Shown in pieces: positions 1 through 35,897 of a DNA stretch of 35,897 nt. The DNA comes from Planctomyces sp. GTDB taxonomy: Bacteria; Planctomycetota; Planctomycetia; Planctomycetales; Planctomycetaceae. Under the pieces are notes generated by a model. It was not told the origin of the DNA. It searched no databases and saw only the letters and a program-made list of their open reading frames with translations. The number at the start of each line of letters is the position of its first letter. Within the stretch, counting starts at the first letter, position 1. A program made the position numbers and the translations under genes. The stretch covers positions 1-35,897 of the forward strand of contig JAEUIH010000076.1 in NCBI GenBank assembly GCA_016795105.1, read 5' to 3'.

Positions 1-55
1 TCGAATCCTCTTCTTCTGCGGAAAACTCGATTTGATCCCTCAAAATGTTAGCCAC
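1..55 (-). CDS. 5' end of a further operon gene, cut by the window edge
   Basis: A GTG codon at 53-55 overlaps the TAG stop of the gene before it by one base (TAGTG). It opens a frame with no stop up to the window edge, reading V-A-N-I-L-R-D-Q-I-E-F-S-A-E-E-E-D-S. Such one-base overlaps are typical of coupled operon genes and match the tight packing of the genes upstream. Only 18 codons are visible, so neither the family nor the start can be confirmed. It may be chance open frame. Confidence 0.35.
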   Translation of the reverse strand, partial: MANILRDQIEFSAEEEDS

Positions 56-369
56 TAAATCCCGTGAAGAACCCTTTCTGTCTTCCCCTGGGCTTTGATG
101 AGCGACTGCATACTTGCTACTCGCTCGACTATCTCTTTAGCAAAGTCTTTTGGGTCGATTTGCTTAAAGCGTTCCGATAAAGCCGCTTCAGCTCCGAACA
201 ACAAGGTCACGGTTGCCTGCCGATCGGCAGACTTAAGTTGTTGAATACTTTGGTAGCTTGAAAGTACCGGATGACCGTATTTCTCCAGAAGCGAATCGTA
301 GACTGTTTGCCCAAATGCTTGTTCTGCTGATTCCGGTTGCTCGCCAGAATGAGTCCTGTTACTCGTCAT
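55..369 (-). CDS. Hypothetical protein, 104 aa, soluble
   Basis: I do not recognise this family. The start chosen is ATG at 367-369, with AGGAGA about six bases before it; an earlier start at 441 would run 83 bases back into the preceding gene. With this start the gene overlaps the end of the 231-aa membrane protein by 11 bases, consistent with coupled translation. The product has no signal peptide or membrane segment. It begins with a polar stretch rich in Ser, Glu and Gln, followed by amphipathic segments that look helical. It is probably a cytoplasmic partner of the membrane proteins encoded just upstream in the same sigma factor/kinase operon. Function unknown. Confidence 0.7.
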   Translation of the reverse strand: MTSNRTHSGEQPESAEQAFGQTVYDSLLEKYGHPVLSSYQSIQQLKSADRQATVTLLFGAEAALSERFKQIDPKDFAKEIVERVASMQSLIKAQGKTERVLHGI

Positions 370-1054
370 TGGACTCTCCTGTTCCAATGGATGGCTGAGT
401 GAATGTTTCGGACATTGCATCCACCTTCGCTCGCTCACCAACGGCCAGCCTTACCTCCACACCAAACGCATTGCCGATCACGATTGGATCGTGCAGCGAA
501 TAGATGCCGTCTTTGGCAGTGATCTCCAGCACGCGATTCAGCGGTGTCTTTAGCGGCACTTCCATCGTGGTCCCACCGCCACCAAGACTCATGCGGGCAA
601 GCTGCTGATCGCGATAGGAGATCTGTGAGGCGGTTAGCGTGTCGCTTCCTGTATAGTAATGATCGCCATGTTCATTCGGTCCGTCCTGCTGATCAATGGT
701 TCCGGAAACTGCATGTCCGCCGTTTTGCCCGTACCAGGTGGTGCCTCGCGACCAGATCGCGTGCCACTGAGGCTGCAGTGTTTCGATCTTCAGTTTTACG
801 ACCATCAGATCTGACTCATCGAGAACGCGTGCGATGGTTAGTCGATATTCGTTAGGGCGCAGAGACGACTCGCGCCAATCCGGTGGTGAACCGCTCACTA
901 TTGGCAGCGATTCGCCTCGTAGCAGCTTGCCAACAAGTGATTGCGGACTGGCGTGTGCACGAATAAAGAACAGTCCGCTGCCCAACAACACGACCATGAC
1001 AGTGATTGAAACAATGATCGCGTACATGGATTGCGGTCTAGACTTGTCGTTCAT
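359..1054 (-). CDS. Membrane-anchored protein homologous to a module of the giant kinase, 231 aa
   Basis: One N-terminal transmembrane segment (about residues 11-31) is followed by a non-cytoplasmic domain. Residues 68-210 align without large gaps to residues 1948-2092 of the giant kinase of the same operon. Shared blocks include YRL near the start, a V-x-L-x-I-E-T block followed by PQW, TA-x-QI, and ITAKDG-[IV]-Y followed by P-[IL]-VIG. The module looks like a beta-rich extracytoplasmic domain. I know no named family for it. The start ATG overlaps the stop of the preceding gene as ATGA (1051-1054). The likely role, by inference, is a stand-alone copy of a kinase sensor module acting as partner, decoy or competitor. 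The homology itself is visible in the sequence; the role is guesswork. Confidence 0.85.
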   Translation of the reverse strand: MNDKSRPQSMYAIIVSITVMVVLLGSGLFFIRAHASPQSLVGKLLRGESLPIVSGSPPDWRESSLRPNEYRLTIARVLDESDLMVVKLKIETLQPQWHAIWSRGTTWYGQNGGHAVSGTIDQQDGPNEHGDHYYTGSDTLTASQISYRDQQLARMSLGGGGTTMEVPLKTPLNRVLEITAKDGIYSLHDPIVIGNAFGVEVRLAVGERAKVDAMSETFTQPSIGTGESNDE

Positions 1055-1359
1055 CTTTCATCTCCTGGTCTCGTCGCAACGAGACGGTTCCCGAGGAAAA
1101 AACAGCGATCCATCAGACCCAACATGACGACGATCAGTAACGCAGTCACGACAACGCCTCCCGAGCATTCGACAAGCCCAAGCTGTTTGCTAATGCCATC
1201 GACAAAACCAAGGATGGAAAGAGGAATGGCAAATAAGACCGTTGAATTTATTGCGCGGCGACGACTGCCTCGTGGAACGAACAAAAGCGCAGCACCCACA
1301 GCAAATCCAATCAGAATCCCCCAAGCCAACAATGCAACGACATACTCACGGTCGATCAT
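1051..1359 (-). CDS. Small integral membrane protein, 102 aa
   Basis: The product is mostly hydrophobic, with about three membrane segments: roughly residues 7-28, 38-52 and 69-84. A basic loop (PRGSRRR) follows the first segment, suggesting that loop faces the cytoplasm. No catalytic motif is visible and I do not recognise the family. Both ends are ATGA overlaps, with the gene before (1356-1359) and the gene after (1051-1054), so it is almost certainly co-translated with its neighbours. That makes it a likely subunit of whatever complex the operon encodes. Function unknown. Confidence 0.8.
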   Translation of the reverse strand: MIDREYVVALLAWGILIGFAVGAALLFVPRGSRRRAINSTVLFAIPLSILGFVDGISKQLGLVECSGGVVVTALLIVVMLGLMDRCFFLGNRLVATRPGDER

Positions 1360-1709
1360 TGACGTTCTCCGTTGTCGATGGTCATCGGCGTTCTAAGAAA
1401 GTGCAACCGCACGGCTCCACCCCAGGACCACAGACTGACCCATGGCGACACTTCGCTCATCTTCAAATAGGTCCAGCCTTGCTCTTGCATTACCTGGATG
1501 CGGCGACTGATTTCGTCTTGTTTTCCTAAAGCCCAACTGGATTGCAAAGCGATGACTTCGTCGAATCGCTCTGCGTCTGGAGTCTCCGCTATGAGCTTTG
1601 CAGCCAGTAACTCCTGCTTTCGTCGAACAGGGCTCCAGCGCCAAGCCACGAAAACTACGGTCAAGAAAATGAATGGCTGTATCAACAAAAAAGCAGATGC
1701 TGGGGTCAT
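1356..1709 (-). CDS. Membrane-anchored hypothetical protein, 117 aa
   Basis: An N-terminal hydrophobic segment (about residues 5-23) is followed by a basic stretch (W-S-P-V-R-R-K) and a helical charged domain, then a hydrophobic, Trp-rich patch near residues 84-100 (S-P-W-V-S-L-W-S-W). The start ATG has GGAG at good distance and overlaps the preceding stop as ATGA (1706-1709). The stop overlaps the next start the same way. The topology suggests a small anchored protein with most of its mass in the cytoplasm. No known domain was recognised. It belongs to the sigma factor/kinase operon by position and coupling. Confidence 0.75.
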   Translation of the reverse strand: MTPASAFLLIQPFIFLTVVFVAWRWSPVRRKQELLAAKLIAETPDAERFDEVIALQSSWALGKQDEISRRIQVMQEQGWTYLKMSEVSPWVSLWSWGGAVRLHFLRTPMTIDNGERQ

Positions 1710-1957
1710 TGTGTTTCTCCAAGAGGTTGTTGAATGATTAATGCTTTAGCTTCCTGGGCGTTGGTATAGAGCACGGGATCATCATCCATTGGTACATAGG
1801 GCTTCCAGCCACGCCACTCGTGGTAAAGCGTCATCGCTTCATGCCAACTGGCGGCATCTACCGTCCACACCAGCGTCGCTCCTGGTTCCAATTGCTCAGC
1901 GGCGGACCGATTGATCACGGGGAAGAAGCTGCCGTCGCTCCAGGCTTCATGTCTCAT
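1706..1957 (-). CDS. Hypothetical soluble protein, 83 aa
   Basis: A small Trp-rich soluble protein without signal peptide or membrane segment. The centre (W-H-E-A-M-T-L-Y-H-E-W-R-G-W-K-P-Y) resembles short uncharacterised planctomycete proteins, but I cannot name a family. It is locked between neighbours by ATGA overlaps at both ends (1954-1957 and 1706-1709), which is strong evidence that it is a real, co-translated gene. Function unknown. Confidence 0.7.
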   Translation of the reverse strand: MRHEAWSDGSFFPVINRSAAEQLEPGATLVWTVDAASWHEAMTLYHEWRGWKPYVPMDDDPVLYTNAQEAKALIIQQPLGETQ

Positions 1958-3381
1958 GGTTTAGGGCGATCCTTTCCATCGACGTACTCGACTTCCTTCA
2001 TCAATACCGGCTCATCTTTGTTGCGATCCCAGATTCGATACGTACCGTTTCCCTGTACCAGTTTTGATGTGCCGAGTAACTTACCCTTGCGGTTAAAGAA
2101 TTGGCTTTCACCATCAATGACGCCATTTCGATAAGGGATTTCTACAAGCAGCATTCCCTCTTCTGACCAGCGACGAACCTTGCCATGCAACTGCCCATTC
2201 TGATAGTGAAGTTCCGCGACGGCGAGGAGAACCAAAGGTTCAGGCGTCGACCGTGTGCTCTGCTGTCTAGCGAAGAACACAACTCGTTCACCGCTTAATG
2301 TTGGAAATTTCAGACCGATCAGTTCGTCGTTAAAAAGACACTCTTCATCCCAAAGGATGGGAACACTTAACAAGATTTCCTTCGCAATGATCTTCGGTCC
2401 CTCAACTTCGTTGGCAATTAACGCACGTGTCGCATCCGATTCCGATGCCGTGACGTCAGGCTTTGCTACAGTTGAGGGTGGCGCATCGTTGGGTAGCGCG
2501 ACGTTGGTTGTTGGCGGGCCGTAGGATGGTGCGTTATCCAACGGTGGAAGGTTACGAGGAAGTGACTCCGTGATGGAACCGCCATACATAGGCCCTGAAG
2601 GCGAAAGGCGAGGCAAGACAATCGCATCAACTGTCTTGGTTGTGCATTTTGGTTTAGGCAGTCCTAGAACTACCTCGCAGGCAATGCAGCCCGCTTCGCC
2701 AATGGTGATCTTTGATACTCGTTGGACGATCGACTTCGGCGTCAGTTGCCAGACAAGTTGATAATCACCCGGGGGAACGTCACCCGCGAGATAAACACCA
2801 GGGCGGAATTGCACGAAACCGACAGGCGATACTCCTGGTGCGGTGAGTGTGAGCTTTGTGGGTTCGAGAACGTCGCCAGACTTGGAGCGTATCGAAACCA
2901 ACACGTTGGCTCTTTGAAGTAGGGTCGCACCTTGCTGATCGTCGATGCTCGTTTGAACGTGCGGTAACCAGTCTGAGGCCAACTTCGTGCTCAACCGACG
3001 GATCTCCAATTCGGTTTTCTTCAGGGCTTTCTCGAAAAGAGCAATCTTCGTGGCCATTTCCGATTCAAAGGCATCTAGATCGGTTGCAACGTCAAGTTCT
3101 TCGCCCTTGGCTGCGCGAAGCTCAGTCACTCGATTGTTAACTTCTAAGTATTCGTCGAGCCGCTCTACGAGTGCAAACTCGGTAACCATCGCTTCGGCTT
3201 CGGCAAGCAAAACATCCGCGGGTCGACTGAAGTCTCCGAATTGATGCCTTATGACTTCCTCGGTGGTGAGGTCATGACCCATGATTTTATCGGGGAGAGC
3301 GTCTTGACCTCGTGCCGACGGTTCGCAACTGAAAGCGAACAGATAAAGCATCGTCACGAACAAGTATCGTTTGGTTTTCAA
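1954..3381 (-). CDS. Exported protein with C-terminal MORN/YwqK-like repeats, 475 aa
   Basis: The hydrophobic N-terminus (residues 1-26) is an export signal. Cys19 (F-S-C) could be a weak lipobox, or cleavage may follow A-R-G near residue 25. Residues 50-155 look helical. Residues 157-255 form a beta-rich domain resembling a PEGA or carboxypeptidase-regulatory-like fold, with G-V-Y-L-A-G and P-P-G-D-Y-Q-L. A Pro-rich linker follows. From about residue 389 to the end are repeats of the type Y-x-N-G-x-x-H-G-x-x-x-x-W, as in MORN or YwqK antitoxin-like proteins. The start is TTG, preceded by AGGAG with a 7-base spacer; no ATG fits. The same position in the paralogue at 3584-4390 is ATG, which confirms the choice. 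It is a paralogue of that protein over the first 255 residues. Function unknown; probably envelope-located. Confidence 0.85.
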   Translation of the reverse strand: MKTKRYLFVTMLYLFAFSCEPSARGQDALPDKIMGHDLTTEEVIRHQFGDFSRPADVLLAEAEAMVTEFALVERLDEYLEVNNRVTELRAAKGEELDVATDLDAFESEMATKIALFEKALKKTELEIRRLSTKLASDWLPHVQTSIDDQQGATLLQRANVLVSIRSKSGDVLEPTKLTLTAPGVSPVGFVQFRPGVYLAGDVPPGDYQLVWQLTPKSIVQRVSKITIGEAGCIACEVVLGLPKPKCTTKTVDAIVLPRLSPSGPMYGGSITESLPRNLPPLDNAPSYGPPTTNVALPNDAPPSTVAKPDVTASESDATRALIANEVEGPKIIAKEILLSVPILWDEECLFNDELIGLKFPTLSGERVVFFARQQSTRSTPEPLVLLAVAELHYQNGQLHGKVRRWSEEGMLLVEIPYRNGVIDGESQFFNRKGKLLGTSKLVQGNGTYRIWDRNKDEPVLMKEVEYVDGKDRPKP

Positions 3382-3449
3382 TGAAATGCTCCTGATGGGT
3401 GAATGAGAATAGTCTTCTATGCAATTGACCAGAAGTCTTTCAGGTTTCG

Positions 3450-3551
3450 GTAGCCACCACTGCCAAGTGGTGGATGCGTCATCGGTTAAGACTCCACCGT
3501 CTGGCGACGGTGGCTACCTGGCGACGGTGGCTACCTGGCGACGGTGGCTAC
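3450..3551. repeat. REP-like palindrome pair with GTAG heads, plus three tandem 17-bp copies
   Basis: The first palindrome has perfect 8-bp arms (3454-3461 and 3466-3473) preceded by GTAG. The second spans 3494-3513 with 7-bp arms, and its outer end on the other strand also reads GTAG. The pair is therefore an inverted REP doublet. The unit CTGGCGACGGTGGCTAC is repeated three times in tandem at 3501-3517, 3518-3534 and 3535-3551. A related doublet lies at 4429-4496. GTAG-headed palindromes are the hallmark of REP elements mobilised by RAYT transposases; no such gene is in the window. Confidence 0.8.
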
Positions 3552-3583
3552 CTGCCGACTTTCTTTTGGTCAACTGCATCGTT

Positions 3584-4390
3584 TCATGGCGCCGCCTTAT
3601 CGTGTTCGAGGACCGAGGGTGAAATAGATGCGGGGGTTCGATGAGGAAGCACAATCGGATCGACAAGCTTGGTGGTACACTCGATTTCAGGCATTCCTAG
3701 AATCACTGCGCAGGCAACACAGCCTTGGTCATCGACGGTGATCTTGGAAACACGTTGCACGATCGACTTTGGCGTCAGTTGCCAGGCAAGCTGGTATTCG
3801 CCCGGGGAAACATTGCAGGCCAAGTAAACACCCGGGCTGATTTGGATAAACCCGACGGGCGATACACCCGGCGTGGTAAGAGTGAGTTTGATCGGCTCAA
3901 GCACTTCGCCTGATTTCGAGCTGATGGTGACGCGCACTTGGGCATTCTTGAGGGTTGCTGTTGCTGCGGCCTGTTGCTCATCGATGTTCGTTTGAACGGG
4001 CAGTAGCCAACTCGATGCCAACTTCGCGCTAAGTTCCCGAATCTCGGATTCGGTCTCTTTCAGGCCTCGTTCAAACTGTTCGATTACTGCTGCATTTTCC
4101 TTGTTGTCAATCTTGGTTCCCGGTTCGGTTTCCAACTCTTCCACATTGTATGCGCGACGTTCGGTCAAATGTCCTTGAATGGCCAAGTATACTGTCAGGC
4201 GCCTACCGAGCGCGGCCTTGGCAACTTTCGCTTCGGCTTCGGCAAGCAAAACATCTGCTGGGCGACTGAGGTCTCCAAAGAGGATCTCAATACCTTCCTC
4301 GGTAAAATCATCTTGGCCTTGAGCTGACTTCTCGCAACTAAATACGAGCATAAAAAGCATCGCTACAAACATGTATGTTTTTGTCTTCAT
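3584..4390 (-). CDS. Exported paralogue of the 475-aa protein, lacking the repeats, 268 aa
   Basis: The start is ATG at 4388-4390 with AGGAG seven bases upstream. A longer frame reaching 4540 would run through the REP element and into the kinase gene, so it is rejected. The N-terminus is a signal peptide with F-S-C and S-A-Q-G-Q-D, matching the paralogue. The helical region and the beta-rich domain (G-V-S-P-V-G-F-[IV]-Q, G-V-Y-L-A, P-G-[ED]-Y-Q-L-[AV]-W-Q-L-T-P-K-S-I-V-Q) are strongly conserved. The product then ends shortly after the conserved C-T-T-K-x-V-D-[AP]-I-V-L-P, without the Pro-rich linker and MORN-like tail. This looks like tandem duplication followed by loss or gain of the C-terminal part. 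It lies directly after the giant kinase in the operon. Function unknown. Confidence 0.85.
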   Translation of the reverse strand: MKTKTYMFVAMLFMLVFSCEKSAQGQDDFTEEGIEILFGDLSRPADVLLAEAEAKVAKAALGRRLTVYLAIQGHLTERRAYNVEELETEPGTKIDNKENAAVIEQFERGLKETESEIRELSAKLASSWLLPVQTNIDEQQAAATATLKNAQVRVTISSKSGEVLEPIKLTLTTPGVSPVGFIQISPGVYLACNVSPGEYQLAWQLTPKSIVQRVSKITVDDQGCVACAVILGMPEIECTTKLVDPIVLPHRTPASISPSVLEHDKAAP

Positions 4391-4428
4391 GGAATTGCTC
4401 CTGGGTTCCGAGTAGCTGAGCCTTTCGC

Positions 4429-4496
4429 GTAGCCAACACCGCCAGGTGGTGGATGTGTCTCTGGTGACGCTTCCACCGTCTGGCGACGGTGGCTCC
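4429..4496. repeat. REP-like palindrome pair, second copy
   Basis: The first half begins GTAGCC and holds an imperfect palindrome (4433-4452). The second half, 4473-4492, is identical in all 20 bases to 3494-3513. Its other-strand end reads GGAG where the first copy reads GTAG; GTAG and GGAG are the two known REP head motifs. It sits between the end of the giant kinase gene and the start of the 268-aa exported protein, as the first copy sits before the 475-aa paralogue. Confidence 0.75.
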
Positions 4497-4518
4497 GTGC
4501 CGAACGTTAAACAGGTGC

Positions 4519-7500
4519 TTACTCGCGTGCGGGAATCCACTGCCAGTAAACGCTTGTTGGCCGATAGAGTTGGTGTATTGACGGTTTCACTTCGGGGCTC
4601 GGACGTGCATCACCACCTGCGCCTAGTTGCAGTTCCAGTGTTCCATTCTTGATTTCGAGCAGACCGAGAGCGTGTGTTCCATCGGAATACTTGAGATCGA
4701 TTTCTGCAGGCGAAGTGGTGGCATCGATGGTGTAGGTGAATTTGCTTGCGTCATTACCTGTACCTTGCGAGATGCGGCCGGACTTGTCGTCGAAACGGAT
4801 CGTCATTCCTGTTTCTGCTGGTTTAGATACGGTGCCCAGTTGACCGTTCGGCAGGATCATTGCGGTCGCGGTCCAACTGCCTTGTAATTGCGCCAACAGG
4901 ACGCGATTAGGATCTTTCAATTGACGATTGGCGTCTCGAATCACAGCCTCCTGCTGCTGTAGGTCTTCGGGATTTAACGCGCCTTCGGTTTTCTGTTCGC
5001 CAAGTGCTACAAGAGACGCAGGGATGCGCCGGTACTGGTAATGAACCGCTGGTTTGATCGAGTCACTTGGCCGCTCGCCGCCTGCATCGCCCAGTTGTAA
5101 GTGCAACGTGCCGTTCTTAGTTTCGATGAGTCCCAAAGTGAATACTCCATCGTGCCCCTCAATGTCGATTTCAGGAGTCGGCGTTGATGCATCAATAGTG
5201 AACTTCAGTGGTAGCGGTTCTTCATCATTGCCTTGATGGAGGGCTACGGTTGAATCTTTGAAATGAATGGAGTGCCCCGTACCCACAGGATCGCTGACAG
5301 ATTCGATGGTTCCATCTGCCGCAACGATCGCTGTCATGAGCCACGTTCCTTGTAGTTCTGCAAGCAACGCTGCGTTGGGATCGCGGAGTCGACGATTTGC
5401 GGCTCTGACTTTGGCCTCTTCCGTGCTGATCGCCAGGACGTTCAAGTCGACGATGCCTTCTGATGGAAGAACTGCGTTGAGGCTCTCGCTAACCATTTTG
5501 CTGCGGTCCGAGGTCAACGAAATGGCTGCAACGGATTCACGATCTCCCACACAGAGTTTTAGCTCGGTTTGGTTTGCAAGCTTTCCAATGACCAGAGGAC
5601 GAAGGAATTCGTACACGCCATCTTTGGCCGTAATGAGAAGAGATTTGTCAACAGCCCAATCCAAAGGCAAATCGTAAACGATTGGAGTACCTTCCAGAGT
5701 AAGGCGATTCAGGCGCTTATTGTCGCTGGCAATTTGTGTTGCCGTGAAAGTAAGAAACTTTGAGAAGTATCTCCCATCGGCTGATCTCTCGTCAGCCAAG
5801 TTCGCAATCCAACGCTCTTGCGATCCTCGATGCCAATCATTGTCGCCGGACCAAATCTCAAACCACTGCGGTTCAACGGTCTCGATTCTCAAGGTTACAA
5901 CCAGTTGATTGGCATCATCGACCAATCTCGTGACAGCTAATCGATATTGACGCGGCCCCAGTATGGCCTTGCTGTCTTTTTGCTCAGCATCCCCGTCGGG
6001 AGCTGACGAGCTTTTGCTCGATCCCTCTTGTACTTTCGATGCGTTGGAGCCAGCAGGAATTCCATAGCATCGCCAGACAACCTCTCCGTTCTTCGGTCGA
6101 TCGATAATCACATGGGTGACCTGAACAGCGTCTGCATTCTTCAGACGCAATTCTTGCTCTGCCACTTTCCAGGCCACTGTCGCCGAGGGTTCAACAAGCG
6201 CGTGGTAACCTCGCTCTCCCGCTCGCACTTCTTCACGGCCACGGCTACTGATGAAGACGAGCATCTCATCCTTCTTAATCGGATGACTCTCCTCGAACAG
6301 GAACACCGTCGCCGGATCGACCGACTCTTGTAGCTTTCGAATCTGGCGGAACATTTCACTGTGCTCGATCGCGCAGTACAGGCGTGCGAACTCAATATGA
6401 GTTTCTGCTTCTTCAGCGATGCGAAGATGATCTTCATGTGTGCCCGTATGAGGCACATTGGCACCGCTTTCACGGAGCTCGCGTTGCAAATTGAAGAGTT
6501 TATTCTTGGCCAGATCAAGGAACAGTTTCTCTACGGTCTCATCCGTCGGATTGTCACCGAGTTGTTTGTGTGCCTCGGCCACGCGCTCTTTAAGTATTCC
6601 AGGAATGTCCTCGGATTCAATCAATAACTTGGCCACCGTCACCATCATCTCATGAGCATTGTGGTTTTTGTCGAACAGCTCGGGGATGACCTCGGTTACT
6701 CGGATGACGTCGCGATAATCGCTTTGCCAGGCTTCGAACGCTTTGGCCAAATCAGGATGATCCTTCGCGTATTGTTCACGATCCTCCTTCACGGGCTTCT
6801 CGAGGATCTCAAGTCCACCACCTTCAAGCAGGCGGAGATCTTCACGGTAATAATCAAGCAGAGGGAAGCGACTCAATTCATGCTCGATGTCAGCATTGAG
6901 AACATCAATCAAACGCGATGACGTCTTTCCTTGACTCGCCGCCTGGGATTGAGAGACTGGGTATCGCTCTCCTCGTATAGAGTCAAACTCGATGCGTTGC
7001 GACGAGTCAAGAACGGCATAGATCGTCAACCAGACTTGCTCGGCCGAGTCGATGTCCTTTGCAGTTCTAGTCTGCGTTTCAGGGATCTCCTCACTTTTCA
7101 ACTGATCAAAAGGCTGTGTTCTGGAAGTATGACCTTGCCATGCATCTTGTATGGCCTTGATCTGAGAGGGATTCAACTTGAGTTTCGTCTGGAGTTCCGG
7201 CTGCAGGAATGCCAGACATCCATACCGTTGCCAGATAAGTTGTTCCAATCGTCGTTGCTGAGGCTCGGTGAGCAATTCGCGAATCGTTTCTTTCCAGTTT
7301 GCATATGCCTGTTGAGTTAACGTGGTTCCTTCGGACTGCACTTGCGATTTCATTTCGCGGAACTTCTCCGTTTGTTCTGCAGTCAACCAGGGATCGACAT
7401 TCGGGGGCAATGAATTGACAAGTTCAACGTAGGCCCGATCACGACCAATCACGCCGGGTGCTTCCAACAGTGGAAATGGATCAGGGCGAGACCAGGTGAA

Positions 7501-10500
7501 GTCGAGCCGGAGTCGCACATGATATTGCCCGAGTTGCTCGTCTTGTCCCTCAAGAAGGGGATTGCCCTCATCGCTGCCTGGATAAGCGATTTCCCCAGTT
7601 TGTCGAAGATCGTCCATGACCAGCGACTGAAGCATCTTCGCTGCCGCTTCCGCGGATTGTTCCGTTGGAAAGATGAGGGCTATGACCTTGCCATTTTCAC
7701 CGAGCGGCAGGGGGATATTCGTTTGGGTCAACCTGGTTTTCGCAGCGGCAGTCACTGGCCTGACAAACGTTCGTGTGTCCCCAGGAGCTGACCGAACGCC
7801 GACATCCACCCATTGCTCCGACACAAAGTCTATAGAGACGCTCCAATCCTTCTCGCCCTGGACCTTCTCCGCCAGAGTCAGAAGTACACTGACTTCGTCG
7901 ACTGCCACTCGCACGACACGAACGTCGGGGATTTCAGTTGCGTAGATGACAATATCGTCTGCATCGACTGCAGATCGATTGATGTGGGCCTCCTCATGAC
8001 TTTCTGAGTTGCGGGATTTCGTTGCATTGGGATCTTCACCCATTGCAGGAAGGTCTTCTGCTTTCCGGTCCCGATGATCGGTACCGGGAAGATAGCCGGC
8101 ATCGAACACTGGGTCCTGCAATTTGGAGAAGAACAGTTCACGCTGTGGCACGGTCAGTACGGCCAGGCTGTCGTCAAGCACGTGCCGATGCGAGTCTGTG
8201 CCATCAGCCAACCAGCCGTTGTTTTCTCGCACTTCTTTCTCAAACTTGTTCCAGACTTCATCGATTCGCCGGCGCTGAACGGAGTCCAAGCCAAGTTGAT
8301 CATGTACCAAAGATGCTCGAAGCCTCGTTGCATTGATGGCGTACCATATATCGTTCCGAATCAATTGATCTTGCTCATTGGTTAAGACATTCTGGATCTC
8401 CGACTGAGCTCGCTTCTCTTCAGCCTCGCGCGTCATCGGAGTCGCCGTACGCAGAAACACCAAAGCAATCTGTCCGATGCGTTGGTTTTGCTCAGCGTTG
8501 ATCTGATGCCATTTCGCTAACTGCGGCTCCATGGCTCGTCCGATGTAAAGCTGTCGCCAATTGACGCTCGGGAAGGCTTGCTGCATTCCCAACCCGCGTG
8601 AAGCAGGGATTTCGTGGATAACTCCATGAGGCACTGCAAGAGCTCGTTGAAGAGGATCTGTCAGCAAACCATCAACGATCGGATCTTGAATCTCCCTCAG
8701 AAACTTACTGCGTTGTTCGGCGGCGAGAATCGCATAGATTTCATCGAAGACGCGTTGCCATTCCGAAGGCCCTTCAACCGCAAGTTGTTCGGGGGTAAAT
8801 GCCGTTGGAATGCCCGCCATTGCGGAACGCTCTTGAAGCGGACCAATGCGTTCTTGCGATGCCCTCCAAATCGCATCGATCCGTTGCTGTTGCTCATCGC
8901 TAATTTGAAGCTCCGCGAGTCTCCTGGGATCGCGGAACTTAGTCACGTTCCAGCCCAGCCAGATCTCGGCCCGCACGTTCTCGTCCTGCTCACGAGTCAA
9001 CACTTCTTTCATCTTCGCTTGCGTCAGCTTTAGAAGTTCATCGTGAGTCTCTAACGTTGCGGTTCGCACGAATTCGTCGAACAACTTCTTAATCTCTTGC
9101 TCTTGCGATTCCGTCAGCGAGTTTCGTTTCGCCGTTTGATGATGGGTGGCGATCGCAAGATACAGCGGACGCCAATTGACGCCGACGAACTGTGGACGTT
9201 GAATGCCATGCCCGGGTTGTTCTGGTGATCCATTCTCGCGAACAAGAATTCGAAACGCAGTTTTGAATTTGCCGATGCTGGGGTGATTTCCAAAGATGAT
9301 TCCGTTGTCCTCCCGTCCCCCATTTGTCGAGTTGGCTCTACGCTGCGCAGCGAGCAAAGAAATATCACCGCAAGAGGCCAATTGCATCGCGGCAACAGCG
9401 GCCGAATCGTTATCGGGGAAAATGAATGCGATCTTGTACCCTTGGGCAGCAAGCGGCAATGCAATCAATGGTGATCCCGTTCCGACGAATGCCACTGAAT
9501 GTTGCGGAAGTAGGACCGTCTTTGCATCTGGGCCGGGACCAGTCCAAACAAACGGCATCGCTTCCTCGCAAAGAAACTGAACTTGCAGTAACCCCAATGC
9601 CCCTTCGGGAAAGTTACGTTGGTTCAGCGTGAAGTACAGCACTTGACCTTCGGCTCTCACATCGGTAACAAAGATCGCCTGCTCCATTAACTCGACTTTC
9701 TGGCCGTCAGGAACAGAGAGAGGAACAGCGGCGTTTCCGTCGAAAGGAGCGGGTATCATTTCAACCGGTTGTGGCGGCAGCCGGGAATCAAAGGGAGTTT
9801 CCAGCAGCTCCTGCTCCCACTTCTGCTGTTGCTCGGGAGTGAGAAGTCTGAGGATCTCGTCAAAGACTCGTTGTCGTTCTTCTGCAGTGTCGAATTCCCC
9901 GACTCGCGAGTTTTCCGTCTTCCGTAGCATCGCCTGCCAGATTGCGTCGATCTGGCTTCGCTGGGCATCAGTTGCCTGAAGCTGATCGAGGATGTTCGCA
10001 TCCTGGAATTTGTTGACATTCCAGGCGACGAAGATATTGCGCCGCACCTGCTGATCCTGGTCTAATGTCAGCACCTTTTGAATCGCTGCCTGTGTTTCAA
10101 TCATGACTTCGTGGCGATTGAACGGTGTCGGTCTCTGTTTCAACTCCGCTTGAAGTTTGAGGACTTGCTGCTGCTGGGCCTCGGTCAGTTGATAACGCTT
10201 TGCGGAAATCGGATTAGTCAAAGCACGGACATACAGACTTTGCCAGATGTCACGCTCAATGCGTGGGAGCTGGAGATTGACCGATAGTGCCGGGGGCATC
10301 TGATAACTCAGCTTGACGATTTCCGTGCCGCCCCGTCGGAGATTCACTTCGCCATTCTCGATGGCGATTCCATCGACGTTGCCTTCGATTGCAACCGTAT
10401 AGCTTCCGGCCGCCACATCGATTTTCGTGCCAGCTTTCGTTACCGTTAGTTTGCGGACAACGGTATCACCTTGCGAGACGCGGACAGTGACATCGTCCAC

Positions 10501-11793
10501 GCTGCTTTCGATCAGCAGTGTCCCATCCTGTGACTGCAGGCTGATCACAAAGCCTGACAGCGCGAAGAATCCAATCAGCATGACTCCGACCGCTGTCATC
10601 CAACGGTAGGTGCCCCCAGGTTTCTTCACCGAGTGCGAGATGCGGAATTGTTGCGGCAACGGAGTGACCGTTGGCTGCTGAACATGGGCCAGACACGATT
10701 CCAGCAATTCAGCGACTTCAACAGCCGTGCTGTAACGGTCGTTCGGCGACTTGGCCATCAGACGAGCGATCACTCGGCACAGCCATTCAGGAACCTCCGG
10801 GTTGATCTCCTGGATGGGTCGAGGTTCTGCATCAGTGATCAGTCGCAGCACGGCGTAGCTGTTGTCGGCTCGAAACGGTGGGCGACCGGTACACATCGTG
10901 TAGAGCACACAGCCCAGGCCGAACAGATCGGAGCGTGCATCGACACTGCCGCCGCGTGCCTGTTCTGGCGACATGTACTGCGGTGTTCCGGCAATGACTC
11001 CGGTTCGTGTGATGCTGGCATCGTCAACGGCACGAGCCAAACCGAAATCGGTGAGCAAGGCGCGTTCAACGGTGCCATCGAGCAGGATATTGGATGGCTT
11101 CACATCGCGATGAACCAGGCCCTGCGCATGTGCCGCAGCCAACCCTCTTGCTGTCTGCATGCCAATTCGCAGGATCTCTTTCAGTTCCAGCGGCCCTTGA
11201 TCCTGGATTCTCGTTTGCAGCGTCATGCCACGTGAATACTGCGTGACCAAATACGGAACGCCCTGCCATTCGGCCACGCTGTAAATCGGCAGAACGTTGT
11301 CATCAATGACCGCTGCTGCGGCTTGGCCTTCGCGGGCAAATCGTTTGCGTGCTGCCCCGGAGATAGCCAGATGCGGCAACAGCATTTTGATCGCCACGAA
11401 GCGATTCAGGGCCGCATCAAACGCCTTAAACACAACGCCCATGCCACCGCGTCCGATGACGCCTGTTACCTCATATGTCCCAATCCGACCGAGCTTGTGC
11501 GGATCATCTGTTGGGCCGAGCAACTTCAACAGGGATTCCAGCGACTCTTCGTCATGACCGCCATCCTTCTGTTCGCCGAAAGCTCCATGAGCGTCAGACG
11601 GAGTTCGCAGCACTGGCAGGACTTCATCGTTCCACTGAGAATCGAGCGATGCCGACTCCAGCATGTGTCGGCAGCGTTCGCATGATCCGATGTGTTCTTC
11701 AAGCTGAGCCAGCTCTGCCGTTGGGAACTCTCCCCGGGCGAGGCGTTCCATCGATTCTTCGGTCAGGCAGGCTTCTCGTTGGTCTATTGTCAT
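4519..11793 (-). CDS. Giant membrane Ser/Thr protein kinase with zf-HC2 and repetitive ectodomain, 2424 aa
   Basis: Start ATG 11791-11793 has AGGAG upstream and overlaps the sigma factor stop (ATGA). Cytoplasmic part: zf-HC2 motif C9-x24-H34-x3-C38-x2-C41, as in anti-sigma factors. Then a Hanks-type kinase domain at about 107-370 with glycine loop GRGGMG (114-119), Lys136 in VAIK, HRD 228-230 with K232 and N235, DFG 249-251 and S-P-E 275-277. All catalytic residues are present. One transmembrane helix follows at about 398-419. Outside are a PEGA-like segment (420-497), helical modules near 511-675, 870-1045, 1075-1235 and a weaker one at 1455-1612, and beta-rich modules near 690-850 and 1278-1432. 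A helical stretch covers 1625-1870. A module shared with the 231-aa orphan lies at 1948-2092. Two TIGR03067-like domains end the protein (2128-2258 and 2281-2412; L-Q-G-[TS]-W). It probably senses an envelope signal and acts with the coupled ECF sigma factor. Most planctomycete kinases of this type are far shorter. Confidence 0.93.
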   Translation of the reverse strand: MTIDQREACLTEESMERLARGEFPTAELAQLEEHIGSCERCRHMLESASLDSQWNDEVLPVLRTPSDAHGAFGEQKDGGHDEESLESLLKLLGPTDDPHKLGRIGTYEVTGVIGRGGMGVVFKAFDAALNRFVAIKMLLPHLAISGAARKRFAREGQAAAAVIDDNVLPIYSVAEWQGVPYLVTQYSRGMTLQTRIQDQGPLELKEILRIGMQTARGLAAAHAQGLVHRDVKPSNILLDGTVERALLTDFGLARAVDDASITRTGVIAGTPQYMSPEQARGGSVDARSDLFGLGCVLYTMCTGRPPFRADNSYAVLRLITDAEPRPIQEINPEVPEWLCRVIARLMAKSPNDRYSTAVEVAELLESCLAHVQQPTVTPLPQQFRISHSVKKPGGTYRWMTAVGVMLIGFFALSGFVISLQSQDGTLLIESSVDDVTVRVSQGDTVVRKLTVTKAGTKIDVAAGSYTVAIEGNVDGIAIENGEVNLRRGGTEIVKLSYQMPPALSVNLQLPRIERDIWQSLYVRALTNPISAKRYQLTEAQQQQVLKLQAELKQRPTPFNRHEVMIETQAAIQKVLTLDQDQQVRRNIFVAWNVNKFQDANILDQLQATDAQRSQIDAIWQAMLRKTENSRVGEFDTAEERQRVFDEILRLLTPEQQQKWEQELLETPFDSRLPPQPVEMIPAPFDGNAAVPLSVPDGQKVELMEQAIFVTDVRAEGQVLYFTLNQRNFPEGALGLLQVQFLCEEAMPFVWTGPGPDAKTVLLPQHSVAFVGTGSPLIALPLAAQGYKIAFIFPDNDSAAVAAMQLASCGDISLLAAQRRANSTNGGREDNGIIFGNHPSIGKFKTAFRILVRENGSPEQPGHGIQRPQFVGVNWRPLYLAIATHHQTAKRNSLTESQEQEIKKLFDEFVRTATLETHDELLKLTQAKMKEVLTREQDENVRAEIWLGWNVTKFRDPRRLAELQISDEQQQRIDAIWRASQERIGPLQERSAMAGIPTAFTPEQLAVEGPSEWQRVFDEIYAILAAEQRSKFLREIQDPIVDGLLTDPLQRALAVPHGVIHEIPASRGLGMQQAFPSVNWRQLYIGRAMEPQLAKWHQINAEQNQRIGQIALVFLRTATPMTREAEEKRAQSEIQNVLTNEQDQLIRNDIWYAINATRLRASLVHDQLGLDSVQRRRIDEVWNKFEKEVRENNGWLADGTDSHRHVLDDSLAVLTVPQRELFFSKLQDPVFDAGYLPGTDHRDRKAEDLPAMGEDPNATKSRNSESHEEAHINRSAVDADDIVIYATEIPDVRVVRVAVDEVSVLLTLAEKVQGEKDWSVSIDFVSEQWVDVGVRSAPGDTRTFVRPVTAAAKTRLTQTNIPLPLGENGKVIALIFPTEQSAEAAAKMLQSLVMDDLRQTGEIAYPGSDEGNPLLEGQDEQLGQYHVRLRLDFTWSRPDPFPLLEAPGVIGRDRAYVELVNSLPPNVDPWLTAEQTEKFREMKSQVQSEGTTLTQQAYANWKETIRELLTEPQQRRLEQLIWQRYGCLAFLQPELQTKLKLNPSQIKAIQDAWQGHTSRTQPFDQLKSEEIPETQTRTAKDIDSAEQVWLTIYAVLDSSQRIEFDSIRGERYPVSQSQAASQGKTSSRLIDVLNADIEHELSRFPLLDYYREDLRLLEGGGLEILEKPVKEDREQYAKDHPDLAKAFEAWQSDYRDVIRVTEVIPELFDKNHNAHEMMVTVAKLLIESEDIPGILKERVAEAHKQLGDNPTDETVEKLFLDLAKNKLFNLQRELRESGANVPHTGTHEDHLRIAEEAETHIEFARLYCAIEHSEMFRQIRKLQESVDPATVFLFEESHPIKKDEMLVFISSRGREEVRAGERGYHALVEPSATVAWKVAEQELRLKNADAVQVTHVIIDRPKNGEVVWRCYGIPAGSNASKVQEGSSKSSSAPDGDAEQKDSKAILGPRQYRLAVTRLVDDANQLVVTLRIETVEPQWFEIWSGDNDWHRGSQERWIANLADERSADGRYFSKFLTFTATQIASDNKRLNRLTLEGTPIVYDLPLDWAVDKSLLITAKDGVYEFLRPLVIGKLANQTELKLCVGDRESVAAISLTSDRSKMVSESLNAVLPSEGIVDLNVLAISTEEAKVRAANRRLRDPNAALLAELQGTWLMTAIVAADGTIESVSDPVGTGHSIHFKDSTVALHQGNDEEPLPLKFTIDASTPTPEIDIEGHDGVFTLGLIETKNGTLHLQLGDAGGERPSDSIKPAVHYQYRRIPASLVALGEQKTEGALNPEDLQQQEAVIRDANRQLKDPNRVLLAQLQGSWTATAMILPNGQLGTVSKPAETGMTIRFDDKSGRISQGTGNDASKFTYTIDATTSPAEIDLKYSDGTHALGLLEIKNGTLELQLGAGGDARPSPEVKPSIHQLYRPTSVYWQWIPARE

Positions 11794-12404
11794 GAAGGAA
11801 ACTCCTGAAGATCCCAATGTTGCGACACTTCCTGAATTTTCTCTTTGAGACGGGCAATGACTCGAAATCGAGCGACGTAGATCGAACCGGCTGAACGCCC
11901 GCTCGACTTCGCCACTTCCACAATCGAAACACCGTCAATCGCCGTCTGTTGAAAGAGCCGCCACGTTTCTTCGCTGAACTCGGAACGTATCTGTTCAGTC
12001 GCCCAACGGATGATCTCTCGACGAGCTTCCGACAGGATTTCACTGGCGGTGGCTTCCGCTGCGGGCCGATTTTCCAGGATATCTGCTACCGATGTCGTCC
12101 CGGTCGCCCGGTCGCGAGGCTGCCGAGCCAGTGCTTTTGTGATTGCATTGCGAGCAATCGTCATCAGCCAAGCTCGAAACGGCGGCTGCCCCTCGCCCGG
12201 TTCCCAACTCTCGATCGATCGCGAGATCGACAGAAACACTTGCTGCATCACGTCTTGAGCATCAGCGTCCTGCAACTGCCGCCGCCGGGCCATGCGGTAC
12301 ACCACCGGCTGGTAAATCCCCAAAAACTCAACCCACGACACACCATCCCCAAGGTCTTTGACCCGGGCGATCAGGCTGGGATTTGTCTCGGGGAACTCTG
12401 CCAC
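11790..12404 (-). CDS. ECF-type RNA polymerase sigma factor, 204 aa
   Basis: The region-2 motif D-A-D-A-Q-D-V-M-Q-Q-V-F and the following W-L-M-T-I-A-R-N-A segment mark sigma region 2. The C-terminal V-S-I-V-E-V-A-x-x-x-G-R-S-A-G-S-I-Y-V-A-R-x-R-V-x-x-R-L helix-turn-helix is region 4, which reads the -35 element. The start is set at GTG 12402-12404 because AGGAGA lies six bases before it and the product then begins with the usual F-P-E-T-x-P-S-L-I-x-R-V. The ATG at 12426-12428 has no ribosome site. The stop overlaps the kinase start as ATGA, so the two are made together. This matches planctomycete ECF groups linked to Ser/Thr kinases, where the kinase is thought to control the sigma factor in place of a classical anti-sigma factor. 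Confidence 0.93.
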   Translation of the reverse strand: MAEFPETNPSLIARVKDLGDGVSWVEFLGIYQPVVYRMARRRQLQDADAQDVMQQVFLSISRSIESWEPGEGQPPFRAWLMTIARNAITKALARQPRDRATGTTSVADILENRPAAEATASEILSEARREIIRWATEQIRSEFSEETWRLFQQTAIDGVSIVEVAKSSGRSAGSIYVARFRVIARLKEKIQEVSQHWDLQEFPS

Positions 12405-12481
12405 AAACTTTCTCCTGATGGATACCATCCCGGTCGAACAATGTTCTTACCAAAATTTTTGTTCTTTTTTCCTAGAGAGAC

Positions 12482-12513
12482 AAAAAAACGGATCTACGAT
12501 CCCTCGTGATCCG
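12482..12513 (-). terminator. Rho-independent terminator after the Gly/Tyr-rich protein gene
   Basis: On the minus strand, a stem with arms CGGATC and GATCCG (12508-12513 and 12489-12494) is followed at once by seven T residues (12482-12488). It lies 38 bases after the stop of the gene ending at 12551 and before the sigma factor, separating the two transcription units. The 13-base loop is long, so termination may be partial. Confidence 0.6.
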
Positions 12514-12550
12514 CGTGCCAGAATTCTCAATGCCTACCGCCCTGCATGGA

Positions 12551-12967
12551 CTACCGGCCATAGTAGCCGGATCCGAAGCCGATGCGATCATACGGGCAGT
12601 ATCCTGTGTTCCCACTGTAGCCGCCGCCGTAGCCCGAACCATATCCGGTGCCGTACGCTGGATAGTTGCTGTAACGGCTGCTGACTGGAGCCAGACCAAT
12701 TCGAGTTGGCACATTGCGGTAGCCGCTGTTTGAGTAACCATAGCCGGAGCGGGGACGTCCGTAGTTCGGACCATATCCATCGTAGTGAGAATTCGCGGAC
12801 GATCCGTATCCGTTGCTGTAGTTGTCATAGTGACCTGATGACCTGCCGTAGCCGGAACCGACATGTGACCGCGATGAACTTCCTGACCAGCCGTAGTCGT
12901 CAGCGAATGCTGATCCGGCCAGAATGATCATCGCAACGATGGCTGCCGATACTGTGTGTGTCTTCAC
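12551..12967 (-). CDS. Secreted Gly/Tyr/Ser-rich protein, 138 aa
   Basis: The start is GTG 12965-12967 with AGGAG seven bases upstream (spacer CGCACTC). A longer frame to 13141 would lose the signal peptide and run through two palindromes, so it is rejected. Residues 1-22 form a clean signal peptide ending A-F-A before D-D-Y-G. The mature part is low-complexity, dominated by G-Y-G, S-G-Y and S-N-Y repeats, with a single Cys in T-G-Y-C-P-Y-D near the end. Such proteins can form cell-surface or matrix material, but there is no functional motif. It has its own terminator. Upstream are an exact CRP-type palindrome (13127-13142) and a 23-bp inverted repeat (13012-13034), so it is likely strongly regulated. 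Confidence 0.8.
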   Translation of the reverse strand: MKTHTVSAAIVAMIILAGSAFADDYGWSGSSSRSHVGSGYGRSSGHYDNYSNGYGSSANSHYDGYGPNYGRPRSGYGYSNSGYRNVPTRIGLAPVSSRYSNYPAYGTGYGSGYGGGYSGNTGYCPYDRIGFGSGYYGR

Positions 12968-13011
12968 GAGTGCGCTCCTGAGAAAATTCCATGTCTGTTG
13001 TTCAGATTCAA

Positions 13012-13034
13012 TCACAGTGAACAATTCACTGTGA
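13012..13034. promoter_or_regulatory. Perfect 10-bp inverted repeat, possible operator
   Basis: The arms TCACAGTGAA and TTCACTGTGA are perfect complements around the spacer CAA. It lies 45-67 bases before the GTG start of the Gly/Tyr-rich protein, a normal place for an operator or a 5'-UTR hairpin. The arms contain TCACA and TGTGA, but in inverted order compared with a CRP box. No T run follows, so a terminator is unlikely. Confidence 0.55.
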
Positions 13035-13126
13035 CTGGGATCAAGAAAAGCACTTGCCATGCCACAAGGACACCATTCGCGTTTTGTTACGTTTCCTTTG
13101 TTGCTCGGCCTCGCATAACCCAGTTG

Positions 13127-13142
13127 TGTGAGCTGCCTCACA
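13127..13142. promoter_or_regulatory. CRP-type box, exact TGTGA-N6-TCACA
   Basis: The sequence TGTGAGCTGCCTCACA matches the consensus at all ten fixed positions. The palindrome extends to 8-bp arms (13125-13132 and 13137-13144). Its centre is about 167 bp upstream of the start of the Gly/Tyr-rich secreted protein. It is one of eight similar boxes in the window. Confidence 0.7.
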
Positions 13143-13223
13143 CATCAATGATGACAGGTGATGTCCAATTGAGGTCAGGTTAGGGCGCATTGCTGTGATC
13201 ACGACTCTTGAAGTGAAAGACGA

Positions 13224-14063
13224 TCAATTCTCGTCAGGACCGATGCCTGAACGCCGACCATTTTCTGGCAACGACTGGAAAGGAAGCATCAGCATTGATG
13301 TCAGTCGATCGGCTTGTTCTTCGCTGCGGATCTGCGGCAATCCGATTGTCATTTCTTCATGACCGTCAGCGGGCTGAGAGCGATACGTGCGGAACAATAT
13401 GTCCCACCACGGAAGGTTGAATCCAAAGTTGCTGTTCGTTTCTGCTCGATCCACCGAATGATGAACGCGATGCATGTCGGGAGTGACAACGAATCCTCTC
13501 AAAAATCGATCCAGTCCGACGGCAATCCTGACATTGCTGTGATTGAACATGGCCGTTGCGTTCAAAAGTACTTCGAACACAATAACGGCTTTCGCAGATG
13601 GTCCAAGCATCGCCACGATGAAGATCTTGATTGCCGCCGAAATCAGGATCTCCAAAGTGTGAAATCGCAGACCGGTTGTGACGTCAAAATCAAGGTCAGC
13701 GTGATGAACAAAGTGCAGTCGCCAGAGCACCGGTACGGCATGAAACAAGACATGCTGCCAATAGATTGCCAGGTCCAGAATCAACACTGCCAGAGTCAGC
13801 TCGCCCCACGGCGGCCAGGCCACTTGATGCAGCAATCCCCATCCCTGTTTCTCCGAAATCAATGCTGCCCCGACCGCAGTGATTGGGATCAGAATGCGGG
13901 ACAGAGCCATATTCAAAACAACAAGCCCAAGATTGCTGGCCCAGCGAGGCGCCTTCCGCACAGTCAGGGAACGACGTGGCGCAATCAATTCCCAGACTGT
14001 CATCAATAGCAGGACACCACCGAAAAACGACAAACGCACCACAACTTCGATTTGCTCAGGCAT
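13224..14063 (-). CDS. Fatty acid hydroxylase / sterol desaturase family membrane protein, 279 aa
   Basis: This is an integral membrane di-iron protein of the FA-hydroxylase superfamily (PF04116 type). The His clusters are H104-x3-H108, H117-x2-HH121, His135, N-H175 and H198-x2-HH202, the usual set for a di-iron site facing the cytoplasm. About four to five hydrophobic segments lie at residues 8-25, 45-70, 88-110 and 138-172. The substrate cannot be read from sequence; lipid hydroxylation or desaturation is the family role. The start is ATG 14061-14063. A TTG three codons earlier (14070-14072) is an alternative. The gene follows the peroxiredoxin-like gene by about ten bases, so the two are co-transcribed. 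Confidence 0.88.
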   Translation of the reverse strand: MPEQIEVVVRLSFFGGVLLLMTVWELIAPRRSLTVRKAPRWASNLGLVVLNMALSRILIPITAVGAALISEKQGWGLLHQVAWPPWGELTLAVLILDLAIYWQHVLFHAVPVLWRLHFVHHADLDFDVTTGLRFHTLEILISAAIKIFIVAMLGPSAKAVIVFEVLLNATAMFNHSNVRIAVGLDRFLRGFVVTPDMHRVHHSVDRAETNSNFGFNLPWWDILFRTYRSQPADGHEEMTIGLPQIRSEEQADRLTSMLMLPFQSLPENGRRSGIGPDEN

Positions 14064-14073
14064 CGAAGTCAAA

Positions 14074-14697
14074 TTACTTCACATTCATCAGCTCTTCTAC
14101 AATCGTCTTTGCATCCAGCCGCTGGCGATAGTCGGGATTGCTGTGAGCGAAGACGATCGTGCCGGTCTTGTCCACGATGTAGACGGCGGGAATGGGCAGA
14201 GCGTGGTGTGGCTGACCAGATGCCTTTTCGAGATCGATTCCGAATCCCTTGTACTTCGTTACGGTGGCGTCATCGACCTTGAATGCCAGGCCAAATGCCG
14301 TCGCCGCGCTGACATCCGCATCAGACAGGATTGGGAAGCCGATTTTGTTCTTTTCCACATTCGCTTGTGAGCTCTCGACAGAATCGGGACTGATGCCGAT
14401 CATCTCTGCACCAAGTTCCTCGATCTCCGGATAGGCCTTAATCAGTTCGGCTGTGTGGCGAGAACAAATCGGGCACCATCCACCACGAAAGAAGACCAGC
14501 ACCACCGGCTGTTTCTCGTGCAACGAAGCAAGCGAGACTTCATCGCCACTCGCGTTCTTCAGTCTCAATTCCGGAACTTTTCCCCCGACTTTCAGCGGCG
14601 CGGTTTTCTCCGGCGCGGCAGCGATTGGGTTTTCGTCAGCTGTGACCAGAGACGATGTGCCAAGAACGACAATTGCAAGAAACACTGTCCTAACCAC
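14074..14697 (-). CDS. Exported peroxiredoxin-like (AhpC/TSA, thioredoxin-fold) protein, 207 aa
   Basis: A signal peptide (residues 1-20, ending V-T-A before D-E-N) is followed by a redoxin domain. The block F-F-R-G-G-W-C-P-I-C gives Cys75 and Cys78, a C-x2-C arrangement in the position of the peroxidatic cysteine. Later motifs (G-I-S-P-D-S, F-P-I-L-S-D, P-A-V-Y-I-V-D-K-T-G) fit the AhpC/TSA family. Probable role: thiol-based peroxide reduction or thiol-disulfide exchange outside the cytoplasm. The start is set at GTG 14695-14697, with AGGGG seven bases upstream and a well-shaped signal peptide. ATG codons a few residues earlier are alternatives. The di-iron membrane protein gene follows immediately. 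Confidence 0.87.
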   Translation of the reverse strand: MVRTVFLAIVVLGTSSLVTADENPIAAAPEKTAPLKVGGKVPELRLKNASGDEVSLASLHEKQPVVLVFFRGGWCPICSRHTAELIKAYPEIEELGAEMIGISPDSVESSQANVEKNKIGFPILSDADVSAATAFGLAFKVDDATVTKYKGFGIDLEKASGQPHHALPIPAVYIVDKTGTIVFAHSNPDYRQRLDAKTIVEELMNVK

Positions 14698-14724
14698 TCT
14701 ATCGCCCCTAAACATAAAATGCAT

Positions 14725-14754
14725 GATATACCATCGGCTTGCTAAGCATTGCAA
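14725..14754 (-). promoter_or_regulatory. Candidate sigma-70-like promoter for the peroxiredoxin-like gene
   Basis: On the minus strand TTGCAA (14749-14754) is followed after 18 bases by TATATC (14725-14730). This is about 28 bases before the GTG start. It is a match by eye only, and planctomycete promoter consensus is poorly defined. Confidence 0.3.
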
Positions 14755-14830
14755 CGCTGCCAAACACTTTTAAACTCAAGGAGCACTCTGGAGTCTCTGT
14801 TGAAAAAAACGACAATCGGTCTGCCTCATA

Positions 14831-16087
14831 TCAGGCAGCCTGTCGCATAAATTCATGGCGCCCAGAATCCCGCAAGGCATCGGAGGACACTTGCTTCCAC
14901 GCTACAACCCTGGCCGTGGCAAGAGACTGCTCAAAGCTTGTCATATTCGCTTTGATTCTCTCACATTCTGGTGCCAATTTCAGGGCTTCATTAAATGTTG
15001 AGAGTACGACTCCTCTGGGGTGACCCAATGTCGCCATACAAATGGCAATCCATTCAAGACAGTCGGCGGAAATTTGATCAATCCGTGATCGCCTCAACGC
15101 TTCGGTTGAATACTTCAGGCAATCCTGCATTTCACCTTTGATCAGGCTTTGGTGAGCAAGAAACAAATAGGGCCACACTAGTACTGAATGAAGCCGAACT
15201 GCCTCGGTGAAATCCGCAACGCTCTTTTCATTGTCGGTTCCATAGAAGTGAATGCCTCGGGCCACCCTGAGCGCATCGTTGTCGGGGAACATCGACAACC
15301 CTTCATTGAAGCACTTGATTGCCTTTTGGTCCTCACCGATATGTTCATAGCAGAATCCAAGAAGCGAAATTGCTCCAGCAAGAACACTTGGATCTTCGGT
15401 CCCCTCTCCGCTAATTTTGAGACGCAGGATTGTCTCTTCAAATACAGGAATCAACTCTTCAGTTTGACGACTCGCCAACCCCGGTTCTAGCTCTCGCGTC
15501 GCTGCAAATGCGATGTCAGCCGCCTTGTAGACAAGTTTGGGCGGAAAACCAGAAGGCGACCCTAGTATGCGACTGGATTCATTTTTTGCAGCGGCTGGAT
15601 TTCCCTTTGCAAGTGCAGTAAGCCACATAACGCGGAAATTTGTATTCGATGGGTACAGATCAGCGGCTCTAAGAAAAAAATCTGATGCGGCAAGTGGCTC
15701 TCCCGCCTCAAGTAAAATACTTCCTCTAACATAGCTCAATTGCCACAGTTCAAGATGACGTTGTGCTTTGCGCAGCAAAGTGATCGAGCTTGCGTAGTCA
15801 TTGTGATTTCTGGCGTCGAACGACTCACGGATAAAGGAATCCACCTCGGCCGTTTTAGGCGCGGGTGTATGGTGAAAGTCGGGGGCAAGTGAGTAGAAGT
15901 CTGCAGAAATACCGTTAAGACAATCGATCTCCTCTGAAGTCAAGCTGGCCGCGGGTCCATCCATCGAATCACGCAGTGCTTCGCCCTCAACCGTTTCGTC
16001 AATGCCATTGCGAATCAATTCATGCAGATTGCGCAGGAGCGATAAGTACTTTCGAAACATTGGATTAAAGAAAAACTGATTGTTCAT
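14831..16087 (-). CDS. TPR-repeat protein, 418 aa
   Basis: There is no signal peptide. From about residue 95 the protein is built of helical pairs resembling tetratricopeptide repeats. Recognisable units are L-Y-V/Y-V-R-G-S-I-L-L-E-A-G-E-P-L-A-A near 120, A-I-S-L-L-G-F-C-Y-E-H-I-G-E-D-Q-K-A-I near 246, and later ones ending in A-L-K-L-A-P. TPRs are protein-protein binding scaffolds; no enzymatic part is visible. The short gene at 16093-16524 precedes it by only five bases, so the two form a pair in which this protein may bind the partner's product. The partner is unknown. Confidence 0.8.
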   Translation of the reverse strand: MNNQFFFNPMFRKYLSLLRNLHELIRNGIDETVEGEALRDSMDGPAASLTSEEIDCLNGISADFYSLAPDFHHTPAPKTAEVDSFIRESFDARNHNDYASSITLLRKAQRHLELWQLSYVRGSILLEAGEPLAASDFFLRAADLYPSNTNFRVMWLTALAKGNPAAAKNESSRILGSPSGFPPKLVYKAADIAFAATRELEPGLASRQTEELIPVFEETILRLKISGEGTEDPSVLAGAISLLGFCYEHIGEDQKAIKCFNEGLSMFPDNDALRVARGIHFYGTDNEKSVADFTEAVRLHSVLVWPYLFLAHQSLIKGEMQDCLKYSTEALRRSRIDQISADCLEWIAICMATLGHPRGVVLSTFNEALKLAPECERIKANMTSFEQSLATARVVAWKQVSSDALRDSGRHEFMRQAA

Positions 16088-16092
16088 GATGG

Positions 16093-16524
16093 TTATGTTT
16101 CGTCAATTCGCCATTGCTCGCGAGTAGCAGCCAGGGCCGCTTGAAATGTCTCCACGGACATGTCCGTAGCAGGTACCAGATTTCCCATGCTGGTTCGCCC
16201 AGCCTTCAAGGCTAAGGTCAGGTCGGCATTAAGACTACTGTTGACAAATGGTCCATCTCCGATTCGAAAGCAAGACAGTGAATTAGAACCGGTTGCGCCC
16301 GGAAACACCGAGATCAGTCGCTTTGGAATCAAATGGCCTGGGAGAGCCCGCCAGTTCTGTGCGACCGACATTCCTCGACCGTTCAAGTTGACAGTACTTG
16401 ACTCTGTGACGTCGATATCGGCATTCTCATTTGGCGCAACTCTGACTCCAAGTTCCTTTGAGTTCGATCCACACACTGGTAACAGATCCTTGTCAGTTTT
16501 CATTGGACGAAACATCAACGGCAT
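16093..16524 (-). CDS. Conserved-looking hypothetical protein, 143 aa
   Basis: The protein is soluble, without signal peptide. It begins M-F-R-P-M-K-T-D within the first few residues and contains P-x-x-G-S-N-S-K-E-L-G-V-R-V, G-M-S-V-A, L-P-x-x-L-I-P-K-R-L and P-G-A-T-G-S-N-S. I have the impression of a widespread uncharacterised family, but cannot name it. Start codons are ambiguous: ATGs at 16524, 16515 and 16503 all fit, and a GTG at 16554 is possible. AGAGAG lies nine bases before the ATG at 16524, which I chose. It is followed five bases later by the TPR gene, suggesting a two-gene operon. Confidence 0.65.
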   Translation of the reverse strand: MPLMFRPMKTDKDLLPVCGSNSKELGVRVAPNENADIDVTESSTVNLNGRGMSVAQNWRALPGHLIPKRLISVFPGATGSNSLSCFRIGDGPFVNSSLNADLTLALKAGRTSMGNLVPATDMSVETFQAALAATREQWRIDET

Positions 16525-16708
16525 CGCTGCAATCTCTCTTTGCACAAAAGCCACGGAACCCTGCTCTTAATGGTACCCGGATCATTGTGTGAATCAAAGT
16601 CGAAGATCATTTTAAGGCTTTTCGATGGCCTAGAATTCTCCGTGTGTGCATTCAGTTGTCACAGGACAGCGGACGATTGCGCCTCCTGCACCAAAGAAAG
16701 CCGGTCAC

Positions 16709-17896
16709 TCACTCGATCTCACCGGGGACCGGCGCGGGGATTTCGAGGTTCTGCGATAGGTCTTCTGGTGATGGGACGGACAGCAGCAGATCGGAATTCA
16801 GATGCTCGTTCGAAAACGGTATCGAATACGTGCCCGAATCTGGCGAAATTTCCGCACAAGTACATCCGTTGCTGGCCGAACGACTCCTGCTTCTGGTCAG
16901 TTTCTCTTTGAAAGGTTCAATCCTCGGAGACATTTTCGACCACATATTGTACGGGCCTGCGGCGAGGGCAATTCCAATTGTTGGGCATTGATCGTTGAGC
17001 GCCCAGTTGTAACCGAGATACTCAAATTTCCAGCCGGGGTGGCAGGACAACCATTGTCGGTCTTCAGCGGGAAGAAACGGAAACACGGTTTTGACGACAT
17101 CGTAATCGGTCTGGCCAAAGTCGTCGCGATACCATTTCAGAATCGGTGACATCTTCACAGTGCGAGTCAGCTTTGAGATGTGAAAGCGATTGCGATCCGA
17201 GAAGAAATCTCGGGCATTGTCCTCCAATTGGAAGTGAAGCTGTTCGGCCGTGTAAGCTCGATTCCGGAGACGCGGGCAACCTTTTGCAGCACAGACGAGG
17301 GCGAAGTGAATGCGGGGATCTCCGAGTGGGCGAAGGATGTCGTTTTCAATTCCGTTCAGCGACAGATACTGATCACCCGCCCAGAACTGAAGATCGTCAA
17401 AGATGGCGAACTGAGTCCATTTGCCGTCGATTTGCTGAATGCTGGCGACCGGGTATTCATGCAGTACGCCCCAGATCGTCAGTGCGTTGTAGGCGTTGAT
17501 GTAGAATGCCATCATGGCTTCATTGCTGGACGGAATCGAGGGATCGAATTTCGTCAGCGAATGAATGTAGGCCTGTAACCGGCTTTTGTCACAACAAGAA
17601 ACCTGCCATTGGCTGTAACAGACCAGGCCATCGTCGTCGACGTATCGTTGCAGCAGATTGTCGAAGGTTGTGTGGGAGATTTCGTCCAGACCGATCATGG
17701 GATCTGCAGCATCAACGACATTCGTCGGGCTGCCGAACCGCAACACCGTACCGGAAGATTCGCCTGCATCGGCGTGACTGCAACTTGTCAGCAGAGCCAT
17801 GGCAATACTGGCGAAGGCGAATGGCAGGAATAAAGTTCCCCACACGCCAGAAGGCTCGTCCCTTTCCGCTATGTGACGTGGCAGAACGGCGGTCAT
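16709..17896 (-). CDS. DUF547 lipoprotein, 395 aa (DUF547 copy 1)
   Basis: The DUF547 core is marked by F-Y-I-N-A-Y-N-A-L-T-I, by H-F-A-L-V-C-A-A-K-G-C-P and by L-G-Y-N-W-A-L-N at the end of the domain. The biochemical function of DUF547 is unknown. The N-terminus has a hydrophobic stretch followed by L-L-T-S-C, a good lipobox, so it is probably anchored in the envelope. After the domain there is an extra tail of about 85 residues, Ser/Arg-rich then Pro-rich, absent from the two other DUF547 proteins here. The start is ATG 17894-17896; GTG at 17941 is an alternative, and neither has a clear ribosome site. It is divergent from the flavoprotein/Fe-S operon, sharing an upstream region with two CRP-type boxes. 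Confidence 0.88.
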   Translation of the reverse strand: MTAVLPRHIAERDEPSGVWGTLFLPFAFASIAMALLTSCSHADAGESSGTVLRFGSPTNVVDAADPMIGLDEISHTTFDNLLQRYVDDDGLVCYSQWQVSCCDKSRLQAYIHSLTKFDPSIPSSNEAMMAFYINAYNALTIWGVLHEYPVASIQQIDGKWTQFAIFDDLQFWAGDQYLSLNGIENDILRPLGDPRIHFALVCAAKGCPRLRNRAYTAEQLHFQLEDNARDFFSDRNRFHISKLTRTVKMSPILKWYRDDFGQTDYDVVKTVFPFLPAEDRQWLSCHPGWKFEYLGYNWALNDQCPTIGIALAAGPYNMWSKMSPRIEPFKEKLTRSRSRSASNGCTCAEISPDSGTYSIPFSNEHLNSDLLLSVPSPEDLSQNLEIPAPVPGEIE

Positions 17897-18125
17897 TGTC
17901 AGGCGATAGACCGCGACACATCGATATTTGAGGTTATCCACCGGTATCTGCTTTCACAATTCGCGACTCAGCTTGCGCCCTGCCGCAACTTTGGAGAACT
18001 TTCAAATTCAGGATCGCGGGCCTTCAGGCGGAATCCGCCGCGCTGAATCCGTTGCCGCACAGCAAAGCAACAGCGATCAAAGCTTTCGATTAGTTTCAGG
18101 GATCGGCGAATCGCAATCGCGGCAC

Positions 18126-18141
18126 TGTGAAGCAACTCACA
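18126..18141. promoter_or_regulatory. CRP-type box, exact TGTGA-N6-TCACA
   Basis: TGTGAAGCAACTCACA matches all ten fixed positions. It is the distal of two boxes before the flavoprotein/Fe-S operon and the nearer one to the divergent DUF547 gene (centre about 190-240 bp from its possible starts). The 95-bp distance to the next box equals about nine helical turns, so two dimers could bind on the same face. Confidence 0.7.
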
Positions 18142-18220
18142 GAGGTCCGAATCCTGTATGACGATACAGACCTCAACGCTGGTCACGCGCTTTGGGCAGG
18201 ATGGGAGCGATCGCGGTGGA

Positions 18221-18236
18221 TGTGATTTGGCTCACA
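18221..18236. promoter_or_regulatory. CRP-type box, exact TGTGA-N6-TCACA
   Basis: TGTGATTTGGCTCACA matches all ten fixed positions. Its centre is about 125 bp upstream of the ATG of the 833-aa flavoprotein/Fe-S fusion. Compare GGTGATCTGGCTCACA at 31820-31835, which shares even part of the spacer. Confidence 0.72.
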
Positions 18237-18353
18237 GACAGTTTTCACCAGAGTTGTTATTGAGCTTTCCGAAAGCACATCCCTGAAACAGACGTTGGAA
18301 ATCGTGGAACGCAATGCTCCGCGACTCCAGTACGGACTCTCGAACAAATATCA

Positions 18354-20855
18354 ATGATGTCACACGAAAACGACACACAGGAACATGAGCGTGAATGCGG
18401 GAGCATGATGCTGACCTCGATGCCCGCCCAGGACCACTTGAATGATCCCGGTCCATCTCCGCCGGTAACGCAAAACAGCGACGAGCGATCGCATGCGTGG
18501 TACTTTTCTACCGTGCCCGCGCAGGAGATCGTGCCCATTGTCGACGATCGATTTCAATCGAGTATACGGGGTATCTATGTCATTGGCGACGTGACGGGAC
18601 TTCCTCTGGTCAAAGTTGCTGCGAATCAGGGCGTTCAGGTGATCGCCGCGATGCAGAAAGCTGGCGAGTTCTCACGGTCCGGGGATCTTGAAGGACTGGA
18701 TCTGGTCATTATCGGCGGTGGCCCGGCAGGAGTGTCGGCGGCCGCAGAAGCGGAGAAGCTGGGAATTCGATATGTGGTGCTCGAACGCAATCGATTGGCC
18801 AGCACCATTCGCAGCTTTCCGCCGGGTAAAATGGTGTATGCAGAGCCACAGTTCATCGCGAACGCCAGTCAGCTTGATGTCGATGAAGACGTCGATAAAG
18901 ATGAATTCCTGTCTCGAATTTCAGCCCTTGTGCAACAAAAGCAACTGAAGATTCAGGAAGGTGTGGACGTTAAGCATGTTCGCCAGGCGGGCGATCATGA
19001 GTTCGAAATTGTGACGGCCGCCGGAAAAACCATTCCTGCACGAACGGTTCTGGTTGCGATCGGACGTCAGGGACAGCCTCGTCTGCTGGAATGCCCCGGA
19101 GCAGACGAGGCTCACAAAGTCACCTATCGCCTGCATTCCCCCGCTGACTATCAGGGAAAGAATCTGCTGATTGTCGGCGGAGGTAACTCTGCCATTGAAG
19201 CGGCTCTGCTGCTGAAGGATCACAATCATGTCACAATGTCCTACCGTGGCGACAGCCTGTTTCGTGCTAAGGAGGAGAACCGCACATTGATTGCAGAGGC
19301 TGAGCAAGCGGGCTCAGTCACAATTCTGTATCAGAGTACAGTCAAACGCATTGATGACGCTGAAGTCGAGATCGACGTCGCTGGTAGACGGCGTCGAATT
19401 GCTAATGATCATGTCATCGTGCAGATCGGAACGCTTCCTCCCATTCCATTTCTGATGGACATGGGACTGGAACTGGACGGCATCTGGACCGTTCGTCGCC
19501 TGCTGATGTCGATGGTTGGTCTGGTTGTGGGATTTCTGATCTACTTTCAGGCGAAGCATTTTGTGCTGCTGCCTGAGAAATCCGGAACAGGAAAGTTGCT
19601 GGTGCCAATGGCCGGCATCCTGCAACCATTCTGGTCTTCGACGCTGAGGAACGCCCTGACCGACGCCATCCTTCCATTGCTCTGCAGTGCTCTGCTTGCC
19701 ATGTGGTTAATCAATCGTCAGCAGGTGCTTCGGGGACGGCAACGGCTCATACCGATTCCCGCCATTGGTAGCTGGCTTGGTGTCTGCAGTGCGGTGTATG
19801 CCGCGACGTTAATGATGCCGAACGTATTGACGCTGAATCCCGCCGAAGCTGGACCGGGTCCCTACTACGTGCCGGGCTTTGCGTGGCTGTTTCGAGTGAT
19901 CTCGCCGTACTTTGCAAACGTTTATGGCTTCTACTATCTCGCCTATTTCGTTGCCATCACTGGCTTTGGATTGTATTGGGCGAAAAAGTCGGGGCATCCT
20001 CTGATCTGGCGTCGGAATCTTACCTTCATTGCGACGCAGTGGACGCTGTGGTGGGGGATTCCGACGTTTCTGGCTATGACACTGGGACGTAACGCGTGGA
20101 CACCGGTGGCGTCAAAACTCATCAATGCCTGGCCTCTGAACATGACGGCATTTCGAGTCGACCCGGTTGTGAACAACGGTGATCCGGAGTGGTGGTCGGT
20201 CGTTGCGGTGGCTGGAGTCGTCTGGGCCGTCTTCCTGACATTTGTGATTATTCCGCTGTTCACGATTCGCTGGGGAAAGATCTACTGTTCGTACATCTGT
20301 TCGTGCGGAGCCCTCGCGGAAACGGTCGGCAATGGTTATCGGCATCGAGGTCCCAAAGGCGACGCGCCTCGACGCTTGGAGCGTTTCGGTTTCGTCTTTA
20401 TCGCTCTGGCCTCGGTGGCAACCGTGGCTGATCTGCTGGGCATTGCCGGACCGTTTGAATGGTACAACGTCTATGTCGGTACAGCATTGGCCGGAGCTGT
20501 GGCCATTGGTTTGTACCCTTTCCTGGGACAGCGAATCTGGTGTCGCATGTGGTGCCCGCTCGCCTTCTGGATGAATTTCTGGGGCCGCTGGTCCAAATTC
20601 AAGATCAGCGCGGTGAAAGGCAAGTGCATCGATTGCAATGTCTGCAATCAGTACTGCCAGATGGGCATCGACATCAAATCGCGAGCGATGCAGGGGCTTC
20701 CAGTGACGCTGGATACGACTCCCTGTGTTGGCTGCGCAGAGTGTGTCGTGCGATGCCCGATGAATGTTCTGCATCTGGGTGAACTGCCTGCTTCACCTTC
20801 GAAGCCTTCTCTTCTCCCCATCTTGTCAGACCTGTCTGTTGGAACCAGGCCATGA
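18354..20855 (+). CDS. Flavoprotein fused to NapH/CcoG-type membrane 4Fe-4S protein, 833 aa
   Basis: Residues 1-110 include G-I-Y-V-I-G-D-V-T-G-L-P (73-84), a motif that normally ends thioredoxin-reductase-like flavoproteins. Residues 116-125 are the FAD Rossmann motif (V-I-I-G-G-G-P-A-G), with L-E-R-N and F-P-P-G-K-M-V-Y after it, resembling YpdA-type reductases. Residues 272-281 (I-V-G-G-G-N-S-A) are the NAD(P) motif. The flavoprotein part lacks the closing GD motif at its own C-terminus and passes directly into membrane helices (about 384-400, 430-452, 470-490 and further ones to 725). Y-C-S-Y-I-C-S-C-G (644-652) and W-C-R-M-W-C-P (729-735) are typical of NapH/CcoG-like proteins. Two 4Fe-4S motifs close the protein: C758-x2-C761-x2-C764-x3-C768 and C791-x2-C794-x2-C797-x3-C801-P. 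It probably moves electrons from NAD(P)H across or into the membrane. The acceptor is unknown. The stop overlaps the next start (ATGA). Confidence 0.9.
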   Translation: MMSHENDTQEHERECGSMMLTSMPAQDHLNDPGPSPPVTQNSDERSHAWYFSTVPAQEIVPIVDDRFQSSIRGIYVIGDVTGLPLVKVAANQGVQVIAAMQKAGEFSRSGDLEGLDLVIIGGGPAGVSAAAEAEKLGIRYVVLERNRLASTIRSFPPGKMVYAEPQFIANASQLDVDEDVDKDEFLSRISALVQQKQLKIQEGVDVKHVRQAGDHEFEIVTAAGKTIPARTVLVAIGRQGQPRLLECPGADEAHKVTYRLHSPADYQGKNLLIVGGGNSAIEAALLLKDHNHVTMSYRGDSLFRAKEENRTLIAEAEQAGSVTILYQSTVKRIDDAEVEIDVAGRRRRIANDHVIVQIGTLPPIPFLMDMGLELDGIWTVRRLLMSMVGLVVGFLIYFQAKHFVLLPEKSGTGKLLVPMAGILQPFWSSTLRNALTDAILPLLCSALLAMWLINRQQVLRGRQRLIPIPAIGSWLGVCSAVYAATLMMPNVLTLNPAEAGPGPYYVPGFAWLFRVISPYFANVYGFYYLAYFVAITGFGLYWAKKSGHPLIWRRNLTFIATQWTLWWGIPTFLAMTLGRNAWTPVASKLINAWPLNMTAFRVDPVVNNGDPEWWSVVAVAGVVWAVFLTFVIIPLFTIRWGKIYCSYICSCGALAETVGNGYRHRGPKGDAPRRLERFGFVFIALASVATVADLLGIAGPFEWYNVYVGTALAGAVAIGLYPFLGQRIWCRMWCPLAFWMNFWGRWSKFKISAVKGKCIDCNVCNQYCQMGIDIKSRAMQGLPVTLDTTPCVGCAECVVRCPMNVLHLGELPASPSKPSLLPILSDLSVGTRP

Positions 20856-21754
20856 GTTTCACCAATCCATCATCAAAGAGCTACTACGGCAGTTTCTTCT
20901 GGGTTGCCGCAATCTCTCTGTGCGTGCCTTTTGTTGTGGCGTATACCGGGTTCGAAGCCGTGCGCCCTTCAACAAAGCCCACACCACATCCGGACGCCTC
21001 CGGCGTCGATCATGCCTTGTGGGATTATTTGCTGAAGAGCTATGTCTCGGAGGGACTGGTCGACTACGACGCCATGGGAAGAGATTACCTATTCCGCACG
21101 TACATCCGACAACTGGCGGAATGCGATCCGGACGCGCTGACAGAAGAGCCAGAGCGACTGGCGTTACTGATCAATGCGTACAATGCATTCGTCATTCACG
21201 GCGTCATTACGCACAAGATTGGGGACTCCGTGATGAACTTCAAGTCACAGGATCGTGAGTTCTTCGACGTGCCGGAACACATCCTGGCCGGAAGAACCAT
21301 GAGCCTGAATCACATCGAACACAAGTTGATTCGCAAGATCTTTCGTGAAACCCGTGTTCATGTGGCTCTCGTCTGTGCTGCCAGAAGTTGCCCCGCGATT
21401 CGTGCGGAAGCTTATACCGGTCCCAGGCTGGATGCTCAACTGGCCGACCAGAGCTATTTGTTTGCCAATGACACTCGGTATGTGTCCATAGACCCCGACA
21501 ACGGAACGCTTCGACTGAGTCCGATTCTGAAATGGTACGGCGATGACTGGGATGACGAGGGAGGCTATCTGCAGTGGCTGCTGGTCAGGACAGAACAGTC
21601 TGAGGTTCGAACTGCGATTGAATCAATGCTGGCAAGTGAACCAATGATTCAATGGAACGAGTATGACTGGTCACTGAATTCTCAGCAGCGGCCTGGAACC
21701 TCAGCCGTCACCAAAGCCGCGAGCTTTGGATCCGGATCCGTTCCAAACGAATGA
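20852..21754 (+). CDS. DUF547 membrane-anchored protein, 300 aa (DUF547 copy 2)
   Basis: The start overlaps the stop of the 833-aa fusion as ATGA (20852-20855), so the two proteins are made together and probably cooperate. An N-terminal hydrophobic segment (about residues 12-31) serves as signal or anchor. The DUF547 core has L-L-I-N-A-Y-N-A-F-V-I, H-V-A-L-V-C-A-A-R-S-C-P and E-Y-D-W-S-L-N. Compared with the first copy it lacks the C-terminal tail. The coupling to an electron-transfer protein is the strongest clue to a redox-linked role for this family here, but it is only inference. The last codons lie in a 17-bp tandem duplication. Confidence 0.9.
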   Translation: MSFTNPSSKSYYGSFFWVAAISLCVPFVVAYTGFEAVRPSTKPTPHPDASGVDHALWDYLLKSYVSEGLVDYDAMGRDYLFRTYIRQLAECDPDALTEEPERLALLINAYNAFVIHGVITHKIGDSVMNFKSQDREFFDVPEHILAGRTMSLNHIEHKLIRKIFRETRVHVALVCAARSCPAIRAEAYTGPRLDAQLADQSYLFANDTRYVSIDPDNGTLRLSPILKWYGDDWDDEGGYLQWLLVRTEQSEVRTAIESMLASEPMIQWNEYDWSLNSQQRPGTSAVTKAASFGSGSVPNE

Positions 21755-21771
21755 CCGTTCCCAACGAATGA
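21738..21771 (+). repeat. 17-bp tandem duplication across a stop codon
   Basis: CCGTTCCAAACGAATGA (21738-21754) is followed directly by CCGTTCCCAACGAATGA (21755-21771), one mismatch. The first copy contains the TGA of the DUF547 gene. This is a simple recent slippage or duplication event and does not change the protein. Confidence 0.8.
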
Positions 21772-21795
21772 CCGTATGGCCGTGAAGTCGACAAA

Positions 21796-22641
21796 ATGGA
21801 GTTTGCCGTGCATCACATACACCGGAGACTGATAATCACCGTCCTCTTGATACATCATTGCGGCTGCGTATCGTTGCCCGATGGAAGTTCCACAACGGCT
21901 GGGTGCAGCGTTCTTCCTCCGACGACTGAAGATGCGGGCAGCGAACCTCTGATTGTCGTGGGAAACCAGAATCGATTCGTGGATGGTATCGGTTGGATTG
22001 TCGGTGTCCCTGCAAAGCTGGCTCTCTGGGATCGAAGGGCAGATAATCACAGCGTTTCACCCGAAACGATCGCTGAGGTAACTATGCATCTGCGAGACCA
22101 TCAGATGAATTCTGTGATGGTCCGAGTCAATCAGTATGATCCATTGGGAGAGTGGAAACGCCTCTGCCAGAACAAGAACATTCCACTGGGTTGCCGCATG
22201 GTGGGCGGGTCATTCACTGTCTTGAAGTACTCACTTCTTCCCGGGCGGATTTTTGGAGAAGACTGGTACAATCCTTTCACCGAATCGCTCCACCTCTATT
22301 CCGACATTCCGTCTCTCGGAATCAACGAGGCCGTCTATGCGCGGCAGGTGCGGGATCACAAGAATCCCGGAGGTTATGCCACGATTAAAGTCATACCCAT
22401 CGTGGGCATGTGGCATGAGACGCGATCAACGACAGAAGCACTTGAGTACATCGCAAGGAATGGGACTGCGGAGGATCGCGAAGAGGCATATCGGATTCTG
22501 TACCCGTCCTACGGAGGCAACTGGGGTGCCGGGCTTGGTTCGGTTATTCCATTCGGCAGCGTATGGACACGAATCGCCGGATCTTTGCTCGGACACCTGG
22601 CGAACGGTGTGCGAAGTGTTGCCGATGTGAACAGGTTGTAG
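21796..22641 (+). CDS. Putative lipoprotein, possibly a degenerate zinc-protease-like protein, 281 aa
   Basis: A basic N-terminus and hydrophobic stretch end in H-H-C-G-C, so Cys22 or Cys24 could be the lipidated residue. The lipobox is not canonical. The mid-part reads Y-N-P-F-T-E-S-L-H-L-Y-S-D-I-P-S-L-G-I-N-E-A-V-Y-A. From memory, relatives carry an H-E-x-x-H at the place of N177-E-A-V-Y181, which would make this copy catalytically dead. I cannot check that alignment here. The gene follows the DUF547 gene by 41 bases on the same strand and may belong to the operon. No other motif was recognised. Confidence 0.7.
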   Translation: MEFAVHHIHRRLIITVLLIHHCGCVSLPDGSSTTAGCSVLPPTTEDAGSEPLIVVGNQNRFVDGIGWIVGVPAKLALWDRRADNHSVSPETIAEVTMHLRDHQMNSVMVRVNQYDPLGEWKRLCQNKNIPLGCRMVGGSFTVLKYSLLPGRIFGEDWYNPFTESLHLYSDIPSLGINEAVYARQVRDHKNPGGYATIKVIPIVGMWHETRSTTEALEYIARNGTAEDREEAYRILYPSYGGNWGAGLGSVIPFGSVWTRIAGSLLGHLANGVRSVADVNRL

Positions 22642-22688
22642 CCCAGAGTTGCACAGTCGAAAAGTTCTGAAATCTTTCAGGATTTGTA

Positions 22689-22704
22689 TGGACCGATCAG
22701 TCTA
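22689..22704. promoter_or_regulatory. NemR-type operator before the TetR gene (imperfect)
   Basis: TGGACCGATCAGTCTA matches the 16-bp form TAGACC-N4-GGTCTA with two mismatches, and resembles the perfect operator at 23362-23387 (TAGACCGATTGGTCTA). It lies 58-73 bases before the TetR start, so the regulator probably represses itself. Confidence 0.65.
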
Positions 22705-22761
22705 AACTGCTAGACTCTTGTCGTGCGGCAGTCTTTTGAAGTTGTTTGCTGAGTAACTCAA

Positions 22762-23349
22762 ATGCCCTGGGAAGAACAGTTTGATGTTGAGCAGGCCCTG
22801 ACGGAGGCGCTCGAACTGTTTTGGACGAAGGGTTACGAATCCACGTCTCTTCAGGATCTGCTGCAGACCATGAAGATTACTCGCGGCAGTTTCTACAACA
22901 CTTTTAAAGGCAAACGCGAATTGTTCCTGCGTGCGCTGGAGCATTATCGAGATTGCGTTGTGGGGCCTGTGTTTGGCAAAGCTGCGACGGAATCAAATCC
23001 TCTGGAGGCGATTGCTGCTGTGTTCCGGATGGTCCTCAAGGATTCTTTGTCCCGTCAGGGCCGAAAGGGCTGCTTGTTCGTCAACACTGCACTGGAGGTC
23101 GGTCCACAGGATAAGGAAATTGGCGACCTTGTCAGGGTTTCATTTGAAGGGGTTGAGGCCTATTTCTGTTCGAAGCTGGAAGAAGCTCGCGAGCAGGGAC
23201 TGGTGCAACAGAAGACAGATGCTCGGAAGTCCGCCGCATCGCTGCTGGCCCTTTTGCTTGGGATGCGAGTCCTTGCAAGAGCTGGCGCTGGGCGAGCGAC
23301 ATTGGAGTCCGTCGTCACCCAGGCAGAAAACACGCTGTGTTTCATTTGA
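22762..23349 (+). CDS. TetR/AcrR-family transcriptional repressor, 195 aa
   Basis: The N-terminal helix-turn-helix covers about residues 10-55: A-L-E-L-F-W-T-K-G-Y-E-S-T-S-L-Q-D-L-L, then I-T-R-G-S-F-Y-N-T-F-K-G-K-R-E-L-F, which is the TetR signature. The C-terminal ligand domain begins near residue 60 and contains R-K-G-C-L-F-V-N-T-A-L-E, a Cys-containing block also seen in NemR/AcuR-like regulators, where cysteines can sense electrophiles. The operators on both sides have the NemR box form. It likely represses itself and the downstream tautomerase and AhpD-like genes, being released by a reactive electrophile or aromatic compound. The ligand is an inference. Confidence 0.92.
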   Translation: MPWEEQFDVEQALTEALELFWTKGYESTSLQDLLQTMKITRGSFYNTFKGKRELFLRALEHYRDCVVGPVFGKAATESNPLEAIAAVFRMVLKDSLSRQGRKGCLFVNTALEVGPQDKEIGDLVRVSFEGVEAYFCSKLEEAREQGLVQQKTDARKSAASLLALLLGMRVLARAGAGRATLESVVTQAENTLCFI

Positions 23350-23361
23350 TCTTTTTTTGCC

Positions 23362-23387
23362 CTATTTAGACCGATTGGTCTAAATAG
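23362..23387. promoter_or_regulatory. Perfect NemR-type operator, 11-bp arms
   Basis: The arms CTATTTAGACC (23362-23372) and GGTCTAAATAG (23377-23387) are perfect complements around GATT. The core TAGACC-N4-GGTCTA is the known NemR box. It lies directly after the TetR stop and 111-136 bases before the tautomerase start, so it is the likely operator of the enzyme genes. Confidence 0.85.
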
Positions 23388-23497
23388 TCCGCTGTGAAAA
23401 ATCACTTCGTTTTGCGATTGCTCTGACAGCGAAGCGAAGTTTCCCGATCGTTGTCGGAGCATGTTATTGCCAGCATGTCACTGGTAAGGAGTTTGAA

Positions 23498-23713
23498 ATG
23501 CCACTCGTTCAGATCAAGGGTGTTGGGGGCTACCTGTCAGCAGGCCAAAAGCAGGAGCTCATTCGTCGCGTGACGGATGCCGTCGTTTCCGTCGAGGGTG
23601 AAGGCCTGCGGCCGGTCACCTGGGTCATTGTAGAAGATGTTCCACCGGGAGCATGGGGCGTGGGAGGATCGCCTGTCAGTGCGGACGACCTTCGCAAAAT
23701 GGCGTCAGGCTAG
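23498..23713 (+). CDS. 4-oxalocrotonate tautomerase family protein, 71 aa
   Basis: The short protein begins M-P, giving the N-terminal proline that acts as catalytic base after removal of Met in this family. Length and the pattern P-L-V-Q-I-K, L-S-x-x-Q-K-x-x-L-I-x-x-V-T-D-A and V-I-V-E-D-V-P-P-x-x-W-G-V-G-G fit 4-OT/YwhB-like enzymes, which tautomerise or dehalogenate small enol compounds. AAGGAG stands ahead of the start. The NemR-type operator upstream suggests induction by an electrophile, in line with a detoxification or aromatic-degradation role. The real substrate is unknown. Confidence 0.9.
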   Translation: MPLVQIKGVGGYLSAGQKQELIRRVTDAVVSVEGEGLRPVTWVIVEDVPPGAWGVGGSPVSADDLRKMASG

Positions 23714-23859
23714 CAGCGATTGCATGCCGTTGAGTCTCGATTTCCAAAGTACGACGAACATTACCGGTGTCCGGTCACACGCGATCTTCCACCGCTTCGC
23801 CGCATGCGAATGAAATTCTTGTTTGAGACAATTCTATCAGACCATCTTTCAGGAGAATC

Positions 23860-24399
23860 ATGATGTCATTTCCAGTTCACACGACAGCGACTGCTCCGCA
23901 GGCAGCACAGCCTTTGCTTCAGGGCGTGCAACAGAAATTTGGATTTGTGCCAAACCTTCTGGGAACAATGGCCAGTGAGCCCGCTCTTCTTGAAGCCTAC
24001 CTCACTCTAAACACCATTTTTGAAAAGTCGTCACTCAACCCCACCGAACGGCAGCTTGTCCTCATCGCAGTGAGTCAGGCAAATGGTTGCCAGTATTGCC
24101 TGGCGGCCCACTCAGCACTTGCGATGATGGCCAGAGTCGATGGTCCTTTGATCGTTGCAGCTCGGGAAGGTCGACCGACAGGAGATCACAAGCTGGACGC
24201 ACTCCTCAGCTTCACTCGAGAAGTGACCAGCTCACGTGGTTATCCTTCAGCGAACGCCAGAAGCCAACTGTTGTCGGCAGGCTACACCAACTCAGCAATT
24301 CTTGCTGTCGTGCTGGCCGTAGGCATCAAAACCCTGTCGAACTACACGAACCACATCGCAGAAACACAGATCGACTCGGCATTTCAACCGAAGGCGTAA
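23860..24399 (+). CDS. AhpD / carboxymuconolactone decarboxylase-like protein, 179 aa
   Basis: The active-site block Q-A-N-G-C-Q-Y-C-L-A-A-H gives Cys77 and Cys80 with His84, the E/Q-x-x-x-C-x-x-C-x-x-x-H arrangement of AhpD-like CMD proteins. These cysteines give thiol-dependent peroxidase or disulfide reductase activity in known members. The N-terminal F-G-F-V-P-N-L is typical of this subgroup. AGGAG precedes two consecutive ATGs; the second (23863) has the better 7-base spacing. It lies 146 bases after the tautomerase gene, probably in one operon under the TetR regulator. A partial copy of its 3' end follows downstream. Confidence 0.9.
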   Translation: MMSFPVHTTATAPQAAQPLLQGVQQKFGFVPNLLGTMASEPALLEAYLTLNTIFEKSSLNPTERQLVLIAVSQANGCQYCLAAHSALAMMARVDGPLIVAAREGRPTGDHKLDALLSFTREVTSSRGYPSANARSQLLSAGYTNSAILAVVLAVGIKTLSNYTNHIAETQIDSAFQPKA

Positions 24400-24473
24400 T
24401 GCGGTTCCGAATAAATTGGCTTGAGTGTAGAGTGACTGTCCCGACGATTTGCGCTCACAATTTTCACAAATGG

Positions 24474-24504
24474 CCCATGGCCAGAGCAACGCTCTCGCCA
24501 TGGG
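24474..24504. terminator. Strong hairpin after the AhpD-like gene
   Basis: Arms of 14 bases (24474-24487 and 24491-24504, one mismatch) flank the loop AAC. It lies 75 bases after the AhpD-like stop. No T run follows, so it may be a transcript-end or processing hairpin instead of a classical Rho-independent terminator. Confidence 0.5.
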
Positions 24505-24537
24505 TGCTTCTTGCCATCGAATGAACGTTGGAGGAGT

Positions 24538-24741
24538 CAAATCAACACCCCGTCGAGCCACTTGAACGACATCGCAGAAACAGTGATTGACACCGACTTT
24601 CAGACTAGAACTGCAGGAAAGGAGTTGTTTGCAGAGCAAGCCTACACGGCCATCCTCAACTTGAAGCCACTTTCAAATATCGATCCGAAGCATCCAGACT
24701 TTGAAGTGGACCCGAAATGTGAGCCTGCTTACAGATTCTGA
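24538..24741 (+). pseudogene. Remnant of a second AhpD-like gene (3' end)
   Basis: The frame reads I-N-T-P-S-S-H-L-N-D-I-A-E-T-V-I-D-T-D-F-Q. It matches the end of the preceding AhpD-like protein, I-K-T-L-S-N-Y-T-N-H-I-A-E-T-Q-I-D-S-A-F-Q, and the DNA is likewise similar. The copy has no 5' part and no active-site cysteines. It then runs on for about 45 unrelated codons to a stop at 24739-24741. It has only a TTG at 24511 as possible start. Best explained as what is left of a tandem duplicate. Confidence 0.65.
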
Positions 24742-24829
24742 TTCCAGAAATGCATAACATTCAGAGAACCGCATTCAAGTCTATTAGAAGATTCAGATTG
24801 CACTGGCACAGGCTTAGAGAGACTTACGT

Positions 24830-25297
24830 ATGTTTCGTCAGTCAATTCCGTGGATCGTCTGGGGGATCACATTTTGGGGGACACTGCGAATCAGCGATCT
24901 GAGCCTTCTTGAGTCGCACCATGTCTGTGGTGTCTGGGGTTGCGGCCCTCCGACAAATGCACTGCTGGCCTGTCATCTCGGCTGGTTTGTGTTTCTGATG
25001 CCGATCATACCTGGGCTGCTCTTTAACCGCATGCGATTTCCGAAGTTGACAGTTTGGAGTCCCTGGTTGCTGATCTCAGCCGGCGTGGCTGGTGTGCTGG
25101 CAGTTGGTGCATGGGAGTACTGGGTCTGGTATCCGGAAGCATCCGAAACAGCTCGCCGCTATTTTCTGCATCGCTGGATGTTTTCAGTCATCATACTGAC
25201 GGACCTGCCAGTTCTTGAGTTACCGCTTGTGGGTATCGCAACCTGGCTGATTCAAAAACTACGAACAGAAATCAGTGTGTTGGAGCGAGAGGCTTGA
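24830..25297 (+). CDS. Integral membrane protein, 155 aa
   Basis: There are about four hydrophobic segments, roughly residues 4-20, 44-63, 76-96 and 118-142. A loop between the first two carries H-H-V-C-G-V-W-G-C-G-P-P. Its two Cys and two His could bind metal or form a disulfide, but no family was recognised. The 3' end overlaps the 3' end of the convergent zinc-finger protein gene by 46 bases (25252-25297), which is unusual and could make the two transcripts interfere. Function unknown. Confidence 0.75.
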   Translation: MFRQSIPWIVWGITFWGTLRISDLSLLESHHVCGVWGCGPPTNALLACHLGWFVFLMPIIPGLLFNRMRFPKLTVWSPWLLISAGVAGVLAVGAWEYWVWYPEASETARRYFLHRWMFSVIILTDLPVLELPLVGIATWLIQKLRTEISVLEREA

Positions 25298-25680
25298 CTC
25301 TTTGATCGCTGACGTTCCGCTGACTGCACCGATTCCTTCATTTTGCGTACGAGTTCGCCACAATGCGGGCATTCTGCCAAATGCAGTTGAATTCTGGTCG
25401 TTAGTTCGGGCGGCGTAGAGCCTGCCAGCATGTCTGGAAGGGACTTTCGAACTTCGGTGCAACTGATTCCTCCACACTGAAGGTCCGGAGTGTCAGATGC
25501 TGTCGAGCCTGGAAAAACCAGGACTGCCGTGCAGACCAGAATCAACATTGCCACAGTCGCGGCCGCAGCCGTTTTCAGCTGACGAATTCGTTGTTGAGCA
25601 TTAAGACGTTTCGCGAGAGTTGAGAATGTGCCGGGAGGGCAGGAGTCCCATCCGTCCGGAGAAGAATTTCGTTGTGGCAT
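25252..25680 (-). CDS. Membrane protein with C-terminal zf-HC2 motif, 142 aa (copy 1)
   Basis: The N-terminal part carries D-G-W-D-S-C-P-P-G-T-F and a basic helix (L-A-K-R-L-N-A-Q-Q-R-I-R-Q-L-K), then a transmembrane helix at about 37-57. After it comes C74-x25-H100-x3-C104-x2-C107, the spacing of zf-HC2 anti-sigma zinc fingers. In normal anti-sigma factors this motif comes before the helix, in the cytoplasm. Here the basic N-side predicts that the motif lies outside. ATG at 25678-25680 is chosen; the longer frame starts with TTG. It is a paralogue of the protein at 31218-31643. The Crp-family gene precedes it by 77 bases on the same strand, so it may be co-transcribed with it. Confidence 0.78.
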   Translation of the reverse strand: MPQRNSSPDGWDSCPPGTFSTLAKRLNAQQRIRQLKTAAAATVAMLILVCTAVLVFPGSTASDTPDLQCGGISCTEVRKSLPDMLAGSTPPELTTRIQLHLAECPHCGELVRKMKESVQSAERQRSKSQASRSNTLISVRSF

Positions 25681-25757
25681 ATGGTCACCATGAGGAGTCG
25701 GACGAGAGCCGACTAAATCGTTTGATTGACGAGTCTTCAAAAGTTGGAACGTGCGGT

Positions 25758-26501
25758 TTACCAAGACGGAGCCACTTGCGGCGCTGGTGAGATGGTATGT
25801 CGAGACTGGCAGGTTTTCTCTCCAGCCGCGAGAGCCAGTTGATCCGGTCGGAGGACGACGATTCTCTGCCGCCCGACAGTAATCAGCCGCTCAAGCTGCA
25901 ATTCTCCCAGTGTGAGAGTGACAGATTCTCTTGTGATACCGATCAATCCTGCAATTTCCTGATGTGAGAGTTTGATATCGATTAAGAAACCCTCTGCAAG
26001 TTGTCGACCGTATAGCTCCAGCAGTTCGCAAAGTAACCCTACAAGACGTTCACGATTCGACCGAAACAACAGATTTCTGAGTCGTCGTTCGAGTCGTTTT
26101 CTGCGGAAGCCCACGAATTTGGTGATTCCCAGGGAAACATCGGGGTTTCTGAGGAGCATGGTTTCGAGAGCATCTCTTGGTAAAGAGACAACTTTTGATG
26201 TGCCGACGGCCTGAGCATGTTCTTCACGTTCTTCGGAACCGAGAATTGCTAACTCACCGAATAGTTCACCGGGTTCGATAATCGCCAGAATCGCCTGTTT
26301 CCCATCGGGTGTAATGGAATACAACCGAATTCTTCCTTCGGCAAGAACATAAACAGACTCCGCTGAGTCGCCGGGGAAGTAGATTGACGAGTTACCAGGG
26401 AAAACACGAACGCGAGCTCGTGCTTCAAGCAATTCCAGGTCGGTTGGCGAAAGTTGTTCAAAGAGTCGGCACTTTTTAATGCACCAGATACGTTCAGTCA
26501 T
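25758..26501 (-). CDS. Crp/Fnr-family transcriptional regulator, 247 aa
   Basis: The N-terminal cyclic-nucleotide-binding-type beta barrel covers about residues 14-125 (V-Y-V-L-A-E-G-R-I-R-L-Y, P-G-E-L-F-G-E-L-A-I-L). The C-terminal winged helix is at about 150-225 with L-S-H-Q-E-I-A-G-L-I-G-I-T-R-E-S-V-T. Arg191-Glu192 correspond to Arg180-Glu181 of E. coli CRP, which read the GTGA half-site; the third contact (Arg185 in CRP) is not conserved (Leu196 here). The N-terminus has only C-x3-C (Cys7, Cys11), so it is not a standard FNR Fe-S sensor. The start ATG 26499-26501 follows GGCGGA. The eight TGTGA-N6-TCACA-like boxes in this window are its likely targets. The effector is unknown; no Arg in the phosphate-binding position of the barrel could be assigned with confidence. 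Confidence 0.92.
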   Translation of the reverse strand: MTERIWCIKKCRLFEQLSPTDLELLEARARVRVFPGNSSIYFPGDSAESVYVLAEGRIRLYSITPDGKQAILAIIEPGELFGELAILGSEEREEHAQAVGTSKVVSLPRDALETMLLRNPDVSLGITKFVGFRRKRLERRLRNLLFRSNRERLVGLLCELLELYGRQLAEGFLIDIKLSHQEIAGLIGITRESVTLTLGELQLERLITVGRQRIVVLRPDQLALAAGEKTCQSRHTISPAPQVAPSW

Positions 26502-26654
26502 AGGTCCGCCTTGAGCCAATCCGGGCGGACAGAAGTACCTTGACCACAAATTGCTTCTGAACGCCGACGAAGGAATATGCGGTAATGATACTGCTCAGAT
26601 TCCCGCCACGAGAAGACTTGTCGTGTGTCGTTCGTTCCAGTTTACAAAATTTGT

Positions 26655-27710
26655 TTATAATGCTGAAGCTGGATAGATTTGTGTACTTGGATGGAACGCC
26701 GACCAGGCAAACCAGAAAGAGTACATCCATTGAAGACCTGGGTCTGCTTCGGTGACCAGCATACTTTGCGACTCCGGCAAGAATCTCACTGCGAATTTCA
26801 TTCCATCAAGTTCCGCCTGAATTGTGGTTTCCGACGTCATTCCCGCAAATAATGTTTCTGGAATAGCGATCCGTGATTTGGAAGTCCAGGCCCCGATGAC
26901 TTTGGTACGCGGCGGGAGCCGATCGTCTTTATGATTGACGGAAAACATCAGTTCCGATGATTCAAAATATCTTCGATAGGGTGATTGAGAATAGTCTCTA
27001 TTGAAGCCGGTATCGAGTGACTGAAGCTCCGTATCAGGGTGCTGATTCCTCCATTCTTTCCAGCTTGTCAGGCTTACTGGCAGCGTCCTGAGAGGGACTT
27101 TATCTGTTTTTCCGGATACGCCTGTTGCCATCAGTTGTGACCAGAGGTTTTCCGATTCGCCCCCTCGGTCATACATCAGGACATTGCTGTTGAATAGAAG
27201 TCCGGAAACCCCGAACTCGCGAGTTCCATCGGGAGTTCTTCTGTCGAAGACGGAGACCGAGTCGCAGAGGGGGCAATACGTTATCGCGATAGGAACACCA
27301 TTGATTTCATCATTGATGATCTCATGGTAGTTCAGTACACGAATTGGGTATGCGCGTGCCTTTGACTCCACGACCACACCAATGACTCGATCATTTGGTT
27401 TCATGAAATCACCGCTGCCTGCTGGAACAAACTTTGGATTCGAGATCGCCGGGATTCCATCTTTTTTTGGCCCACCACGGAGAATCTGGTCTGCGGGGAT
27501 GGAAGTGATGGAAAGATCGAAATCCTTACCATTTCTGACTTGAGGCTGGGCAAGCGCCTGAGCTGAGAATTCCAGCGTCTTGTCAATTTCAGGTGAATTG
27601 TCGCCGCGAAACCAGAGCCCGATCAGTACAACCGCCAGGACCAGTGTTAATGCAAGAAAACTCGTTCGAGTAACCTGAGTCAGATCTATCAGGTTTTTCT
27701 TTCCGGACAT
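26655..27710 (-). CDS. DUF3179 membrane-anchored protein, 351 aa (copy 1)
   Basis: The start ATG 27708-27710 has AGGAG seven bases ahead, which rejects a longer frame to 27815. An N-terminal transmembrane segment (about residues 16-33) precedes the DUF3179 domain. Marks are V-I-G-V-V-V-x-S-K-A-R-A-Y-P-I-R-V-L-N-Y-H-E-I-I-N-D, then P-I-A-I-T-Y-C-P-L-C-D-S-V-S-V-F-D-R-R, and G-V-S-G-L-L-F-N-S-N-V-L-M-Y-D-R. The C-x2-C pair might bind metal or be redox active; the domain's function is not known. It follows the DUF1207 gene by 169 bases on the same strand, probably sharing its promoter. Confidence 0.88.
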   Translation of the reverse strand: MSGKKNLIDLTQVTRTSFLALTLVLAVVLIGLWFRGDNSPEIDKTLEFSAQALAQPQVRNGKDFDLSITSIPADQILRGGPKKDGIPAISNPKFVPAGSGDFMKPNDRVIGVVVESKARAYPIRVLNYHEIINDEINGVPIAITYCPLCDSVSVFDRRTPDGTREFGVSGLLFNSNVLMYDRGGESENLWSQLMATGVSGKTDKVPLRTLPVSLTSWKEWRNQHPDTELQSLDTGFNRDYSQSPYRRYFESSELMFSVNHKDDRLPPRTKVIGAWTSKSRIAIPETLFAGMTSETTIQAELDGMKFAVRFLPESQSMLVTEADPGLQWMYSFWFAWSAFHPSTQIYPASAL

Positions 27711-27879
27711 GGCGATTCTCCTGGCGGGTGTCGACCACAGCAATGAACATGTGCACGAAATAACGCTGATGGGCAGCCTACATGTGAAGATCTCATGGTG
27801 TCTGTTAGATGACACACAGAAGCTGTCAGAGAAATTGTTGACTCTCGTCTTCGCAAGCGTACTTTCCGACGATGCTGTT

Positions 27880-28788
27880 TCAGAAGTCGTACCAAAGCCC
27901 GACTCCGATTAGTTGTTCATTCCTGTCATGAAATTCAAACTGACTCGTATGGCCGTCCGAGTACTGCAGCCCAAGTCGACATAAGTGGTTATTTTGGTCA
28001 GATCGCCATGACCAGCCGAGCATCGTAGTGAATGTCCCGCCGAAATCGACTTCCTCTCGAAGCAGAGCGTTTACGGCAACAAATGGAGCCCCCTGAAGTC
28101 CTGTTGGCTGTTCAGGAGCGTAGTCAAATCCAAATTGAAGCCACCAGGGTTCGGTACCCCCATCATTGATAAAACCATAGTCAGCTTCAGCGTAGATTCG
28201 CCAATCCGGTGTGACAAAGTGGCCGACGCCCAACACAAGTGAATTACGGCTGAAGTTGATGCGTTCAAACAACGGATTGCGAACGAGGAATTCGTCACCA
28301 GCGTGCGAGCTTAAATGGTAGAAGGCGAGTTTTGCCTGCCAGTCGTCCTGTCGCCATGTCAGCGGAACTCCGAATCGGAAATCCGCGGCATCGACGTCTG
28401 CGTTCTGGTCGGCATTCAGCCTTGGAAAGGCGGCACCCTCAATATCTATTTGCCAACCTTCAGGGCGAAAGACATCCGCTGTGCCCAACCTGAGAATGCC
28501 AACTCGCCCACCAAGTGTTGTATCCCACACATCATCACCACTCGAACTGGAAAGCACGGCTGTTCCAATTCGACTTTCCCGAGGGCCTGCAAGGTAGGAT
28601 GAATAGAGTAATCCATCGGGCATATGCTGAAGCCTGATCCCGCTGTGAGTGTCTGAATTCTCGAAAGAGGTCACCAGGGACTCAATCGAAGTCGGAATAT
28701 GGTTAAGAGTCTGGGCGCAGCATTGTGGCCGGAACGCACAAAGAAAGATCCAGGCAAACCATGTTGAGCATCGCAGAAATCTGAACAT
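27880..28788 (-). CDS. DUF1207-like outer-membrane protein, 302 aa
   Basis: A signal peptide (about residues 1-25, ending C-C-A-Q) is followed by many short amphipathic strands (L-G-V-G-H-F-V-T-P-D-W-R-I-Y-A-E-A-D-Y-G) and ends in aromatic W-Y-D-F, typical of outer-membrane beta barrels. The blocks P-D-G-L-L-Y-S-S-Y-L-A-G, W-D-T-T-L-G-G-R-V-G, G-W-Q-I-D-I-E-G-A-A-F-P-R-L, F-R-F-G-V-P-L-T and Y-H-L-S-S-H-A-G-D-E-F are characteristic of DUF1207. The role is unknown. A CRP-type box lies 80 bp upstream (28860-28875). The DUF3179 gene follows. Confidence 0.82.
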   Translation of the reverse strand: MFRFLRCSTWFAWIFLCAFRPQCCAQTLNHIPTSIESLVTSFENSDTHSGIRLQHMPDGLLYSSYLAGPRESRIGTAVLSSSSGDDVWDTTLGGRVGILRLGTADVFRPEGWQIDIEGAAFPRLNADQNADVDAADFRFGVPLTWRQDDWQAKLAFYHLSSHAGDEFLVRNPLFERINFSRNSLVLGVGHFVTPDWRIYAEADYGFINDGGTEPWWLQFGFDYAPEQPTGLQGAPFVAVNALLREEVDFGGTFTTMLGWSWRSDQNNHLCRLGLQYSDGHTSQFEFHDRNEQLIGVGLWYDF

Positions 28789-28859
28789 TGCTGACTCACT
28801 CGGTGAAATGGTCTTGAGTGCTGGAAGTTTTCAGTATCGACGAATCAGGGATGTGAAAC

Positions 28860-28875
28860 TGTGATCCTGCACACA
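28860..28875. promoter_or_regulatory. CRP-type box, 9 of 10
   Basis: TGTGATCCTGCACACA differs from the consensus only at the first base of the second half-site. Its centre is about 80 bp upstream of the DUF1207 start (28788) on the minus strand. A second box serving the divergent gene lies 63 bp away. Confidence 0.6.
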
Positions 28876-28922
28876 GATGCTCGCGCGTCATGAGCAGAAT
28901 CTCTCCGCTGAACTCCCTATCG

Positions 28923-28938
28923 TGTGAGTCAGCTCACG
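28923..28938. promoter_or_regulatory. CRP-type box, 9 of 10
   Basis: TGTGAGTCAGCTCACG differs from the consensus only in the last base. The centre is about 88 bp upstream of the exported thioredoxin-like gene (29019). Confidence 0.65.
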
Positions 28939-29018
28939 GATCGGTAATCGGTGAGATTCCGATACTCATTCAACGGAAGCAGCATCATTCACAATGATCC
29001 AGCTGCTGTAGGGAAACC

Positions 29019-29489
29019 ATGAAGAGTATTCGGAGGATTTTACTGATGCATCGCCTGCCGCTGGTATTGTCCGGAGTGATGTTTGCTTGTCTGTCAACTG
29101 CTCTGCCTGAAGAACCGGAACAGGGTGTGCAGTGGATCGTATCGCCGAAAGATGCTATGCATGCTGTGGAAGTACAACAGCGACCGATGCTGATTTACTT
29201 GACAGGTGAACAATGTGTCTGGTGTCGAAAGCTGGAACGATCAACACTGTCTGATGAGTCCATAACAGCAACCATCCAACAAAGATTTGTTCCGCTTAAG
29301 GTCGATGGTGCAAAGCATGCGGACTTGATGAAGAATCTGCAGGTTCGAGGCCTTCCGGCGATGCTTGTAGTTGCACCAGATGGAAGTGTCTTGCACCGAA
29401 TCGTCGGCTATGTTGAACCGGACGAGCTCAGCGAGGCTCTGAACTCCTCACTGCTCAGGCACAAAGCCTCGAAGCCTCGCCTGAAATGA
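29019..29489 (+). CDS. Exported thioredoxin-like protein, 156 aa
   Basis: A hydrophobic N-terminus (about residues 13-29) acts as signal peptide. The redox site is G-E-Q-C-V-W-C-R-K-L-E (Cys66, Cys69). The cis-proline loop is present as R-G-L-P-A-M-L-V-V, followed by A-P-D-G. This is the DUF255/DsbD-gamma-like or thioredoxin_7 type (Y-L-T-G-E-x-C-x-W-C). It probably handles thiol-disulfide exchange in the periplasm. It has a CRP-type box about 88 bp upstream and is divergent from the DUF1207 gene. It converges with the small lipoprotein gene at 29512, 22 bases away. Confidence 0.9.
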   Translation: MKSIRRILLMHRLPLVLSGVMFACLSTALPEEPEQGVQWIVSPKDAMHAVEVQQRPMLIYLTGEQCVWCRKLERSTLSDESITATIQQRFVPLKVDGAKHADLMKNLQVRGLPAMLVVAPDGSVLHRIVGYVEPDELSEALNSSLLRHKASKPRLK

Positions 29490-29511
29490 CGAGACTCGAG
29501 GGAGGCAGAAC

Positions 29512-29691
29512 TTACCGGGATCCGGAACCATCCTCTGCGGGTGTGGTCCCGGAACCGGCATCTGTCGGCTCATTAGATGTCGGTTCTTCGCCGGAAGTGC
29601 TGACCTGACTGGTACAGCCAGTAATACTGAGGACGACCATCAGCAGAATTGCTGCAAGATAGAATCCATTGGAACATTTGCATCGGCACAT
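29512..29691 (-). CDS. Small lipoprotein, 59 aa
   Basis: The start ATG 29689-29691 has GGAG upstream (GGAGTCACTCGATG). Residues 1-24 form a lipoprotein signal with lipobox S-I-T-G-C at Cys25. The remaining 34 residues are Ser/Thr/Glu/Gly-rich, without structure or motif. Short lipoproteins of this type are common in planctomycetes and have no known function. A CRP-type box lies about 104 bp upstream (29787-29802). Confidence 0.72.
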   Translation of the reverse strand: MCRCKCSNGFYLAAILLMVVLSITGCTSQVSTSGEEPTSNEPTDAGSGTTPAEDGSGSR

Positions 29692-29786
29692 CGAGTGACT
29701 CCAGGTACGTTGATCTTGAAACAGTGGGAAAGGTAGATTCTTAAGGTCGTGACGCACGAAGCGTACGGCAATCATTTTTTAGGCTC

Positions 29787-29802
29787 TGTGATTCAGCACA
29801 CA
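29787..29802. promoter_or_regulatory. CRP-type box, 9 of 10
   Basis: TGTGATTCAGCACACA differs from the consensus only at the first base of the second half-site, the same change as at 28860-28875. It lies between csrA and the small lipoprotein gene, centre about 104 bp before the latter. Confidence 0.58.
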
Positions 29803-29853
29803 CTCCCGAAAAAATCAGAGGAATGCGAATGTCCGCTCCAGAAGAGCCTGCTG

Positions 29854-30051
29854 TCAACCATTGCCGCAGTTTCGCGGGCGATCAGACGGCTTATTCATGA
29901 AGAGTTCGGGGTGATCAGGTCGGTGAATTCTGACATCCCTCGGGGCTTCTATCCCCAGCTGAACTCTGCCACGGCCCACGGAAACCACGGAGACGCGAAT
30001 ATTGTCTGCAATAATCAGCGTCTGTCCACTCCTTCGAACGAGTACCAACAT
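29854..30051 (-). CDS. csrA: Carbon storage regulator CsrA, 65 aa
   Basis: The protein begins M-L-V-L-V-R-R-S-G-Q-T-L-I-I and continues with I-R-V-S-V-V-S-V-G-R-G-R-V-Q-L-G-I-E-A-P-R-D-V-R-I-H-R, the full CsrA/RsmA fold with the conserved L-V-L, G-I-E-A-P and V-x-I-H-R RNA-contact regions. CsrA dimers bind GGA motifs near ribosome sites and control translation. The start is ATG 30049-30051 with a very strong AGGAGGAG ribosome site, whose GGA triplets could also be a CsrA target. The C-terminal tail of about 17 residues is longer than in E. coli. It follows the DUF3179 gene by 99 bases. Confidence 0.93.
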   Translation of the reverse strand: MLVLVRRSGQTLIIADNIRVSVVSVGRGRVQLGIEAPRDVRIHRPDHPELFMNKPSDRPRNCGNG

Positions 30052-30150
30052 CTTTCTGCTCCTCCTCTGCGACAGGGTACAACATCGAAGATACTGTACT
30101 GAGGCATCAGGGCAGAGTCTGTAAGGTGGAATACAGTTCATTTGGGTTCT

Positions 30151-31176
30151 TCATTTGTTAGCCGGTGTTGCAAGTGGCCATTCAAGACTGCGTGGGTAGA
30201 ATGCTTTCCAGTTGCGAGTCAGTGCAATTGCCCCGGAATGCTGTTGAAGCTGTTTTCCTTTGAGAGGACCGGACAGGGCGAGACCCGTGTAAGCGTCCCA
30301 TTCAGAATTTGTTTCGCTGTCAGTCATCAGGAGTGACACCGCTTCTTCAGATGAAGGCTGTACAGCGAATGTCAAAGTGTCACCATCGACCGTTCTGTCA
30401 AACAATCGGATAGAGAACGTTGAATGATCGAATGAGGCCAGTAGTTGGCTGCCATCCAGATCAACATTGATCAGAGGCGTATCCAGAAATGATTCAATCC
30501 TGATATGTCGAGGATGGTCTAAAACGAAACCAAATACGTAAGCTCGAGGTTCTTCGTAGAATGACCGAACAAATCGGTCGTTGCTTCGAGACAAATTCAG
30601 GACAGTAGTTTCTGGGTGAAGTGACTTCCATTTCCCCCAGGTGGTCAGATCGGCGGGCAGAGACGTCAGCCGACGCCCTTTCATCTCGCGAGTCATGCCT
30701 TTCTCAAGTAAGAGGCTCCAAAGGGACCTGGTTTCACTGTCGTACATGACAAGCGTACGATTCCAGAGCATTCCGGAGACCTGAAATGTGAGTGCACGAT
30801 CGTCGATCCTGCGGTCAAACATAATTGCACTGTGACACAAATGACACCACATGGCCGCAACTGGCACTCCGCCAAGTGTATCATTAATGATTTCGCGTTT
30901 TGGACCATGGAGCATATTGATTGGGTACGCTCTTGATTCACCGTTCACGACGACTCCAAGCACTAGTTCGTCGTCTGTGACCTGATCCGTGACTTCCGAC
31001 CGCTGCAGAACCGGCGGGGTAACGATGGCTGGTTGCCTCGGAAGGACGTGAATCGGGGCGAACTTAGGCTCTTTGTCCTGTGGTTCGCCAGCGGTGTCTG
31101 TCTGCGAAACTAGCGCTGGCAGCTGGAATTGGGAGAGAAAACATACGGATAACAGTAGATTCAGTGCGGTCATCAT
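30151..31176 (-). CDS. DUF3179 exported protein, 341 aa (copy 2)
   Basis: A signal peptide (about residues 1-22) leads to a DUF3179 domain: L-V-L-G-V-V-V-N-G-E-S-R-A-Y-P-I-N-M-L, R-E-I-I-N-D-T-L-G-G-V-P-V-A-A-M-W-C-H-L-C-H-S-A-I-M-F-D-R-R and F-Q-V-S-G-M-L-W-N-R-T-L-V-M-Y-D. The Cys pair is conserved as C-H-L-C with flanking His, where copy 1 has C-P-L-C-D. Two ATGs stand at the start (31174-31176 and 31171-31173). It lies 41 bases after the zf-HC2 membrane protein gene and is probably co-transcribed with it. Confidence 0.87.
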   Translation of the reverse strand: MMTALNLLLSVCFLSQFQLPALVSQTDTAGEPQDKEPKFAPIHVLPRQPAIVTPPVLQRSEVTDQVTDDELVLGVVVNGESRAYPINMLHGPKREIINDTLGGVPVAAMWCHLCHSAIMFDRRIDDRALTFQVSGMLWNRTLVMYDSETRSLWSLLLEKGMTREMKGRRLTSLPADLTTWGKWKSLHPETTVLNLSRSNDRFVRSFYEEPRAYVFGFVLDHPRHIRIESFLDTPLINVDLDGSQLLASFDHSTFSIRLFDRTVDGDTLTFAVQPSSEEAVSLLMTDSETNSEWDAYTGLALSGPLKGKQLQQHSGAIALTRNWKAFYPRSLEWPLATPANK

Positions 31177-31217
31177 ATGGCTCTATCTGAATTCCAGGTC
31201 GACAGCCGGAGTTGTTG

Positions 31218-31643
31218 TCAGCGATCGGTGTCAGCCAGCATCGTTGCGATCGAAATGCGTTCGTCATTCGTGGTTGGACGACTTGCTGCATACGATTCCT
31301 GCTGAATCCTCCGAGCTAATTCCGCACAGCGGGGGCATGCTGAAAGATGTAATCGAATTTTGGAGACTAGCTTGTGATTTGCTTTGTCGCTCAACATCAG
31401 AGGCAGAGAATCTCGCACTTCCATACAGGAAATACCACCATGAGGATAGTCGTCAGGCAAAACGTGACTCTGACTCGGGTACCATGAACCAGCCGTCAAA
31501 ATCAGGAGAAGCGTGGCTGTGATACCAGCAATACGCTGCACCGCCTGACGTTGTTGGGACTTCCTAAGCCCTGTACTGAGTTGAATGAGCGTGCCGGAAG
31601 GGCAAGGCCGCCACCCATCATTTGAATTCTGAATTTGCTGCAT
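31218..31643 (-). CDS. Membrane protein with C-terminal zf-HC2 motif, 141 aa (copy 2)
   Basis: It has the same plan as the protein at 25252-25680: N-terminal D-G-W-R-P-C-P-S-G-T-L, a basic segment, a transmembrane helix at about 38-54, then C73-x25-H99-x3-C103-x2-C106. The spacing of the zinc ligands is identical in the two copies. The start ATG 31641-31643 aligns with that of the paralogue; a longer frame to 31727 has no counterpart. It is followed by a DUF3179 gene, while the other copy stands next to the Crp-family gene. No ECF sigma factor is near, so it may not be an anti-sigma factor at all. Confidence 0.78.
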   Translation of the reverse strand: MQQIQNSNDGWRPCPSGTLIQLSTGLRKSQQRQAVQRIAGITATLLLILTAGSWYPSQSHVLPDDYPHGGISCMEVRDSLPLMLSDKANHKLVSKIRLHLSACPRCAELARRIQQESYAASRPTTNDERISIATMLADTDR

Positions 31644-31819
31644 GGTTTCACCATCATTGATGCTGCGAGAAGAGTCGCCAGAGTCAAACAGTGTGCATCT
31701 TGCAGTGACTGCGAGCATCCCGCTCATTCCGCGATATTATCGTGACTGAAAGCCGACGCCGTCTGTGAGAAATCGAACAGAGAAGAATGAATTCCAATGA
31801 ACTTCAGGTCAGGAGAATT

Positions 31820-31835
31820 GGTGATCTGGCTCACA
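31820..31835. promoter_or_regulatory. CRP-type box, 9 of 10
   Basis: GGTGATCTGGCTCACA differs from the consensus only in the first base. The centre is about 81 bp before the Gly-rich lipoprotein gene (31909) and about 184 bp before the divergent zf-HC2 gene. Confidence 0.62.
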
Positions 31836-31908
31836 GACTCGGATTCCATTCCGGCTTAAACTGCCCCCGGATTGAACGTTTTCCCCGAGTTTCTTTGGAG
31901 AACTGGTC

Positions 31909-32169
31909 ATGGATCGACCACAGAAGACAAACAAAATGCTGCTTGGAATGATTTTTCTGCTGAGTACATTTGTGGGCTGTGCCTACCACAATATGCATGG
32001 TGGAGGCAGTTGTGCTGCTCCGAATGGATATGCGGGAGCGTCGGGCGGTTACCAGACTGCACCTGGTTCAGCCGGTTATCCTCAGGGTAGCCCAGCACCC
32101 TATGGACAACCCTCGTATGGGCAGGCTCCCCCGCCTGGATCAGGGTTCTTCGGTTCAGGAGGTTACTAG
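31909..32169 (+). CDS. Small Gly/Pro/Tyr-rich lipoprotein, 86 aa
   Basis: The signal sequence ends in F-V-G-C at Cys24, an acceptable lipobox. The mature part has H-N-M-H-G-G-G-S-C and then low-complexity G-Y, P-Y-G-Q and G-S-G repeats, similar in flavour to the Gly/Tyr-rich secreted protein at 12551-12967. It is probably surface or periplasmic; function unknown. The stop is followed one base later by the GTG start of the glycosyltransferase gene, and the AGGAGG serving that start lies within this gene's last codons. Confidence 0.82.
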   Translation: MDRPQKTNKMLLGMIFLLSTFVGCAYHNMHGGGSCAAPNGYAGASGGYQTAPGSAGYPQGSPAPYGQPSYGQAPPPGSGFFGSGGY

Positions 32170-32170
32170 G

Positions 32171-34069
32171 GTGACTCGAGCTCGTTCTGCTGAAGTTCAG
32201 TTCCGGGCTAGCGCTGGAGTATCATTGAATCCCGCTTGCAATTCGTTTGTCACACCGCAACTCTGTGGAGTGATGCTGTGGACGGGGTGGGTCGTTCTGA
32301 CGCTCATCAGTGGTTCGTTTGCTTATGGGGTGCCGGCTCTCTCTCGCCCGGTATTCACTGTGACACTGCTCCTGATCATTCTTTCGACGATCCACCTGTT
32401 AGCTGTCTGGCTTGTTCGAAATTCGTCTGACAAATCGATCACTCTGTTTTCAGTGATCAGTCTGGCTTTGGCGATGAGATTTGTCACGATCTTTTCGACA
32501 CCGATTCAGGAACTGGATTACTATCGCTATATGTGGGATGGCGAAACGGTGCTGGCCGGAGAAAATCCGTTCCGCGTGGTCCCTGCACAGATCGTTGCGG
32601 CAGCGTCAACACAGTTGACAGACTCGGACGTTCTTATTGAGAACTCGCTCGTGGAAATCTGCAGGCAAAGACCTCGTGTCTATGAAACAGCTGCAAGAGT
32701 CCATTACGGAGAGCTCCCGACGATCTATCCGCCAGTCAGCCTGGCAGTGTTTGCAATTGCAGCAGCAACCACGCCGGAGTCAGCCAGCCTTGAAACAGCA
32801 ACCGTAATTCTTCGGATGTTTATTGTGTCTTTTGATGTTGGGATTATCTTCTGGATGATCCGTTTGCTGAAACATCTTGGATGGTCTCCGCAGTTAGTCA
32901 TTTCCTGGGCCTGGTGTCCCCTGGTCGTCAAGGAGTTTGCTAACAGTGGACATCTTGACGCCATCGCAGTTTTTTTTATGGTTGGGAGTATCACGCTGCT
33001 GGTGATTCATCTCTTCCCCGCATGCAAATCCGTTGTTCGCCGTCGAAAGGTACGGAATCTGTGGGGCATAACGATGAGTGCTGGATTGTTCGGTCTCGCC
33101 GTAGGAGCAAAGCTGTTTCCCGTTGTGCTCGTACCCGTCATTGCGGGAGTCGTGCTGCGTCGATCCGGACTTCGCCAGTGTTTTATCTGGATCTGTGTTG
33201 CCGGTATCACTGGAGTCGTGTGTTGCTTACCAATGCTCCTGGCCGGTAGCGAAGAATCAAAAGCCGGAGTCCTGGCAGAGTCCCATGATGGAGCATTGGT
33301 CATCGATCCGCTGAACAATATTCCAACAACTTATCAGCATGAGGAACCGCCGGTTCCAGGCAAAGTTGCGATGAATGAGGGCGACCTGTCTGAAGAAAGC
33401 TTCAGCACGCCTAACAATGCGTCTCCCTACAATATGCCGCCGCGAAGCAGTTTAAAGGTATTCCTGACATCGTGGAAAATGAACGACCTGATCTTTATGA
33501 TCATTGAAGGAAATCTGACGCCGGAGCAGAGTCAATTTCAGCAGAAAGATCAATGGTTTGTGCTGGTTCCGAAAACTGTGAGAGATTCAATCACGGAAAT
33601 GATCAGAACAAGGTTCCGTGTTTCCTCGGAGACTGTGCCGTTTTTGCTCACACGGTGCATTCTTTCAATTGCATTTCTTGCTGTCGCGATTCGACTCGCA
33701 TGGGCGGGGATGAAGTGTACTGAGTCCGCAGACTGGCTGGCTCTGGTGTTTTCAACGCTTGCATGGTTCTGGGTTTTATCCCCCACGCTGAATCCCTGGT
33801 ACTGGAGCTGGGCCCTGCCGTTTATACTGTTCGCAAGACATCGCGTCTGGGAAGCTCTGTCTGTGATTGTTTTCGTCTACTATCTGCGATTCTGGTTTGC
33901 ATACCAGTGGGACAGCCGGTCTGTTCTATGGACGAGATATCAGGGAGAGAGCTTTTTTCATTATGTTGTTGTGTGGTTTGAACATCTGCCGTGGATGCTC
34001 CTCTTGGCATTTCAGGCAATGAAGAAGAGGTTTAGAGCCTCGTCTCGTACAGTTTCTCCGATTCAGTGA
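32171..34069 (+). CDS. Polytopic GT-C-type membrane glycosyltransferase, 632 aa
   Basis: The start is GTG 32171-32173 with AGGAGG eight bases before it. The frame stays open back to 31970, but that part overlaps the lipoprotein gene in another frame and is rejected. About ten or more transmembrane segments are visible. Early in the protein I see E-L-D-Y-Y-R-Y-M-W-D-G-E-T-V-L-A-G-E-N-P-F, a block usual in polyprenyl-phosphate-dependent mannosyl/hexosyltransferases (GT87/DUF2029-like), followed later by T-I-Y-P-P-V and L-N-P-W-Y-W-S-W. Such enzymes move a sugar from a lipid carrier to a target outside the membrane. A large polar insertion at about residues 370-460 divides the helices. The acceptor is unknown; the coupled lipoprotein is a possibility. 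Confidence 0.85.
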   Translation: MTRARSAEVQFRASAGVSLNPACNSFVTPQLCGVMLWTGWVVLTLISGSFAYGVPALSRPVFTVTLLLIILSTIHLLAVWLVRNSSDKSITLFSVISLALAMRFVTIFSTPIQELDYYRYMWDGETVLAGENPFRVVPAQIVAAASTQLTDSDVLIENSLVEICRQRPRVYETAARVHYGELPTIYPPVSLAVFAIAAATTPESASLETATVILRMFIVSFDVGIIFWMIRLLKHLGWSPQLVISWAWCPLVVKEFANSGHLDAIAVFFMVGSITLLVIHLFPACKSVVRRRKVRNLWGITMSAGLFGLAVGAKLFPVVLVPVIAGVVLRRSGLRQCFIWICVAGITGVVCCLPMLLAGSEESKAGVLAESHDGALVIDPLNNIPTTYQHEEPPVPGKVAMNEGDLSEESFSTPNNASPYNMPPRSSLKVFLTSWKMNDLIFMIIEGNLTPEQSQFQQKDQWFVLVPKTVRDSITEMIRTRFRVSSETVPFLLTRCILSIAFLAVAIRLAWAGMKCTESADWLALVFSTLAWFWVLSPTLNPWYWSWALPFILFARHRVWEALSVIVFVYYLRFWFAYQWDSRSVLWTRYQGESFFHYVVVWFEHLPWMLLLAFQAMKKRFRASSRTVSPIQ

Positions 34070-34111
34070 CTAAACCTGAATTGCGGGTGAGATTTAGAAA
34101 TTGTCACTGAA

Positions 34112-34127
34112 TGTGTGCCGTATCACA
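34112..34127. promoter_or_regulatory. CRP-type box, 9 of 10
   Basis: TGTGTGCCGTATCACA differs from the consensus at one base of the first half-site. The centre is about 135 bp before the start of the third DUF547 gene. Confidence 0.55.
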
Positions 34128-34254
34128 GAATCGATACCGCGACTCGACGATAATGTGACATCGTCAGGGAAGATCCTGATTTCATTCTGGATAACTCTCT
34201 TCAAAAAAGTTGTTCAGCCCACGGAAGATTTGAACACAGATACGGAGTATGGGG

Positions 34255-35148
34255 ATGTTTTCGAGACAGATAATGATCAAAGTGTTGATGAGTCTATGTC
34301 TTGCGGCGGCGGTTCTGACCAGCGTCATTGTTTCGAATTCAACCGTTTCAGCGAAAGAGCCACTCGGTCGTACGTGGTCCGCAGGGCAGTATGTGTCAAT
34401 GGATGAAGTGGATCATTCTGTTTATGATCAGCTGTTGCAGAAATATGTGGATCAGAACGGGATGGTGAATTATTCCGCGTGGCACGCATCAGCGGCGGAT
34501 CGGAAGAGTCTGCAACAGTACCTGCTTCGACTGAGTCAGGCTTCGCCAGGTGTGAAATCAAGTCGGGCCGGACAGTTGTCATTCTGGATTAACGCCTACA
34601 ATGCAGTCACAATAGAAGGAATCATGCAGGTTTACCCAACAACAAGTATTAGAAACCACACTCCAAAACTGGCCGGGTACAATATCTGGACGGATCTTCC
34701 TTTGCTTGTAGGGGGAAAGCCACATTCACTGGAGGCGATTGAACACCAAATCCTCAGGAAAATGAATGAACCACGGATTCACTTTGCTATCGTTTGCGCT
34801 TCTGTCGGCTGCCCGCGATTACTGAGTGAAGCCTACACAGCTGAGCGGTTGGAGGATCAGCTGGTTCTAAACACAACAGACTTCTTCAGTCGATCTCAGA
34901 ATTTTCGCGTAAACAAATCTGGCAATATTCAGGTCAGTGCAATCCTCGACTGGTTTGGCAAGGACTTTGGGGAAACTCATCAGGCCCAGTTCACGACGCT
35001 GCAGAGATATCTCCCCAAAAACGCTCAGCAGCTGGCCGTTAGCCCTCGAACCAGGGTCGAATTTCTTGAATATAACTGGTCGCTCAATGAGCAGCGTGTG
35101 GCTCGAACGACCGGAGGTGCTGCAAAGAAGGGTAGCGGCCAGAGGTAG
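34255..35148 (+). CDS. DUF547 exported protein, 297 aa (DUF547 copy 3)
   Basis: ATG at 34255 is preferred over the ATG at 34249 because GGAG then lies seven bases upstream. A signal peptide (about residues 1-33, ending V-S-A before K-E) is followed by the DUF547 domain with F-W-I-N-A-Y-N-A-V-T-I, H-F-A-I-V-C-A-S-V-G-C-P and L-E-Y-N-W-S-L-N. It is closer in appearance to copy 1 (shared V-D-[DQ]-[DN]-G-[LM]-V-[CN]-Y-S-x-W) than to copy 2. A CRP-type box stands upstream. The TVP38/TMEM64-like gene follows on the same strand. Confidence 0.9.
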   Translation: MFSRQIMIKVLMSLCLAAAVLTSVIVSNSTVSAKEPLGRTWSAGQYVSMDEVDHSVYDQLLQKYVDQNGMVNYSAWHASAADRKSLQQYLLRLSQASPGVKSSRAGQLSFWINAYNAVTIEGIMQVYPTTSIRNHTPKLAGYNIWTDLPLLVGGKPHSLEAIEHQILRKMNEPRIHFAIVCASVGCPRLLSEAYTAERLEDQLVLNTTDFFSRSQNFRVNKSGNIQVSAILDWFGKDFGETHQAQFTTLQRYLPKNAQQLAVSPRTRVEFLEYNWSLNEQRVARTTGGAAKKGSGQR

Positions 35149-35322
35149 ATGGGTCCGGAGCGGATGGCTTCTTGGGGTGAATGGCAGGCTCCAGCATGCA
35201 AGACCAGCCTACTTCATCGCGGAGCCATTCGCTTCTTTTTGCAACTGACATTCTGATGGTTATTCCTGTTCCTGTTCACGATTTTCGTCCCTTCACGTGT
35301 TCAATTCTGAATAGATGAACGA

Positions 35323-35897
35323 ATGTGGACTTCGGAAAGACATAGTCAAAACAAGGTGGTTGAGCAGATTCGGAATCAGGAGCAGGATCACATTACCCGT
35401 ATGAAAGTGGGTGATGCAAAGGAACAGCGTACCGATACCAAACGCCGAACATTCGTGCTGGTCGGTCTGATTTCCGTCGTGGGTTTGGGAGCATGGTGGC
35501 TGGGAGATGAACTCTCGCTGACCAGGCTGGCAGCCCGCGAGTCAGCGTTTCGGACTTTTCAGGCCGAACATCCGATACTCGTTTACTTTGCTGCGTTTGC
35601 GGCATACACGACAGTTGCCGGATTGTCATTACCCGGTGCGGCCGGAATGACGCTGCTCTTCGGTTGGTTGTTTGGATTCTGGCGAGGGATGTTCGTTGTG
35701 AGTTTTGCTTCGACCGCAGGAGCAACAATCGCGTTCCTGCTGAGCCGATATCTTCTGCGAGACTCAATCATTCGTCGATTTGGCGATCGACTGGCCGCAT
35801 TCAATACGGCCCTCGAGCGAGAAGGTGCCTTCTACCTGTTCACCCTTCGTCTGATTCCGGCAGTACCGTTTTTCGTAATCAATGCTGTGATGGGACT
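35323..35897 (+). CDS. TVP38/TMEM64 (VTT domain) family membrane protein, 3' end outside the window
   Basis: The frame runs off the right edge. Visible are a basic cytoplasmic N-terminus, a membrane segment (F-V-L-V-G-L-I-S-V-V-G-L-G-A-W), and the VTT core: P-G-A-A-G-M-T-L-L-F-G-W-L-F-G, A-S-T-A-G-A-T-I-A-F-L-L-S-R-Y, R-E-G-A-F-Y-L-F-T-L-R-L-I-P-A-V-P-F-F-V-I-N-A-V-M-G. This is the TVP38/TMEM64, DedA-related family, whose members are proposed lipid scramblases or transporters. The start is uncertain: ATG 35323 gives the longest frame, ATG 35401 is the likely alternative, and neither has a good ribosome site. Confidence 0.85.
   Translation, partial: MWTSERHSQNKVVEQIRNQEQDHITRMKVGDAKEQRTDTKRRTFVLVGLISVVGLGAWWLGDELSLTRLAARESAFRTFQAEHPILVYFAAFAAYTTVAGLSLPGAAGMTLLFGWLFGFWRGMFVVSFASTAGATIAFLLSRYLLRDSIIRRFGDRLAAFNTALEREGAFYLFTLRLIPAVPFFVINAVMG

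Follow-up and report, generated by a model that had tools for sequence, protein, structure and literature searches.

Crp-type boxes at a planctomycete locus as candidate class II promoters of envelope and redox genes

The window analysed here, a stretch of 35,897 nucleotides from Planctomyces sp. (contig JAEUIH010000076.1), contains palindromes of the form TGTGA-N6-TCACA as well as a gene for a Crp-family protein (25758-26501, minus strand). This raises the question whether the boxes are more than chance and whether this protein reads them. The first-pass annotation had listed eight boxes and read them as a Crp-controlled regulon; the second element, the conservation before the same genes and the co-occurrence with this Crp described below support that reading.

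Boxes in the window and in the genome

A pattern scan confirmed the eight boxes at their given coordinates, three exact and five with one mismatch, and returned two near-exact places absent from that list, 24718 (intergenic, TGTGAGCCTGCTTACA) and 30831, which falls within the DUF3179 gene 30151-31176 and thus in coding DNA. Ten places with at most one mismatch compare with 1.85 expected from dinucleotide shuffles of the window, and none of 100 shuffles reached this number. From the genome density, 1.3 near-exact places (Poisson p ~1e-6) and 0.09 exact ones would be expected, the latter against three present (Poisson p ~1e-4). The window boxes are real and beyond chance. The claim that all of them are intergenic is correct for the eight when short starts are assumed, but box 13127 reaches into the opening codons of the longest possible ORF (12551-13141).

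In the whole genome, the exact box occurs at 22 places and the backwards-read pattern at 5; with up to one mismatch the numbers are 317 and 152. Equal density of sites in coding regions had been named as evidence against a regulon, and here the outcome is divided: 15 of the 16 exact boxes outside contigs C365 and C389 are inside called ORFs and thus look like chance, whereas all six on these two contigs precede genes, two of them extending into the start of a longest-possible ORF. The functional regulon is therefore concentrated at the locus and not scattered through the genome. A genome-wide Crp regulon was rejected because of the position of the outside boxes, most of them in ORFs, and also because the three best composite promoter places of the genome (defined below) are all located in the window. 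The ORF-bound boxes would likewise favour chance palindromes and composition bias as the source of all boxes, but window density, position, second element and cross-genus conservation all refute this explanation, to which we give practically no weight.

Composite promoters and their proposed targets

E. coli CRP-dependent class II promoters have a TGTGA-N6-TCACA box centred at -41.5, the activator position of this class. The planctomycete sites combine the Crp-type box with a second element, CGATA(A/C)T, at fixed spacing (together termed composite promoter), and relative to this -10 element the box is likewise centred at -41.5. When 28 non-redundant sites were aligned on the box alone, 23 had CGATAMT (at least 5 of 7 bases) at offset 36, where 0.6 were expected from shuffles, and of 38 loci, 32 had a spacing of 18 and 6 a spacing of 19. 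Among 23 non-redundant sites chosen by the right half and the second element alone, 21 had TGTRA at the dyad offset, allowing one mismatch, whereas a shift of one base to either side gave none. The boxes are outwardly asymmetric with TCACAGA on the promoter side, and the site consensus is TGTRA-N6-TCACAGA, in which the left half is less well conserved than TCACAGA and tolerates TGTAA. This asymmetry, the TGTAA left half and CGATA(A/C)T as -10 differ from E. coli class II promoters, whereas the box at -41.5 and a regulator with R-E recognition helix and cNMP-type N-terminal domain are shared with them.

A composite promoter matrix trained on other species was tested against 260 kb of the genome's own background (maximum 14.8), which eight window boxes exceed. 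Box 34112-34127 with CGATAAT 34148-34154 (34112..34154, plus strand, score 34.4) precedes the DUF547 gene 34249-35148 (copy c, plus strand, assigned by domain search) and the VTT gene 35323. Box 18126-18141 with CGATACA 18162-18168 (18126..18168, plus strand, score 28.4) precedes a flavoprotein gene (18354-20855, plus strand), in which domain and model searches found a pyridine-nucleotide oxidoreductase fused to a NapH-like membrane 4Fe-4S part, followed by DUF547 copy b (20852-21754, plus strand) and 21796-22641. Read leftwards, the same box with CGATCCC 18099-18105 (18099..18141, minus strand, score 20.5) faces DUF547 copy a (16709-17941, minus strand); both copies were assigned by domain search. 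Box 28860-28875 with CGATACT 28833-28839 (28833..28875, minus strand, score 25.0) precedes an apparent operon of DUF1207 (27880-28788), DUF3179 (26655-27815, domain search), crp and the zinc-finger gene zf1, all on the minus strand, and crp would therefore activate itself; a DUF1207 homologue in genome G018 likewise has a composite site. In the other direction, box 28923-28938 with CGATACT 28960-28966 at spacing 19 (28923..28966, plus strand, score 24.0) precedes the thioredoxin-like gene 29019-29489 (plus strand, domain search). The annotation had missed the second zinc-finger gene, zf2, together with the weaker box upstream of it, 31764-31779 (TGTTCGATTTCTCACA), which with CGATAAT 31736-31742 at spacing 19 (31736..31779, minus strand, score 27.3) precedes zf2 and the DUF3179 gene 30151-31176.

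Three boxes exceed the background mainly through the box itself, their second-element score being below zero. Box 24718-24733 with ATAACAT (24718..24760, plus strand, score 19.1) stands before the membrane protein gene 24830-25297, whose homologue in another genome (L301) has a composite promoter. Box 31820-31835 with TTAAACT (31820..31862, plus strand, score 16.5) precedes the lipoprotein ORF 31909-32169 and ORF 31970-34069, a glycosyltransferase according to the annotation and without Pfam match in the profile search. Box 29787-29802 with GTACGCT (29760..29802, minus strand, score 15.6) precedes the lipoprotein ORF 29512-29775. The second element is absent at two of the three exact window boxes, 18221..18236 (plus strand, none at the expected spacing, composite score 9.2) and 13127..13142 (strand unassigned, at most 12.8), the latter standing before the Gly/Tyr-rich secreted protein ORF 12551-13141. 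Since both fall below the background as composite promoters, the exact palindrome is not the best indicator of a functional site, and we rejected it as such.

When the outermost 2.5 kb of the longer loci from relatives served as a second background (255,000 bp), it gave scores above those of the own one (24.8, 22.1, 18.5, 17.9, 16.4, 15.3). Nine hits there exceed 14.5, and six of them stand before a gene with a homologue in the window or on C389 (three glycosyltransferase genes, a DUF547 gene, a homologue of the C389 oxidoreductase and an ECF-type sigma gene), so that the relative-locus set is not a clean background; the remaining three have no such gene behind them.

On contig C389 of the same genome, the proposed regulon genes are a glycosyltransferase, an ArsM/ArsS arsenic pathway and a bufferin-like metallophore operon, in which an MNIO enzyme, a DUF2063 protein and a Cys-rich precursor follow an exact box at 17253. 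These three components resemble the bufferin operons of PMC12452194; different from those is the location behind a Crp-type box in a planctomycete-like genome, and the precursor is only weakly similar to BufA2 (22 bits, cut-off 60).

Conservation in other planctomycetes

In other planctomycetes, a box is located just behind the crp homologue, often before the gene for a small zinc-finger membrane protein. At 80 named crp loci, near-exact boxes are 20.8 times denser within -20 to +250 bases of the crp stop (23 in 21,410 bp) than elsewhere (54 in 1,044,148 bp). With up to three mismatches the composite was found behind crp in 38 of the 80 loci and in none of the remaining 42; the reversed pattern was found in 0 of 80 and the composite in a region 3 kb away in 0 of 71. 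It also co-occurs with this Crp: with at most two mismatches it is present in 19 of 25 Crp-positive genomes (own included) and 3 of 34 Crp-negative ones (p 2e-7), and in 16 of 25 and 3 of 34 (p 1e-5) if sites directly behind crp are left out. The six Crp-positive genomes without a place at two mismatches include the same-genus G001.

Of 32 composite places in Crp-positive relatives, 23 precede genes for zinc-finger (13), DUF547 (5), DsbD-like (3), DUF1207 (1) and ArsM-like (1) proteins. The other nine (L257, L259, L262, L263, L264, L268, L271, L272 and L273) precede other or unresolved ORFs, none of them homologous to a gene of the window or C389; they are still counted in the genome tallies. 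A search of 347 genomes of the class returned 54 composite places in 38 genomes, not all independent because many come from one genus, and no reversed pattern; of the 25 places inspected, 24 are followed by a gene that is homologous by BLAST to one from the window or C389. At DUF547 loci with up to three mismatches, the composite was found in 9 of 15 from Crp-positive genomes (own two included) and 0 of 4 from Crp-negative genomes, a comparison that alone is not significant (p 0.09). The conservation before orthologues that had been proposed as a test was thus observed for the zinc-finger gene, DUF547, DUF1207 and the 24830 gene, and also for the ArsM-like gene and the C389 glycosyltransferase gene. 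Boxes, fixed second element, conservation and co-occurrence were all established computationally.

The regulator, its membrane partner and the proposed regulon

The 247 aa regulator carries a cNMP_binding domain (PF00027, 77.6 bits) followed by HTH_Crp_2 (PF13545, 54.2 bits) with the helix HQEIAGLIGITRESVTLTL, the arrangement of the CRP/FNR superfamily, and is the only HTH_Crp_2 protein of the genome above cut-off. The R-E pair noted earlier in its recognition helix is indeed present (T190-R191-E192), and TRE is invariant across the alignment of this protein with 21 homologues (22 sequences). Helix Arg-Glu together with TGTGA-N6-TCACA sites corresponds to CRP-type DNA recognition; the third arginine of the E. 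coli CRP helix, contact residue R185, is not kept. PDB entries 3d0s and 3mzh, Mycobacterium tuberculosis CRP, have RE at the same helix positions and the same domain order. They differ in the cNMP pocket, where the R-T of 3d0s aligns with R92-E93: R92 is conserved at 90% or more, whereas the Ser/Thr of the cAMP-binding Arg-Ser/Thr in the phosphate cassette, present in E. coli CRP, is replaced by Glu. The name Crp should therefore not be read as cAMP receptor; the protein reaches 70 bits against the NCBIfam CRP equivalog cut-off of 266.

The closest solved relative by sequence is NtcA of cyanobacteria (E 1.3e-29), which activates from about -41.5 according to PMC3898017. In NtcA, Arg128 and Glu133 shift when 2-oxoglutarate activates the protein (PMC6243067); their counterparts here, by position only, are R133 and E138, kept in 22 of 22 aligned sequences. 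The regulator is not an NtcA by model score (95 bits, far below the cut-off of 245); its box is TGTGA-N6-TCACA and not the GTA-N8-TAC of NtcA, and its helix reads TRE instead of TRV.

The conserved partner of crp is zf1 (25252..25764, minus strand), which overlaps the crp stop and encodes a small membrane protein with WxxCPxG, an Arg-rich part, a transmembrane segment and C...HxxxCxxC (zf-HC2, PF13490). The second copy, zf2 (31218..31727, minus strand, start more likely near 31643), had no match in the Pfam search and a weak RsrA match in a further model search. Both contain the HxxxCxxC finger of zinc anti-sigma factors, a motif that was part of the selection of partner proteins in relatives. 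A transmembrane segment was found by hydropathy in 42 of 47 partner proteins and precedes the finger in the alignment, and K+R are more numerous before it in 44 of 47; the finger is thus probably outside the cytoplasm.

The partner raises the possibility that the composite is an ECF sigma promoter (TCACAGA as -35, CGATAAT as -10) and the zinc-finger protein its anti-sigma factor. The finger with its RsrA-like matches below cut-off, the sigma-like spacing of 18, the better kept TCACAGA and boxes before an ECF-type gene on C389 (14051) and its L210 homologue would fit, but a sigma factor would not need the left half, which was retained at the dyad offset though not selected for, and a pure sigma-factor promoter is rejected. 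Moreover, the conserved neighbour is a Crp-family protein and not a sigma factor, and by predicted topology the finger is behind the transmembrane segment, whereas in anti-sigma factors it is cytoplasmic and N-terminal of it. We regard this alternative as quite unlikely. Still less probable is Rex as owner of the boxes. Rex binds TTGTGAA-N4-TTCACAA, likewise a TGTGA-N6-TCACA frame, so that half sites and spacing fit, and in G040, G049 and G057 the distance from the crp homologue to a rex-type gene is about 1 kb or less. However, the boxes lack AA..TT at their inner positions, and the Rex DNA-binding domain PF06971 is missing from the own genome and 36 other searched family genomes (19 of the 59 searched genomes overall do have it). 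This refutes Rex for the own genome and the family, unless a rex gene is located in the small missing part of the own genome. Somewhat more room, although still little, is left for Crp acting mainly as repressor, or for 18221 and 13127, both without -10, as repressor or roadblock sites: 18221 would be located behind the transcription start predicted from the 18126 promoter, but at 38 of 80 loci the box occupies the constant -41.5 position of a class II activator.

From these sequence comparisons, we consider it probable that the boxes are operators of Crp 25758-26501, and that at most of them it is a class II activator. Crp would bind TGTRA-N6-TCACAGA with its centre 41.5 bases upstream of the transcription start, next to the -10 element CGATA(A/C)T, and recruit RNA polymerase; binding, effector, activation rather than repression and the stress sensed are what we infer. 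The window regulon would comprise the transmembrane zinc-finger partner (two copies), DUF547, DUF1207, DUF3179, thioredoxin-like and flavoprotein/Fe-S redox proteins and lipoproteins, and would extend to the glycosyltransferase, ArsM/ArsS and bufferin-like genes of C389. Stress and envelope genes and a zinc-finger partner distinguish it from E. coli CRP. Judged by title, the literature found on planctomycete regulation contained no such regulon, that on Crp-family regulons nothing on planctomycetes, and that on DUF547 dealt with eukaryotes throughout; the literature found on Gimesia Crp, Crp-family regulons and arsenosugar genes likewise had nothing on this regulon.

The output of the regulon would most likely be envelope protection against thiol-reactive stress (oxidants, arsenic, copper). 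More tentatively, Crp and the zinc-finger protein might form a lineage-wide transmembrane stress-sensing unit of planctomycetes, in which a Cys/His cluster outside the cytoplasm senses thiol or metal stress beyond the membrane and sets the activity of the NtcA-like Crp via the cytoplasmic WxxCPxG tail; this activator would in turn govern genes for DUF547, thiol-redox, arsenic and copper-peptide functions through its class II promoters. A membrane protein as possible sensor partner of a Crp-family activator would be unusual. In this case the sequence reveals a single regulator together with its promoter grammar and targets and permits predictions down to the transcription start, and the unnamed families DUF547, DUF1207 and DUF3179 would gain a functional setting tied to thiol, arsenic and copper stress.

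Clustering of the boxes at one locus

The palindrome TGTGA-N6-TCACA was found at ten places in the window with up to one mismatch, whereas dinucleotide shuffles expect 1.85 and none of 100 shuffles reached ten. All eight Crp-type boxes proposed in the first-pass annotation were recovered among these ten; its list omitted 24718 and a near-exact box at 30831, which lies within the DUF3179 coding sequence and is probably there by chance. Across the genome, an assembly of 391 contigs that totals 8,907,889 bases, is 99.96% complete and has the window as all of contig C365, there are 22 exact and 317 near-exact boxes, versus 5 and 152 for the backwards pattern. For the window, 0.09 exact and 1.3 near-exact boxes are expected and 3 and 10 were observed. 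A second contig, C389 (the first 20 kb of locus L016), carries exact boxes at 4636, 4744 and 17253 plus four that differ by one base, and 13 other 20-kb stretches of the genome (260 kb) contain no exact box and six with up to one mismatch. On the density of boxes in coding DNA, which had been named as a test of the original proposal, 15 of the 16 exact boxes outside C365 and C389 lie inside called ORFs. Real sites therefore concentrate at this locus, and most exact boxes in the rest of the genome are due to chance. The window also contains a single very long ORF (4519-11817, 2432 aa), which stands outside this finding.

A composite promoter downstream of crp

The best 80 of 467 loci carrying the closest relatives of the window Crp were compared, 79 of them labelled planctomycete and one Proteobacteria. 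Near-exact boxes are 20.8 times denser at -20 to +250 of the crp stop (23 boxes in 21,410 bp, in 23 of the 80 loci) than in the rest of the same loci (54 in 1,044,148 bp). Alignment of 34 sites chosen on the box only (at least 10 of the 12 bases of TGTGA-N6-TCACAGA, up to 150 bases behind crp) revealed a second element, CGATA(A/C)T (CGATAMT), 36 bases from the box start. Numbering the last six bases of this element -12 to -7 places the centre of the box at -41.5, where class II Crp promoters have their site centred. At offset 36, 23 of 28 non-redundant sites agree with CGATAMT in at least five of seven bases, where shuffles expect 0.6, and four carry it one base further. In the reciprocal selection on TCACAGA plus CGATAMT, 21 of 23 non-redundant sites carried TGTRA as left half at the dyad offset when one mismatch was allowed; none did at an offset shifted by one base in either direction, and two did for each shift by two bases. 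Dyad and -10 element thus back each other up. At up to three mismatches the composite was present behind crp in 38 of the 80 loci; the reversed pattern came no closer than four mismatches in the 80 loci, and the composite itself no closer than five in 71 far regions, so that neither yielded a match at this threshold.

Downstream of the box there is often a gene for a small protein with the order WxxCPxG, Arg-rich stretch, transmembrane segment and C...HxxxCxxC. An ORF passing the zinc-finger motif filter was found in 45 of the 80 loci, and the motif residues are retained by construction because the ORFs were chosen by this filter. Once both copies of the own genome are added, the set comprises 47 proteins, of which 42 have the transmembrane segment and 44 have more Lys and Arg before it than after it. 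The own copy zf1 overlaps the crp stop, and zf2 (31218-31727) has a separate promoter. In three genomes of another family (G040:C1, G049:C51, G057:C3), no more than about 1 kb separates a rex-type gene from the crp homologue.

A matrix trained solely on crp-zf regions of other species (38 sites, 21 non-redundant) scored at most 14.8 in 260 kb of own background. Ten window matches at eight distinct boxes exceeded this value: 34112, 18126 and 28860 (the latter two in both directions), 28923, 31820, 29787, 31764-31779 and 24718. The first six had been proposed in the first-pass annotation, whose exact boxes at 13127 and 18221 do not score above own background and which had missed the promoter at 31764-31779 before zf2. 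On C389, the boxes at 4744, 6133 and 17253 lie above own background. When the background was instead taken from the outermost 2.5 kb of the longer loci from relatives (255,000 bp), the top score was 24.8. Six of its nine matches above 14.5 precede homologues of window or C389 genes, including DUF547, glycosyltransferase and the C389 oxidoreductase, and three do not fit; because of these six, this set contains further targets and is not pure background.

Co-occurrence with Crp and conserved targets

Among 59 whole genomes including our own, 25 carry a Crp homologue at E 1e-20 or better. With up to two mismatches, the composite has 35 places in 19 of them versus three places in 3 of the remaining 34 (p 2e-7), and the reversed pattern has two places. 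Without the sites directly behind crp, the proportions were 16 of 25 versus 3 of 34 (p 1e-5). Within the own family, the counts are 16 of 20 versus 2 of 17. Six genomes with Crp, including the same-genus G001, showed no composite place at up to two mismatches. At up to one mismatch, 38 of 347 genomes of the class contain the composite, with 54 places in total, and the reversed pattern is absent; many of these places come from one genus (g53, Gimesia by identical sites), and sites from close relatives are not independent of each other.

Inspection of 25 of the 54 places (loci L300-L324) showed, behind the site, a zinc-finger gene in 18, DUF547 in three, a homologue of the window gene 24830-25297 in one, a small ORF and then a gene homologous to the C389 glycosyltransferase in two, and in one a secreted, Tyr-rich protein that lacks a BLAST match. 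Conservation of sites upstream of orthologues, a check suggested earlier, was observed for the zinc-finger, DUF547, 24830 and glycosyltransferase genes; at 24 of the 25 places, a protein encoded behind the site has a BLAST match (E 1e-3 or better) to one from the window or C389. In the 59-genome set, 23 of 32 composite places in relatives with Crp precede genes of the zinc-finger (13), DUF547 (5), DsbD-like (3), DUF1207 (1) and ArsM-like (1) types. Pfam placed DsbD domains in the G006, G007 and G020 targets and DUF1207 in that of G018, and the ArsM-like target is 61% identical to the C389 gene. The other nine include a histidine-specific methyltransferase (PF10017, EgtD type), with a site that overlaps an ORF upstream, and, with a weak site, a glutathione peroxidase (PF00255). 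Upstream of DUF547, the composite (up to three mismatches, spacing 17-19) occurs in 9 of 15 loci from genomes with Crp, our own two included, versus none of four from genomes without it (p 0.09). Near 5328 of L268 (G007), a composite promoter precedes a short ORF that we read as resembling a DUF547 start and then breaking off; tblastn with the window proteins gave no match. At 1626 of L275 (C45), the box TGTGAGCCTGCACACAGA without the second element is located upstream of a secreted protein, P460-like in our reading.

The regulator and its putative regulon

Crp (25758-26501, reverse strand) contains cNMP_binding and HTH_Crp_2 domains; no other protein of the genome passes the HTH_Crp_2 cut-off, two more matches falling below. 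T190-R191-E192 is invariant in all 22 aligned sequences (our own and 21 of 24 homologues, 44-58% identity); in CRP the equivalent helix positions read GTGA. Ranked by sequence, the nearest solved structure is NtcA (E 1.3e-29), followed by M. tuberculosis CRP (about 1.5e-23; chains 3d0s and 3mzh) and E. coli CRP (from 3e-15). Glu replaces the Ser/Thr of the cAMP phosphate cassette, and R133 and E138 align with Arg128 and Glu133 of NtcA. Both are invariant in the 22 sequences; a further alignment of 28 rows, for which two were dropped and one was shortened, has E138 invariant and R133 present in at least 90%. According to PMC6243067, the NtcA residues are two 2-oxoglutarate residues that move upon activation. 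This likeness might serve as a pointer to the Crp effector, as a lead only.

From the position of the box at -41.5 we infer that Crp would bind there and activate. The predicted transcription starts lie near 34161 (+), 28826 (-), 28973 (+) and 31729 (-). DUF1207, DUF3179, crp and zf1 follow the 28860 promoter co-directionally, spaced by 64 and 153 bases and with one pair overlapping, operon limits and gene starts being taken from ORFs; since crp is located behind this promoter, it may activate itself. On C389, boxes at 4636, 4744 and 6133 accompany a glycosyltransferase, an ArsM-like methyltransferase (under the ArsM cut-offs) and an ArsS radical SAM gene (475 bits, cut-off 300), and this stretch (4636-8624) looks like an arsenosugar-type pathway. 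Directly behind the exact box at 17253 lies a bufferin-like operon (17253-19917) with a Cys-rich precursor, an MNIO enzyme (PF05114) and a DUF2063 protein. An ECF-type sigma gene on C389 (13962-14647) has a near-exact box, and its homologue at 917 of L210 is located behind a high-scoring composite site; a sigma factor may thus be among the outputs of the regulon. The thioredoxin-like protein and the flavoprotein with a NapH-like Fe-S part in the window, together with DsbD in relatives and the ArsS, ArsM-like and bufferin-like products, suggest a role of the regulon in thiol-redox and metal defence of the envelope.
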